A program made the translations under genes and the position numbers. Of a stretch of DNA of 64,000 nt, positions 1 through 64,000 are shown piece after piece. Numbering within the stretch: position 1 is the first letter of the stretch; each line of letters opens with the position of its first letter. The DNA is from Pyropia yezoensis (taxonomy: Eukaryota > Rhodophyta > Bangiophyceae > Bangiales > Bangiaceae). The notes beneath the pieces are model-generated. The model saw nothing but the letters and a program-made list of their open reading frames with translations. It searched no databases and was not told where the DNA came from. The stretch lies in NCBI GenBank assembly GCA_009829735.1, contig CM020618.1, positions 20,383,346 to 20,447,345 on the forward strand, in the 5' to 3' direction.

Positions 1-272
1 CTAACTCCGATAATATCGAAGTAACTAGGGGGCTTACAAGGGAGGATGACCTCCCCAAGCCAAGACACATAGTGAGGGAGGATGACCTCCCCAAGCATGA
101 ACCAACCGGAAGAAGTTGGACGGGAGGCAAGGCACCACTGAGCCAGAAGGGGTACTCCCAGGGCAGCAAACAGAGGCAAGCAATGCCCCCAAAGGGGATG
201 AGTTTATACTCACTAATACCCGGCCACCATAAGGGCCACCGGGTCCCTCTCCCGTACAAACAATAACACTCC

Positions 273-2642
273 TCAGTGGGTAGACCCACTGCCCGAGGGA
301 GGCCGCTCACGCGTAAGCGCGTATACCTCCGTGCTCCACCGGTCGGCTATCTCACGACGGTCAATCACCCGAGTTACCTCGGTGCATAGCTGAACGAGGG
401 TGCTGCGGCCAGCCTCCACGTCCTCCAGAGCTGTCTGGAGGCGGTCAAGCACGCCACCGAAGCAACGCGCTGACCCAACCAGCGCAGCACCTGGGGGGAT
501 ATCCTCCCAGCGAACAGAGAGACTCTCCCGCATTGCGCGGGCAACAAGGGCGTCAACGCCCTCATACCAGAGACAGGGACTCCCGTCTTGTATGACAGGG
601 GCGGGAGGGGACACTGGCGCAGCCAGAGGAGCCAGAGGAGCCGACACGGCCACCACCGGAGCCGGTGGCGCCTGATATGAGGCCCGGTAGGACCCCACCG
701 AAGGGGCTCCACCGTAACCCCGGCGGGGCTCCGCCCGACGACGGGACACCTCACGCTCCCCACCCGCAGAGCCCCACTCTCGGGGACGACGGCCAACCGC
801 CGCCGGTATCGGGTTACCGAACCACGGGGCAAGGACCTGAAGAGGGACATGGATAACCATGGGAATACCCAGGTCAGCAACAGCCTCGGTGGACGCCCAC
901 CCATGGCAACTAGGCTCACCCGGCTGAGTACGCCGGATACGCAACGAGTAACGAGGCAAGGGGGAAGCCCCAGCCTGCGGATCCCGGTACGGGGGAAGGG
1001 ACAACACCCCGGCCCAGTTCACGGCATCGTGAACAGCCAGCAGGGCCTCGAACTCCCGGGCCAACCCGGTCTTGGCGGCTATCAGGTCCACGCCCAACTG
1101 CGCGATGTGCCGACGGACACCCGTCGGAAGATGAAACAGGCGCCCCTGCCGGCGGACGGACAGCAAGAAGGAGGAAGCCTGCCCGAGGGTAACCTCAAGG
1201 GTGAAGGTACCCTGCAACGGGTGGACCGACCGGGAGGCCAACACACTCCCGAAGTATCGGAGACAGGAGCCGGTGTCAAACCGGAAAGCAGGGGCGGGTT
1301 CCCACCCCTCCTGCCACAGAGGCGGGCGCACGGGAGTGTATACCGGCGCACGACCGTTGCCGGTCTGCAACGCACACGTTATATCCGTGCGAAACGCATC
1401 CGCCATGACACCATGGTTACGTCGCCAGCTCGACGCCGACTTCAAACCCGCCATAGGCGGGTAGGGAGCCGTCAACGACAGATACGGGGATACCCCCGGG
1501 TAATAATCGAAGTCGGGATACCGACCGGTACTGCCCACCATCTCCCCAAACGCAACCGGCTCCGCCGCCGCCGCAATCCCCCGAGCACTAGCCGGGTAGT
1601 CAACCTCCCGCGGCAACGCGGGAGCAATCAGGTCGCATACCCCGAAGGCGGGGTCGAGGTAGACCTCACCCCGTCCCACCCGGGTGCGCCAGAGCTGCGC
1701 ATGCCGGTCGTCCGGCTGACTCAGGATCCAATGGTGTTCCACCCGCACCGCGTTCGGCTGGTTGACCAGCCGCACCAACTCCCGCTCCCAACTCGGGTCC
1801 ACCTTGACGCGCCGGGAGGACTCTCCACGGGGATGCGGCAGGTGGAAGTCCACCCGCATCCGCCCATCGGACTCCATTGAATCTTGCACAGTCAGGCCGC
1901 GAACCCGAGCCACCAAGTCCGACATCGACATGGCGGGTTGACCCGCCGCCACGGCGACGCCGCCACCCAACGGGGCAACCCGGGCAGGACCAGGAAGAAT
2001 CGGGGGCGCCGGGGGAAGCCCCACCGGCAGATGGACCGGTGCCGGAGGGGCACGGGGCCGAGGAGGAAGAAGAAGGGCGGGCGCCCGCCCGGAGTAACTA
2101 CCGGAGTCCACTGCCATCGGTGTAGACCCACCTTGACCATCAGACGCCCGCGGCACCGCGGGCAGAGCAGCGCCGCCACCCGAGCCCGACGGGGGCACCT
2201 CGGGGGCAGCAGGGGTAGACCCGTCACCCGCAGCCGCGGATGAACCACCCGGGCGGGCACCCGCGCCGTCTTGACCCGCCGTCCCGGTCGGGGTGCCACC
2301 ATAACCGCCCGACACGCCGGCGACGCCGTCTTGAGGTTGAGCCGCGCCGGCACCGGCGACAGGAGCCATCCGGGCCGCCGGAGGAGTAGGGGTAGACGCA
2401 GCAGCTAACCGCGGTTGCCCGCCACCCGACGGAGCCGTCGTGCCGCTGCACACGGACGACAAACCGCCCGGAGCACCGTCCGGAGCCACGCGAACGGTCA
2501 CCCGGTCGCCCTCGTCTTCGGACGAGCTCGCCAAGAAGCACTCGGCGGCAGTGGCAGAGACGGGAACGTCGTCCACCATCACCTCCTCCTCCTCCTCAAG
2601 CAGGAGGTCGTCCTCACCCCCGGGTACCTGGGGGTCCGACAT
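273..2642 (-). CDS. Antisense accessory gene of gypsy family A (copy 1)
   Basis: An open frame of 789 codons on the strand opposite to gag-pol of its host element. I start it at the Met in a CACCATG context that begins MSDPQVPGG; the frame stays open 34 codons further upstream. Residues 1-55 are acidic (DDLLLEEEEEV), about 55-260 are Pro/Gly/Ala-rich and probably disordered, and about 270-650 look globular, with many Trp, Tyr and Phe, ending in a basic stretch. The last 100 residues are again helix-like. I recognise no named domain, catalytic motif, signal peptide or membrane segment. It differs from the copy at 8403-10772 by one residue. It lies between pol and the 3' LTR, like the antisense ORFs known in some plant gypsy elements; the role is unknown. 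Confidence 0.7.
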   Translation of the reverse strand: MSDPQVPGGEDDLLLEEEEEVMVDDVPVSATAAECFLASSSEDEGDRVTVRVAPDGAPGGLSSVCSGTTAPSGGGQPRLAAASTPTPPAARMAPVAGAGAAQPQDGVAGVSGGYGGTPTGTAGQDGAGARPGGSSAAAGDGSTPAAPEVPPSGSGGGAALPAVPRASDGQGGSTPMAVDSGSYSGRAPALLLPPRPRAPPAPVHLPVGLPPAPPILPGPARVAPLGGGVAVAAGQPAMSMSDLVARVRGLTVQDSMESDGRMRVDFHLPHPRGESSRRVKVDPSWERELVRLVNQPNAVRVEHHWILSQPDDRHAQLWRTRVGRGEVYLDPAFGVCDLIAPALPREVDYPASARGIAAAAEPVAFGEMVGSTGRYPDFDYYPGVSPYLSLTAPYPPMAGLKSASSWRRNHGVMADAFRTDITCALQTGNGRAPVYTPVRPPLWQEGWEPAPAFRFDTGSCLRYFGSVLASRSVHPLQGTFTLEVTLGQASSFLLSVRRQGRLFHLPTGVRRHIAQLGVDLIAAKTGLAREFEALLAVHDAVNWAGVLSLPPYRDPQAGASPLPRYSLRIRRTQPGEPSCHGWASTEAVADLGIPMVIHVPLQVLAPWFGNPIPAAVGRRPREWGSAGGEREVSRRRAEPRRGYGGAPSVGSYRASYQAPPAPVVAVSAPLAPLAAPVSPPAPVIQDGSPCLWYEGVDALVARAMRESLSVRWEDIPPGAALVGSARCFGGVLDRLQTALEDVEAGRSTLVQLCTEVTRVIDRREIADRWSTEVYALTRERPPSGSGSTH

Positions 2643-2749
2643 GGTGCAACCGGCGTAGCAGGGGCGCCCCGTGCAGAATAGCCGAGGCCGGCTCGACCCG
2701 GTACAAGGAACGCTCGCAAGGACGAGCCAGGGAAGCGCGGGCACCCGCG

Positions 2750-2755
2750 CTTATA
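2750..2755 (-). promoter_or_regulatory. TATA-like box of the family A antisense gene (copy 1)
   Basis: The mirror of the TATAAG box at 8290-8295, about 107 bases upstream of the ATG at 2642. It is followed by a GC-only inverted repeat. Promoter function is inferred from position and sequence only. Confidence 0.35.
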
Positions 2756-3227
2756 ACCACACAGTTCAGTACGAGCGATACGGCAGCGCGGGACGACCCG
2801 CGCCAGCCGGGCTACGAGGGCGCTCCACCCAGGCACCTCGACCGGAGCCACGCCCCCTCCACACGGGGTAACCAGGGGGGTCACCCCCAACCGCCCCCAC
2901 GCAACGCGGGCAACCCCGCCACCCACTCAATCGTCTCACGAGAGGGGCTCCCCTACAACCAGACACCTGGTGGCGGATCCGCTTGCACACCCCTCGGAAA
3001 GGGGGGTCGTGAACAGAAGCCCGCATCGGGAAATTAACGGTCCGGAAAACGGATCGTGTGTGTACCACACAAAGAGGGGCACCCCCCTCAGGCAACCTCG
3101 AAAAGGGGTGTCTGTCGCGACAGGGCGCAAAGCCCCACCCGACTGGTAAACGGTCACGCGACCCACTTACATTCGGTAACCCGAATGCAACTCGACCCGA
3201 GGACGGGCCGAATCTAAGGGGGGGATA

Positions 3228-3591
3228 TGTAGCAATATGGGTGGCCGTATTGTGACCCTAATGTTAGGGGGGGCTACTTCTAATCCTTGGCTTTCAATTT
3301 GAGAGTCCGTACTGGTCACGGTATCTACAAGTTACGTATGACCAGAGGGACTTGCATCTTGGGGTGGAGGGTAGTTAGTAGTGTCTCCGAGGGTTTATAA
3401 CGAGGGGGCCGGCGGCGAATCCACCGCCGGCCAAGGCAGAACAACAAACCCCTCCCATTTGGGCTCCCATCTTGGTCCCGTGGCTTGCGCTCCAAAGACA
3501 GCAACCTTGGCCTCCCGGTGACGTTGGTGCCGATCCCCCTTGGTGAGTGTTCCCTGAGAGTGGACGTGTGACGGATTCCTATTGTGCTACA
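3228..3591 (+). repeat. 3' LTR, gypsy family A copy 1
   Basis: A 364-bp LTR starting TGTAGCAATATGG and ending GTGCTACA. It matches, in reverse orientation, 7454-7817, and more distantly 17545-17907. The polypurine tract AAGGGGGGATA lies immediately before it. Confidence 0.9.
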
Positions 3592-4106
3592 GCGGCGCGG
3601 CCGGAGGTGCGGCGGCGTGCGGCGCGGCCGGAGGCGCGGAGGCGGGCGGCGCGGTCGGAGGTGCGGCGGCGGGCGGCGGGGCTGGAGGTGCGGCGGCGGG
3701 CGACGCGGCCGCAGGTGTGGCGGCGCGCGGTGCGGTTGGAGGCGTCGTGGCGTGGGGCGCCGTCGCAGATGTGGCGGTCCGGGGCACCGCGAGCGATATG
3801 GCACGCGGTAGTTCAGCCAGGGATTCGGCGGTGCGAGGTGCCCCCGGAGGTCTGTCGACGGGGGGCGCGGCGGGAGGTCTGTCGGCGGGTGGCGCCGCCG
3901 GAGGTGCAGCGGCGGGGGGTGCCGCCGGGGGTGTGGCTGCTGGGGGCGGAGTGGACGCCGCTCCCCTTCCTGATGTGTCCATGGCGCTGAATGCCGGCTT
4001 GCTGGCCAAGTTCAAGGCCTTTTTGCAGGCGCGTGCGGGCGCGGGCGCCCCAGGTCGTGGGCCTCCTCACGGTGGGGCGGCAGCCAGTTTGTCTTCGTCT
4101 CATTGA
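3592..4106. repeat. GC-only degenerate tandem repeat (Gly/Ala or Pro/Ala coding-like)
   Basis: Degenerate short units built from GGCGCGGCCGGAGGTGCGGCG run to about 3950. They read as Gly-Ala repeats on + and Pro-Ala repeats on -, both open because of the repeat. After 3980 the + frame becomes more ordinary (Met-Ala-Leu-Asn, then Lys/Phe) and stops near 4104. It could be the end of a low-complexity protein cut by the gypsy insertion at 3591, but there is no domain to say which. 4107-4480 shows nothing I can name. Confidence 0.5.
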
Positions 4107-4639
4107 TAGGCATGCTGTTGATGCATCTGTTCCAGTGCGGTGGGATAGTCTTACTGTGTGCATGATCAATCACCGAGATTACGCGCCGGACGTAGGACGG
4201 GTTGGTGCCAAGAAAGCGTAGAAGCAAAAGCGCGCGGGCCCTGGGGAGGATGGGTGTCAGAGTGATGCTCAAACCGTGATGGAAAGCATGGAAGGCAGGG
4301 GAGAAAGGGGACAGCCCACGTGGCGCTGACCGCGGAGAAGCAGCCGGGGGAACGTTTAGTGTGTCGTGACTCGCAGCAGTCACACTGTACGGCTTGGTGG
4401 TCCTGCGGCGGCCGACGCACATGAGCGACAAGCAGAGTCGCAGGCCGACGCACAAGAGCGCCAGACAGCGTGGCAGGCCTTACCGTCGTAAGCGCGGGTG
4501 GACTAAGTCGATACGATGGGCAGCAGGACGCAGCAACGTGCAGCGGGTTGCACGAAAAAGGGGGGCCTGCAGAGAGACCGAAATGGGGAATGCCACTGGA
4601 GGGGGGGGGGGGGGGGGGGGGCACAGGGGGGGGGGGCGG

Positions 4640-4887
4640 CCGCCCACGCGGCAACGGCGGACAACGGCGGGGGGCCGCGAGCGCCCCCCCCCCCCCCCCA
4701 CCCGCTCTCCTTCCCCCCGCACGCGCGCCTTGCACGGCAGGCACGTGTCGCGCAAGCACAGCCACACGTGCACCTACACCGCGTGGAAGGAGTGGACGCA
4801 CGGGACGGTCCGGAGGACGTCCCCCGCCGCCGCCGCCTCAAAATTGATGGCACACTTGGGGCGGCCGCTGGTCGACGACGCGGCGTG

Positions 4888-4921
<34 letters not shown>

Positions 4922-5391
4922 CCCCACTTTGCGGCGCCGACACGGCGGGGCCGCCGCCGTCGCCGCCGCCGCCGAGCCCGTTGCCGTCGTCGCCAACCTT
5001 CAACGTCGGCAACACGGCAATCTGCGTCGGAAAGAGCGCCGCGGCCGCCGCGTCGGCGGCGGCCGCGTCGGCTTCGGCGTCGTCGGGGCGGGGGGGCGCC
5101 CCCGTCGCCGATGCGGCCGCCGCGTCGGCCGCGTCGGCAGCGTCGATGGGAGGGGGGGACGCCGGGGGGGGGGGTCCCCACGGCCGCAGCCGCCGCAGAC
5201 GCCGCGCGGACCGGTGGCGGCGGGCCGCCGTCGACGACAGCCGCCGCGGCGGGCGGCGTGGCGACCGGCGCCGCCGCCAGCACCGCCGCGACGGCGGCGA
5301 CGAGGCAGTCCAAGCAGGATGCCCCCATGTAGGGAGCGCTGGCAAGAGGAGCTCGAGGGAGCGAGTAGCTCTGGCAGCGCGTAAGGAGCAC
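4640..5391 (-). pseudogene. Decayed RING-H2 zinc-finger gene
   Basis: On the - strand, 4690-4850 reads as a RING-H2 finger: CAINFE, then an acidic loop ending VPCVHSFHAV, then VHVWL, then DTCLPCK. Spacing fits the RING-H2 consensus (C-x2-C, PC-x-H-x-FH, WL, C-x2-C), which in intact proteins binds two zincs and recruits an E2 in ubiquitin transfer. Two ligand positions are lost. The second Cys is Asn (AAT, near 4840), and the Cys expected two residues after FHAV is a TAG stop (4774-4776). Upstream, another frame near 4990-5030 reads FPTQIAVLPTLKV, like the helix and 'LP' segment that precede many RING-H2 fingers, so the frame changes across the GC repeat between them. The 5' part is Ala/Pro/Arg low complexity. 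A long G run lies just downstream at about 4603. I take it for a host pseudogene; a sequencing error could explain the frame change but not both ligand losses. Confidence 0.5.
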
Positions 5392-6649
5392 AGGTGACGG
5401 TCACTCGACGTGCTCCGCCGCGGCGCTATTGCCCAGCGGCGTCGACGTGCCGACTCGCGTATGCCCATGAGATTGCGTGGCAACGCCTGACAGGTGTCAG
5501 CAATGGCGCCACTGACACTTGTGATCGTCGCGGATGCAAAGAGAGAAGTAATAACAGCTCGAGGAACAAACGCGCTTTCGAGGCAGCTGAGGGTAATACT
5601 GGGACGAGAAAACGGGCTCCACGCGCTTTTGTTCCCATCCCCTTTGAAGCTGATGGGAATGAACGAAGCATATACACAAAATATGCATGGATTGAGCATG
5701 AACATGCAATAATGCCGGCCGAGGGCGCCCAATACCAAACTCGCCGCGGCCACCGTCCGCCGCGTACACCCCCAGCATATGGCGCCTACCAGCACAACGT
5801 AGAAGGGGGGGGGGGAGAATCCATACCGTGACAACTCCCACATGGGCAACGGTGTCAGTGACCAAGCCACACCGACGAGCCACACCGACGGACGTCAGGA
5901 AGTAGGGCGGCGGCGCCAGTAGCGGCGGACAGAACGGGCCCTTGTTGGATGCACCTGAATGTCATGGGGCAGAAAAAAGGGTTGGGGGAGGGGGGGGGTG
6001 ACCAGGCAAGAGGCAACACAGGCAGACGATTGGGGGGGGGAGCGAGGAAAGTCACCGTCACGATCGGGCGGTCAGCAGCGGCGGTGGCGTCGGCCACTGG
6101 TGCAGCGATGGAGAACGTCTCCAAGATGGGCGTCCCGACTGAGGTAGCGACGCGAGTAGGGGGAGGGCCTGCCCATCATGGCGCATGATCGCGCGGGGGG
6201 GGGAGGACAGAAGAGAGCGACGGGGGTCGGCCTGCCCCGGGGGGGGGGGGAGGGGATGTGCACCGAAGGAGCAGATGCGTCGTGCCAGCCCAACCATGTG
6301 CACGCCAACCGGTATCAAGAGGGCAGGATAGAGGGGGGGGGGGGGGCGTACCGCCGGGGACGTGGGGGCTGGGCGTACCGGGGAAGACGGGGGGACGGCC
6401 GTGCACGACCGCGCGCGCGCCGTCTCATGGCGCGCGCCGTCTCACCGTCTCCTGGCGCGGGCGCGCGCGCGGCTGCGTGGGCGCGCGTTTTAGCGCGGGT
6501 GCCGTCGCGGGGGCGCTCGCAGCCGAACCCCACGTTGCGAGTGGGAGTCGAACCGCACGTCACCCCATCTTATATACTGTGCGGGAGTTGCACGCCACTT
6601 GGTATTCAAGTCCAATGTGTTCCACACGAACCCCACCTCAGATCTGGAC
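5392..6649. other. Intergenic or unassigned, rich in G runs
   Basis: I see no gene here. It has many runs of 7-10 G (for example 5808-5816, 5989-5997, 6238-6250, 6331-6343), a short CGCG-rich block at 6405-6490, and one TATATA sequence near 6571 with no clear gene attached. It may include decayed 5' parts of the copia element that becomes recognisable after 6650. Confidence 0.4.
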
Positions 6650-7453
6650 CTGAACCCCACCCTCATCCCCAACCCGCCTCGCCAGCAAGGAGACCTTATG
6701 CCGACTGGAGGAGGTGACCGCCACGTGCGACACGTGTCAACGACTGGCGAAGGAGCCGACCCGTTTCCGCGTGTCACTGCCATCGGAGGACATGGTGTTC
6801 AACAGGACGGTTCTCGTCGACCTCATGTGGCTCGAGAGTGAGCCGGGCCTCCATGTGGTGGACAAAGACACGGCCTTCAAAGCAGCTGCATTTATGCGCG
6901 ACGGGGAGACCGCGGACGCTGCCTGGACAGCGTACCTACCCCGACGCTGGACACCCGGACGTGATGCAAGCGGACAAGGGGCCGCAGCTTACCTCCGCCA
7001 AGTGGCGAGCACTGCTGCAAGCGGTGGGCACGAAGCATATTGAGTCGGGCACTGAATCGTACGACGCTCTTGGATCTGGTGAGCGCTATCACGCCTACAT
7101 GCGGCAGATACATCGCCGCGTGCGGGCGGACTACCCAGCTCTCGCCGCGGAGCACGCGCTCTCCCTGGCCGTCTCTGCGATGAACAACACCGCTGGACGT
7201 GCTGGGCTCGAGCCGACCCTACTTTTGTTTGGCATCGTGCCACGCACGCCAGTTTGCCCATTCGACCTGCCGGAGCACATAGTGCGACCAGAGGCGATGA
7301 GGACGGCACGGAACGAGATGCTGCGGGCCATTGCGCGAGCCCGATCGCAAAGAGCCCTGCGCATGTTAGTGCTGCCAGCCAGCGACGTCGACATTGCTGC
7401 CGGCATGGCCGTGCTCGTGTTCCGCGATAAACCGATCAACTGCTAGATGCGGC
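6650..7453 (+). mobile_element. Ty1/copia element, piece 1 (integrase)
   Basis: The + strand reads as a copia-type integrase. A CDTCQ zinc-binding half-finger near 6725 is followed by core segments LVDLMW and VVDKDTAFKAAAF, and in a neighbouring frame QADKGPQLTSAKW, SYDALGSGERYH and AMNNTAGRAGLEP. The last two are typical of copia-like integrases from algae and oomycetes. The piece stops at the GCGGC target where gypsy family A copy 2 inserted and resumes at 17908. No gag or 5' LTR could be recognised upstream. It is old and broken, with several breaks. Confidence 0.75.
7449..7453. repeat. Target-site duplication GCGGC (left)
   Basis: GCGGC directly before the family A LTR, repeated at 17908-17912 directly after the other LTR. 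It defines one insertion event into the copia element. Confidence 0.9.
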
Positions 7454-7817
7454 TGTAGCACAATAGGAGTCCGTCGCACGTTCACTCTCAGGGAACACTC
7501 ACGAAGGGGGATCGGCACCAACGTCACCGGGAGGCCAAGGTTGCTGTCTTTGGAGCGCAAGCCACGGGACCAAGATGGGAGCCCAAATGGGAGGGGTTTG
7601 TTGTTCTGCCTTGGCCGGCGGTGGATTCGCCGCCGGCCCCCTCGTTATAAACCCTCGGAGACACTACTAACTACCCTCCACCCCAAGATGCAAGTCCCTC
7701 TGGTCATACGTAACTTGTAGATACCGTGACCAGTACGGACTCTCAAATTGAAAGCCAAGGATTAGAAGTAGCCCCCCCTAACATTAGGGTCACAATACGG
7801 CCACCCATATTGCTACA
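7454..7817 (-). repeat. 3' LTR, gypsy family A copy 2
   Basis: A 364-bp LTR, TGTAGCAC...TTGCTACA read on +. A TATAAA box lies on the + strand at 7646-7651, pointing toward the antisense gene rather than away from it. Confidence 0.92.
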
Positions 7818-7830
7818 TATCCCCCCCTTA
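7818..7830 (-). other. Polypurine tract, family A copy 2
   Basis: On the - strand TAAGGGGGGGATA abuts the 3' LTR, the usual position of the plus-strand primer in LTR retrotransposons. Confidence 0.7.
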
Positions 7831-8289
7831 GATTCGGCCCGTCCTCGGGTCGAGTTGCATTCGGGTTACCGAATGTAAGTGGGTCGCGTGACCGTTTACC
7901 AGTCGGGTGGGGCTTTGCGCCCTGTCGCGACAGACACCCCTTTTCGAGGTTGCCTGAGGGGGGTGCCCCTCTTTGTGTGGTACACACACGATCCGTTTTC
8001 CGGACCGTTAATTTCCCGATGCGGGCTTCTGTTCACGACCCCCCTTTCCGAGGGGTGTGCAAGCGGATCCGCCACCAGGTGTCTGGTTGTAGGGGAGCCC
8101 CTCTCGTGAGACGATTGAGTGGGTGGCGGGGTTGCCCGCGTTGCGTGGGGGCGGTTGGGGGTGACCCCCCTGGTTACCCCGTGTGGAGGGGGCGTGGCTC
8201 CGGTCGAGGTGCCTGGGTGGAGCGCCCTCGTAGCCCGGCTGGCGCGGGTCGTCCCGCGCTGCCGTATCGCTCGTACTGAACTGTGTGGT

Positions 8290-8310
8290 TATAAGCGCGG
8301 GTGCCCGCGC
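8290..8310 (+). promoter_or_regulatory. TATA-like box plus GC inverted repeat before the antisense gene
   Basis: TATAAG at 8290-8295 runs directly into GCGCGGGTGCCCGCGC (8295-8310), a 7-bp-arm inverted repeat. It lies 107 bases before the ATG at 8403, a normal distance for a core promoter with a short leader. The same block precedes copy 1 of the gene. Function is inferred. Confidence 0.45.
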
Positions 8311-8402
8311 TTCCCTGGCTCGTCCTTGCGAGCGTTCCTTGTACCGGGTCGAGCCGGCCTCGGCTATTCTGCACGGGGCGCCCCTGCTACGCCGGTTGCA
8401 CC

Positions 8403-10772
8403 ATGTCGGACCCCCAGGTACCCGGGGGTGAGGACGACCTCCTGCTTGAGGAGGAGGAGGAGGTGATGGTGGACGACGTTCCCGTCTCTGCCACTGCCGC
8501 CGAGTGCTTCTTGGCGAGCTCGTCCGAAGACGAGGGCGACCGGGTGACCGTTCGCGTGGCTCCGGACGGTGCTCCGGGCGGTTTGTCGTCCGTGTGCAGC
8601 GGCACGACGGCTCCGTCGGGTGGCGGGCAACCGCGGTTAGCTGCTGCGTCTACCCCTACTCCTCCGGCGGCCCGGATGGCTCCTGTCGCCGGTGCCGGCG
8701 CGGCTCAACCTCAAGACGGCGTCGCCGGCGTGTCGGGCGGTTATGGTGGCACCCCGACCGGGACGGCGGGTCAAGACGGCGCGGGTGCCCGCCCGGGTGG
8801 TTCATCCGCGGCTGCGGGTGACGGGTCTACCCCTGCTGCCCCCGAGGTGCCCCCGTCGGGCTCGGGTGGCGGCGCTGCTCTGCCCGCGGTGCCGCGGGCG
8901 TCTGATGGTCAAGGTGGGTCTACACCGATGGCAGTGGACTCCGGTAGTTACTCCGGGCGGGCGCCCGCCCTTCTTCTTCCTCCTCGGCCCCGTGCCCCTC
9001 CGGCACCGGTCCATCTGCCGGTGGGGCTTCCCCCGGCGCCCCCGATTCTTCCTGGTCCTGCCCGGGTTGCCCCGTTGGGTGGCGGCGTCGCCGTGGCGGC
9101 GGGTCAACCCGCCATGTCGATGTCGGACTTGGTGGCTCGGGTTCGCGGCCTGACTGTGCAAGATTCAATGGAGTCCGATGGGCGGATGCGGGTGGACTTC
9201 CACCTGCCGCATCCCCGTGGAGAGTCCTCCCGGCGCGTCAAGGTGGACCCGAGTTGGGAGCGGGAGTTGGTGCGGCTGGTCAACCAGCCGAACGCGGTGC
9301 GGGTGGAACACCATTGGATCCTGAGTCAGCCGGACGACCGGCATGCGCAGCTCTGGCGCACCCGGGTGGGACGGGGTGAGGTCTACCTCGACCCCGCCTT
9401 CGGGGTATGCGACCTGATTGCTCCCGCGTTGCCGCGGGAGGTTGACTACCCGGCTAGTGCTCGGGGGATTGCGGCGGCGGCGGAGCCGGTTGCGTTTGGG
9501 GAGATGGTGGGCAGTACCGGTCGGTATCCCGACTTCGATTATTACCCGGGGGTATCCCCGTATCTGTCGTTGACGGCTCCCTACCCGCCTATGGCGGGTT
9601 TGAAGTCGGCGTCGAGCTGGCGACGTAACCATGGTGTCATGGCGGATGCGTTTCGCACGGATATAACGTGTGCGTTGCAGACCGGCAACGGTCGTGCGCC
9701 GGTATACACTCCCGTGCGCCCGCCTCTGTGGCAGGAGGGGTGGGAACCCGCCCCTGCTTTCCGGTTTGACACCGGCTCCTGTCTCCGATACTTCGGGAGT
9801 GTGTTGGCCTCCCGGCCGGTCCACCCGTTGCAGGGTACCTTCACCCTTGAGGTTACCCTCGGGCAGGCTTCCTCCTTCTTGCTGTCCGTCCGCCGGCAGG
9901 GGCGCCTGTTTCATCTTCCGACGGGTGTCCGTCGGCACATCGCGCAGTTGGGCGTGGACCTGATAGCCGCCAAGACCGGGTTGGCCCGGGAGTTCGAGGC
10001 CCTGCTGGCTGTTCACGATGCCGTGAACTGGGCCGGGGTGTTGTCCCTTCCCCCGTACCGGGATCCGCAGGCTGGGGCTTCCCCCTTGCCTCGTTACTCG
10101 TTGCGTATCCGGCGTACTCAGCCGGGTGAGCCTAGTTGCCATGGGTGGGCGTCCACCGAGGCTGTTGCTGACCTGGGTATTCCCATGGTTATCCATGTCC
10201 CTCTTCAGGTCCTTGCCCCGTGGTTCGGTAACCCGATACCGGCGGCGGTTGGCCGTCGTCCCCGAGAGTGGGGCTCTGCGGGTGGGGAGCGTGAGGTGTC
10301 CCGTCGTCGGGCGGAGCCCCGCCGGGGTTACGGTGGAGCCCCTTCGGTGGGGTCCTACCGGGCCTCATATCAGGCGCCACCGGCTCCGGTGGTGGCCGTG
10401 TCGGCTCCTCTGGCTCCTCTGGCTGCGCCAGTGTCCCCTCCCGCCCCTGTCATACAAGACGGGAGTCCCTGTCTCTGGTATGAGGGCGTTGACGCCCTTG
10501 TTGCCCGCGCAATGCGGGAGAGTCTCTCTGTTCGCTGGGAGGATATCCCCCCAGGTGCTGCGCTGGTTGGGTCAGCGCGTTGCTTCGGTGGCGTGCTTGA
10601 CCGCCTCCAGACAGCTCTGGAGGACGTGGAGGCTGGCCGCAGCACCCTCGTTCAGCTATGCACCGAGGTAACTCGGGTGATTGACCGTCGTGAGATAGCC
10701 GACCGGTGGAGCACGGAGGTATACGCGCTTACGCGTGAGCGGCCTCCCTCGGGCAGTGGGTCTACCCACTGA
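8403..10772 (+). CDS. Antisense accessory gene of gypsy family A (copy 2)
   Basis: A 789-codon open frame on the strand opposite to gag-pol, between the 3' LTR and the end of pol. The Met in TTGCACCATG starts an acidic head (residues 1-55), then a Pro/Gly/Ala linker to about 260, then a folded-looking region (about 270-650) with segments such as WERELVRLVNQP, PPLWQEGW and CLRYFGSVL. I know no family for it. A faint pattern (P-x-RP-x-W-x-E, then L-x-Y) recurs in the antisense frame of family B, suggesting common ancestry. It has its own TATA-like box and converges with pol across a hairpin array. There are no membrane segments. What it does (transcription control, packaging or host interaction) cannot be read from sequence. 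Confidence 0.7.
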   Translation: MSDPQVPGGEDDLLLEEEEEVMVDDVPVSATAAECFLASSSEDEGDRVTVRVAPDGAPGGLSSVCSGTTAPSGGGQPRLAAASTPTPPAARMAPVAGAGAAQPQDGVAGVSGGYGGTPTGTAGQDGAGARPGGSSAAAGDGSTPAAPEVPPSGSGGGAALPAVPRASDGQGGSTPMAVDSGSYSGRAPALLLPPRPRAPPAPVHLPVGLPPAPPILPGPARVAPLGGGVAVAAGQPAMSMSDLVARVRGLTVQDSMESDGRMRVDFHLPHPRGESSRRVKVDPSWERELVRLVNQPNAVRVEHHWILSQPDDRHAQLWRTRVGRGEVYLDPAFGVCDLIAPALPREVDYPASARGIAAAAEPVAFGEMVGSTGRYPDFDYYPGVSPYLSLTAPYPPMAGLKSASSWRRNHGVMADAFRTDITCALQTGNGRAPVYTPVRPPLWQEGWEPAPAFRFDTGSCLRYFGSVLASRPVHPLQGTFTLEVTLGQASSFLLSVRRQGRLFHLPTGVRRHIAQLGVDLIAAKTGLAREFEALLAVHDAVNWAGVLSLPPYRDPQAGASPLPRYSLRIRRTQPGEPSCHGWASTEAVADLGIPMVIHVPLQVLAPWFGNPIPAAVGRRPREWGSAGGEREVSRRRAEPRRGYGGAPSVGSYRASYQAPPAPVVAVSAPLAPLAAPVSPPAPVIQDGSPCLWYEGVDALVARAMRESLSVRWEDIPPGAALVGSARCFGGVLDRLQTALEDVEAGRSTLVQLCTEVTRVIDRREIADRWSTEVYALTRERPPSGSGSTH

Positions 10773-10924
10773 GGAGTGTTATTGTTTGTACGGGAGAGGG
10801 ACCCGGTGGCCCTTATGGTGGCCGGGTATTAGTGAGTATAAACTCATCCCCTTTGGGGGCATTGCTTGCCTCTGTTTGCTGCCCTGGGAGTACCCCTTCT
10901 GGCTCAGTGGTGCCTTGCCTCCCG

Positions 10925-11020
10925 TCCAACTTCTTCCGGTTGGTTCATGCTTGGGGAGGTCATCCTCCCTCACTATGTGTCTTGGCTTGGGGAGGTCATC
11001 CTCCCTTGTAAGCCCCCTAG
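10925..11020. repeat. Direct repeat with inverted core (GGGAGGATGACCTCCC type)
   Basis: GCTTGGGGAGGTCATCCTCCCT occurs twice, about 38 bases apart. Each copy contains the inverted repeat GGGAGG...CCTCCC around TGA. It lies 3' of the antisense gene and is mirrored at about 40-97 in copy 1. Confidence 0.7.
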
Positions 11021-11082
11021 TTACTTCGATATTATCGGAGTTAGCCTTTACCTTTAAGTTAACTTATTAAGGTTCAGGTTTT

Positions 11083-11178
11083 ACTTAGTTACCTAAGCTT
11101 GACTCTACTTAGTTGCCTAAGCTTGGTTCGACTTAGACATCTAAGTCTGATTTGACTTAGAAACCTAAGTCTGCCGTA
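11083..11178. repeat. Four exact-period 24-bp hairpin units between convergent genes
   Basis: Units start at 11083, 11107, 11131 and 11155. Each begins ACTTAG, has 4-5 variable bases, then CTAAG, so each folds into a small stem-loop. The AT-rich array sits between the 3' end of the antisense gene (10772) and the 3' end of pol (11250). A two-way transcript end or RNA-processing signal is a reasonable inference. Confidence 0.75.
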
Positions 11179-11249
11179 ACCATGTCACACCCTACTTAGT
11201 AGGTATAAGCCTCACCCCCCAACAGCCGAAGTCGGTGTCGGTTGGGTTG

Positions 11250-12570
11250 TTACAGTAGGCGTCGTCGCCTCATGTAAGGCATGAGGAGTTGGCGGGGTAT
11301 ACTTGCCGCCTGTTCCCAGGTGGGTGAGTCGTATCCGACCCACATAACCTTGACGTACCAGGGTCCTGGTAGGTCCGGGTCGGTGTGTCCGACCACGCTC
11401 TCTACTTGGTATGGAATCCCATCCGGTCCCACCGGGTCCTCTGACCGGCGGGTTGTAAGAGCTTCATGTAGCAACCCAGCCGGTATCGGATGAGGCTGTT
11501 CCGGCTTCGGAGCAGGTGTGACATCATTCACACTGATGCGTTGGATCTCCGTATCGGAGTGTAAGATAACAGAGTGGTCATCTCTGTGGAGAATCTGGTA
11601 CGGTCCCTTGACCGGTTGCATGAGCTTGTTCCCCCGGAACTTCTGGTGTCTGATGTAGACCCAGTCACCTGACATCAGGTTAGCGTTGCGCACCCGTAGC
11701 CGGGCGTCGAAGTTCTTCTTGTATCGAAGTTGTGTACGGTCAAGGGCGCCCTTGAGTTTCGGTATCATCCACGATAGCTTGGCTAACCAAGCTAAGTGGA
11801 TCCGTTCGGCCGGTCGGCCCTTCGGTGTATCATACCGAGTGCACCTGCCGGGTGGCAGCGTCAGGTTACCGACGCCTAGTGGCATGACCCACTCCAGTGG
11901 AGCGATGTTCGTGCTCCGATGTGGCCTGGCATTGTATGCCAGGGTGAGTACGGACAGGAGCCTGTCCCAAGTGTTCGTGTGCTCGGCCACGTAGCACTGT
12001 AGCACCTTGACGATGGTGCGGTTGAACCGCTCCACCTGTCCGTTGGTCTGCGGGTGGTAGTCGGATGCCCGACGTGGTTCGATGCCGAACATGCCCAGGA
12101 CCTTAGTGCAGAAGGCTGACGTAAGGTTTGCTCCGTTATCGGAGAGGAGTTGCTTCATGACTCCGTATGCACTGATCCAGTGGTCAACCACTGCGTTCAT
12201 AATCGTGTATGCCGTATCATTCGGGATGGCTGCCGCTCGTGACAGCTTGGTGAAGCGGTCTGACATGACCAGGATGTACCTGTTCCCTTCTTCCGTTACC
12301 GGAAGTGGCCCGAGTAAGTCGATAGCGACTTGCTCGTTGGGGCCAATCGGGTGGGAACAGCTTCATGGCAGACGCCTGCCTATGTAGACTCATGCGGTTA
12401 CGTGCACAGGGGTGGCATCCCCTTACGTGGTCGACCACGTCGACGGCTATTGCTGGCCAGTAGAAGAACCTTCGCATTGCTGCGAACATACGTGAACCCC
12501 CCGGGTGTCCGGCTGTGGGGTTCTCGTGTTCTCGTTCCATGACGGCTTGCCGTAAGGACACGGGAACCAC
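11250..12570 (-). pseudogene. Family A integrase with chromodomain
   Basis: Integrase part of pol. The HHCC-type zinc-binding end shows AGHPGGSRMF and GCHPCARN. The DDE core has DNGANLTSAF and YHPQTNGQVERFNR. A GPY-like region is followed by a chromodomain-type tail with YVKVMWVGYDSPTWE near the C terminus, which marks the chromovirus branch of Ty3/gypsy. Such tails bind histone marks and guide insertion in characterised relatives. The region spans more than one reading frame. Confidence 0.85.
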
Positions 12571-12693
12571 GACTTGATGTCGTCCATCGGCGGGTGCCCG
12601 CCGGTATATGAGTCCGTCTTCATTCTCGGAGAAGATGCCGGCCGTGCCGGCCAGGACGTTAGCGCGATGACGTCTACAGTCGTCGTCATTGGC

Positions 12694-15417
12694 TTATGCC
12701 TCGCGGAAGTCCGCGAGGGTCAATGGGCACGCAAGGTGTGCCATGGTATGGTCAACCATACCCTGGGTAGCATTACCCACCATGCACACCGGTACCACCG
12801 GGATGTCCTCGTCCACCGGGCGGGTATCCCCGCTCGGGGTGTCGAGTCGAGACAGCGCGTCTCTGAGGTGGTGGGTTGACCCAGCCTTATACACGGTGCG
12901 GTAGTCGTGCTCGGCCATCTTCAACCTCCATCGGGCTAGCCTCCCATGGCTATCGGAATCCTTGTCACCAAGGTTGAGGAGCCATCGTAGGGGTTCGTGG
13001 TCGGACCTCACGATGAACCTGGAGCCCTCCAGGTATGGACGGAGCAGTTGCACTGCCCATATAACCCCGAGGCACTCACGCTCGGTGGCACTATAGTTAC
13101 GCTCAGCCGGGTTGAGTGTCCGGCTGAAGTACCCTACCGGACGTAGGTCCGGGATAACGTTATCGGAACCGATCAACGTCTCCCCCTGTAACAGGGTGCA
13201 TCCCACTTGTGTATCGCACGCATCGACATCGATGACGAAGGTAACCCGTCTATGCGGTAACGCAAGGACGGGTGGGGATAGTAGGGCTCGCTTCAGCGAC
13301 TCGAATGCCTCCTCTTCGCTAGGCGAAGGGGGTTGGAGTACTTTGGGCAAGGTACTGCTCGTAAGAACCGTCAACGGTTTAGCAATCCGAGCGAAGTCCT
13401 CGACGAACCGTGGGTATACGTTGCACATTCCCAGGAAGCTCTTGAGCTGCGTCTGGGTGTTAAGGAACCGGGCAGCCCGGAGTGCCCGGGTATTGGCTTC
13501 GAGTACCCCTAGTTTACCAGGGGTTATCTGGTGGCCCAGATACTCGACCGTCTGTTGGAAGAAGGCGCACTTCTTCAGACGCAAGGTTACCCCGGCGTCC
13601 CTCAAGAGGGTGAGTACCTCGTCAACGTGTTGCACATGGTCATCCATGTAACGCGAGAAGACGATGACGTCATCGAGGTACACTAGGCAGTTACGCCACT
13701 TCACCCCCGACAGTATACTGTCGATATCCCGCTGGAATGTAGCGGGGGCGTTGGACAATCCGAAGGGCATCCTTAGGAACTCATACACTCCACTGTGACA
13801 GACGAATGCCGTCTTGGGGATATCCTCGTCCGCCACCGGGATCTGCCAGTATCCGGCATTGCAGTCGATGGTGGTAAACACCGTAGCTTCCCCCAGGGAG
13901 TCGATGCATTCATCCATCCTTGGTAAAGGGTATGAGTCCTTCTTGGTAACCAAGTTGAGGCGTCGATAATCGATGCAAAACCGAGGGGTTTGATCCTTCT
14001 TCGGTACGATAACGACTGGGGCACCCCACTCCGACATCGAAGGTCGTATCACCTTCGCTTCACTCATCCTCTTCACTTCTCCATCAACGATCTCTCGTTG
14101 CATAGGTCCCGCTCGGTGCGGTTGCGACCGGGCGGGGCGTGCGCCTGGTACCAGGTCTATACGATGTTGGGTTGCCCCAATGGTACCCAAGGCCCCGCCT
14201 GTCCACATGACGTCGTGCTTTCTTAGCATCCGTCGTACCCCTTCGGCTACCGAAGGGGGAAGGTGGTCGAGGTCGGCCTCGGCCAGAGCCTTCAAGGCTT
14301 CTTGGTCCTTTGGCGGCATGTCCGCCGGAGCCGCCGATGGGCTAGGCTTCCCGTCATCGGGTTGCTGTCGCTCGGTGGTCTCGGCGACCGCCAGCACCTC
14401 AAGTGGTTCCACTTGACCTTCCTTGTCAGGGGTAAGGATATCTCCTTCGTAGAGCTCGGCAATCCCGAGGATAGTTCCCTTCGGGAGGGTGACTGCCTTA
14501 CGGCGATAGTTCGCCATCACTAGGAGGGACGACCCTCCTGCTGGGAGGTCTATGAGACCGTTGGCCATGGTCAACCCATGGCGCTTGTACGTCCGCAGGT
14601 TGGACTTGAATCTGCAGATGCCTGCGAGGTCACAGTTAACCGGGAGGACTGTCTCCGACAACGGCTCAAAGCGAGTTCGCTTGGCCAACCGAAGTGTCTT
14701 CGGCTCGACGCTTGCGTACACCTCAGCCACGTTAACGTGGCTCCCTTGTAGCGTCAGGTCCCTGACGATAGCCGTATGTCCTCGCTTCGTCCCGTCGGCT
14801 TCTTGAAGTTCGACGGTCCTCCGGCCCGGCCGGATTGCATCAACGTGAACGTTGATGAAGGTGCATCCCAATATGCAGGGCACCGATAGGGTCTCACACA
14901 CCAGGAAGTCGACTTCCGTGGTGAGTTCCCCGATGGTAACCTGCAGCGACATCGCTGCGGTCGTACGAATGAGGCGACCATTCGCGTCCTTGATGGTGGG
15001 TCCCCGAGTCACTCTGACTCGCGGAAGCCACTTGTCCGGGAGGGTGTCCTTCCGGATAAGGTTGGGTCCAGCCCCTGTATCCAGTACAGGGTAGTACGAT
15101 CGGGTCGACTGGGGGTCAACCCCCAGCGTGGCTGATGCCTTGAAGTTCTCCAAGGTGAACAGCACGTGGCCTACACCGATATCCGGTGTAGCTCGGGCAT
15201 CCTGAACAGGGCCCTTGTCTGGTTCCATGTGACGGGGCTTCCCGTCCTCTCCTCCCAACCTTGGAGGTTGGTAATCAATCCCCTGACGCCGTATCGTCGG
15301 GGCCGGAAGGTGTACCCGGGGGTTGATGCGGCGTCGGCTCAACCGCGCTCTCCGTGGGGCTTTCCCCGCGGTACTCCGGGGTGGCTTGCTTGGGTTACCC
15401 CAGCGCCCCCCGGTCAT
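12694..15417 (-). CDS. Family A protease, reverse transcriptase and RNase H
   Basis: A 907-codon frame. The aspartic protease motif DTGAGPNL lies about residue 115. The reverse transcriptase runs about 440-640 with FCIDYRRLN, FGLSNAPATF and the active-site box YLDDV. RNase H starts near FVIDVDACDTQVG and ends with a DALSRL segment. Order PR-RT-RH before integrase is diagnostic of Ty3/gypsy. It follows gag by 56 bases in a different register. The frame looks whole. Confidence 0.93.
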   Translation of the reverse strand: MTGGRWGNPSKPPRSTAGKAPRRARLSRRRINPRVHLPAPTIRRQGIDYQPPRLGGEDGKPRHMEPDKGPVQDARATPDIGVGHVLFTLENFKASATLGVDPQSTRSYYPVLDTGAGPNLIRKDTLPDKWLPRVRVTRGPTIKDANGRLIRTTAAMSLQVTIGELTTEVDFLVCETLSVPCILGCTFINVHVDAIRPGRRTVELQEADGTKRGHTAIVRDLTLQGSHVNVAEVYASVEPKTLRLAKRTRFEPLSETVLPVNCDLAGICRFKSNLRTYKRHGLTMANGLIDLPAGGSSLLVMANYRRKAVTLPKGTILGIAELYEGDILTPDKEGQVEPLEVLAVAETTERQQPDDGKPSPSAAPADMPPKDQEALKALAEADLDHLPPSVAEGVRRMLRKHDVMWTGGALGTIGATQHRIDLVPGARPARSQPHRAGPMQREIVDGEVKRMSEAKVIRPSMSEWGAPVVIVPKKDQTPRFCIDYRRLNLVTKKDSYPLPRMDECIDSLGEATVFTTIDCNAGYWQIPVADEDIPKTAFVCHSGVYEFLRMPFGLSNAPATFQRDIDSILSGVKWRNCLVYLDDVIVFSRYMDDHVQHVDEVLTLLRDAGVTLRLKKCAFFQQTVEYLGHQITPGKLGVLEANTRALRAARFLNTQTQLKSFLGMCNVYPRFVEDFARIAKPLTVLTSSTLPKVLQPPSPSEEEAFESLKRALLSPPVLALPHRRVTFVIDVDACDTQVGCTLLQGETLIGSDNVIPDLRPVGYFSRTLNPAERNYSATERECLGVIWAVQLLRPYLEGSRFIVRSDHEPLRWLLNLGDKDSDSHGRLARWRLKMAEHDYRTVYKAGSTHHLRDALSRLDTPSGDTRPVDEDIPVVPVCMVGNATQGMVDHTMAHLACPLTLADFREA

Positions 15418-15473
15418 CCTTCCTCTTACTCGTTTCCCGCCCTTGGTAGGGTGCTGTCCGCCGGGACCTCCGG

Positions 15474-17495
15474 CTAAGGAGGTGCCTCCTCGACGGTCAG
15501 TACTCCACCTGGAGCTGGCTGCCTACCCGGTGTGGGTCCGGGTGCTCTGGCGGGATACCCCCCGGTGGATGCCTTGCGTTGCGCCGCTGCCCGCCGAGAC
15601 TCCTCGGGGATGAGTGGGCAGGAAGACACCCAGTGTTGGGGATCCCCACACAACATACATCCGGACGTGCCGGTCCCCCCTTGAGTTCGCATCGGGGTAG
15701 CCCCGTAGCTGCGGTTGCCTCCCTCAGGCGCCCGAGTGGCTGCTCCCTGGTAGGCCTTGGGTCCTTGGGTCAACCGGAACATGGACTCCCCCAACCGGTT
15801 GGGTCGGCCCGCAATCTGCGGGGGTGCCTCCGTGCGCACCGCCCATGTTGGCAAGGGTTGGTGAGAGTTACCCGTCACCGGGGAGTACCCCGTAGTCCGT
15901 ACGTACGGGACGCGACGTCGCGTGCCCTCGCTGACCTGGAACTGGGTCCCCGCCGGAGCGATGTACGCTACCGTACCTTGCTCATCATTCACCGGCGTAG
16001 CCGGTAACAGCAGGTGGCCCTGCTGGTCAACCAGTGGTTCCTCCTCGCCCGTGGGGGCGTAATCGGTAGCCACCAGTACCGGTGCGGCCTTCCGTTCCGT
16101 CTTTTCTTGCCTCGGTACCGGGATAAGACTGGGCTTGCTCCCCTCACCCTTGGGCTTTGAGGCAAGAGCACACTCCGGGTGAAGCACCCGGTAGGCGTCC
16201 CCCAGGGACTTGCACATATGCATCAGTCGACTGAAGTTCGTCCGTGCCGTGTTGGCGCCCCGTGCGGATATCCGCACGTAGTTGGGTACTCCTGCGAACA
16301 GGATGGCTCGTAGCTCCCCTTCTCCGAGGAGCTTCCCCAGCTCGTAGTCGGGCTCTTGAATCCGTCGTCCGAACATCTCCTCATCCTCCCAGCTCTGGGC
16401 GGTGGCAGTGCGCAGGGCCCGGTAGTGGTCCTCGCACTTGTCCTCACTGAGGTAGCTGCTCAGCAGCTCCTTGAGAATCCCACGGTAATCCATGGGGGTG
16501 GCCGCGACCCTCATTCCCGGCATCGGGGATGCCTGGCGAAGAATGCCTCGCACCCGTTCATCAACAAAGAACGGGAGGATCTCCAGGGCCAGCCCCTCGT
16601 TTACGAGCGCCTTGTCCGCGGCTGCCTTGAAGCTAGTCAAGAAGCCGATGACTGCCAACGGGCGTTCGTTGGGGCCCCCGAACATAGGGACTCCCTTCAT
16701 AAGGGTCTGCATAGAGCGGATCGCCCGATGCGACGTATTACGCATCGATTCCGATACGGTGGTAGAGCGGTCCTCCAAACGATAACGTTCCGGAGTAAGA
16801 ACCGGCCGGAAGACCTCGTTGACGATCTCCGTGTCAGCGTCCTGGATATCCAGTCGCTTAGCCAGTTGATGAGCAAACTCATCGGACTCCATCCGCTTCA
16901 GTTGGCTCGCAGTTACCTGCGCGGTCATAGCTTCCACCACTGAAGATGGTACTTCAGGCGTCGGCACCTCGGGAACCCGAGTTGCCTGGCCTCCTTCGTC
17001 GTGGAGGTACTGTGAGAGGGTACCCCCTCCCCCAATAACCGACTCTCCACCGGCGTAAGTATCCGCCGGGTCGTGTCCGCGGAGTCCGCTTCGGGTGCTC
17101 CGAGCGTATCGCTCCGTGTGACTCCGTTCCAACTCTGCCGACGAGTCGGATCCATACCCCATTGTGTCCGGGGGCAGCCCGGGAGTTGCTGCGCCGGGGT
17201 CGACCCCGGTGGACTCCGAAGGTAGTCCGGCCGGTTCAAACCGTACCGGTGTGGGAGGAACACGACGGGGTCCCGTCGTGTGGCGTGTTGACATCAACAC
17301 GGCCATTGCGTCCTCCGTCCGCTCTTGACGGGCGTCGAGTCCGGAAAACCGGGCCTCGATGCGGGCCAATGATGCCATCAGGGAATCCCCTGGTGAAGGA
17401 GGCGGCGGAGTGAGGTCGGTCGATGACAGTTGAGGCGGGCCCCCGCCTCCGGCCGTCCGAGCCGTGCCAAACGTCGATCCGGCACCGGAAAGCAT
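15474..17495 (-). CDS. Family A gag
   Basis: The frame is open back into the LTR. I place the start at the Met of MLSGAGSTFG (17495), the first one downstream of the primer-binding site. It is a capsid-like helical protein with a Pro/Ser-rich head, and ends with a CCHC zinc knuckle (C-ML-C-GDPQ-H-WVSS-C) near the C terminus, which binds element RNA in relatives. It looks whole. Confidence 0.85.
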   Translation of the reverse strand: MLSGAGSTFGTARTAGGGGPPQLSSTDLTPPPPSPGDSLMASLARIEARFSGLDARQERTEDAMAVLMSTRHTTGPRRVPPTPVRFEPAGLPSESTGVDPGAATPGLPPDTMGYGSDSSAELERSHTERYARSTRSGLRGHDPADTYAGGESVIGGGGTLSQYLHDEGGQATRVPEVPTPEVPSSVVEAMTAQVTASQLKRMESDEFAHQLAKRLDIQDADTEIVNEVFRPVLTPERYRLEDRSTTVSESMRNTSHRAIRSMQTLMKGVPMFGGPNERPLAVIGFLTSFKAAADKALVNEGLALEILPFFVDERVRGILRQASPMPGMRVAATPMDYRGILKELLSSYLSEDKCEDHYRALRTATAQSWEDEEMFGRRIQEPDYELGKLLGEGELRAILFAGVPNYVRISARGANTARTNFSRLMHMCKSLGDAYRVLHPECALASKPKGEGSKPSLIPVPRQEKTERKAAPVLVATDYAPTGEEEPLVDQQGHLLLPATPVNDEQGTVAYIAPAGTQFQVSEGTRRRVPYVRTTGYSPVTGNSHQPLPTWAVRTEAPPQIAGRPNRLGESMFRLTQGPKAYQGAATRAPEGGNRSYGATPMRTQGGTGTSGCMLCGDPQHWVSSCPLIPEESRRAAAQRKASTGGYPARAPGPTPGRQPAPGGVLTVEEAPP

Positions 17496-17526
17496 TGGCG
17501 TCACCACAAGGGTGACGGAAACCCGT

Positions 17527-17543
17527 CCCCTGCTGCTCCACCA
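17527..17543 (-). other. Primer-binding site, family A
   Basis: On the - strand TGGTGGAGCAGCAGGGG starts one base after the 5' LTR. It is complementary to a tRNA 3' end of the form ...CTGCTCC-A-CCA. The same tract occurs in families B (40474-40489) and C (46624-46640, one mismatch). I could not name the tRNA. Confidence 0.8.
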
Positions 17544-17544
17544 A

Positions 17545-17907
17545 TGTAGCACAATAGGAGTCCGTCGCACGTCCACTCTCAGGGAACACTCACCAAGGGG
17601 GATCGGCACCAACGTCACCAGGGGGCCAAGGTTGCCGTCCTTGGAGCGCAAGCCACGGGACCAAGATGGGAGCCCAAATGGGAGGGGTTTGTTGTTCTGC
17701 CTTGGCCGGCGGTGGATTCGCCGCCGGCCCCCTCGTTATAAACCCTCGGAGACACTACTAACTACCCTCCACCCCAAGATGCAAGTCCCTCTGGTCATAC
17801 GTAACTTGTAGATACCGTGACCAGTACGGACTCTCAAATTGAAAGCCAAGGATTAGAAGTAGCCCCCCTAACATTAGGGTCACAATACGGCCAACCATAT
17901 TGCTACA
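17545..17907 (-). repeat. 5' LTR, gypsy family A copy 2
   Basis: A 363-bp LTR, TGTAGCACAATAGG...TTGCTACA on +. It differs from the 3' LTR by about seven substitutions and one indel by eye. Confidence 0.92.
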
Positions 17908-18692
17908 GCGGCCCTACACTAGCGTCAAGGCGGATGGCAAACACGTCTGGCTTTACGTGGACGGCACCGCCCAGCTGTTTTACATCGACAAGGTGAAGCA
18001 GTACCATCACAGCACCGTGCCTGGAGCTGAGGAAGGTGAGAATGAGCCCACCTCTCCGATCGGACCTGAAAAGTAGCACCACCTCTGCCAGACCATGGGG
18101 AACTATCTGTGCGCGAGGTGGGGGATGAGGAGCTGGACCAGCTGATGGACGCCATGCGCACGGGGGAGCAGCTGCTGTCCGACATCTGTGTCGGGCTGCA
18201 CGCCTTCTCACGAACCGACGCTCCTCCTGAGCACATCCTTCCTACGCGTGGAGCGCTGATCACTGAGGCGCTCAAGGAGAACGACGTGCGCGTCCTGTCC
18301 GAGCCGTTCCGAGCATCGACTCAACAGGATGTGGACGGGCTGATGGGGCGCGGCGCGATGAAGGTGGCCAAGAAGCGCTCCTTGCCTGAAGGGGCAAACA
18401 TTGTTGGTCGACGCTTCGTCCATACACTGAAGCACGTCGGATCCCCCGAGGAGCAGCCGAAGGCACGCTACGTTGCACAGGGTCACAAGCACCGGGAGAA
18501 GCAGTTCGTTGTCCACAAGCTGTCCACGTTGCGGCAGCGCTCGACCAGGATGGTTGTGTCCACCAGTGCGGTTCGTGGTTTCCGACTTTTTGCGCACGAC
18601 GTCAACCAGTCCTACTTCCATAGCATGGAGAAGATGACCCGTGACGTATACCTTCAGCCAAGTGCGGCGGAAAGAGAATACTTCGGGATTGG
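17908..18692 (+). mobile_element. Ty1/copia element, piece 2 (RT first half)
   Basis: It begins with the second GCGGC target duplication (17908-17912) and carries on the copia pol in +. It reads through a linker (LYVDGTAQLFY) into the start of an RVT_2-type reverse transcriptase, with DVNQSYFHS as the first catalytic Asp region and RDVYLQPSAAE. The segment ends at about 18692, where family C begins. The later half of the RT is at 46780. It is broken, with several breaks. Confidence 0.75.
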
Positions 18693-19267
18693 TGAGTGCG
18701 GTATAAAACTCGATACTCTCAGACACGTGTCAATATCCCTCGGGGGAAAGGGACAGGAAACACAGAAAGGAGAACTACGAGATTGGTATGCCTGTTGCCT
18801 CACGTGCCTGCTCGCACAGCGAATAGATACGCACGGTAGTGCCCACGGGGAAGAGGAAAGCAATCGCGCAGTTGTCTTTTTCCTGAGGGCGCGGGCCAAG
18901 GGCGCCTCGCTGTCCCTCTTTACGTGCATCTGGGGGAGCCTCGGCACGTTGGCCAGGTAGCCCCCCCATACCCCCGAGTGGCCCCGACCCGAGTCAAACC
19001 TCGTCAGGTCGGGGGCCACTATCACTACTAGTTCTATTCCCACTCACTAATCTCACACTCAAATTCTCTCAAATCAAGTCCCTCACAAATATGCAAAAAC
19101 CCATCAGAAATCCCTCTCTCACGTGTGGATAGCGAAGTCCCCCACATCCCAGGGCCGGGCGCGGGCCACGGCCGCCAACCATCACCTCACTGCGGGCGTG
19201 TTCTGCCTCCTGGTGCCCTCTGGTCGCAATCCCGGGTCGGCGTCAAGTCGGGGCCAGGGATGCTACA
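18693..19267 (-). repeat. Putative 3' LTR, family C
   Basis: The inner end ATGCTACA at 19267 is followed by a C-rich polypurine complement and TCCGGCACGTCCTCGGG, matching the inner LTR edge of family A. The outer about 139 bases match 46645-46779 beside the family C primer-binding site. A TATAAAA box lies on + at 18702-18708. The outer edge is not secure because no clean target duplication was found. Confidence 0.5.
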
Positions 19268-20068
19268 TAGCTCCCTCCCTAATCCGGCACGTCCTCGGGC
19301 CGTACCAGGTGCCACCGTGCACAGCCTCGAGCACGTCCACACCTGTGCCGAGGTCGAGCGTCTTCACCCCGAGCGTGATCACCTTCTCCATCCCTGCCCC
19401 CCCCCCTCCTTCATCTTGACCTTCTTGTTCCCCCGGAATCTGGACGACATGTCCAGCTTCGAGATCTGGGGCACACAGCTGTAGTGTTGGTTGCAGAGCG
19501 GACAGGTAGCGGACGGCTGCCATTGGCTGAGCCGGGCCCGTGCGGGCCCGGGCCTTCCTGTCCCCCCTCTGCGTGTGCGCTGGCTCCGCCGGCAGAGGTC
19601 TTGAGTGCCAGCGTGCGCGCGGCGGGACCGGCCGACCCCGGTCTGCACGTTTGTCTTCCTCGCCGTGTGCGCGTTCCCTCCCACCTCCCTTGCGTTGCGC
19701 GTTTTCCGCGCTCTGCCACGATGCCGCTCGTCTTTGCCTCTCTCTGCCCGTTTGTCTTCCTCTTCTTTCTTGCTTCGAGCGCGGGTCATCGCCCGCTTTG
19801 TTTGTCTCATCCGGTCGGTTTTCTCCCGGATGCTGGAGCCAATTAAACAAGTATCAATTGGCAGTCCGCGGTCAGTCGAGCGGCGTAACTGGTTGGGCCC
19901 GCGGCTCCGGCGGCGAGAGTTGCGGAGGAGAGCTCGGGTGGCCGTTCCCCTGTTCTGGCTTCGGTTCCTCGGATGTCGGTGCCGGCGTCGGTCGTCACGG
20001 CGGAGGCGGATCGAGTACCTCCGGCTTCAGCGTCGCGCCCGGTCTAGACCCCCCCGGCGGGTCTCCCG

Positions 20069-21880
20069 GTGATGCTTCTTGGGCAAGACGCTCTGGCAGC
20101 ATGGCGTTACTCCACGGTTGTCGGCAACGCCAGCGCGGCCCAGTGCCAGCAAGATTGTCTGGTCATCTGGCGCAAGGAACTCCAGCGCGGGGTCTTGACG
20201 GAGATGGACAAGACGTGTCTCCACGCGACGGACCAGATGCGCTTGGCTCAAGACCGCTCCCAAAGCTTTTCGTGTTCCTCTTGGGTTGCCCGTCTGGAGG
20301 ATCTCCCCTTCGCGCTGGTGCTGGATCTCCCCTTGACCAAGCGCCGCGTGTCTGCATCCGTTCTCCGGTGGCCGGAGGAGGAAGGTTACGTCCATCGGGC
20401 GCTCATGGTCCGGGACGAGGAGCTCAAAGGGTCGGAGAGCCTGACTTGTGATCCCCGTCCGAGCGTGGTCGCTCTGGAGCCGCCTTTTCTGACCCGGAAG
20501 TACTCCATGTTGTCGCCAGCGCGGGAGCAAGGCGAGCGGCGTGGGCGCCAGCGGGGCTACATGGTGAGCTGCAACCACCAAGAGTTCTGGAAGCTGGACA
20601 AGGCGAACCGGGCGGCGTACTAACCCAAGGTCATCCCGCAGCAGCAGGAAGTCGAGATCCTGGTCGGGTTTGCTCCGTCCAGCATCCCCTTTATGTGGTA
20701 CTTCCTGGACGCCCTGGCCCAGGCGTCGATCAAGGGCTTCTTCCATTCCATCCCGTACATGATGTACACCTCCGAGATGACGGTCTTGGACGCCAACCAC
20801 AGGCTCCACGAGGTCCTGGTACCCAACCGGCTCTGGCTTCCCCCAGACCTCAAGATGGTCTGGATCGTCGACAAGTTGACCGTCGACTTCCTGTGCAGCC
20901 AGGACGAGGAATACAAGGGGCTCTTCGAGGCGATGATCAACTTCCGGCGTCAACTCCCGGTGCATGACCGGAGCTTCTTGAACCTGATTGCCGACCAGAA
21001 CAGCCCGCGTCGGGATAGCTCGGGTTGGGTGCAGGTGTTCTACCAGTCTTCTCCGGCCAAGGTGCAGCTGGCGACGCCGCTGCCGGCGTGGCCGCAGCTG
21101 GGAGGTATTCCTGCACCGGCCGCTCTGGATCTTCTGCCGACTGGGCCGCCGGTGCAAGAGTCGGGATGGGCCACGGCGGTCGGTCGGGCGTCTGCAGCGG
21201 CTCAACTTCCTCCAGTTGCGCCTATCGCACCGGTTGCTTCGCCTTTGCCGTCGCCGGCGCGTGTGCACCCAGCTCTACCTGTACCGGTGCTCCAGGCTCC
21301 TCCGGCGCCGTGCTTGCCTGCTGCGGCTCTTGGAGTTGTCATCCAGTCGCCGACTACTCCGGCCGTTCCTCCTCGGGCACCTTCTGCGGCGGGTGGTGGC
21401 TCGGTGCCCACCCTCGAATTGGGGACTCCTGTTTCCGGCGCCGCTGCTAGCCGTCCGGGTGTGGCAACCTCGGGTCGGTTCGAGATCCCGGCGCCGACTC
21501 TGCGCTTTTCCCGCTTTCGGGTGCCCGACTGGTACCTGACCAAGGGTGGCCCGGCGTGCGAACAGTACGACGTCGGCATGGTCGAGGACCAGCTGGACCG
21601 TCTTCCGGTGCAGGTCGAGGGCGTCGGGTCTTCCTTGGTGCTGGGAACATATGCCAGCGTCTTGAACGACGTGGTCGACCGGGTGTTTGCTTGCGCGGAT
21701 AGCGGCCAGATGTGGGACAGTCCGGTGGCTGGTGAGCTTCTGGCAACCTTGACCCGGCATGGCTTGCCCAAGCGTAGGTTGGGAACCTTCACTAGCTTCC
21801 AAGGGCGCCGGCAGGCGTATCTGGAGGAGCGGGAGCGCCCGGCGACTACTGGTGCTGCTCCGATGTCGAAGTACGTGTAA
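20069..21880 (+). pseudogene. Antisense reading region of gypsy family C
   Basis: Opposite to gag-pol, in the same position as the antisense genes of A and B. The longest frame (20693-21880, about 395 codons) begins with a Tyr/Trp/Leu-rich folded-looking part (PYMMYTSEMTVLDAN, VLVPNRLWLPPDL), then a Pro/Ala/Val linker from about residue 130 to 270, then a second compact part with LRFSRFRVPDWYL. Another frame (20069-20623) carries an N-terminal-like part. I recognise no domain. It is broken in at least one place. Similarity to the A and B antisense products is positional more than sequence-based. Confidence 0.5.
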
Positions 21881-22135
21881 TCGCCCCGCCCGCCGCACTA
21901 CGTCATCGCGTCGTCCTCTGATTCCCGTCGTGCTGCGGAGGCGGCGCTGGAGGACGCTCCCGCGGCGCAGCGTCCGCGCCGGGAGTAGCAAGTGGAGGCA
22001 AGGAGGGTGAGAGTCTTGGGAGAAGGGAGGAGGGAAGAGGCGGAGAGAAGGGTTGCTCGAGCGGGTGCTTGCTTGTTTTCTGGTAGTTCCATGATTGTAT
22101 TGCCTGTTTTCCTTGGTACACCCGTTCCCTTTTTC

Positions 22136-22448
22136 TCAATCCTCTTGTTCCGCGTCCGTTGCGGGTGAGCTCGGCTCGTCCCGCAGGTCCTGATCAGCTA
22201 TTTCCTTCTCGTCATCCTCCGAGTCCGATTCCAGGATCTTGCCCGCTCCGGCCACCGGAGTGCCTTCAATCCCATTTCGCCGCGTGTAGGCGGAAACATC
22301 CGCAATGGGCAACCGGTTGGAGGGTTCCCAGGTATCATCAGCCGGGTTGAAACCGAACCAGCGTACTCGCAGGTACAAGCGCCCGTCTCTCCAGGCATGG
22401 TCAAAGAACTGGACGTAGACATATTCTCGGCCTTCTTCTTGGGATCAC
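22136..22448 (-). pseudogene. Family C chromodomain (end of pol)
   Basis: The - strand reads YLRVRWFGFNPADDTWEP, the core of a chromodomain with its conserved W-x-x-DDTWEP, then an acidic C terminus. It is the end of the integrase that continues on the far side of family B at 40905. Confidence 0.8.
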
Positions 22449-22453
22449 CAGGG
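22449..22453. repeat. Target-site duplication CAGGG (left)
   Basis: CAGGG before the left family B LTR, matched by 40900-40904 after the right LTR. Confidence 0.9.
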
Positions 22454-22861
22454 TGTGGAATATGTGTTACCCAATAAAAGGATATGGGACCGACCGGCGC
22501 CCGGAAGGCAAAGAGGGACCTATTACCGTAAAGGCAAAGAAGACAGACCTTTAGCTCCAGGACGTTCGATGGGGAGCAAGCCGGCCAAACGGCAGCGGCG
22601 AGCCCCCACGTCGCCTATACCGGGCGAAACAATTATGCCGGTCGAGCGACCGAGCGAAGGCCGGACGGCCGATCGCTACGAGCATAGCAAACAATATAAA
22701 AGATCCCTCCAAAGCAAGGACAGATAAACAATGCAAAACAAAAGTAGTCCCCCAAAGGGCGAGCCACAAGCGGACCCAGACCAACAAGGCTGGGACCACC
22801 AGTCAAGGGGGCTACTTGCCCGTAAATACCGGAAATCGGTACGGTGGGCGGATATGCTACA
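22454..22861 (-). repeat. 3' LTR, family B
   Basis: A 408-bp LTR. On +, TATAAAA lies at 22695-22701, pointing toward the antisense gene. Confidence 0.92.
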
Positions 22862-23577
22862 TACCCCCGTTGCCAGCTTCGAGCCGTCCCGGCGAGGTCC
22901 GGCTCGGTGCAACGTAAGGGCCGCGCGCGCCCAGTTGGGCGGGGTCGTGGCGCGGCCGCCTGCAATCTCGCGGGGGGTCGCGCCAGCACCGGTCGGTGTA
23001 GCTGTTGAAGCGTCGGTCCGCCGCGCGCGCGGTGTGGTACCCTCTCGGGTGTGCGGCGGGGCCGTGTGGCCGGGGCGGTTACGCGGGCTCCCGTGGGCCG
23101 ACCCGTGGCTGGGCTACACCAGCCGGTACTTGTGCCGCGGCCGGCCGGCCTCTGTCGCGTGGCGTCCGGGTGGGGGTCGGCGTTGTTGCCGTTGACCGTA
23201 GTGATCGTCGCGTCGGGTCTCCCCTTACCTCCGTGCGTCGGCCGACGCGTGGGGGTCTGTGGGGTGGGCAGCCGCGTGGCTTGGTGGTCGTTGGTGCCGG
23301 TCGGCAGGGCGTCGACTAGTTGTCGTTGCCTCGGCCGGGTCGGCCTCCCGCGCGTCGGTCGACGCGCGGGTCCGGGGAGGGGAGAGGGATTGCCGGCTGG
23401 CACTTGTGCTCCACCTTAGCCACCTGGCGTCTCGGGCCGTTTGGCATCACGCTTGAGTTGAGTCGCCCGGTGGCCAGTTGGCCTTCCCGCACGTCGGTCG
23501 ACGCGCGGGTTACCGGGCGTGTCATCCTCGGCCCGTCGGCCTGTTGCACGCGTTCGCCGGTTGGCACACTTGGCCTG

Positions 23578-23783
23578 TTGGCGGCCAAGGCGGCAAGGGC
23601 GGCCGAGGCGGCAAAGGCGGCCAAGGCGACAAGGGCGGCCAAGGCGACAAGGGCGGCCAAGGCGACAAGGGCGGCCAAGGCGGCGCGGGTGGCCAAGGCG
23701 GCAAGGGCGGCCAAGGCGACAAGGGCGGCCAAGGCGGCGCGGGTGGCCAAGGCGGCGCGGGTGGCCAAGACGGCCAGGGCGCG
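23578..23783 (+). repeat. GC-rich minisatellite in the family B 3' region
   Basis: Units of 9 bases (GGCGGCAAG, GGCGGCCAA, GGCGACAAG, GGCGGCGCG variants), often paired to 18, repeat about 20 times. The three + frames read as collagen-like GGQGGK, as Ala/Lys-rich AKAARA, and as Arg-rich. None is obviously the real one. It lies between the 3' LTR and the antisense gene. Confidence 0.8.
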
Positions 23784-23827
23784 GTGCGGTGCCCATAAGG
23801 CTTAGCCGGTCTTAAGGTGGTGCCATT

Positions 23828-25062
23828 ATGGCCGACGAGGTGGCTCCGCCGTGCCGGCGGCTACCCCGGAGGTGGACTGCTCGGAGGCCGAGCGGCCGGT
23901 GCGCGGGTTTTACCGTAGCCCGCAGGCGACCTACATGGTCTATGGTGTCGGCTTCGTGGCGGATGCGCCGTTGTTGGAGGCGGCGCGTTCCAACCGCTAG
24001 TTGGCGCTGCAGCGCATCCGTGACGCGCGGTGGGTAGCGTTGCCTAAGTTCCGGGACGTGTCCGTTGGCGGGGTGTTTCACGCAGGCGAGTCCGTCTCAG
24101 ATGTGCACGGGGATGCCGACTTTGGCCGACAAGGCCCGGAGCGGCAGGCGTCCGAGGTCTTGTCGTTGAGCAACGAGTTGTTGCGGTACGCGTCCACCGG
24201 TGCTCTGCACGTGTATCACCGGCGCCTTTACGCCTGGGCACTGCGGTTCCGGGTTGGGAGCACCGAGACCTTCATGGTCGCTGCCAATAACTTTGGGCGG
24301 CTGCGTAGCTTATGGACGTGTGCGGTGTTCCTTGAACGCGACTTGGCCGATCGGCTGGACGTCCCGATCGCGGAGGATCCTGGCATGGAGGGGTACTTGA
24401 CCATGCTGGCCGACAAGGCGTACCCCGGCAACCCTCCGCCTGACCTCGACTTTGGTCCGTCGTTGAGCGACCTCCCGCAGCCCTTCCGGGCGCCGACGAC
24501 GTTCATTCGTTTCCGTCGGTCGAACGACCTCGCGTCGATTGAGCGTCGGGGCTTGCTGGCCCCTGCCTGGGCCTCGAGTCTGGTCCGTACGCGACCGTTC
24601 TTCGACTTGAAGTGTTGGCTTCCGTGTCGCCCGTCCTGGTGGACCGAGTATGGGCCATACATGGAGACGCCGGTGGCGCTGTCTTACGTTGCCACTCGGC
24701 TGACGGAGGCGGATAACGCGGCGTGGGGCATCGTCTTCGACGAGTTCTTCTGCTTCCTGCTTGCCGCGTGGGTACACTGGTTGGTCCACGACGGACTGTT
24801 TTTCCGGTTGAGTGACCAAGTGGTCGGGTGGTTGGACGGCTCGAGCGTAAGCCACCTGGCTGACGGCCCCGGCGGTGACGAGCGTCTGTTGACGTACCAG
24901 CGTATGCGGGAGGCGCACTCCGTCTTTCCTTGGACCACCGTGGTCGCGGACGTTCATCGTCGTGACTACCACACGAAGGCCGCCCTTGAGGTGTATGTCA
25001 AGCCTGACCCGTCGGCCAAGTATGGCTTTGCTCTTCGCCAGCCGTGCGGCTCGTTCGACTGA
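23828..25062 (+). pseudogene. Antisense gene of family B, main part (left copy)
   Basis: Opposite to gag-pol. A Met at 23828 (GCCATTATGG) opens a short frame; the main frame covers 24001-25062 (353 codons). It reads as a folded, Trp/Tyr/Phe-rich protein: LHVYHRRLYAWALRF, FIRFRRSNDLAS, WLPCRPSWWTEYGPY, LAAWVHWLVHDGLFF. The P-x-RP-x-W-x-E and L-x-Y pattern is shared faintly with the family A antisense product. I know no named family. It has about one break between the start and the main frame. Repeated at 32255-33432 beyond the gap. Confidence 0.55.
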
Positions 25063-25095
25063 AAGTACGATGCCACTTCGGCGGAGTCGCCCGGT

Positions 25096-25695
25096 GTGGG
25101 CTGTTCGGTCGACCGTGGAGGTCGTGATGCGGGTCATCGAGTGCGTGATCGCACTCGTTCGCCATCGCCGCCGGCGGTTGGTGGGTCACGTGACCGTGCT
25201 GCTGAGCCGTCGACGTGCCGCGGTGGCGATGAGCCGATGTGGCCGTCCGACTTGGCTCGCGTGGGAGCGGTTGCCCTGTTGGGCGCGGAGCGCGTTGATG
25301 CCTTGGCTGGCCGTAGTGTGCCTCGCGGTGCGACGGCCGTTGCCTTGGCAGTTGCGTGGTCGCGCCAGACCGTCGAGATGGAGGACGTTATCCGTCGGGT
25401 TGGTGGTATGACCGAGTCTCAGGCGGTGGAGGAGCTTCTCCTGGCCATGTCCCGTATGGCGGACCCCTCTCAGATTCGAGACAGCGTGCTCGCTGAGCTG
25501 CGTCACGCTCCCGTGGTGGAGGCGCGGGGTGAGAGTCCTCGTCGCGTCGACGTCAGTGCCACTCTTGGCCGGCGCCGGCGGCCCGTGTCGTACGATGAGG
25601 AGGAGCCGGCTACTCCGGCGCCGGTTCGCCACGTGCGTTCGCGCAGTCCGTCATACGACGAGGACGCGCGTGGTCGTTACCGTCGTGGCACTTGA
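25096..25695 (+). CDS. Antisense reading frame of family B, C-terminal part (left copy)
   Basis: A 199-codon frame 33 bases after the main part. It begins with an Arg/Ser/Asp-rich linker, then a helical region (EPMWPSDLARVGAVALLGAE, then a MEDVIRRVGGMTESQAVEEL segment), and ends in a charged tail with repeated RSRSPSYDED-like text. It could be a separate small gene or the tail of the preceding protein. Repeated at 33466-34065. Confidence 0.5.
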   Translation: MGCSVDRGGRDAGHRVRDRTRSPSPPAVGGSRDRAAEPSTCRGGDEPMWPSDLARVGAVALLGAERVDALAGRSVPRGATAVALAVAWSRQTVEMEDVIRRVGGMTESQAVEELLLAMSRMADPSQIRDSVLAELRHAPVVEARGESPRRVDVSATLGRRRRPVSYDEEEPATPAPVRHVRSRSPSYDEDARGRYRRGT

Positions 25696-25741
25696 GGGGT
25701 TTTTTGACGATGTGTCGAGTGTTGTGCCTATTGGCGTCTTG

Positions 25742-26293
25742 TCAGTCTAGCTTCGTCTTGCCTTGCCGACTGGCGTGTTTGTTTCTTGTGCGTTTGCATT
25801 GAAAGTGGAAGGCAGTCTTTGCCCATTGTGTTGACACCGAGTCGTGGTGTGATGTCGGATTCAAGAGTATGTACTCGCACCAGAGCCGTTTGGCCTTTGT
25901 AAACCAGGCGGCGTGTTCTCTGCGGGGAGTGACCAAGAGTGTGTCCGTTGGATTAACTTGCAGGTCTGTGACCACTTGGTCGAGGGTGTGTACTAGGGGT
26001 ATTCTCAGGCGTGTGCCTTTTGAGTGAGGTTGCTCAGTGGTGGTGACGCCTGTACCTGCGTGGCATACCAAGGGACCGTACCGCCCGGTGAGCTCCGGTA
26101 GCTCCCTGTGTTGGCCCCATATGGGGAAGGTAAAGTTACGACTTGCCGATGGCAATGTTGCCTTCATGTAGTAGACAGGGATTCTCTCCGTAATGGAGCG
26201 GTCTGCGTTGTCCCATTGGACAATAGCCTGTATCACCCCCCATGGGTCGACGTAGACCGCCATGATGGTGGGGTCCCATGACTTAGTAGTCAC
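25742..26293 (-). CDS. Extra sense ORF after family B pol (left copy)
   Basis: A 183-codon frame on the gag-pol strand, starting 105 bases beyond the pol stop (26399). It starts MTTKSWDPTIMAVYVD and contains PVYYMKATLPSAS, FPIWGQHRELPEL and a Lys/Arg-rich C terminus (CKRTRNKHASRQGK). It has no zinc knuckle, signal peptide or transmembrane segment, so nothing supports an envelope-like protein. Composition is ordinary for a soluble protein. I know no family. It lies convergent with the antisense gene (47 bases between their stops). Repeated identically at 34112-34663. Confidence 0.55.
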   Translation of the reverse strand: MTTKSWDPTIMAVYVDPWGVIQAIVQWDNADRSITERIPVYYMKATLPSASRNFTFPIWGQHRELPELTGRYGPLVCHAGTGVTTTEQPHSKGTRLRIPLVHTLDQVVTDLQVNPTDTLLVTPRREHAAWFTKAKRLWCEYILLNPTSHHDSVSTQWAKTAFHFQCKRTRNKHASRQGKTKLD

Positions 26294-26398
26294 AGTCTTG
26301 ATGTCCGCAACACTTGTTGCGAGAGTTACTCGAGCCGATGTCTTTGTGGTTTTTCGCCACGTGTATCCTGGTATTTCGACCTTTTTGGAACGCAGGTG

Positions 26399-29300
26399 TC
26401 ATATCACCAAGTTACGTGGCAAGTTTTCCACCGGTTCCCAGGTGTCATCCTTAGGGGTATAATCATACCATCGGACTTTGAATTCGTAAGAATCCCCGCA
26501 CCGTCGATGGGACATGAGCTTGTCGATGACGTATTCGTCGTGGATGGTTGGCTCCGGCCGTGGTTTGTCAAACCCATCAAGAAGTGGATGTGGAGTGGAC
26601 TCGTCACAGTCGTCCGGGCGCGGTGCCGCTGTGGCGTGGTCGCTGTTGATGCGCTTCTCGATGCCATCGACGTCGATGACGAACGTAGACTCGTCAGCGT
26701 CGACGACGATGAATGGCCCTACGGCCTTGCTCTGCAGCTTGTTGGCTCGTTGGTGGTTTGTCGTATAGACATAGTCGCCGATCTTAATCTTGCGATTGCG
26801 ATCCCCAATGTGGGCGTCGAAGTTACGCTTGTAACGTTGCTGAGTTTTGGCGAGGGCATTGACGACGGCCGGGATCTGCAACCGCAGTCGGGCCATGAAC
26901 TCGCGCTTTCTCGCGAGCGGCGAGCCGTCGTTGAGGGTTCCTCGTTGGGCTACCGACGTGCCGGGTGGCAGGTAACGGACCGATAGGTTCGGGATGCGTC
27001 GTGGAATGACAAGTTCGAAGGGTGCTAGTCCAGTGGACCGGTGTGGTTGGCTGTTGTAAGCCATCGTGAGGACGGGCAGCAGCTCGTCCCAGCGCTCGGG
27101 GTCCTCGGTCACGTAGTGACGTAGTTGCGTCGCAATGGTACGATTGTACCGCTCGACTTGACCGTTGGTCTGAGGATGGTACGCGGTGGTGCGTACCGTC
27201 TCCACTCCGAGTACCTTCATCACGGCAATGAAAAAGTTCGACATGAACTGGGGTCCTTGGTCGGACAAGATCTTGTCCGGTGGGCCATAGCAGGCTATCC
27301 AATGTTCAATAACAGCGGAGGAGACGGAGATGGCTGTGATGGTCTTGAGTGCTATGCACTTAGTTAGCTTTGCAAAGCGGTCGGTAATGACCAAGATGAA
27401 CCGGTTGCCGCTTTTGCTTGCCGGCAAGGGACCGAGGATGTCAATTGACAACTCCGTCAGCGGATCCGACGCAGGGAACAAGGTCAGCGGCGTCGTGTGC
27501 TTACGCAACGCCAGGCAGTTCTGGGCACAAGTGGTGCAGTTGGTAATGGTGTTGTGGATATCCGATATCATGGATGGCCAGTAGAACTTTGTTCTCATTG
27601 TGAAGTACATCTTGTTCATGCCCGGGTGGGCGGCCGTGGTGGCCATGTGTTGGAGCTTCAAGATGACATCTTGTTGCGACTTGGGGATGACCAGTTGGTC
27701 TCCATACGCAGTCTTGCGACGTAGCGCGTTGTTGTCATCGAGGTAGAATGACTTGTGGCCTCCGTTTGCGACACTGTCGATGATCGACTTGCCGAAACCA
27801 TCCGATTGTTGTTTGTCAATGACTTCGTAGAAGTCAAGGGGTTCGGGATCCGTTGTGCCCGTGTACCTGTCCGTTTGGACGCCGTGTGCTGTCTGGGCCA
27901 CCGCTAGACATGGAATGTCATCGTTGATCGCGTCGCTCATCGCGCTGTTGTCCGCGCGAGAGAGGAAGTCTGGGAGGTGGTGACTGGCACCTGGCTTGTA
28001 CTTTAGTTCGAAGTCGAACTCAGCGAGGCGCATACGCCATCTCATCAAGCGACCGCTAGAGTCAGCGGTGCTGTATATCCAGCTCAAGCTTTGATGGTCC
28101 GATCGGATGATGAAGTGTTGTCCTTCGAGAAAGTGCCTCAACTTGAGGACGGCCCACACTATGCCAAGGCATTCTCTCTCCGTTGTGGAGTAGTTGAGCT
28201 CTGCCGTGTTGAGGGCGCGGCTACAGTAGCCTAGTGGCTGTGCCTTGCCATCATCGTCCGCTTGGAGCAATGTGCAGCCGAGTTGGTAAGCACTTGCGTC
28301 GACGTCGAGCGTCAGCTCGCGACCTGCCTTAGGTAAGGCTGAGATTGGTGGGTGCACCAAGGCGTCGCGCAAGTCTTCAAAGGCTGCCGTCTCCTCTGTG
28401 GAGGGTGGTGGAAGGTCCGGTGGGACGTCCTTCTTTGTCAACGCGTTGAGCGGTCTTGCCCTCTTGGTAAAGTCTACGACGAATCGTCGATAGACGTTGC
28501 ACATGCCGAGAAAACTTTTGAGTTGAGTCTTGGTCTTGGGGAACGTCGCTTGACGAAGGGCGTCGGCGTTCTTGTAAAGAACGTGGAGCTTACCTGGCGT
28601 TATGCTGTGGCCGAGGTACTCCACCTCGTTGGAAAACCACTTGCACTTCTCAAGATTGAGAGTCACGCCAGCCTCCCGTAGTCGGGTAAGGACCTTGTCC
28701 ACATCATGGATGTGTTGTTTGGCGTTTGCCGAGAATATGATAACGTCGTCTAAATAGACGAGGCAGACCTGCCACTTGAGTCCGGAGAGGATAATATCCA
28801 GGGCACGTTGGAACGACGCCGGGGCATTGGTCAAGCCAAATGGCATAGTTGTCCAGTCGAAGATGCCATAGTGCGTGGTGAACGCCGTCTTTTCTTGGTC
28901 CTCTTGCCGCAATGGCACTTGCCAGTACCCAGGGGTACAGTCGAGAGATGTGAAGACCTTGGCGTCTCCAAGGGAGTCGAGGCAGTCCTCCATGCGCGGA
29001 AGGGGGTACGCGTCCTTCTTGGTGATGCTGTTGAGCCGTCGATAATCGACGCAGAATCGGGCCTTCCCATTTTTCTTGGGGACGATGACGACCGGCCTGG
29101 CCCAGTCACTGTGACTTGGTTTAATAACCTTGAACTTCAACATCTTGTTGATTTGATCGACAATGATCGCACGTTTGAACGCGCCGGTCCGGTAGGGCTG
29201 GGCCCTTATAGGGGCAACCCCAGGTGGAGTGACGATGGCGTGCTCTGTAGCGTGGATCTTGCCATGCTTGGCCAACATCGACTTGATTTGCGCATGCAAA

Positions 29301-30013
29301 TGTTGGGGTGCCCCGTCAAGGTTGATGTCATCAAGAGACGGTTTGGGTTGCTCGGTCTCCGGGTCGGATGACCCCTTATCCTCCGTCGGGGCGGCGAGGA
29401 CGCACCCCTTTCGCAGGATGGCCGTGTCTGGCCCGAAGTTGCACACCTTAACCAGGAATGGTTCGTCAGGCTTGACGGTGGCCAGTCCGCGGGCGACTGC
29501 CATGGTCTTGTGTCGGCACAATCGTGCGTTTGGTTGGAGAGTAACCAGTCCCGGAGTGTCACAAGTGACCATGATCCATTCCTCGGTCTTGCCCTTGAGG
29601 CGTGTTTGCTTACAAGCACGGACCTTAGTCGACCCCCCGGTCCATTGAGGTTCCATAACATTGTTGTACTGGATGCCCAAGATGGGAGAGTGAGCCGTCG
29701 AACGATCGTTCGAGGATTGCAAAGCGATACGTTTGAGTCGGGGCCAGATTGACTCCACGTGCTTGTCCGTAAACTCGGTCCCGAGTATGCACTTGACCGA
29801 CAGGTAGGGGGTAACGTAAAAACATTCAAGGGCCTGAACCCCCCCGGTATCGATGAACAAGTGGATGGCTAGTAGAGCCTCGATCGTTTGCCCGTTGGCA
29901 TCAACAATGTGCGGTGCACTGGTTAACGTGTCGGCGTAATCGCGCCAATGTGGCGGTAGGACGTCCGGCCGGATAAGGCTGACGCCAGCTCCGGTGTCAA
30001 GGATGGGTCTCAT
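26399..30013 (-). CDS. Family B pol: protease, RT, RNase H, integrase, chromodomain (left copy)
   Basis: One open frame of 1204 codons. Protease DTGAGVSLI lies at residue 5-13. The reverse transcriptase (about 300-480) shows [19 protein letters not shown] and YLDDVIIFS. RNase H follows at LDVDASAYQLG. The integrase zinc finger has AHPGMNKMYF and CTTCAQNC; its DDE core has DILGPLP, LSDQGPQF and YHPQTNGQVERYNR. The chromodomain at the C terminus has FKVRWYDYTPKDDTWEP. Length and domain order are standard for a chromovirus. No internal break is visible. An identical frame sits at 34769-38383. Confidence 0.95.
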   Translation of the reverse strand: MRPILDTGAGVSLIRPDVLPPHWRDYADTLTSAPHIVDANGQTIEALLAIHLFIDTGGVQALECFYVTPYLSVKCILGTEFTDKHVESIWPRLKRIALQSSNDRSTAHSPILGIQYNNVMEPQWTGGSTKVRACKQTRLKGKTEEWIMVTCDTPGLVTLQPNARLCRHKTMAVARGLATVKPDEPFLVKVCNFGPDTAILRKGCVLAAPTEDKGSSDPETEQPKPSLDDINLDGAPQHLHAQIKSMLAKHGKIHATEHAIVTPPGVAPIRAQPYRTGAFKRAIIVDQINKMLKFKVIKPSHSDWARPVVIVPKKNGKARFCVDYRRLNSITKKDAYPLPRMEDCLDSLGDAKVFTSLDCTPGYWQVPLRQEDQEKTAFTTHYGIFDWTTMPFGLTNAPASFQRALDIILSGLKWQVCLVYLDDVIIFSANAKQHIHDVDKVLTRLREAGVTLNLEKCKWFSNEVEYLGHSITPGKLHVLYKNADALRQATFPKTKTQLKSFLGMCNVYRRFVVDFTKRARPLNALTKKDVPPDLPPPSTEETAAFEDLRDALVHPPISALPKAGRELTLDVDASAYQLGCTLLQADDDGKAQPLGYCSRALNTAELNYSTTERECLGIVWAVLKLRHFLEGQHFIIRSDHQSLSWIYSTADSSGRLMRWRMRLAEFDFELKYKPGASHHLPDFLSRADNSAMSDAINDDIPCLAVAQTAHGVQTDRYTGTTDPEPLDFYEVIDKQQSDGFGKSIIDSVANGGHKSFYLDDNNALRRKTAYGDQLVIPKSQQDVILKLQHMATTAAHPGMNKMYFTMRTKFYWPSMISDIHNTITNCTTCAQNCLALRKHTTPLTLFPASDPLTELSIDILGPLPASKSGNRFILVITDRFAKLTKCIALKTITAISVSSAVIEHWIACYGPPDKILSDQGPQFMSNFFIAVMKVLGVETVRTTAYHPQTNGQVERYNRTIATQLRHYVTEDPERWDELLPVLTMAYNSQPHRSTGLAPFELVIPRRIPNLSVRYLPPGTSVAQRGTLNDGSPLARKREFMARLRLQIPAVVNALAKTQQRYKRNFDAHIGDRNRKIKIGDYVYTTNHQRANKLQSKAVGPFIVVDADESTFVIDVDGIEKRINSDHATAAPRPDDCDESTPHPLLDGFDKPRPEPTIHDEYVIDKLMSHRRCGDSYEFKVRWYDYTPKDDTWEPVENLPRNLVI

Positions 30014-31754
30014 ACTGCGCGTATTCGCGAGCTCCGTGCCTATACAGGCAGCGATCTCTTAGTGTCGGTGAGCCTTGCTCAGTATCTTGGTGACCTTAGG
30101 TCTAGCTTGTCGGGCAGGCAAGGATGCGTCGGGGAGACTGCCCGTCGGTCCTCGACTTACTCGTTTTTTGAGTCGGCCTTGCCGTCGCCGGTGTCGACGC
30201 GTCCGACGTCGTCGTCCTCCGAGTCCGGCAGGACTTCGTTCTCGACGATCGCGTTGATCTGCTTGCGGACCGAGTCGTCGATGAGTGCCATCACTCGTGC
30301 CTGACGTCGTTCACGACGGGGCTTAGGGCATTGAGAGGCAAAGTGCCCGCGCTCGTTACAGTTGTAACAGATGTCGTTCGCTCGCGGGTTTGGGCGTGTC
30401 CGTGCGGACAGCCTTAACGGGGTCGAATGGTCGATCGACCGTGCGCGCTTGGGGCCCCGGGGTAGAGTTAACTTGACTAACCTTGATCATGGCAGGCCGG
30501 CTGGCCTTGATGGACTGCCGCAGGCGAGTGGCGCCCTCCCAAAATCCTCGGGCAGCTGCCACTGTGTCCGCCATTGGGCGATCGGGGAATTGACTGTCCA
30601 GGACGCGGACGTTTGGCTTGATAAGGCCTGAAAGACCGTTGATGAAGACGTCCTTTACGTCTTGAGCGGAGAAACAGGCCGCAGAGGCCGATCGCATGCC
30701 GCCTCCACGCGGGAGGCAAACGCGCGCGGGACCTCCGCGTCCACTTGAGTCATCCGTAATGATGTCGTGATAGGCTGTTGCCAGGCCGGCGTGAGTTGCG
30801 TACTTCTTGAGAAGCCAGCTGACTCCTTCACCATAAGTGGTGAGCTGGTAGTGCTTGCCACTAACAATCGTGTTGGCCGCGCTGGCGAATGCGCGCTTGG
30901 CGGCTCCCGCCAGCCGGAAGGCGATCAAGGGGATCGCCCGGCCGTGGGTCAGCCCTGCCGCGTCGCAAGCTCTGCGAAAGCTGGTGAGGAAGGTGAAGAC
31001 ACCCAGGGGGTCGCCACCGTTAAAGGTCTCTTGACATTGGAACGCGCCGTCAAGGCGCTTGTTCATCTTGCTAGCGTCCTTCACCATGGATGGTGTGTAC
31101 TTGGTGCTCCGTCGGAGCAGGAAGTAGGTCCGGTAATCCCGGAGTGACTTGAAGCGGCTGTTGCCGGGTCGAATGACCAACTTTCGGTCACCCAACTCCG
31201 TGAGTCCAGCGGCGGGCGCCGGTCGGCGCCGGTGACGACGCGCACGTCGACGGTGTGCGTTTGAGCTGCTCGTAACGGACTCACTGCTCTATGAGCTTGG
31301 GCTTGACGGCGGGGAAAGGGTCCCAACGACCGTCATCAGTTTCGTCCGAAGACGAGGAAGACGAGGACGACGAGTTGTCGGATGACATCCCGTCCTCAGC
31401 GGATGATGCGCCTCCCTCCCGTGCGTTCGAACGCTTAGTCGAGGCCTTGACCCTCAGGTCCTCGACTTGGCGCTCCAACACGCGGATCCGACGGTTCTTC
31501 ATCTGAAGATTGCCAATAGGCAGGCTGGCGTGGGAAGCCTTTGGAGCAGGTCCCCGGGCCATCTTGCCCACCGACTGTCGGTTCGACGTCGTCCGTTCAC
31601 GAAACGCCTCATTTGAGGTTGGCTTTCTCAGCTCCTCAAGAGTGGTCACCAGTTTGGTGTTGGACTTCTCCAACCCTTGTTGGCGGCCTCTTGGGCCTCA
31701 AGACGGGCATGAAGTGCCTCCACCACCGCCCTCAAGCTCTCCAACTTGGAGGTA
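30014..31754 (-). pseudogene. Family B gag region, left copy, ending at the gap
   Basis: The same gag as at 38527-40392, read up to the assembly gap. It shows the capsid-like part (MGDRKLVIRPGNSRF) and the Ser/Asp-rich coiled-coil head. It differs from the right copy by several one-base indels that cluster near the contig end, which looks more like sequence error than biology. Confidence 0.75.
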
Positions 31755-32254
31755 NNNNNNNNNNNNNNNNNNNNNNNNNNNNNNNNNNNNNNNNNNNNNN
31801 NNNNNNNNNNNNNNNNNNNNNNNNNNNNNNNNNNNNNNNNNNNNNNNNNNNNNNNNNNNNNNNNNNNNNNNNNNNNNNNNNNNNNNNNNNNNNNNNNNNN
31901 NNNNNNNNNNNNNNNNNNNNNNNNNNNNNNNNNNNNNNNNNNNNNNNNNNNNNNNNNNNNNNNNNNNNNNNNNNNNNNNNNNNNNNNNNNNNNNNNNNNN
32001 NNNNNNNNNNNNNNNNNNNNNNNNNNNNNNNNNNNNNNNNNNNNNNNNNNNNNNNNNNNNNNNNNNNNNNNNNNNNNNNNNNNNNNNNNNNNNNNNNNNN
32101 NNNNNNNNNNNNNNNNNNNNNNNNNNNNNNNNNNNNNNNNNNNNNNNNNNNNNNNNNNNNNNNNNNNNNNNNNNNNNNNNNNNNNNNNNNNNNNNNNNNN
32201 NNNNNNNNNNNNNNNNNNNNNNNNNNNNNNNNNNNNNNNNNNNNNNNNNNNNNN
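31755..32254. other. Assembly gap (500 N)
   Basis: Exactly 500 N, a placeholder scaffold gap of unknown true length. The flanks overlap in content: 23885-31754 and 32255-40120 are the same sequence. Confidence 0.98.
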
Positions 32255-33432
32255 AGGCCGAGCGGCCGGTGCGCGGGTTTTACCGTAGCCCGCAGGCGAC
32301 CTACATGGTCTATGGTGTCGGCTTCGTGGCGGATGCGCCGTTGTTGGAGGCGGCGCGTTCCAACCGCTAGTTGGCGCTGCAGCGCATCCGTGACGCGCGG
32401 TGGGTAGCGTTGGCCTAAGTTCCGGGACGTGTCCGTTGGCGGGGTGTTTCACGCAGGCGAGTCCGTCTCAGATGTGCACGGGGATGCCGACTTTGGCCGA
32501 CAAGGCCCGGAGCGGCAGGCGTCCGAGGTCTTGTCGTTGAGCAACGAGTTGTTGCGGTACGCGTCCACCGGTGCTCTGCACGTGTATCACCGGCGCCTTT
32601 ACGCCTGGGCACTGCGGTTCCGGGTTGGGAGCACCGAGACCTTCATGGTCGCTGCCAATAACTTTGGGCGGCTGCGTAGCTTATGGACGTGTGCGGTGTT
32701 CCTTGAACGCGACTTGGCCGATCGGCTGGACGTCCCGATCGCGGAGGATCCTGGCATGGAGGGGTACTTGACCATGCTGGCCGACAAGGCGTACCCCGGC
32801 AACCCTCCGCCTGACCTCGACTTTGGTCCGTCGTTGAGCGACCTCCCGCAGCCCTTCCGGGCGCCGACGACGTTCATTCGTTTCCGTCGGTCGAACGACC
32901 TCCGCGTCGATTGAGCGTCGGGCTTGCTGGCCCCTGCCTGGGCCTCGAGTCTGGTCCGTACGCGACCGTTCTTCGACTTGAAGTGTTGGCTTCCGTGTCG
33001 CCCGTCCTGGTGGACCGAGTATGGGCCATACATGGAGACGCCGGTGGCGCTGTCTTACGTTGCCACTCGGCTGACGGAGGCGGATAACGCGGCGTGGGGC
33101 ATCGTCTTCGACGAGTTCTTCTGCTTCCTGCTTGCCGCGTGGGTACACTGGTTGGTCCACGACGGACTGTTTTTCCGGTTGAGTGACCAAGTGGTCGGGT
33201 GGTTGGACGGCTCGAGCGTAAGCCACCTGGCTGACGGCCCGGCGGTGACGAGCGTCTGTTGACGTACCAGCGTATGCGGGAGGCGCACTCCGTCTTTCCT
33301 TGGACCACCGTGGTCGCGGACGTTCATCGTCGTGACTACCACACGAAGGCCGCCCTTGAGGTGTATGTCAAGCCTGACCCGTCGGCCAAGTATGGCTTTG
33401 CTCTTCGCCAGCCGTGCGGCTCGTTCGACTGA
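32255..33432 (+). pseudogene. Antisense gene of family B, main part (right copy)
   Basis: The duplicate of 23885-25062, lying at the start of the right-hand contig. See the left copy for content. The small differences from that copy lie close to the gap and are probably sequencing error. Confidence 0.5.
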
Positions 33433-33465
33433 AAGTACGATGCCACTTCGGCGGAGTCGCCCGGT

Positions 33466-34065
33466 GTGGGCTGTTCGGTCGACCGTGGAGGTCGTGATGC
33501 GGGTCATCGAGTGCGTGATCGCACTCGTTCGCCATCGCCGCCGGCGGTTGGTGGGTCACGTGACCGTGCTGCTGAGCCGTCGACGTGCCGCGGTGGCGAT
33601 GAGCCGATGTGGCCGTCCGACTTGGCTCGCGTGGGAGCGGTTGCCCTGTTGGGCGCGGAGCGCGTTGATGCCTTGGCTGGCCGTAGTGTGCCTCGCGGTG
33701 CGACGGCCGTTGCCTTGGCAGTTGCGTGGTCGCGCCAGACCGTCGAGATGGAGGACGTTATCCGTCGGGTTGGTGGTATGACCGAGTCTCAGGCGGTGGA
33801 GGAGCTTCTCCTGGCCATGTCCCGTATGGCGGACCCCTCTCAGATTCGAGACAGCGTGCTCGCTGAGCTGCGTCACGCTCCCGTGGTGGAGGCGCGGGGT
33901 GAGAGTCCTCGTCGCGTCGACGTCAGTGCCACTCTTGGCCGGCGCCGGCGGCCCGTGTCGTACGATGAGGAGGAGCCGGCTACTCCGGCGCCGGTTCGCC
34001 ACGTGCGTTCGCGCAGTCCGTCATACGACGAGGACGCGCGTGGTCGTTACCGTCGTGGCACTTGA
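33466..34065 (+). CDS. Antisense reading frame of family B, C-terminal part (right copy)
   Basis: The 199-codon frame identical to 25096-25695. Confidence 0.5.
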   Translation: MGCSVDRGGRDAGHRVRDRTRSPSPPAVGGSRDRAAEPSTCRGGDEPMWPSDLARVGAVALLGAERVDALAGRSVPRGATAVALAVAWSRQTVEMEDVIRRVGGMTESQAVEELLLAMSRMADPSQIRDSVLAELRHAPVVEARGESPRRVDVSATLGRRRRPVSYDEEEPATPAPVRHVRSRSPSYDEDARGRYRRGT

Positions 34066-34111
34066 GGGGTTTTTTGACGATGTGTCGAGTGTTGTGCCTA
34101 TTGGCGTCTTG

Positions 34112-34663
34112 TCAGTCTAGCTTCGTCTTGCCTTGCCGACTGGCGTGTTTGTTTCTTGTGCGTTTGCATTGAAAGTGGAAGGCAGTCTTTGCCCATTGTG
34201 TTGACACCGAGTCGTGGTGTGATGTCGGATTCAAGAGTATGTACTCGCACCAGAGCCGTTTGGCCTTTGTAAACCAGGCGGCGTGTTCTCTGCGGGGAGT
34301 GACCAAGAGTGTGTCCGTTGGATTAACTTGCAGGTCTGTGACCACTTGGTCGAGGGTGTGTACTAGGGGTATTCTCAGGCGTGTGCCTTTTGAGTGAGGT
34401 TGCTCAGTGGTGGTGACGCCTGTACCTGCGTGGCATACCAAGGGACCGTACCGCCCGGTGAGCTCCGGTAGCTCCCTGTGTTGGCCCCATATGGGGAAGG
34501 TAAAGTTACGACTTGCCGATGGCAATGTTGCCTTCATGTAGTAGACAGGGATTCTCTCCGTAATGGAGCGGTCTGCGTTGTCCCATTGGACAATAGCCTG
34601 TATCACCCCCCATGGGTCGACGTAGACCGCCATGATGGTGGGGTCCCATGACTTAGTAGTCAC
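34112..34663 (-). CDS. Extra sense ORF after family B pol (right copy)
   Basis: Identical to 25742-26293. Confidence 0.55.
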   Translation of the reverse strand: MTTKSWDPTIMAVYVDPWGVIQAIVQWDNADRSITERIPVYYMKATLPSASRNFTFPIWGQHRELPELTGRYGPLVCHAGTGVTTTEQPHSKGTRLRIPLVHTLDQVVTDLQVNPTDTLLVTPRREHAAWFTKAKRLWCEYILLNPTSHHDSVSTQWAKTAFHFQCKRTRNKHASRQGKTKLD

Positions 34664-34768
34664 AGTCTTGATGTCCGCAACACTTGTTGCGAGAGTTACT
34701 CGAGCCGATGTCTTTGTGGTTTTTCGCCACGTGTATCCTGGTATTTCGACCTTTTTGGAACGCAGGTG

Positions 34769-37700
34769 TCATATCACCAAGTTACGTGGCAAGTTTTCCA
34801 CCGGTTCCCAGGTGTCATCCTTAGGGGTATAATCATACCATCGGACTTTGAATTCGTAAGAATCCCCGCACCGTCGATGGGACATGAGCTTGTCGATGAC
34901 GTATTCGTCGTGGATGGTTGGCTCCGGCCGTGGTTTGTCAAACCCATCAAGAAGTGGATGTGGAGTGGACTCGTCACAGTCGTCCGGGCGCGGTGCCGCT
35001 GTGGCGTGGTCGCTGTTGATGCGCTTCTCGATGCCATCGACGTCGATGACGAACGTAGACTCGTCAGCGTCGACGACGATGAATGGCCCTACGGCCTTGC
35101 TCTGCAGCTTGTTGGCTCGTTGGTGGTTTGTCGTATAGACATAGTCGCCGATCTTAATCTTGCGATTGCGATCCCCAATGTGGGCGTCGAAGTTACGCTT
35201 GTAACGTTGCTGAGTTTTGGCGAGGGCATTGACGACGGCCGGGATCTGCAACCGCAGTCGGGCCATGAACTCGCGCTTTCTCGCGAGCGGCGAGCCGTCG
35301 TTGAGGGTTCCTCGTTGGGCTACCGACGTGCCGGGTGGCAGGTAACGGACCGATAGGTTCGGGATGCGTCGTGGAATGACAAGTTCGAAGGGTGCTAGTC
35401 CAGTGGACCGGTGTGGTTGGCTGTTGTAAGCCATCGTGAGGACGGGCAGCAGCTCGTCCCAGCGCTCGGGGTCCTCGGTCACGTAGTGACGTAGTTGCGT
35501 CGCAATGGTACGATTGTACCGCTCGACTTGACCGTTGGTCTGAGGATGGTACGCGGTGGTGCGTACCGTCTCCACTCCGAGTACCTTCATCACGGCAATG
35601 AAAAAGTTCGACATGAACTGGGGTCCTTGGTCGGACAAGATCTTGTCCGGTGGGCCATAGCAGGCTATCCAATGTTCAATAACAGCGGAGGAGACGGAGA
35701 TGGCTGTGATGGTCTTGAGTGCTATGCACTTAGTTAGCTTTGCAAAGCGGTCGGTAATGACCAAGATGAACCGGTTGCCGCTTTTGCTTGCCGGCAAGGG
35801 ACCGAGGATGTCAATTGACAACTCCGTCAGCGGATCCGACGCAGGGAACAAGGTCAGCGGCGTCGTGTGCTTACGCAACGCCAGGCAGTTCTGGGCACAA
35901 GTGGTGCAGTTGGTAATGGTGTTGTGGATATCCGATATCATGGATGGCCAGTAGAACTTTGTTCTCATTGTGAAGTACATCTTGTTCATGCCCGGGTGGG
36001 CGGCCGTGGTGGCCATGTGTTGGAGCTTCAAGATGACATCTTGTTGCGACTTGGGGATGACCAGTTGGTCTCCATACGCAGTCTTGCGACGTAGCGCGTT
36101 GTTGTCATCGAGGTAGAATGACTTGTGGCCTCCGTTTGCGACACTGTCGATGATCGACTTGCCGAAACCATCCGATTGTTGTTTGTCAATGACTTCGTAG
36201 AAGTCAAGGGGTTCGGGATCCGTTGTGCCCGTGTACCTGTCCGTTTGGACGCCGTGTGCTGTCTGGGCCACCGCTAGACATGGAATGTCATCGTTGATCG
36301 CGTCGCTCATCGCGCTGTTGTCCGCGCGAGAGAGGAAGTCTGGGAGGTGGTGACTGGCACCTGGCTTGTACTTTAGTTCGAAGTCGAACTCAGCGAGGCG
36401 CATACGCCATCTCATCAAGCGACCGCTAGAGTCAGCGGTGCTGTATATCCAGCTCAAGCTTTGATGGTCCGATCGGATGATGAAGTGTTGTCCTTCGAGA
36501 AAGTGCCTCAACTTGAGGACGGCCCACACTATGCCAAGGCATTCTCTCTCCGTTGTGGAGTAGTTGAGCTCTGCCGTGTTGAGGGCGCGGCTACAGTAGC
36601 CTAGTGGCTGTGCCTTGCCATCATCGTCCGCTTGGAGCAATGTGCAGCCGAGTTGGTAAGCACTTGCGTCGACGTCGAGCGTCAGCTCGCGACCTGCCTT
36701 AGGTAAGGCTGAGATTGGTGGGTGCACCAAGGCGTCGCGCAAGTCTTCAAAGGCTGCCGTCTCCTCTGTGGAGGGTGGTGGAAGGTCCGGTGGGACGTCC
36801 TTCTTTGTCAACGCGTTGAGCGGTCTTGCCCTCTTGGTAAAGTCTACGACGAATCGTCGATAGACGTTGCACATGCCGAGAAAACTTTTGAGTTGAGTCT
36901 TGGTCTTGGGGAACGTCGCTTGACGAAGGGCGTCGGCGTTCTTGTAAAGAACGTGGAGCTTACCTGGCGTTATGCTGTGGCCGAGGTACTCCACCTCGTT
37001 GGAAAACCACTTGCACTTCTCAAGATTGAGAGTCACGCCAGCCTCCCGTAGTCGGGTAAGGACCTTGTCCACATCATGGATGTGTTGTTTGGCGTTTGCC
37101 GAGAATATGATAACGTCGTCTAAATAGACGAGGCAGACCTGCCACTTGAGTCCGGAGAGGATAATATCCAGGGCACGTTGGAACGACGCCGGGGCATTGG
37201 TCAAGCCAAATGGCATAGTTGTCCAGTCGAAGATGCCATAGTGCGTGGTGAACGCCGTCTTTTCTTGGTCCTCTTGCCGCAATGGCACTTGCCAGTACCC
37301 AGGGGTACAGTCGAGAGATGTGAAGACCTTGGCGTCTCCAAGGGAGTCGAGGCAGTCCTCCATGCGCGGAAGGGGGTACGCGTCCTTCTTGGTGATGCTG
37401 TTGAGCCGTCGATAATCGACGCAGAATCGGGCCTTCCCATTTTTCTTGGGGACGATGACGACCGGCCTGGCCCAGTCACTGTGACTTGGTTTAATAACCT
37501 TGAACTTCAACATCTTGTTGATTTGATCGACAATGATCGCACGTTTGAACGCGCCGGTCCGGTAGGGCTGGGCCCTTATAGGGGCAACCCCAGGTGGAGT
37601 GACGATGGCGTGCTCTGTAGCGTGGATCTTGCCATGCTTGGCCAACATCGACTTGATTTGCGCATGCAAATGTTGGGGTGCCCCGTCAAGGTTGATGTCA

Positions 37701-38383
37701 TCAAGAGACGGTTTGGGTTGCTCGGTCTCCGGGTCGGATGACCCCTTATCCTCCGTCGGGGCGGCGAGGACGCACCCCTTTCGCAGGATGGCCGTGTCTG
37801 GCCCGAAGTTGCACACCTTAACCAGGAATGGTTCGTCAGGCTTGACGGTGGCCAGTCCGCGGGCGACTGCCATGGTCTTGTGTCGGCACAATCGTGCGTT
37901 TGGTTGGAGAGTAACCAGTCCCGGAGTGTCACAAGTGACCATGATCCATTCCTCGGTCTTGCCCTTGAGGCGTGTTTGCTTACAAGCACGGACCTTAGTC
38001 GACCCCCCGGTCCATTGAGGTTCCATAACATTGTTGTACTGGATGCCCAAGATGGGAGAGTGAGCCGTCGAACGATCGTTCGAGGATTGCAAAGCGATAC
38101 GTTTGAGTCGGGGCCAGATTGACTCCACGTGCTTGTCCGTAAACTCGGTCCCGAGTATGCACTTGACCGACAGGTAGGGGGTAACGTAAAAACATTCAAG
38201 GGCCTGAACCCCCCCGGTATCGATGAACAAGTGGATGGCTAGTAGAGCCTCGATCGTTTGCCCGTTGGCATCAACAATGTGCGGTGCACTGGTTAACGTG
38301 TCGGCGTAATCGCGCCAATGTGGCGGTAGGACGTCCGGCCGGATAAGGCTGACGCCAGCTCCGGTGTCAAGGATGGGTCTCAT
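34769..38383 (-). CDS. Family B pol (right copy)
   Basis: A 1204-codon frame identical to 26399-30013, with protease, RT, RNase H, integrase and chromodomain. In this copy the downstream gag is also complete. Confidence 0.95.
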   Translation of the reverse strand: MRPILDTGAGVSLIRPDVLPPHWRDYADTLTSAPHIVDANGQTIEALLAIHLFIDTGGVQALECFYVTPYLSVKCILGTEFTDKHVESIWPRLKRIALQSSNDRSTAHSPILGIQYNNVMEPQWTGGSTKVRACKQTRLKGKTEEWIMVTCDTPGLVTLQPNARLCRHKTMAVARGLATVKPDEPFLVKVCNFGPDTAILRKGCVLAAPTEDKGSSDPETEQPKPSLDDINLDGAPQHLHAQIKSMLAKHGKIHATEHAIVTPPGVAPIRAQPYRTGAFKRAIIVDQINKMLKFKVIKPSHSDWARPVVIVPKKNGKARFCVDYRRLNSITKKDAYPLPRMEDCLDSLGDAKVFTSLDCTPGYWQVPLRQEDQEKTAFTTHYGIFDWTTMPFGLTNAPASFQRALDIILSGLKWQVCLVYLDDVIIFSANAKQHIHDVDKVLTRLREAGVTLNLEKCKWFSNEVEYLGHSITPGKLHVLYKNADALRQATFPKTKTQLKSFLGMCNVYRRFVVDFTKRARPLNALTKKDVPPDLPPPSTEETAAFEDLRDALVHPPISALPKAGRELTLDVDASAYQLGCTLLQADDDGKAQPLGYCSRALNTAELNYSTTERECLGIVWAVLKLRHFLEGQHFIIRSDHQSLSWIYSTADSSGRLMRWRMRLAEFDFELKYKPGASHHLPDFLSRADNSAMSDAINDDIPCLAVAQTAHGVQTDRYTGTTDPEPLDFYEVIDKQQSDGFGKSIIDSVANGGHKSFYLDDNNALRRKTAYGDQLVIPKSQQDVILKLQHMATTAAHPGMNKMYFTMRTKFYWPSMISDIHNTITNCTTCAQNCLALRKHTTPLTLFPASDPLTELSIDILGPLPASKSGNRFILVITDRFAKLTKCIALKTITAISVSSAVIEHWIACYGPPDKILSDQGPQFMSNFFIAVMKVLGVETVRTTAYHPQTNGQVERYNRTIATQLRHYVTEDPERWDELLPVLTMAYNSQPHRSTGLAPFELVIPRRIPNLSVRYLPPGTSVAQRGTLNDGSPLARKREFMARLRLQIPAVVNALAKTQQRYKRNFDAHIGDRNRKIKIGDYVYTTNHQRANKLQSKAVGPFIVVDADESTFVIDVDGIEKRINSDHATAAPRPDDCDESTPHPLLDGFDKPRPEPTIHDEYVIDKLMSHRRCGDSYEFKVRWYDYTPKDDTWEPVENLPRNLVI

Positions 38384-38526
38384 ACTGCGCGTATTCGCGA
38401 GCTCCGTGCCTATACAGGCAGCGATCTCTTAGTGTCGGTGAGCCTTGCTCAGTATCTTGGTGACCTTAGGTCTAGCTTGTCGGGCAGGCAAGGATGCGTC
38501 GGGGAGACTGCCCGTCGGTCCTCGAC

Positions 38527-39561
38527 TTACTCGTTTTTTGAGTCGGCCTTGCCGTCGCCGGTGTCGACGCGTCCGACGTCGTCGTCCTCCGAGTCCGGCA
38601 GGACTTCGTTCTCGACGATCGCGTTGATCTGCTTGCGGACCGAGTCGTCGATGAGTGCCATCACTCGTGCCTGACGTCGTTCACGACGGGGCTTAGGGCA
38701 TTGAGAGGCAAAGTGCCCGCGCTCGTTACAGTTGTAACAGATGTCGTTCGCTCGCGGGTTTGGCGTGTCCGTGCGGACAGCCTTAACGGGGTCGAATGGT
38801 CGATCGACCGTGCGCGCTTGGGGCCCCGGGGTAGAGTTAACTTGACTAACCTTGATCATGGCAGGCCGGCTGGCCTTGATGGACTGCCGCAGGCGAGTGG
38901 CGCCCTCCCAAAATCCTCGGGCAGCTGCCACTGTGTCCGCCATTGGGCGATCGGGGAATTGACTGTCCAGGACGCGGACGTTTGGCTTGATAAGGCCTGA
39001 AAGACCGTTGATGAAGACGTCCTTTACGTCTTGAGCGGAGAACAGGCCGCAGAGGCGATCGCATGCCGCCTCCACGCGGGAGGCAAACGCGCGCGGGACC
39101 TCCGCGTCCACTTGAGTCATCGTAATGATGTCGTGATAGGCTGTTGCCAGGCCGGCGTGAGTTGCGTACTTCTTGAGAAGCCAGCTGACTCCTTCACCAT
39201 AAGTGGTGAGCTGGTAGTGCTTGCCACTAACAATCGTGTTGGCCGCGCTGGCGAATGCGCGCTTGGCGGCTCCCGCCAGCCGGAAGGCGATCAAGGGGAT
39301 CGCCCGGCCGTGGGTCAGCCCTGCCGCGTCGCAAGCTCTGCGAAAGCTGGTGAGGAAGGTGAAGACACCCAGGGGGTCGCCACCGTTAAAGGTCTCTTGA
39401 CATTGGAACGCGCCGTCAAGGCGCTTGTTCATCTTGCTAGCGTCCTTCACCATGGATGGTGTGTACTTGGTGCTCCGTCGGAGCAGGAAGTAGGTCCGGT
39501 AATCCCGGAGTGACTTGAAGCGGCTGTTGCCGGGTCGAATGACCAACTTTCGGTCACCCAA
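38527..39561 (-). CDS. Family B gag, capsid and zinc-knuckle part
   Basis: A 344-codon frame. The helical capsid-like part runs about residues 1-230. It is followed by the CCHC knuckle CYNCNERGHFASQC near 280, then a basic stretch and an acidic tail. The knuckle binds element RNA in relatives. pol starts 143 bases downstream. Confidence 0.88.
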   Translation of the reverse strand: MGDRKLVIRPGNSRFKSLRDYRTYFLLRRSTKYTPSMVKDASKMNKRLDGAFQCQETFNGGDPLGVFTFLTSFRRACDAAGLTHGRAIPLIAFRLAGAAKRAFASAANTIVSGKHYQLTTYGEGVSWLLKKYATHAGLATAYHDIITMTQVDAEVPRAFASRVEAACDRLCGLFSAQDVKDVFINGLSGLIKPNVRVLDSQFPDRPMADTVAAARGFWEGATRLRQSIKASRPAMIKVSQVNSTPGPQARTVDRPFDPVKAVRTDTPNPRANDICYNCNERGHFASQCPKPRRERRQARVMALIDDSVRKQINAIVENEVLPDSEDDDVGRVDTGDGKADSKNE

Positions 39562-39654
39562 CTCCGTGAGTCCAGCGGCGGGCGCCGGTCGGCGCCGGTG
39601 ACGACGCGCACGTCGACGGTGTGCGTTTGAGCTGCTCGTAACGGACTCACTGCT

Positions 39655-40392
39655 CTATGAGCTTGGGCTTGACGGCGGGGAAGGGTCCCAACGACCGTCA
39701 TCAGTTTCGTCCGAAGACGAGGAAGACGAGGACGACGAGTTGTCGGATGACATCCCGTCCTCAGCGGATGATGCGCCTCCCTCCCGTGCGTTCGAACGCT
39801 TAGTCGAGGCCTTGACCCTCAGGTCCTCGACTTGGCGCTCCAACACGCGGATCCGACGGTTCTTCATCTGAAGATTGCCAATAGGCAGGCTGGCGTGGGA
39901 AGCCTTTGGAGCAGGTCCCCGGGCCATCTTGCCCACCGACTGTCGGTTCGACGTCGTCCGTTCACGAAACGCCTCATTTGAGGTTGGCTTTCTCAGCTCC
40001 TCAAGAGTGGTCACCAGTTTGGTGTTGGACTTCTCCAACCCCTTGTTGGCGGCCTCTTGGGCCTCAAGACGGGCATGAAGTGCCTCCACCACCGCCCTCA
40101 AGCTCTCCAACTTGGAGGTAGTGACATCCTCCGAGTCACGGTTGGGGGGGGTAGCATCGGGTGCCGGACGGCGGCTTGTTCCGCTCCCTCCGCCTGGTGG
40201 CGTGTAACCCGAAGGCAGGGCAATCCCCTTACCCTTCGAGCGCCGAGCGCCATCAGGGGCTCCCGAAGCCATATCGCAACCCGGCGTACTCGCGTCGGCG
40301 CGCCCTGCGTCGCCGACCAAAAGGTCCTCGTGGCACGACGCCCGGCGTCGTCCAGCCTTCACCGATCGGTGATGTCGCCCGGCAACGCCCAA
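39655..40392 (-). CDS. Family B gag-region N-terminal frame (coiled coil)
   Basis: A 245-codon frame. The likely start is the internal Met of MASGAPDGARRSKGKG (near 40272). A Gly/Pro-rich head is followed by a coiled coil with heptad-like Leu/Ala (LESLRAVVEALHARLEAQE) and a second helix (LERQVEDLRV). It ends in poly-Ser and acidic residues. It lies between the primer-binding site and the capsid frame, so it is either a separate leader protein or the N-terminal part of gag. Confidence 0.65.
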   Translation of the reverse strand: MGVAGRHHRSVKAGRRRASCHEDLLVGDAGRADASTPGCDMASGAPDGARRSKGKGIALPSGYTPPGGGSGTSRRPAPDATPPNRDSEDVTTSKLESLRAVVEALHARLEAQEAANKGLEKSNTKLVTTLEELRKPTSNEAFRERTTSNRQSVGKMARGPAPKASHASLPIGNLQMKNRRIRVLERQVEDLRVKASTKRSNAREGGASSAEDGMSSDNSSSSSSSSSDETDDGRWDPSPPSSPSS

Positions 40393-40473
40393 TCAAGCGA
40401 TCGTCAACACAACTGCCACAAGGCACCAAGGAACACGTACGAGTGTGCGGCAGCGCCGCACACGAGCAGTATA

Positions 40474-40489
40474 CCCTGCTGCTCCACCA
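40474..40489 (-). other. Primer-binding site, family B
   Basis: TGGTGGAGCAGCAGGG on the - strand, one base inside the 5' LTR. It is identical over its length to the family A site. Confidence 0.8.
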
Positions 40490-40490
40490 A

Positions 40491-40899
40491 TGTGGAATAT
40501 GTGTTACCCAATAAAAGGATGTGGGACCGACCGGCGCCCGGAAGGCAAAGAGGGACCTATTACCGTAAAGGCAAAGAAGACAGACCTTTAGCTTCAGGAC
40601 GTTCGATGGGGAGCAAGCCGGCCAAACGGCAGCGGCGAGCCCCCACGTCGCCTATACCGGGCGAAACAATTATGCCGGTCGAGCGACCGAGCGAAGGCCG
40701 GACGGGCCGATCGCTACGAGCATAGCAAACAATATAAAAGATCCCTCCAAAGCAAGGACAGATAAACAATGCAAAACAAAAGTAGTCCCCCAAAGGGCGA
40801 GCCACAAGCGGACCCAGACCAACAAGGTTGGGACCACCAGTCAAGGGGGCTACTTGCCCGTAAATACCGGAAATCGGTACGGTGGGCGGATATGCTACA
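40491..40899 (-). repeat. 5' LTR, family B
   Basis: A 409-bp LTR, differing from 22454-22861 at about four positions by eye. Confidence 0.92.
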
Positions 40900-40904
40900 C
40901 AGGG
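40900..40904. repeat. Target-site duplication CAGGG (right)
   Basis: It pairs with 22449-22453. It shows that family B inserted into the chromodomain-proximal part of family C pol. Confidence 0.9.
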
Positions 40905-41820
40905 TACTGCGGCACGCTTGCGCCGGGTCAGGTCCCGTTTGCTTGGCGGTGGAGCTCGGGTGACATGGTCGCTGCTCACCCGGTACGTAGAGCCATCCAC
41001 GTCTAGAAGGAATGTCCAGCCGTCCGTACTCAGGATCTCATAGGGCCCGTCCGTCTTGGAGTCGAGCTTCCCCCGGGTCTTGCTATGATTGTCCACGAAA
41101 ACCCAGTCGCCACCACCCAGTTCCTTGTTCTTCTCCCGAACACCTTTGTCGTAGTCCCGCTTGTATGGCTCCTGGGTCTTCGCGATTGACTCCTTGACTC
41201 TTGGGAGCACGAGCTTAGGTTGTTCCAGGAACTCATCCTTTGCCTTGGGACCCGACTTCAGGGCAGGCTGGAGACCGTCTGGTATTCTTTCCAGGGAGAA
41301 GTTGGTCAGCCGTCTTGGGGTGACGAAGGCTAGTTGAGCGACCCCCGTTGTACGGTGAACGCGAGAGTTGTGGGCTGGCGTGAGGACGGCCAGGAGCTCG
41401 TCCTAGTCTTCTTGATGCTCCTCAACGCAGTGCCGCAGCATTTGCAGCAGGGTCCGGTTGAATCGTTCCACCTAGCCGTTCGTTTGCGGGTGATACGTCG
41501 TAGTGAACATGTTCTCGATACCCATCATGTCACAGACTCCTTGGAAGATCAGGGATGCAAACTGCGGACCGTTGTCGGTTAAGACGGAGTCTGGAGGGCC
41601 ATAGGCAGCTATCCAGTACTCGCAGAAGGCCGATGTAACATCCAGGGCCGTGATGGTCCTCAGCGGGATCGCTCGGGTGAACTTGGAGAACCGGTCACAA
41701 ATGCTGAGCAGGTATCTGTTGCCACTGGATGCCTCAGGTAGGGACCCCAGGATGTCCATGCTTAAGCTTGCAAAGGGCTCCGCCGCCGGAAATAGGCGTA
41801 GCTTAGAAGTCTTCTTCCTC
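40905..41820 (-). pseudogene. Family C integrase
   Basis: The DDE core MDILGSLPEASSGNRYL, TDNGPQFASLIF and TTTYHPQTNG lies at 41472-41759. It is followed by the GPY-like module with YKRDYDKGVREKN, DWVFVDNHSKTRGKL and TDGPYEIL. It joins the chromodomain at 22136-22448 across the family B insertion. It is broken. Confidence 0.85.
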
Positions 41821-44546
41821 TAAGTCAGCCGGTTCCTTGCACAGGAGACACAAGTCTCTAGGTGCTTCTGGACGTCACTTGCCATGGTTTCCCAGTAGTA
41901 GTGTCGCCGCATCGAGGCATACATCCGGTTGATGCCAGGGTGTCCGGCCTGGGGAGACAAAAGCTCCAGGCGGAGGATGTTTGCTCGTAGATTTTGGGGT
42001 ACGTGGACTTGAGTTGCCCCATCGAAGGGTGACACCCGTATCAGGAGTCCACCCGTAGACTCGGAGAAGCGACTATTCCGGATCTGGTCCATCTGGTGGC
42101 GAAGCTCCAAGCAGTGAGAATCCGTGAGCTGTGCCTCCAGCATCCGGTGGATAGTTACTGTTTGGTGAGCTTCAGGTGTCTCATACAAGGGAGCATGCCA
42201 GCCACGTCCGACATTCGGGAGGATGAAACAAGGTATTTCCTCCGGGATAGGGCCTGTGTCGGCTGCAGGAGTCTCCAACCGGGACATGGTGTCGGCGCAG
42301 TGGTGCTCCCTTCCTGCTCTGGTGCACACCTTATACTTGAACTCAGAGAGGCGTAGGCGCCACCGGGCGACCCGTCCTTGGCTGCTGTCCATGCATAGCA
42401 GCCACCTTAAGCTGGCGTGGTCCGTCCGGATGAGGAACTCTTGTCCTTCCAGATAGGGACGTAACAGGAAGCAAGCCCAGACGACCGCCAAGCATTCGCG
42501 CTCCGTTGTGGAATAGTTCTTCTCGGCGGGAGTCAGGACGCGACTGTAGTAGCCTATCGGGAGGAAGTGCTCATCAGGTTGTTGCTGGAGTAGAGAGCAC
42601 CCTACCTGGACGCCGCAGGCATCAGTCTCTAGGACGAACTGGCACTCCCGCTTGGGTAACGCCAGTGCTGGAGTCGTGGCCAGGCGCGTCTTGAGCTCCT
42701 CGAAGGCAGCTGTCTGCTTCTCGTCGATCACCGGGAGTTGTGCGGGGAGCTTCTTGCTGGTGAGCTTGGTCAACGGCCGGGCAATCAGGGCATAGTCCCG
42801 TACAAACCGGCGGTAGACGTTACACATACCCAAAAAGCTCTTGAGTTTCGTCTGGGTTTTAGGTTGCCGGGCTCGCCGAAGAGCCTCGATGTTCTTTTCG
42901 TTGACCCGGAGCTCCCCCGGGCTCAGCACGTGCCCCAGGTACTCCACTTCCGTCTCAAACAGGTGGCATTTCTCGGCCTTCAGGGCAACTCCAGCTTTGG
43001 ACAGGAGAGCCAGGATCGCTCAAAGGTGCTCTAGGTGTTCCGCTGGGGTCTTGGAGAAGACGATTGTGTCGTCCAGGTAGACCATACATGTTCTCCACCT
43101 TAGCCCCAACAGGATAATGTCAATGGCTCTCTGAAAGGTAGCCGGAGCATTGGTGAGACCAAAAGGAAGACGCTTGCACCGGAATAGCCCCATATGGCAC
43201 GTGAAGTTGGTCTTGTCCTTGTCCTCGTCAGCCAGAGGGATCTGCCAGTAACCGGCATTACAATCCAGCGTCGAGAAGAGGGTGGCATCACCAAGGAAGT
43301 CGATGCAATCGTCCATCCGGGGTATCGGGTATACATCCTTGACTGTCATCTCGTTCAGGCGTCTGTAGTCAAAGCAGAAACGGAAGTGACTGCCAGGATT
43401 CGGGACGACTACCACCGGGAAGGCCCAGTCGCCATCAGACGGCTTGATAACATCCATCTTGAGCATCTTGTTAACCTGCTTCTCAATCTCATCCCGCCGA
43501 CGTGGTCCTGCCCGATACGGTTGCAGGTGCACTGGCTTGGCATCCGGCTTGAGTTGAATCCGGTGTAGGGTGGCGTCCATCTTGCCCAGCTCTCCGTACC
43601 ACAGGTGCCGATACTCCTCGAGAAGCTTCTCCAGTGCCTCCTTCAGGTCGGGAGGGACATTTTCTTGGTTGACGTTCGGCATCCTGGGTGGTGCTTGATC
43701 GGGTTTCGGGGTAACGCTGCCGGCCTGCTCTTGTCCCGGAGGTACGTCTAGGGTGGTTAGGTTGGATGCCAGTTCTTGTTGCAGGTTCAAGAGGTCCTCC
43801 GTGCGCATGGCACGGGCAGACCCTCGGCAAGGTTCTGCTGTTCCAACTCGAGTGCCCTTGGCGAGAGTTATCGGCTTCCCGCTCACGTTGACGATTAGCA
43901 CCGAGAATGGGGTGTGCCTCTCCACCTTCTTGTGATGTCCGTGGCCCATGTATAGCCGGTGCTTCGCCAGAAATTCCTTGCGTCCGTAGATCAGGCATTG
44001 ACCCGTTGTCCGGGTAGTCACTTGAACCTTGGTCTCCGAACGAGGAGGGAGGAGCACCAGTTTTAAGAGAGTCAAGGTAGAGGGTGGGATGCGGTCCTTC
44101 CTGTTCTTGATTACTCGAACCTTAGCGTCCAGGTGCTCCAGCACCGGCGACACAAACCCATGGTTGAACTGCACCGTTCCTTCTCCGGGCAGGATACTCT
44201 TTACATGCTGCTTCTGGACTTCCCAGCCCAGGATGAGGGGGACTGAGAGGGTCTTGACTACTAGAAAGGGAAGAAGCATTGGTTCATTGTTGACATAGAC
44301 GGCGACAGCAAGGCGGCCAAGCGGTCGTAGGGTTGGACCCGAAGCGTCTACAATCTGGGTCTTGGAAGGAGCTCTCCAGGCATGTCGACGCCAGCCCGGA
44401 GGTAGCAGGTTCTCATTGATGACGCCTGGTCCGGCTCCCGTGTCAACCACCGGAGTAACAGCTTGGGGGAGGTCATCCCGCACACGCATACGAGCATTGA
44501 TCTTGAGGTTTTTCTTACGCAGGACGAGCAAGGAACCCTTGAACAA
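41820..44546 (-). pseudogene. Family C protease, reverse transcriptase and RNase H
   Basis: Protease [10 protein letters not shown] lies near 44440. RT is at 43600-43030 with [21 protein letters not shown] and YLDDTIVFS. The thumb/RNase H part is at 42947-42250 with LETDACGVQVG and YSTTERECLAVVW. The integrase zinc-binding end (HPGINRMYASMRRHYYWE, CVSCARN) closes it. It is present in two main frames with about one break between them. Confidence 0.9.
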
Positions 44547-44674
44547 ACAGGGTGTCCAGGCGGCTACCAGTTGAGCACGTAACTGCCGTCCTTTCCCCCG
44601 GCACGCAAGGGGAGAACGGGTAGAAGTAACCTGCCGTCGGAGATTCGGGAAGACACTTGGGGAGAGCGCCTGCC

Positions 44675-45712
44675 CTACTCGTTTCCCGGGTCCGAGGATT
44701 CCTTGGAGGTCTCGGTCTCCAGGCCAAAGTCCGTAGGAGCTTCCTTGGCCAGAGCCTCCGTGATGCTCTGAAAGGTTGCCACCCGGATTGCGTGTACCTG
44801 TGCCTTGTCCATCTTGGAGGGTGCTCGCCGGTCAGCCCAGTTGACTGCCTTCGCAAAAACCAATCCTTGACGCTTTAGCTTCTCCTGGAGATCCTTGGGG
44901 ATGGTCGGGCACTGGTAGGACATGTGGTCCTCCCTCTGGCACAGCCAACAAGACCGGAGCCGCTGGTTCTTGACCTGCTTTGGGGCGACCAAGGAAGGTT
45001 GCTCCTTAGAGACAAAGCCGCACCACTTGTCACCTGGCACCACGGGTGAGGTCTCGCCAACTGCAAGTACCGGTACAGGGCTATCACCTCCCTTATACTT
45101 GTCGGGTCCGGGACGAACTCGCGACAACGGCTTGGGAGTCGATACCATGGGAGCTTGGAGGGCCTTGGCTTGCCGGTACTTGCCCTGGGTGTAGGCCATC
45201 AGCTGCTGGAAGGTATGTTCTTGGTGTTCCTGGTTGTCGTTCTCAGCATCCACTTGAAGATATTCAGGAAGCCCTTCCAAGAAGATCTTCTTGAGCCTGT
45301 CCTCAGGGTAAACGTTGCCACAAGCCTCGCTCATCTCCCGGACACTGCGGGCGAAGGCCTCTGGAGTCTCTTGTCGTTCCATGATAACCCGGTTCAACTT
45401 GCCCACGGTCTTGCGCAGGGAGTCCGCGTCCGCGTAGTTGGACAGGAACCAGTTGACCGCTTCTGGATAGCTCCCAACGGTACGCCCGACGATGTGCCCG
45501 GCTGAGTCTGGTACAACCTGTGCGAACCGCTCTTCCGCTTCTCCGGTCATGAAGTGAACCAGGAGGTAGAGTGCCTTGCCCTCGGACACATCGTTGTCGT
45601 TGAATGCCGTGACAAACCGGCGCAGGAAGGAAAAGATAAGCGCCGGCTTCTTCCCGGAAAACTTAGGATGTCCCCCGAAACTCGGCTGCATGCGCCGGTT
45701 CAGCGATGCCAT
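44675..45712 (-). CDS. Family C gag, capsid and zinc-knuckle part
   Basis: A 345-codon frame. The capsid-like helical part shows [20 protein letters not shown] near the start. The CCHC knuckle ([14 protein letters not shown]) lies about residue 255, followed by a Lys-rich and then an acidic end. Confidence 0.88.
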
Positions 45713-45751
45713 CTTCTTGGCTATCTTCCGGGTGTAGCCTTGGTCTTGGTT

Positions 45752-46440
45752 CTACAGCCGGTAGCTACCCCAATACGTGACCTTGTTCAGGGTGGCATCC
45801 CCCATTTGGTGGGCAGGGAAGTCAAACTCGACTAGCCTGCGCCGGGTGGGACCAGGGGATGCGTCCAAGTCGTATCCCTCCTCAGAGCTGGAGGAACTGG
45901 TCTCGCTGGTGCTAGAGCGACGACAACGACGCCGCCGCCTCCGGCTGCTCCGGTTACCGGTCTTGGAGCCTCCCGCCCCATAGGACGCCAGGGGAGGAAA
46001 AGCTTGGCCGGTCCCAGGAGTCGAGGTCTCAGGGGGACCCGTAGAACCAGTCACAGCTGTGCCTCTGGCACTGCTAGCGCCCACAGGAAGAGGTGTATAC
46101 ACCCCGCTGCCATGCGTGAGAACAGGAGTGAATACATCAGGGGCTATCCCTGGAAGTTCAGGAGTAGATCCGACAGGAGGGAGACGTCTTCTGCGCTCGG
46201 ACGCAAACGCCGTTGACCCCGGGGTGGCTCCCACAGGAGGGACAGCCGGAGGAACGGTAGCAGGAGGTACTTGGCCGCCTGTGGACTCCAGTCCGCTACC
46301 GGGTGTCATGCCCAGGTCTGTTTCGCCCGTAGGGATAACACCGGGTTGGGCACCGTCCCCCGCGGTGACCAGGGATGCGTCAAATGACGCGGGGTCTGCC
46401 CCTTCGGGCACCGTCGTGCCAGGGAGGGTAGCCATGTTGG
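45752..46440 (-). CDS. Family C gag-region N-terminal frame
   Basis: A Pro/Thr/Gly-rich head (MATLPGTTVPEGADPASF start, near 46435), then an Arg-rich patch of about ten residues, then a Ser/acidic stretch (STSETSSSSSEEGYDLD). It lies in the same place as the coiled-coil frame of family B but is disordered in character. Confidence 0.55.
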
Positions 46441-46623
46441 TCTCTTGATAGCCACAGTCCAGTTGCCTGCATGTCCAGAGATCGTCAGACCACAAGAGAG
46501 GGGTTGGGGAGCCAGGAATGGGATTCCCGTGAGCGGGTGCAATTAATTCCCAAACCACAGAAGAGGGCAGAGCAGGAACAACCCAACCGCTGCTCCCAAA
46601 AATCTCTTCTCGAACACTCCAAT

Positions 46624-46640
46624 CCCCTGCTGCTCCATCA
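46624..46640 (-). other. Primer-binding site, family C
   Basis: On - it reads TGATGGAGCAGCAGGGG, one base different from families A and B. It lies four bases inside the LTR remnant. Confidence 0.7.
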
Positions 46641-46644
46641 AATA

Positions 46645-46779
46645 TGTGGTGTAAAACTCGATCCTCTCAGACACGTGCCAGTATCCCTCGGGGGAAAGGG
46701 ACAGGTAACACAGAAAGGGGAACTACGAGAATGGTATGCCTGTTGCCTCGTGTGCCTGCTCGCACAGCGAACAGATATG
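46645..46779 (-). repeat. Putative 5' LTR remnant, family C
   Basis: About 135 bases matching the outer end of 18693-19267. It is far shorter than the left LTR, then gives way to copia RT sequence. Confidence 0.5.
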
Positions 46780-47909
46780 TTGCAGCTCGTGCGGCCGCTG
46801 TATGGGATCTGCGACGCTGGCGACTACTGGGCCGCCACATTCACTGCCCACGTGGGGGACGACCTAGGCATGGTGCGTACGACGGGGGACCGTGCACTTT
46901 ACGTACGGGGTGGCACGGATGGCGTGGAAGGTCTGCTGGGCACATATGTGGACGACAGCATCCTCGGCGGCAACGAGACCTTCCAGGTGCTCACGGAAGC
47001 AACTTTACGTTAGTTTGACGCCAAGCCCCGGCAGTGGGACAACTTTGAGTTTCTTGGTGTCACCATCGCTTCAACCCGCGGCGCTGATTGGTCGGTTCAG
47101 TTGAGCCAGGCGAGCTATGTTGCAGCCCTGAGCCCCCTGAAGTTGTCGGCGACGTACGACGAGTTTGCGTCTGTACGCGCCACTGTCGCGTGGGTCTCGC
47201 ACACCCGGCCGGACCTGTGTAGCGCGATCAACCGCGCAGCTCAAGCTACCCCCAAGTCGTACTATGAGCGACTCATCCGCCAGCTCAAGAAGGCCATCAA
47301 GAAAGCTAAGAACAGCAGTGATTGGGCGCTGATATACCGGCCCCTCCGACGTGGATCACTGCGCCTCAAGGTGTACGCGGATGCGTCCTTTGCGTCCAAA
47401 GATGACGAGTCGTCCCAGCTGGGCTACCTGATCTTACTGTGCGACGACCGCGGGGCCTGTCACGTGCTGTTCTATTCGAGCGAGAAGTCACGCCGAGTGG
47501 TGCGCTCCATCATGGCGGGCGAGGTGTACGCGTTTGCCAACGCGTTTGACGAGGCGTTTGTCATCAAGCATGAATTGGAGCGTATCTACAAGAAGCACAT
47601 CCCGCTCATCATGCTGACCGACTCCAAGCAACTGTTTGACGTCATCACGCGGGCGTCGCACCCAAAGGAAAACGACTTATGATTGACGTAGTGGCGGCTC
47701 GAGAGGTCTACAACGACCAGGGGATCCCTAGCGTCGGCCTGATCAAGTCTGAGCACAACGCCGCTGACGGGCTGACGAAACCACACCACTGCGTTGCGCT
47801 GGAGCGCATCCTGACCACTGGGGAGGACAGCATCGCCGTGCAGCAGTGGATCATCCGTGATGCCGCGGTCCCCGAGCCCTCTGAAATGGAAAGGGGGGAG
47901 TGTGACTAA
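46780..47909 (+). mobile_element. Ty1/copia element, piece 3 (RT second half and RNase H)
   Basis: The + strand reads QLVRPLYGICDAGDYW and then LLGTYVDDSILGG, the copia-type YVDD catalytic box. RNase H follows with LKVYADASFASKDDESSQLG, LTDSKQLFDVITR and EHNAADGLTKPHH. The coding part ends at 47909 in a purine tract (47884-47900), with TGTGACTAATTCC at 47901 as the likely start of the 3' LTR. The far end of that LTR is not clear. It is the oldest layer of the nest and broken. Confidence 0.8.
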
Positions 47910-50900
47910 TTCCACGGCGGCTGCAGTGTGCTGGCGGCCGCGGTTATGCGGTGTCACATGCGGACCAATGAGTCAGTGACATTGCGCGACGTCCGTGATT
48001 GCGTGTCACACGGGTGGCTGATAGGCGTTCCCGCGGCGTACTGGCCGTGCCCTGCTGGGCTGTTGGGGACGTGTGTGGAGGGTGTTGCTCGAGTGCATCC
48101 GGGACTCGTTGCGTGCGCGCACCTGCGTTTTTAGTGCATGCACGAGAGAGGGGGGGCCTTGGCCCGGGCGTGCCCGTGTGGGTCCGCCTGCGTGCGTATG
48201 GGGGCCATGCGTACACGGGCGCCCGTGTGGGCGCGCGTGCGTGCCCCTGGCGTGGGGCGCCTGTGCCACCTCTACATGAGCGTGGGCATGGCGCTCGAGG
48301 GGGGTGATTGCGCGGAGAGACTAAGGAACGACGAAGAAGAAGGACTCTGGAATTTATGTGTCTGGGGTGCGCACGGACGTCGGCTGCCCCTCTGCACGGA
48401 TCCACGGCCGGTTGTAGGCCGTGAGTCTGACACTATTTCTGCCTGTATTGCCACAAGTACCCTCACCCAAAGACAAATTACCACTGTGCACCGCAAAACT
48501 CACGACAAATCGAGACAAGCCAGATCGCGAGATCCCTCTCGAAACGAAACAGCGCGAGTCAGCAGATCAAGACCACCTGTCTTCTACAGAACCACCTGCC
48601 TGCCGTTGCATCCTCCAACGGCCAGTGGGCGGCGCCAGTGCATCCACTGGAACGATCATCGAAGACCGGAGGGAAGGCCCAGACACGCTGAGGTTATTGG
48701 ACAGACCAACGACCTGGCACTCCCTGCCTCAGCACCACACCCAGACGGCCCCAGCTACACCACCAAGAGCACACGCACCCGACAAGGCAAATCACGCCAC
48801 CTGCCGACGGCGCGCGCACCCCCCGCAACACGCCGCGTGGTGGCCTCTGCCAGCCTTTGTAGCGAGCCATCACTAGGAAAGGACTCAAGCAGCCTGTCCG
48901 ACGACTACGTCTCGGATTACCACGATGGGGTGTGTGTGCCCTCTCGGGGCCAGCGCGCGTGGGCGCACGACGGCCGGCGGCCCGCGTGCTCGCCAGCCCC
49001 CGCTGGCTGATTCACACCCACCCCACCCCCGGCCCTTCTCACCCTCCACCAGGCGTCAGTGCGGGACCCACCGGGTGCCCCAACCTCCCCCCCACACGGT
49101 AACCGTGACGGCAACGCCGCCGGCCGCCTAGGGGCCCTGACGTCACCTGTTGCCCTGCGACTCGCCGTCGCCTGCAATGGGCGTCGCTGGGCGCGCTGAG
49201 CTCGGGGCCTTGCTTCCGACGGTGGCGTGGGGGCCCTCTGGGGTAGGTGGTGGGTGGGGCCGCCCCACGCACGCAACGCGGTGGGAGCGCCCGCAGCGGG
49301 TGGTGTTGGGTGGCGCCCCGCGCCCCGCACCGGGCCATGGCTGTGCCGGTGGCGTCGGCGGGCGGGCCAAAGGCTTGGCCCGGACCGCGGCCATTGGCAC
49401 ACGCGGCGTCGGCATTGGGAGAGGGCTGTGGGCCACCGGCGGCCCGCCTAGATCCGTCGCCTGTCGCGCCGCCTGCTGAAGACGCTAAACCGCCACCATC
49501 CGCCGATGGCAGCCCTATGCACGGCTGGCGGCGTCTCCGCCTGTCGAGCGCGAAGCGTGTCTATCTCTGCCGGTGGTGGTGGTGGTGGTGGAGAGCACGT
49601 GCGGGGACGGTCTGGGGCCCCGACGGGGGACTCCTCCACGAGCCTGCTGGCTCGCGGGGACTTCAGGCCGTGCCTACAAGGTACAACGAACGAGGACCAT
49701 GCCTTCGGGCGGGTGCAAGCGACGGCCCCTGGCACGCCCCGACCCGACGGAGAACACAGAAAAAAAATAGCACCCCCTGCTCAAGCAAAATTTAATGGCC
49801 CGCGGCAGGGCAGGGTGGCCGCGCTCGGCTGGCGGTCCGCGTCGGTACGATTGGCAGTTGCCTGGGGCGGGGGGCCGGGTGGAGGACAGCGGATCGTGGC
49901 GGGGGCTTGGCCACCTGAAGCCTTCACCCCTGAGGGGGGCCTACGAGCGAGGTCGCACCACCACTGCGGGCAAGCGCTGCCAGTTGAGGGGCCCTGGCAG
50001 CCTGCGGTTGTCGGAGGTTGCCCTCAAGGGTATGTTTTACCACACCGGCCGCTCACGGTCCCTGCCCAGAGAAGGGGGGGAGGGGAGGATGGGGGTGGAC
50101 TAGTCGGGCCCGCGACGATGCCCTGGTGACGCAGACAACAGTGATTGTGCGGTCGACCTGTCCTCCCACGGGGCAAAGAAGGCTGGGCCGAAGCTGTGTG
50201 TGCCTGCGGAGCACCCCGGCGGCGCGCGGCCACGAACGCACACACCGCCTGCGTGTCACCTGCGCTCAGCCCTCTGTTGCAGCGGCGCTGTGCGGATAGT
50301 CCATCGCGGCCACAGGCAACTCGACGGTTGACACAGCCGGCCAGTCTCCCAGGGGTCGATGAGCGTGCTTTGCCGCGTGTCCAGCACCACGCGTGAGGGC
50401 GGGTGGAACGTGGGGGGCCCCACTAACGGGCACGCAGGCATGCAATGGGAGGAGAGCGGACCGGAAAAGGCGGGAGGGCGGCGTCGGCGGCGGCGGCGGT
50501 GGAGCCCCCGCCCGAGCGCCAGACGGCCCGACGGCAGTGGCCGCTGTCGACCGACCCGACAGCAAAGGCGGTTGAGCGCGGTGGACCACCGCCACTAGCC
50601 CGTTGGACTACGGGGTCTTCGCGAGCCCTCTCTAGTTGCGTTGCGGAGGGCGCGTAGCCCCAGGGCGGGCGGTCGGAGGGCGCGGGTCGGCCTCCTCTGC
50701 GCCTCCGGATGAGCGGCCGCCGCGCACCGAGAACCGCAGCCTGCAACCGCCCCATCGACGGCATGACCGGCGGCGGATTGCTAGGGCAAGTCACCTCCGT
50801 GCCTCCGCGCCCCCACGCCCCCCATTCCCTGGTGCGGTTGGGGGGGGTGGGTGTGGGGGGGCGCCCGAAACCGTGTGCCGCGGCTCATGAGCGGAAGCGA

Positions 50901-52690
50901 GGGGGAGCGCCGCCGCTTTCATGCTTTGCAGCGTCCACCCCCCCCCCCCCCCACTCGTTTGCCGACGCGCCACGGCCACACACGCAACGCGCCGGGGCCG
51001 CAGCGGTGGATTTTCTTTTACTGCCCTGGGCGGTCCCCCTGCGCCCCTGCCGACGGCCGGGCCCGCTGGTGGCCGAAGGACCGTTCAGCACAACAACATA
51101 CCCTGCCGCGCCACTCCACACCACCCTTCCCCCCGTCGGTGTGCTCAAACTGGAGGCCGATCGCCTGTTTGTGTGTTTGTGCGTGTGTGTGTCACACCCC
51201 CCCCGCCCGTCGGAGGGGGGGCCAACAACCCCAGCCGGGCTTGTTCCTTCAGGCGGCCGAGGGTATTTTGCCTGCGCGGGCTGCCCGCGCGCGCGAGCGT
51301 GGTGTGGTGGGTGTTGGCAAGGACGCGGCCGCGGTGTGGCCGCCGCCCCGGCCGCTCCTACGCCCCTCGTCACCGGGGCTGCTGCTCGCTGTCGGACGAC
51401 GCAGCCGCGCAGGGTGCGCGTCCGGCAGGGGCAGGGAGGTGGGCCCTCCAGCGGGCCGCACACGCCTCGCCCCCAAACCTGGCAGGGGGCGGGTGGGCCA
51501 GGCCCAACCCCGCCGTGGCTGCGGCTGTGACCCACCACAACCCTGTGCCGCGCCTCCCCCTCGGCCCCACGCACCGTCACCCGTCTCGGCCGCTGCCGCG
51601 ATCGAGCGGCGCGCGTCCGTCGGGCCCGCTGTCACGCCGCAGTGTGTGGCGGGCACGGCCACGGCGCGCGTCGGCTGCGCTGCTTGGCGGGAGCGAGGGG
51701 TGTGGAGGGTGTGCCGGGAAGGGAGCCAGATCGGCGGTGATGGTCGCGGGCGTGCGGGTGCGGCGGCCGTCGCCAGCCGACTGCGATCAGGGGGCCGGGT
51801 GACAGACGGCCAGGCGCGGGCCTGTCGGCGGGGGTCGTGTGTGTCCACGAGCGCGGTTCGCTACACCCCGCTCGCTAGCGGCCGCCGTCAAGGTCCGCGC
51901 GTCAACCCCCGCCCACGCCCCCCCCGCGCCGGGGATCGTTTCAATTCTTTTGGATGGTCGGAGGTGGGGAGGAAGGCCGAGCGGGAACGGGGGAGGGAGA
52001 GAGCCGCGGCGGCGCGCGCCCATCGGGGATAAAACACAGACCGCAGCCAGCCGGGCGCGCGCGCGGGCGGGCCCCGCCGGGGCCGCACACGCACGCACCG
52101 CCGACGAGACGAGCGGGGGGTGGGGGGGGGGATGGGAGCATCGCGCTTGCCCCCCCATCATGGGTGCCCGTTAAGAGGGTTTTGGTGCCGGCTGTGGCCG
52201 CCAGTCGGCCCAGTTGGGGTTGCCAACCAGCCGAGGGAGTGGTCGGAGACCAAGGCCGGCTGTGGAAGGGGGGGGGGGAAGGCGCGCACCTAACCCGCGG
52301 CAGGGGGGGGGGATGCGCTTGGATTGGTCGGCGCACCCCCTCGCCTGCGCGTGTGGGCCTCCCCCGGGGGGGTGAGAACTGGTGTGCCCGGGGGCCTAGG
52401 TGGTGTGAGGGGAGAGAGAAGGCGGAGACGCTGTTTGATGCAGAGGGCGGCGTTCCGCCTCCTGGTATATGAGGCACCACCAGCCGGTCCGGTCCTTTCA
52501 GCGTCGGACACGCGCCCACACGCGCGCTGTTCCATCAAAAGCTGAACGGGGTGCGTCGCGACCAGCGATGTGGGTCTGCCCCAGCGCACTGCCATCAGCA
52601 TCCTCCTCCCTTCGCTCGCTGTTCCATTCCGTCATCCACCTCCTTTCTCTCATTTCCCCCTGAGACGCACGCTCTCCTTTTCCTCTCGCC
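47901..52690. other. Copia LTR start, then host intergenic DNA
   Basis: The first few hundred bases are probably the copia 3' LTR. After that I see only GC-rich DNA with short CGTG/GTGCG repeats (48130-48260), GGTGGTGGT runs (49570-49595), C and G runs (50936-50952, 52119-52131, 52267-52278), and many long but mutually overlapping open frames that follow from high GC. No frame shows a domain. 52600-52690 is a C/T-rich leader for the zinc-finger gene. Confidence 0.5.
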
Positions 52691-52756
52691 GTGAGCCACC
52701 ATCGTCCCCTGTCTTCCGACAAGTCTTTTGGCATCCCTGCCCCACCAGCCCCCGCG

Positions 52757-53617
52757 ATGGACCTGTCCACCCTGTTGACGACAGATATGGACCCCCGCTC
52801 CCACGCGGCTGCCAGTATGCTGCTGCTACAAGCCGGCGGCCCCACGTCAACGCCCTCCACCGACTGCGACAGCGGGACGTCCTCCGACGGCACAAGAACA
52901 CCCCGGTCAGTACAAGTACCGCCTCGCTCGTCGGCGCCGGCGCCGGCAAGTGACGGTGGCGGTTGTGGCGGCGGCGGCCATGCCTTCAACCTTAGTGCTA
53001 CCGGCGGCCTCGGGTACACCCACGCCCATGGCCACTCTCACGCTCACGCGCACACCCATCACGCCCGTGCGTACGGGGGTGTCCTCGGCGGGGGCGCTGG
53101 CGGCGGAGCGCCCATTGAGTTGGGCGCCTTTTCTCCCGCCCCCCCCCCCGCCGGGGACGCGGGCGGGGGCGCTGCCGGCGGTGACCTGCCGGCGGCACCG
53201 CCCCCCTCTCGCGGCGGGTCGTCGTCCCCCGGGGGCGGCGGCGGGGACCCCGGCGGGTGCTGCTACATTTGTGGCACCTACTTCACGCGCAAGACCAACG
53301 TGGAGAAGCACCTCACCACTCGCCACGGCGTTGGCATTGCGCAGGCGTCCTTCCCGTGCGAGGTCTGCGGCGTGTCCTTCCTGCTTATGGAGTACACGCG
53401 GCGGCATGAAAAGAACATCCACCACCACAAGCGCCAGTACCGGTGCGGCATCTGCCGCAAGATGTGCTTTGGCTTCCGCTCCAAGCTCGTCGAGCACCTC
53501 CGCACCGCCCACGGCGGCAAGGGCGTCGTCTGCGCCGCGTGCGGCTGCGCCTTTAAGGACGTGACGCTTCTCGAGCGGCACTACAAGCGCAAACATGCAC
53601 GGACAGCTGATGCTTGA
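52757..53617 (+). CDS. C2H2 zinc-finger protein, four fingers
   Basis: 286 codons from ATG (CCCGCGATGG) to TGA. The frame is open upstream, but I see no earlier ATG in it. Residues 1-165 are low complexity: a Ser/Thr/Gly head, a His-rich block (THAHGHSHAHAHTHHAR, about 96-112), then Gly/Pro/Ala. Four C2H2 fingers fill the rest: C169/C172/H185/H190, C201/C204/H217/H222, C230/C233/H247/H252 and C259/C262/H275/H280. Linkers are not the TGEKP type. Finger 2 ends in HHHKR. Expected to be nuclear and to bind nucleic acid, as most multi-finger C2H2 proteins are; the target is unknown. The His-rich block might bind metal. It is preceded by a pyrimidine-rich leader and followed by T-rich DNA (53690-53900). 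Single exon. Confidence 0.85.
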   Translation: MDLSTLLTTDMDPRSHAAASMLLLQAGGPTSTPSTDCDSGTSSDGTRTPRSVQVPPRSSAPAPASDGGGCGGGGHAFNLSATGGLGYTHAHGHSHAHAHTHHARAYGGVLGGGAGGGAPIELGAFSPAPPPAGDAGGGAAGGDLPAAPPPSRGGSSSPGGGGGDPGGCCYICGTYFTRKTNVEKHLTTRHGVGIAQASFPCEVCGVSFLLMEYTRRHEKNIHHHKRQYRCGICRKMCFGFRSKLVEHLRTAHGGKGVVCAACGCAFKDVTLLERHYKRKHARTADA

Positions 53618-54484
53618 AGCGTCCGCAGAAGAAGGCCAGCGCGGCTGGCGGCCAGCGCAGCGGCGTCGCCCTGCCCTGTGTCGTTTTTCTCTGACATTTT
53701 TTTCATTCTCTCTTTTCACTGTTGGGCCTATCGTATTGAACCGTGTCCGTCTGTTGTGGATTGTGGGTCTGTTCGGCGGGGGTTTGATCCGTACTACTGG
53801 GAATCTTTTTTTTTTTTCCTCTCGGTCTCCCCTCCCACCCCTTTTTTCTTCCTACATACTTCCTCTCTTCCGTGCCCTTATTCTTTCGCGCCTCTGTTTT
53901 CTTCTTCCCTGGGAGTCGCCTTTTTGATTGTGATGGTGTCCGTGACCCTTGCGTTTCCTCTCGTATGCTTTGTTGGGCTGCCGCCCCGACCGACCATAAA
54001 AAAGACAAAGCGACGCACCCTCCAAGCGTTGTCGCGATGGCCGTGGCCGCTGGGGCCTCGCTGCATGCCAGAGATGGAAAAGCGAGCGCAGGGACGCTGC
54101 TGGCCACATGGGGCGCCTCCTCTGGCGACTAGCCTGCGCTGGTCCAGCCGCGGCGGCCACGGCCGCGGGTCCGACCGCGGGGACGGAGACCGCTTTCGCG
54201 GTCTCTGGCGGCAAGGACCACCACTAAGGCGGCCGTACCGCCTGCTGGGCGTGTGTGGACCACCGCGCACGAGGGGGGCGGCGAGCCCACCGGTGGCCGC
54301 CAGCAACAACACAACCCAAACGCGCGCATCTGAAGTGGTGGGCCGGCGCGGGCACGCAGGCGCAGGCCACATCCCCCTCCTTCACCCCTCGTCACACGCA
54401 ATCTCGCTGCCCCCCCCCCCCCCCCCTTTCCCTGCCGCCACAACAGCCAACATGAGAAAGACTCCGTGGGCGCTCGGGGAACCG
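53618..54484. other. Intergenic, T-rich then GC-rich
   Basis: T and CT runs (53690-53900) fit the 3' UTR and end of the zinc-finger gene. The rest shows nothing I can name apart from a C run at 54412-54426. Confidence 0.5.
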
Positions 54485-55558
54485 TCACCTTCCCGCCCTC
54501 CCCGCCCCCTCAACAGGTTCCCCCACCACCCGCTCGTACGGCACCTCTGGCGCGCGGCCACGGAGGTTGGGCGTTGGGTACCGCCCAAACGTACGGGCGT
54601 CGGGCGCAGCGGAGTCCCCCCCGCACGCGGCCCCCCGTGCGTCCACCCACACCGCCTCTGCGACGAGCAGCGCCGGCGCGTCGTCGACGGCGGCGGCGGC
54701 GGCGGCGGTGCCCCCCCAGGTCTGTGCCCACAGCTCCGCCGGCGGCTCCCCCGCCGCCGCCGCCGCCGCCACCGCCGCTGCCCGCAGCACCCGCAAGGCC
54801 GCCGTGGCCAGCCGATGCGGGGCGGGCGACGCGGCCGAGGACGTGGCGGCGGGGCTCACCACAAACGCCACCTCCACCCGGCCGGCGCCGCCCACCCCGG
54901 CCGCCACCGTCGTGGACGTGACGGGCGCGGCGGCAGCAGCGGCAATGGCGGTGGCCAAGGCGGTGGGCAGGTCCGCACCCGCCGCCCCCACCCCGCCCTC
55001 CCCGCAAGCGGCAGCCGCCGCCGCGGCCGCCGCGGCCGCCGCGGCCGCCGCCGCCGCCGCCGCCGCCGCCGCTGCCGGCGACGCCACCAGCACCTCTGCC
55101 AGCGCCACCCGCACCACCGTGCCGCCCCTGCCCGTGCGGCCGCGCGGCGGCAGCAGCGGCGGCGGCACAATGGTGACGCGCGCCCACGCGGCGGGCGTCA
55201 CGGGGTGCGGCCGCGGCGGGCGGGCGCGGAGCTCCAGCGCCACCACCGCCTGCAGCTGGTGGGTGGTGGCCCCGTCGGGGGCCACCCCCGCGCCCAGCGT
55301 CAGCAGCAGCCCGTGCTCCAGCCGCAGCCCCGACCGGCGGAGGGTTGCCCCCCAGCCACCGCCCCGCCCGCCGCCGCCGCCGACGCCGCTGCCGCCGGCG
55401 CCCCCCCCCGGGCGGGGCGGCGGCGCCTCGGCGCGGCCGTGCAGCAGCCACCCCGCGGCGGTCAGGGCGGGCGCCACCGCCGCCACCGCCACCCCCGTCG
55501 CGGCGGCGACCGCCCACCCCACATCCACCACCAGGCCGTGGCGGTCGACTGCAAAGCA

Positions 55559-55590
<32 letters not shown>

Positions 55591-55877
55591 CCCGCGTCAC
55601 TGCCGTCCGCGGCGGCGGCAGCGGCGGCGGCGGGGGGGGGCGCGGGGGCGCCACAAAAAAGACGGTCGTGTTGGCGGGGCGGGCGGGCAGGGGCAGGTGC
55701 CCCCCCGGCGGCGGCGGGAGCACCCGCTCGTCGAGCGCCGCCGACGCGGCGGCCACGTCGGGGGGCACCGCCACGCGGCTTGCCGGCGCCTCCTCCTCCC
55801 GCAGCAGCGCCGAGTAGAGGTCAGAGGACAGCCACGCCGACGCAGGGGGCGGGGGGGACGGGGAGGGGGAGGGGGAA

Positions 55878-55908
<31 letters not shown>

Positions 55909-56083
55909 CGGGGGCGACCGGCCCCCGCCGATGGGGACGCCGCCAGCCGACCCCCGCCCGCCGGCGGTGGGGGGCGGCGGCGGGGCGGGGCGGGGAAAGG
56001 CCGCCGCCCACCGCCGCCGCGGCCGGCGGTGGCGGCGGCCGCAGCGGCGGCCACCCCACGGGGCCACCACGGACAAAGGCCAT
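54485..56083 (-). CDS. Ala/Pro/Gly-rich protein of unknown function
   Basis: 532 codons on -, ATG in a CCGGCATGGCC context, stop TGA at 54485. Low-complexity blocks alternate with segments that look folded. Residues 1-80 are Pro/Arg-rich, with a poly-Pro run encoded by a 31-base G run on + (55878-55908). Then come SAWLSSDLYSALLREEEAPA, NTTVFFVAPP, VVACFAVDRHGLVVDVGWAV, LEHGLLLTLGAGVAPDG, LQAVVALELRA and RVEVAFVVSP, which could be beta strands, and a poly-Ala run of over 20 residues. I recognise no family. It lies tail-to-tail with the zinc-finger gene and 857 bases downstream of the SUZ12-like gene on the same strand. Introns cannot be excluded. Confidence 0.5.
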
Positions 56084-56939
56084 GCCGGCAGGTGTGGGGG
56101 AACGCGCGGGGGGGAGGGGGCGGGGGAAGGGGCGCCCGCGGCCGGGGCGGCGGCGGAAGCGGCGGGGGCGGGGGGAGGAGGCGGGGAGGTTGGGTGGGAG
56201 AGGGGGGAGAGACTGGTCACGCGCCCCCCCGCCACGCCGCGCCGCGGGCGGGTGCGTCCATGACCTTGGCGGGAGGGCGGGCGGGGGACGGGCGGGGGCG
56301 CCACTGTCCGACGCCCTGGGGCGTGGCCCGTGTGGCCAATGGACGCGGGGAGGCGGGGAGGCAGAGTGGGGGGGGCGTCCCCCAGCCAGGTGAGGCGGGG
56401 CGCACGGCGGACGGCCACTGGCTGCCGGTCGGCCCGGCGGCGGGAGGCCCGGCCTAGCCAGCTGCCTCGCCCGCCCGGCGGGGTGGGGGGGGGGGGGGGG
56501 AGGCGTGGGGCCCGTGTCGGCAACGCCGCCGTGGTCAGACGCCGGAGGAGCGGGCAGGCGCGGCGGCGGCGGCGCGGCGCTCCCCCATCTCCCGCGCAGG
56601 GTTTGCAGAGGGCTGTGCGTGGGGTGTGTTGGCAACGGCGGGGGGGGGCAGGGAGTACATAGGTCTTCCTTACGGGGAAGCTACCAACACAGTAGACCCA
56701 GCGGGGTGGGTGGGGGGGGGGAAGACGAGCGGACAACCCTACCAGACCAGTATGTACAGGGGGAACCAGCGCGGGAGGTACAAACGTTCCAAGCAACCAT
56801 CACTAGACACACACGCGCCGCCACTGCCGGTGCCCCTCCGCGGCCCACGCCCCCCCCCCCTGCGTGGGCGGGTCTGCCACGGCGGCGGGCAGCGCCGCCC
56901 CCCCCCCTCTCGTCACAGCCGGCCGCGCGCCGCCGCGCG
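56084..56939. other. Intergenic between two - strand genes
   Basis: GC-rich with G runs (for example 56487-56498). TACATAGG and an AT-poorer leader near 56655-56700 are the only change in composition. No gene was seen. Confidence 0.4.
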
Positions 56940-59900
56940 TCACCAGCGGGGGCGCTTGCGCCGGCGGCCGCCCGTCGGCCGCCGTTCCGCCTCCCGCCGC
57001 GTCCGCGTCGGCCGGCCGCCGCGGGCGGCCATGCCCGCCGCGGCGAGCGCCGCCTCTGCCTCGGCCGCCGCCGCCACCGTAATCGCCTCGGCGGGGTCGA
57101 GCGCGCGGCGGCCGCCACCACCCCCCCCGCCGTCGCCGCCGCCACCACCCCCACCGCCCCCACCGCCACCAGCCGCTGCGGCCGCCCCCCCGGCCGCCGC
57201 CTCTCCAGCCGCCCCTGGTGCCGCTGCCGACGCTGCTCCTGCCGTTCCAAGCCCCATCGCCGTCGACGTCGCCGTCGCCGTCGCCGTCGCCGCCGCCGCC
57301 AGCGACGGCGACGGCGTCGGCGGCGGCGGCGGGATGGCGAGCGCCCCCACCGCCGCCGCGGCGGCGGCAGCGTCTACCAGCCCGTACTCGTACAGGACGC
57401 CCACGTGGGCGACCAGCTGCGGCCGCAGGGCGGCGGCCGCAAGCGCCCCCCGGCGGGCCGCCACAAACGACGCCAGCGTCGCGGCAACGTGGCGGTCGCT
57501 CCACGGCGGGGCGGCGGCAACGTGCCCATTCCACAGCGCCATAAACAGCACATCGGGGGCGGGGGCGGGGAGGCGGCCCAGCCGGGCCGCGTCCATGGCG
57601 GTCACCCACGCCTCGTCCAGCTCGTCTTCCGAGTCGGGGTCGAGGCCGGGGGGGGGGGCGCCGTCGGCGGTGGGGGGGGGGGGCGGCGGGGGGACCACCG
57701 GCGCCAGGCTGGTCGTATGAAAGTAGCGGCCCCGGCGGAGGGCGGTGGAGAGGGGGGGTGGGGGCGGGGGGGGGGGCCCTTGGCGGGTGGGGGGGGGAGT
57801 AGGCCGGAAGCCGCCGCGACACCCCCGGCGCGAGGGGGTGGGGGGGGAAGGGAGCGTCGGGGACGGGGCCGGTGGGGGGGGGGGGGGGGGCTGCCCGTGT
57901 GTCGGCGACGGCGGCACAACCCGCGCCGGCGGGCGGGAGGAGCGACGGCGGGAGGAGCCGCGCTGCGCCTCGGGTGGGGGGGAGGAGGGGGGCAGGGACG
58001 AGCCGCTGCGGCCGCTGGCAGCCGCCGTCGACGCACGCCTGTGGGGAGGCGGGAGTAACAATCAAGCCGGGGCGGCGACCAAGAGGGGAAGAACAAACGG
58101 GCGTGGGCGAGGCCCAGGTAGGCCGGCACCATGAACACACACAAGCGCAAGTCAGTCGCCAAAAAATATACCCGGAGGCGCCACGCGGGTCACCGCCGCC
58201 GCCACCACCACCCTCCCTCGTCGCCCATCAGCCCAACAGCAGCACCCACTCACACACCCACAGCGGGTCCACTCGGCCGGGGCTTCGCGCGGAGCTCCCG
58301 CCTTCAACGTACAGTGGTGGCAGCTTGGTGTCCGTGTCAGACTGCGCCAGCCGCGAGCGCCCGCCGCCGCCGCCGCCGCCGTCGCCGCTGCCGTCGCCGC
58401 CGCCGTCGCTCGACGCGGTCGCCACGGGTGGTGGCTCGGCGGCGCTCACAGAGGGCACGTCCCCAGAGGAGGTGGCGGCGGCGGTGACGGCGGCGGCGGT
58501 ACGGAGGGGCGCCACACCCGCCGCCATCGACAGGCGCCCCGCGCGGCGGCGGGTGGCGACCCGGCGTTGTAGAGCAGATTCTGGAAGGAACACAGGGGAC
58601 AAGATAGTGAGGGCACCACCACGGTAACAGGCACCATGCAGACGCCTTCGTTAGTGCGCGTCCAGTGGCCCTGCCAGCCCGTCCAAAAGCGGGCTGACCC
58701 ACACGCGGCCGCACGCCGCGCCGCCTTGCCAACCGGCGACAGCCACGCGGAATGGCACTTGGTCGCCCCGCGGCGTGCGGCAACCAAACGCCGCCGCGGC
58801 CCTCCCACGTTGCCGCTCACTGCGACGCCCCCGCCCACTCGTGCGGCGCCACCCCCTCCTCACTCCCCCCCAACAAGGCGTACCTCTGGCCCACCGCGAG
58901 TACGCCGGGAAGCGGCGCGACGACACGCACAGCAGCTCCCCCCCCACCGGGATGAGCGTATCCGCCACCGACGTTTCCGGCAGCCACTCAATCTGAGCGT
59001 GGTACCGGTCGACGGCCCCCCCCTGGAGGGCCCGGAAGAAGGTAACCGCCACGCCCACGTGCGCTTCCGCCGTGTGCCGCCGCAGGCCGTCCACCCCACG
59101 CCCGTCAATGTGGCACAGCGGGCAGCGGGTGTCGGGGCGGGTCTCCCCACCACCGCCGCCGTCGCCCACCACGGTGTAGTGAATCTCCACGCGGGGCGGC
59201 GCGGGGGGGGCCCCCGCAGCGGCCGCTGCCGCTACCGCCGCCGCAGCCGACGCGGCAGCCTCTGGAGATGTTAGCCCAGCCGCTGGGGGGGGGGACGCGG
59301 CGGCAGCGGCGCCCCCGCCGCCATCGACGGCGGGCGGCGCCCCCCCCCACGCGGTCCCGGCGGCGGCCGCAGCCGCCGCCGCCGCCGCCGCCGGGGAGAC
59401 GGGCAGCCCGAGGAAGAGGGCGTACGAGGAGAGGCCGTGGAGGGGTGGCACCCCCCCCACCCACGCCAGCCGCAGGCGCCACCCCCCCCCGCGGCCGACC
59501 GTCGCGACCGCCCCCGTGCCGGGCACCACCCCCACCCACTGGCCGCCCGCGTAGAGCACAATGTCCCCGCCGCCTGGGGCGACCGCCCCCTCGGGGGCGC
59601 GGCCAGCCACCCGCAGCAGCAGCCGCCCGCCCGCCGCCGCCACCGTCGGCACGTCGTCGCCGCCGCGGACGTTGCCATTAGCGTGGCCATCGCCGTCGCC
59701 GCCGCTGTCGCCGGTGCCGCCGCCGTTGGCAGCGCCTCCCGCCGTCACGGGTCGCGCGGCGGCCGCCAGCAGCGCCACCACGCCCAGCCGCAGGTCCACC
59801 CCCACCGTATCCCCGTGGCCAGCCAGCACGCCCACACTCAGCAACGACGGCACGGCAGCGCCGCCCCCCGGCGCAGGCGCCTCGGCCATCAGCGCCACGT

Positions 59901-60245
59901 ACGCCGAGGGGCCACTGCCACCGCCAGCCCCCCCCCCACCCCCGCCACCACCACCACCACCACCACCACCCCCCCACCACCACCCCCGACCTCGGACGGC
60001 GGCGACGCGGCGCGCGTGCCCCCGCCCCCCCCCCCTCCTCCCCCCGCCCCGCCGCCGACAGTCCCACTCGCCGCCCCCCGGGGCGCGCCAACGAGCGACA
60101 CGGTCAGGCCGAGGATGAGCGCCGGCACGCCCGCCGGCAGCGTCCGTGGCGGCCGCACCTCCCGGTGGGAGGCCTGCCGGAAGGGGGGGGCCGCCCGCGC
60201 CGCGAGTGGCAGCGGCGGCAGCGGTGGGAAGGAGGTTGGCGCCAT
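56940..60245 (-). CDS. SUZ12-like: SUZ12/EMF2-like VEFS-box protein (PRC2 subunit), at least three exons
   Basis: The C-terminal exon (56940-57778) reads GRYFHTTSLAPV, DSEDELDEAW, FMALWNGHV and LVAHVGVLYEYGLVDA in that order. This is the VEFS box of SUZ12, EMF2, VRN2 and FIS2, the part that contacts the histone H3K27 methyltransferase in Polycomb repressive complex 2. An upstream exon (58884 to about 59898) has the family's single C2H2 finger: CPLC, then H-x4-H in RRHTAEAH. A middle exon (58254-58580) is linker. Intron 58581-58883 has GTACGC and TTCCTTCCAG edges. Intron 57779-58253 has GTGAGT and a C-rich tract ending CAAG. Both joins keep one frame, and unspliced reading hits a stop. The 5' end is tentative: a Met at 60245 opens a different frame reading LILGLTVSLVG, like the family's N-terminal strands. 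Poly-Ala, Gly and Pro insertions are abundant. A nuclear location is expected. Confidence 0.7.
57779..58253 (-). other. Probable intron of the SUZ12-like gene
   Basis: 475 bases, GTGAGT at the 5' edge and a pyrimidine-rich tract ending CAAG at the 3' edge. The phases agree on both sides, but other acceptors in the C-rich tract are possible. Confidence 0.5.
58581..58883 (-). other. Intron of the SUZ12-like gene
   Basis: 303 bases, 5' edge GTACGCC and 3' edge TTCCTTCCAG read on -. It joins phase 1 to phase 1 and avoids an in-frame stop. Confidence 0.65.
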
Positions 60246-61400
60246 GCCGGCCGCAGCGGCCGCGTCAGCGGCGGCCGCGGTGGTGGCGGCAGAGGGGGGC
60301 GCCCCTGCCAAAGTGGGACGGGGGGGGTGGGGCGGGGAGGGGGGGGGGGGGGGGGGGGCGAGGGCGGGGGCGCGAGCGCCTGAAAAAAAAAAACTCTTGA
60401 AGAGGCGCAAACAAACAGCGCCCCCCCTCTGCGACGGGCGGCCGGTTTCTTTTGAAGGATGCAGGGCGACGGGGTGGGGGGGGGGAGGGAAGGGTCACCC
60501 AGGGGGGCGGGGAAGTAGAGCAAGGGGCGGCCAGGCGCCGGGTCGACGCGCGCGTAGCGGCGGCGGGGTGCGGCAGAGCCGGCGCAGCCAAGAAAAGAGC
60601 GGGAATGCGGTGCGCGGCGCAGCCGCTGCACGCGCACTCGCTTTCTAAAGTCTAGCTAGTAGCCCCCCACTCCGTATCCTGCAGACCGCCCGCTGGGCGG
60701 AGAGTGGCCATGATGACACATAGCTCGAGTAGCGTGCAGGAAGGCATCATGGACCCCACGGGCCGAACCTGCTGTCAGCGACCGGGTGACGCGCCCGCAT
60801 CGCTGCCCTGCCGACGCTTCCGCCGCCAAGCGGGTATGGTTGTGCGCCCGCCTGGCGGCCGCTCGTGGCGGCGTGCGCGCCGTCTGGGGGGGTACGAGGG
60901 GATGTCCACCATGAGGCCTGTGCGATAAGCAATGCCTTGGCCCTTTTCACATCTGCCCAAGCTGCAAGGCAGCTGCAGGCGACGGCCGCCTTGGGGGACG
61001 TAGGTATCCACGCAAGAGGAGCAGCTCGTGCCGCCAAGCGCTCGGCCTGCCAGCCGCCATGGACAGGCATTGGGGCCTCTTGCCCACGGTGTCTTAGCTT
61101 GTCTTAGCCGGGCTTTTGCCGCAGGGGGCCGCCCTCCGTCGTTGGCCCGCCTCTTGTGGCTATGCACTGTCGCTGTCGGAAGTGGGCCCTGCCAACCCAT
61201 GGCCGCATCTCTACCCTGTTTTCAGAACCTCTTTCGCTCCAGTGTCGCCGGTACGCGGCACGCGCCCGACCGCGCCTGCCCTCGCTTGTTTTTGTCCCAC
61301 GTACCCCCTCCCCACCCCCACCATTGTGGCATCCTTTGCAGAGGTCGACCATGGGCACCCCCCTACTCCCCCGAAGCACTCCCTGCCCGGTTGACAGCCT
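60246..61400. other. Intergenic, upstream of the SUZ12-like gene
   Basis: A G run at 60341-60358, an A run at 60383-60392, and otherwise mixed sequence without a supported gene. Confidence 0.4.
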
Positions 61401-61523
61401 TATAGTGCGTCCCGTAAAAAGTGGACGTGCTCGTGTCGTGATCATGTCAAATATCGGCCACTGGACCAATCAAACGCACACTACACGACCCGTGCACGTC
61501 TACTTTTTGCGGGACGCACAATA
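61401..61523. mobile_element. Short TA-flanked hairpin element (MITE, Tc1/mariner-like)
   Basis: Two inverted arms of about 40 bases (61401-61440 and 61484-61523) match at about 35 positions, separated by a 43-base loop. The termini read TAGTGCGTCCCGTAAAAAGT and, inverted, TTGTGCGTCCCGCAAAAAGT, each preceded by TA. TA duplication and termini of this kind fit a non-autonomous Tc1/mariner-type element. No coding capacity. Confidence 0.6.
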
Positions 61524-62339
61524 CCCTCCCGCTACGGGCCTGTGCCTTTCCTGGCCGTATTTGATGGTGCCCACCGGCCGCTGGTGTCTGCAGCCCCCCC
61601 CCCCCCCCGCCGTCCTCCATCGACGATGAGAAACCCGTGCCGACGATGGGCGCCTGCGGCTGGGTGTCCGCGGCGGGCGCGTCGGGCGCCTGCCGCATCC
61701 TGTGCGTCGTCTATTTCCGTGCGTCGTGACAGCGGCGGAGGTGAATCCCCCTCGACCCCGCCCGAGACTTGCTATGACAGTGTCGCTGCTTTTATACCAC
61801 GGCCATCAGACACCCCATCACTGACCTCCTCGCCGCCGCCTGGCGAGGGACCCCGTCCCATCTCCGCGGACTTGGCCAGGCGAGCGGCGTCGCCCGTCTC
61901 CTCAGCTCAGAGACAGAGGCCGCCCTGCCGACGGCCGCTGACGGCCGCCGCCTAAATATTAGGCGACACCCCGCAGGCTGCGGAGCCTGAACCTGGTTCT
62001 CCGCAGCGGATAGAAGGCGGCCGCGCCGGTTGCCGAGGCGGGTGTCCGATCCCTGTGACAGCTGGTCATCGTCGACCACATCCTGCATATGCTCGATTGG
62101 TACGGCCAGATGGGCCGCGCCGGCCAGACCGCTGCGCTCGTGCGCCTCACCGCCATCGATATCGATCGCGATCAGCACGATTTAGGGCACGATGCACCCA
62201 CACGCGCGCCATGCCGCTCGCCCTGGCTGGTCGCCTGGAGTCGCTCATGACTGCATTGTTCCCGTAAAGATCACCGGACGATGCGGATACATATGTACAG
62301 TCTTTCTCCATTGCTGTGACATCCTTTCTTGGGCACGGT
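61524..62339. other. Intergenic, no supported gene
   Basis: A C run at 61596-61608. A 128-codon - strand frame (61792-62178) with ordinary composition (HLAVPIEHMQDVVDDDQL) is open, but it has no domain and the + strand is partly open too. From about 61950 the sequence is less GC-rich than its surroundings. Confidence 0.35.
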
Positions 62340-62348
62340 GTCTAGTAA

Positions 62349-62517
62349 CCAATGCAGGTCGACCGACCTCTACGGTGCGATCAACGCATGTGTCAGCATT
62401 CGATCGTTGTCACTGACCAATCAGAGGGCGGAATCAAGTTACAATCCTTGGGCTTACGGTCGCCACAAAGGGTGCCCAACAATGGAGAAAGACTGTATGT
62501 ACATCCTAGTGACCAAT
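62349..62517 (+). promoter_or_regulatory. Cluster of three CCAAT boxes before the AT-hook gene
   Basis: CCAAT occurs at 62349-62353, 62417-62421 (within GACCAATCAGAGG, a strong NF-Y type context) and 62513-62517, in a stretch of lower GC than its surroundings. The spacing to the ATG at 62740 is 220-390 bases, suitable for a proximal promoter. Function is inferred. Confidence 0.45.
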
Positions 62518-62739
62518 TGCGAACAAAATCAAGTACTCACCTATTTTGGTGAGAAGAAATGGACAGGCGAGATTGCCCAGCGTTTCATATCATACGTGCG
62601 CGCGCGCAGCCGTCGGCAGCGTCGAGTGCGCGACGCGGCGGCGGCGGTCCCAGTCGTTTCGTTCCCCGCCCATCCGGCATCGCTCCCGGTTCGCCCGTGG
62701 CACCGACGCGGGGCCCTTGCCGAGGCGGGGTCCTTCACC

Positions 62740-64000
62740 ATGGCGCCCCCCCCCCGCCCCGCCTCTCCTCCCGCCTTCCTCCCCCCGTCGGCGTATGGGG
62801 CGTCGGCCACCGTGCCTGCTGGGCGACCGCTGTCGCCACGCCCACGGGCAGTCGTTGGACCACCCCCGCCCGTATCAGCCGCGCGCACGTCGTCTTGGAC
62901 GGGCGCCTTGGTGGGGTCGTGGACGCGGTGCACATCGCCGCTGCCTTGGGGTGCCACTCCCACCCAGGATGGCAGCTCCACGGGGAGGCTTCCAGGTGTC
63001 GTGAGCATGGACGATGTGCGCGGTGGGGGGGGGCGCGCCGCCGCACCGTCGGCACCGTTTGCGCCGCCGCTGCCGCGGACGACCATGGCCGCCGACCGTG
63101 CGCACCGTACGGACAGGTGCGGCGGTCTGACGACACCGTCGGTGGTGGGCAGCGGCGGCGGCGGCGGCGTCCGCCCGGCATCGGCCGACGGGGATGGCGG
63201 GGACGTGTGTGACGGGGCCGACGCCCCGCCCGTCCGGCGGGTGCGGCTGCTGCCGCGTCTCCACGTGCCGCGGGCGGTGGGGTCAGCCCTGGCGGTGCTG
63301 CGCGTCGGGGGGGCGCGCGGCCGCCCCGGGGGGGGGGGCGGCGTGTCTTGGGCGGTGGACGCGGGGTCGGCCACGGCGGGAGAGGGACGCGACGCAGGGG
63401 CCGGTCGCCGCGGCATTGCCCGGCCACTGCCGGTGCGGCCACTGGCATCGGCGGCGGGGGTGTTGGCGCCGCCGTCGGCGCCGCCCCCAGGGGTGGACCT
63501 TCGGCCGGGTGGCTTGCCCCGGCCCTCGCCACCCGCTCCGGTGGTGGCGCCGGCGGTGGTGTCTCCGCCCGGAGCGTCGCCCCCCAACGAGGCATCAGCG
63601 TTGCCGCCGGTCAAGGCGCAACGAGGCCGAAAGCCCCGATTGCCGCGGCTGGTGTCTGCGCCGCCAACGGCTTCGCTGACCGTGCCGTCGCCGGTAGCGA
63701 CGCCTGTCGCCAAACCCCGTCGGGGGCGCCCCCGGCTGTCTCCGCCGGCTGCCAAGGGAGCCGTCGCACCCGTGGTGGAGTCTCTGCAGCCTGACCCTGG
63801 GGCGGCGGCCAAGCCCCGCAGGGGGCGTCCCCGCCTGTCGCCGCCCCCTCCTGTGAAGCGGGCTGCCGTGCCCACTGTGGAGCCGCTGCGGACAGCCCCT
63901 GAGGTGGCGGCAACTCCTCGCCGCGGTCGACCGCCGCGGCCGGTCGCGGCGGCATCGCTCACCGTCCAGGCTCCCCGCCGACGCGGCCGGCCCCCGGCGT
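62740..64000 (+). CDS. AT-hook protein, N-terminal part (runs off the window)
   Basis: 420 codons, open to the window end. I start at the Met in TTCACCATGG. The frame is open further back, with an in-frame ATG at 62482, but that lies among CCAAT boxes. Residues 1-290 are Pro/Ala/Gly/Arg-rich and without a fold I recognise. From 294 on there are five AT-hook motifs, which grip the minor groove of AT-rich DNA: QRGRKPRLP (294-302), KPRRGRPRLS (325-334), KPRRGRPRLS (358-367), TPRRGRPPRP (392-401) and APRRRGRPPA (411-420). The two identical hooks differ only at silent positions in the DNA, which shows that + is the coding strand although the - strand is also open. A nuclear, chromatin-associated role is expected. 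In such a GC-rich genome, AT-rich targets would be few. Confidence 0.75.
   Translation, partial: MAPPPRPASPPAFLPPSAYGASATVPAGRPLSPRPRAVVGPPPPVSAARTSSWTGALVGSWTRCTSPLPWGATPTQDGSSTGRLPGVVSMDDVRGGGGRAAAPSAPFAPPLPRTTMAADRAHRTDRCGGLTTPSVVGSGGGGGVRPASADGDGGDVCDGADAPPVRRVRLLPRLHVPRAVGSALAVLRVGGARGRPGGGGGVSWAVDAGSATAGEGRDAGAGRRGIARPLPVRPLASAAGVLAPPSAPPPGVDLRPGGLPRPSPPAPVVAPAVVSPPGASPPNEASALPPVKAQRGRKPRLPRLVSAPPTASLTVPSPVATPVAKPRRGRPRLSPPAAKGAVAPVVESLQPDPGAAAKPRRGRPRLSPPPPVKRAAVPTVEPLRTAPEVAATPRRGRPPRPVAAASLTVQAPRRRGRPPA

Follow-up and report, generated by a model that had tools for sequence, protein, structure and literature searches.

The window analysed here is a stretch of 64,000 nucleotides of the red alga Pyropia yezoensis (C1:20383346-20447345 of a host genome of 107.5 Mb in 11 contigs). 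Self-comparison of the window resolves three LTR retrotransposons: A (7454-17907), B (22454-40899) and C, which lies around B. The gag-pol genes of all three are on the minus strand, and each element has an extra gene on the plus strand, located between pol and the 3′ LTR. The open reading frames, the layout of the elements and the relatives of these genes bear out the original prediction that A, B and C each carry a long antisense gene before the 3′ LTR. The features, in window coordinates, are:

7454..17907, minus strand: family A LTR retrotransposon (self-BLAST), with LTRs at 7454-7817 and 17545-17907
15474..17651, minus strand: A gag-like ORF (ORF list), with a zinc knuckle below cut-off only
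12694..15417, minus strand: A protease-RT-RNaseH ORF (Pfam RVT_1 9.9e-35, RT_RNaseH 3.9e-29)
11250..12266, minus strand: A integrase ORF (rve 3.5e-4, below cut-off; 35-37% identical to the B, C and F integrases)
8403..10772, plus strand: A antisense gene, 789 codons, intact
9717..10058, plus strand: shared antisense domain in A (held-out profile search)
273..2642, minus strand: antisense gene belonging to another A element, inverted and cut off by the window start (ORF list, self-BLAST, genome relatives)
22454..40899, minus strand: family B element, nested in C, with LTRs at 22454-22861 and 40491-40899 and a duplicated internal region
26399..30013, minus strand: B pol with chromodomain (Pfam RVT_1 1.4e-38, Chromo 1.2e-8)
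23580..23781, no strand assigned: array of 11.2 tandem 18-bp repeats, shortly before the ATG of the B antisense gene
23828..25695, plus strand: B antisense gene, disrupted in this copy (frameshift early in the gene, stop at 25060-25062)
24619..24960, plus strand: shared antisense domain in B (held-out profile search)
32411..33429, plus strand: broken copy of the B antisense gene within the second of the two tandem internal regions; two genome-search matches, one of them L017
41820..46558, minus strand: C gag-pol frames with RT, RNaseH and an integrase zinc domain; B interrupts them
22136..22444, minus strand: C pol end with chromodomain, beyond B and continuous with 40900-41819 (Chromo 8.6e-5; 22.8 bits against a cut-off of 25.1)
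19449..21880, plus strand: C antisense gene, broken here by a frameshift and stops (one at 20621-20623)
20642..20998, plus strand: shared antisense domain in C (held-out profile search)
18697..18829 with 46645-46777, no strand assigned: repeat pair, 91.7% identical (self-BLAST)

Structure and class of the elements

The LTRs of A are 97.8% identical, have TGT...ACA ends and are flanked on both sides by the 5-bp target duplication GCGGC; those of B are 99.0% identical (self-BLAST), and its target duplication is CAGGG. B lies inside the integrase gene of C: the C integrase breaks at residue 308 and resumes at residue 308 beyond B, with CAGGG at both B flanks, and B is therefore nested in C. The 133-bp repeat pair on the two sides of this arrangement represents probable remnants of the C LTRs. 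The antisense gene of A reads from its ATG at 8403 without a stop, confirming the expectation that it is intact over 789 codons. In C, the antisense region had been placed at 20069-21880; the region itself holds, and the gene probably starts farther upstream, at the ATG at 19449.

RT and RNaseH are above the Pfam cut-off in A, B and C, and the integrase core is above cut-off in the C relative L051 and in the further family F, and below it in B and A. The proposal that all three are chromovirus families stands for B, whose chromodomain (PF00385, 1.2e-8) scores 35.2 bits against the cut-off of 25.1; it falls narrowly short for C, which like F reaches 22.8 bits, just below that cut-off; and A, with no Pfam chromodomain match, may be a chromovirus judging from a chromodomain-like integrase tail seen by eye only. 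Identity among the four pol proteins (A, B, C, F) is 35-49%. A, B and C are very probably Ty3/gypsy (chromovirus-type) LTR retrotransposons with a two-direction genome layout.

Several further observations concern the same stretch. The second A element occupies window positions 1-3596, inverted and near the first, and is 99.83% alike to 7449-11044 over the common part; its RT, at C1:20378974+, falls outside the window. A and B have the same 17 bases adjoining the 5′ LTR (17515-17544 and 40461-40490), a putative primer-binding site without a matched tRNA, and their RT regions are just 44% alike. The internal region of B is present twice head-to-tail (23885-31754 and 32255-40120, 99.87% identical) within one LTR pair and with no LTR seen between the copies, which may reflect a template switch, recombination or an assembly artefact. 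In some B relatives (e.g. L019), the open frame extends through a repeat-like stretch that corresponds to the tandem array. Outside the three elements, window positions 54000-60000 have 76-80% GC and overlapping long frames on both strands.

Relatives of the antisense gene and its position next to pol

Copies of the antisense gene in the genome were counted as similarity-ranked matches, which may be fragments, and "without a stop" applies to the matched span, with frameshifts not counted; on this reading, the gene is without a stop in 40 of the 57 matches listed for A (span 1-789, in one case 1-788; 93-100% amino-acid identity), 57 of the 87 listed for the B type, 82 of the 100 listed for C (frames often of 779 codons) and 91 of the 95 listed for F (frames often of 724 codons). 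The B matches listed include a group at 92-95% identity and another at 73-75%, whose frames reach 941 codons; six others, at 26-28% with frames of 995-1085 codons, make up family D. Weak B matches at 4.8e-4 and 8.3e-4 led to families F and E. E has a 393-codon frame, and the frames of its four close relatives span 606-1289 codons; its gene is related to that of B, as the E search finds B at 4e-7 and the B search finds E at 8e-4. Four loci with frames of 629-1074 codons that are 31-32% like E (C1:15159025, C1:30710069, C2:6117810 and C1:8629036) are probable further families.

Homologues are present in another species as well as in other elements, although their absence had been considered as an outcome. 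Pyropia vietnamensis has three relatives of the A antisense protein (42-53% identical, all annotated "hypothetical protein") and two of the B protein (45%); besides these, two further A relatives were found at 95-96% identity, 15 more B relatives at 38-48%, and one match to the C protein at 98%. The antisense family suggests that retroelement genes account for some of the "hypothetical proteins" annotated in red algae. Viral contigs searched with the A and B antisense proteins yielded no relatives.

At the loci that were fetched, an opposite-strand pol or integrase frame ends 3′ of the antisense gene in 26 of 30 cases for B, 29 of 30 for C and 3 of 3 for F, a count that omits L070 and L071 and in which the B and C loci include the window copies L009, L017 and L039. 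The loci without a converging pol end are L015, L017, L023, L033, L044 and L069; the last is the single fetched locus of D and is without pol (0/1). For D, the coordinates put RT on the strand opposite the antisense gene, at 4724-4756 bp, in 6/6 matches. For B, opposite-strand RT is found at 3529-3542 bp in 13 of the 33 typed among 87 matches listed (27 typed of 150 listed RT matches were used). For A, 3 of the 57 antisense matches listed pair with one of the 50 RT matches listed, at 1904-1928 bp, and this pairing neither proves nor disproves linkage because the two sets of matches are ranked by different genes. For C, the antisense and RT matches listed, compared by eye, gave no pair except the window's own; its antisense-pol linkage comes from the fetched loci. 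Placement next to pol is claimed for A, B, C, D and F only.

A shared central domain of the antisense proteins

Whether each antisense product resembles the others depended on how the profiles were built. Single-family profile-profile comparison of A, B and C was not significant, and splitting these profiles into N-terminal, middle and C-terminal parts gave no significant result in nine comparisons with 60 column shuffles each (in the best, A-C middle, 3/60 shuffles equalled or exceeded the real score). With D, E and F added, the top non-self match of the A profile was F (E 0.04), and those of the B profile were D, F and E (7e-23, 0.005 and 0.085, respectively); the D and E profiles find B, and the best matches of the A, B, D and E profiles outrank all 2416 decoys. 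With the C and F profiles, no other family rose above the decoys. A and B align to one common stretch of F.

Leave-one-family-out profiles were significant: for each of the five families held out in turn (A, B, C, D and F), one member scored above 3000 of 3000 shuffles, with all C copies counting as one observation and E standing outside the held-out test. Within family C, copy L045 reached only 2.5 bits against 15.5 for C1. The bounds of the domain were first set by eye on these same sequences, which favours a match; a control with 2284 real six-frame ORFs, using whole ORFs as targets, keeps the separation, with the best held-out member at 1e-5 for A, 5e-9 for B, 3e-11 for D, 1e-12 for F and 1e-3 for C, and the best unrelated ORF at E 1.1 or worse. 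This unrelated ORF is outscored by 2/3 held-out ORFs for A, 32/46 for B, 1/1 for D, 5/6 for F and 27/52 for C (many fragments). When C and E are left out of the profile, they are the next families in its ranking, with unrelated ORFs at no more than 4.4 bits. For the C-terminal region, a likeness seen by eye was not significant in the leave-one-out test (shuffles equal to or above the real score: A 958, F 324, C 290 and B 19 of 3000). We therefore claim only the middle domain; the failure of the C-terminal region in the same test also indicates that the method does not find similarity everywhere.

These comparisons support a single domain in the A, B, C, D and F proteins, as judged by the leave-one-family-out profiles, whereas the single-family ones mostly do not; they thereby lend support to the proposed conserved protein family across A, B and C. 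The faint RP-x-W ... L-x-Y pattern reported for A and B is present in both, at the start of this domain. Separate capture, by each family, of a different and unrelated gene at this one place would fit the lack of mutual matches among the single-family A, B and C profiles and the C-terminal regions that are not significantly alike, but the central domain was recovered for every held-out family above unrelated ORFs, and we consider such captures very improbable.

The antisense proteins had been predicted to form an undescribed family, and the library searches agree. Pfam searches of the A-F antisense proteins gave no family that reaches cut-off and no recognised nucleic-acid-binding domain; NCBIfam and PHROGs, searched with four of the proteins (B, A, C and F), gave weak matches to F only, far below cut-off where one exists; and the PDB, searched by sequence with the B and A profiles, gave none for B and one chance-level match for A (E 0.17). 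Structure prediction was run as proposed, for the B-type protein P0008 (18 sequences) and for A (6 sequences); the models, with mean pLDDT of 40 and 33, respectively, are too poor for a fold to be named.

Coding potential and selection

The 825-codon stop-free frame of A exceeds the longest frame (522 codons) obtained when its region was simulated 400 times with a first-order Markov model. The 353-codon frame of B was reached in 28 of 400 simulations, so that ORF length alone is no proof, and the 418-codon frame of C in 1 of 400, which is marginal. Because window frame length is weak evidence for these two families, the proof of a gene in B and C comes from their relatives.

Nei-Gojobori dN/dS was calculated for pairs of diverged B copies, pairs of diverged C copies and B1/D. 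Rather than near 1, the values in the antisense gene frame are 0.13-0.30 in B and C (B1/B2 0.20; B2/B3 0.13; five C pairs 0.24-0.30); the B and C pairs have no stop codons in this frame, and their differences concentrate at third positions of the antisense codons. The other two forward frames and R1/R3 give 0.8-3.0. The mirror frame R2, which overlaps at the wobble position, gives 0.27-0.37, not far from the C values, and contains 8-21 stop codons. The B1/D pair is near saturation, with 0.56 in the gene frame vs. 0.69 in R2. Chance open frames without a gene might be suspected in a GC-rich region with many long frames on both strands, where the B frame is not unusual, but the simulations for A, the dN/dS of B and C in the antisense frame, the P. 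vietnamensis homologues and the domain common to several families leave this reading almost no probability, and we reject it.

We conclude with high confidence that the antisense gene of B and C is protein-coding and under purifying selection, that its place in the element is constant between families, although their pol proteins share no more than 35-49% identity, and that a central domain of ~115 residues is common to the A, B, C, D and F proteins.

Possible function of the antisense protein

In these elements, gag-pol reads inward from the 5′ LTR, and the further gene reads the opposite way from near the 3′ LTR and meets pol tail-to-tail. The first step, shown for B and C, is a coding gene kept by selection; the second would be an antisense transcript from a promoter near the 3′ LTR, where the published description of Grande places a promoter upstream of gene23 (PMC7264820); and the third, action of the antisense protein in the nucleus. 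Our tentative reading, which we put at slightly less than an even chance, is that the protein made from such a transcript is a nuclear accessory factor that would act on the element's transcription, RNA, chromatin state or silencing. A nuclear regulatory role is proposed for plant antisense retroelement proteins in two studies (PMC7264820, PMC11963269). On this evidence, an anti-silencing factor and an activator or repressor would look alike. The last 100 residues contain 19-27 Arg/Lys in B and F and 12-14 in A, C and D; the basic tails of B and F fit nuclear action and do not prove it.

Alternatively, the gene may encode a structural or particle protein, either a second gag-like or an env-like one. 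The proteins are long (about 620-790 aa), and maximum hydropathy over 19 residues, which ranges from 1.29 to 1.78 on the Kyte-Doolittle scale, reaches the usual membrane cut-off of about 1.6 in two of six proteins (1.62 in A and 1.78 in B1); however, the other four lie below it at 1.29-1.54, no gag, env or capsid profile matches, the tails of B and F are rich in Arg/Lys, and the antisense orientation would uncouple the product from genomic RNA. An env-like gene in particular is disfavoured by orientation, as the antisense gene is on the strand opposite gag-pol, unlike an env-like third gene. We regard a structural role as unlikely.

A special case of the nuclear reading is an anti-silencing protein directed against host methylation or small-RNA silencing. 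Other transposons encode anti-silencing proteins, such as VANC of VANDAL elements, and a function of this kind would account for retention in high-copy families, but antisense transcription could itself feed silencing (PMC7264820); to this special case, too, we assign a low probability.

Returning to the nuclear accessory factor, we consider the odds about even for a broader reading, in which the antisense gene of red-algal chromoviruses would descend from a common ancestor predating the split of the pol lineages, and these elements would be an ambisense group whose antisense proteins make up a superfamily of their own, with no relation to plant TRP28, serving nuclear regulation of the element or a shield from silencing. 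"Ambisense" here refers to gene layout and selection alone.

Comparison with known systems

The antisense gene HBZ of HTLV-1 would be a likeness of working only. HBZ is a bZIP protein, whereas Pfam scans of the antisense proteins described here gave no bZIP match. HBZ and related deltaretrovirus antisense genes are described as having an antisense promoter within the 3′ LTR and, as product, a nuclear protein (PMC7264820, PMC11963269). Boty-type gypsy elements of Botrytis cinerea carry the antisense gene brtn and, by description, resemble our elements in that an LTR element has gained an extra antisense gene although its host is not a plant (PMC7264820, PMC8365987). Other accessory proteins of algal transposons are mentioned in PMC12477816, which in its accessible portion does not name this gene.

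The plant gypsy elements Retand, Grande, RIRE2 and PvRetro13 carry antisense TRP28 ORFs between pol and the 3′ LTR, and an antisense ORF at this place is, according to PMC11963269 and PMC7264820 and to our data, a regular feature of both Retand and the present families. A second likeness lies in tandem arrays, which are reported in the antisense-ORF region of about half of the surveyed Retand elements (PMC11963269) and have a counterpart in the 18-bp array upstream of the B ATG. Retand is classified as a non-chromovirus (PMC11963269), whereas here the chromodomain of B pol is above cut-off and those of C and F are just below. Furthermore, Retand has TRP28 and belongs to flowering plants, whereas TRP28 (PF04195) has no match at E<=10 in this red-algal genome, nor in the proteins scanned with Pfam; Retand membership is therefore rejected.

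The layout itself is thus already known, from plant and fungal gypsy elements, and what is new, as far as the literature searched goes, is the protein family and the host group. We call them new because the antisense proteins match no known family and no report of an antisense gene in red-algal LTR elements was found among the papers listed by the literature searches, which did not reach subscription journals. Antisense genes in LTR elements are known, but their function is not, and these families offer a testable system for what such genes do. The best-surveyed plant case is built on a single domain, reported from flowering plants only (PMC11963269). That red algae have a second protein family in this position, clearly under purifying selection and with well over two hundred copies, suggests a gene that is either ancient or repeatedly selected.
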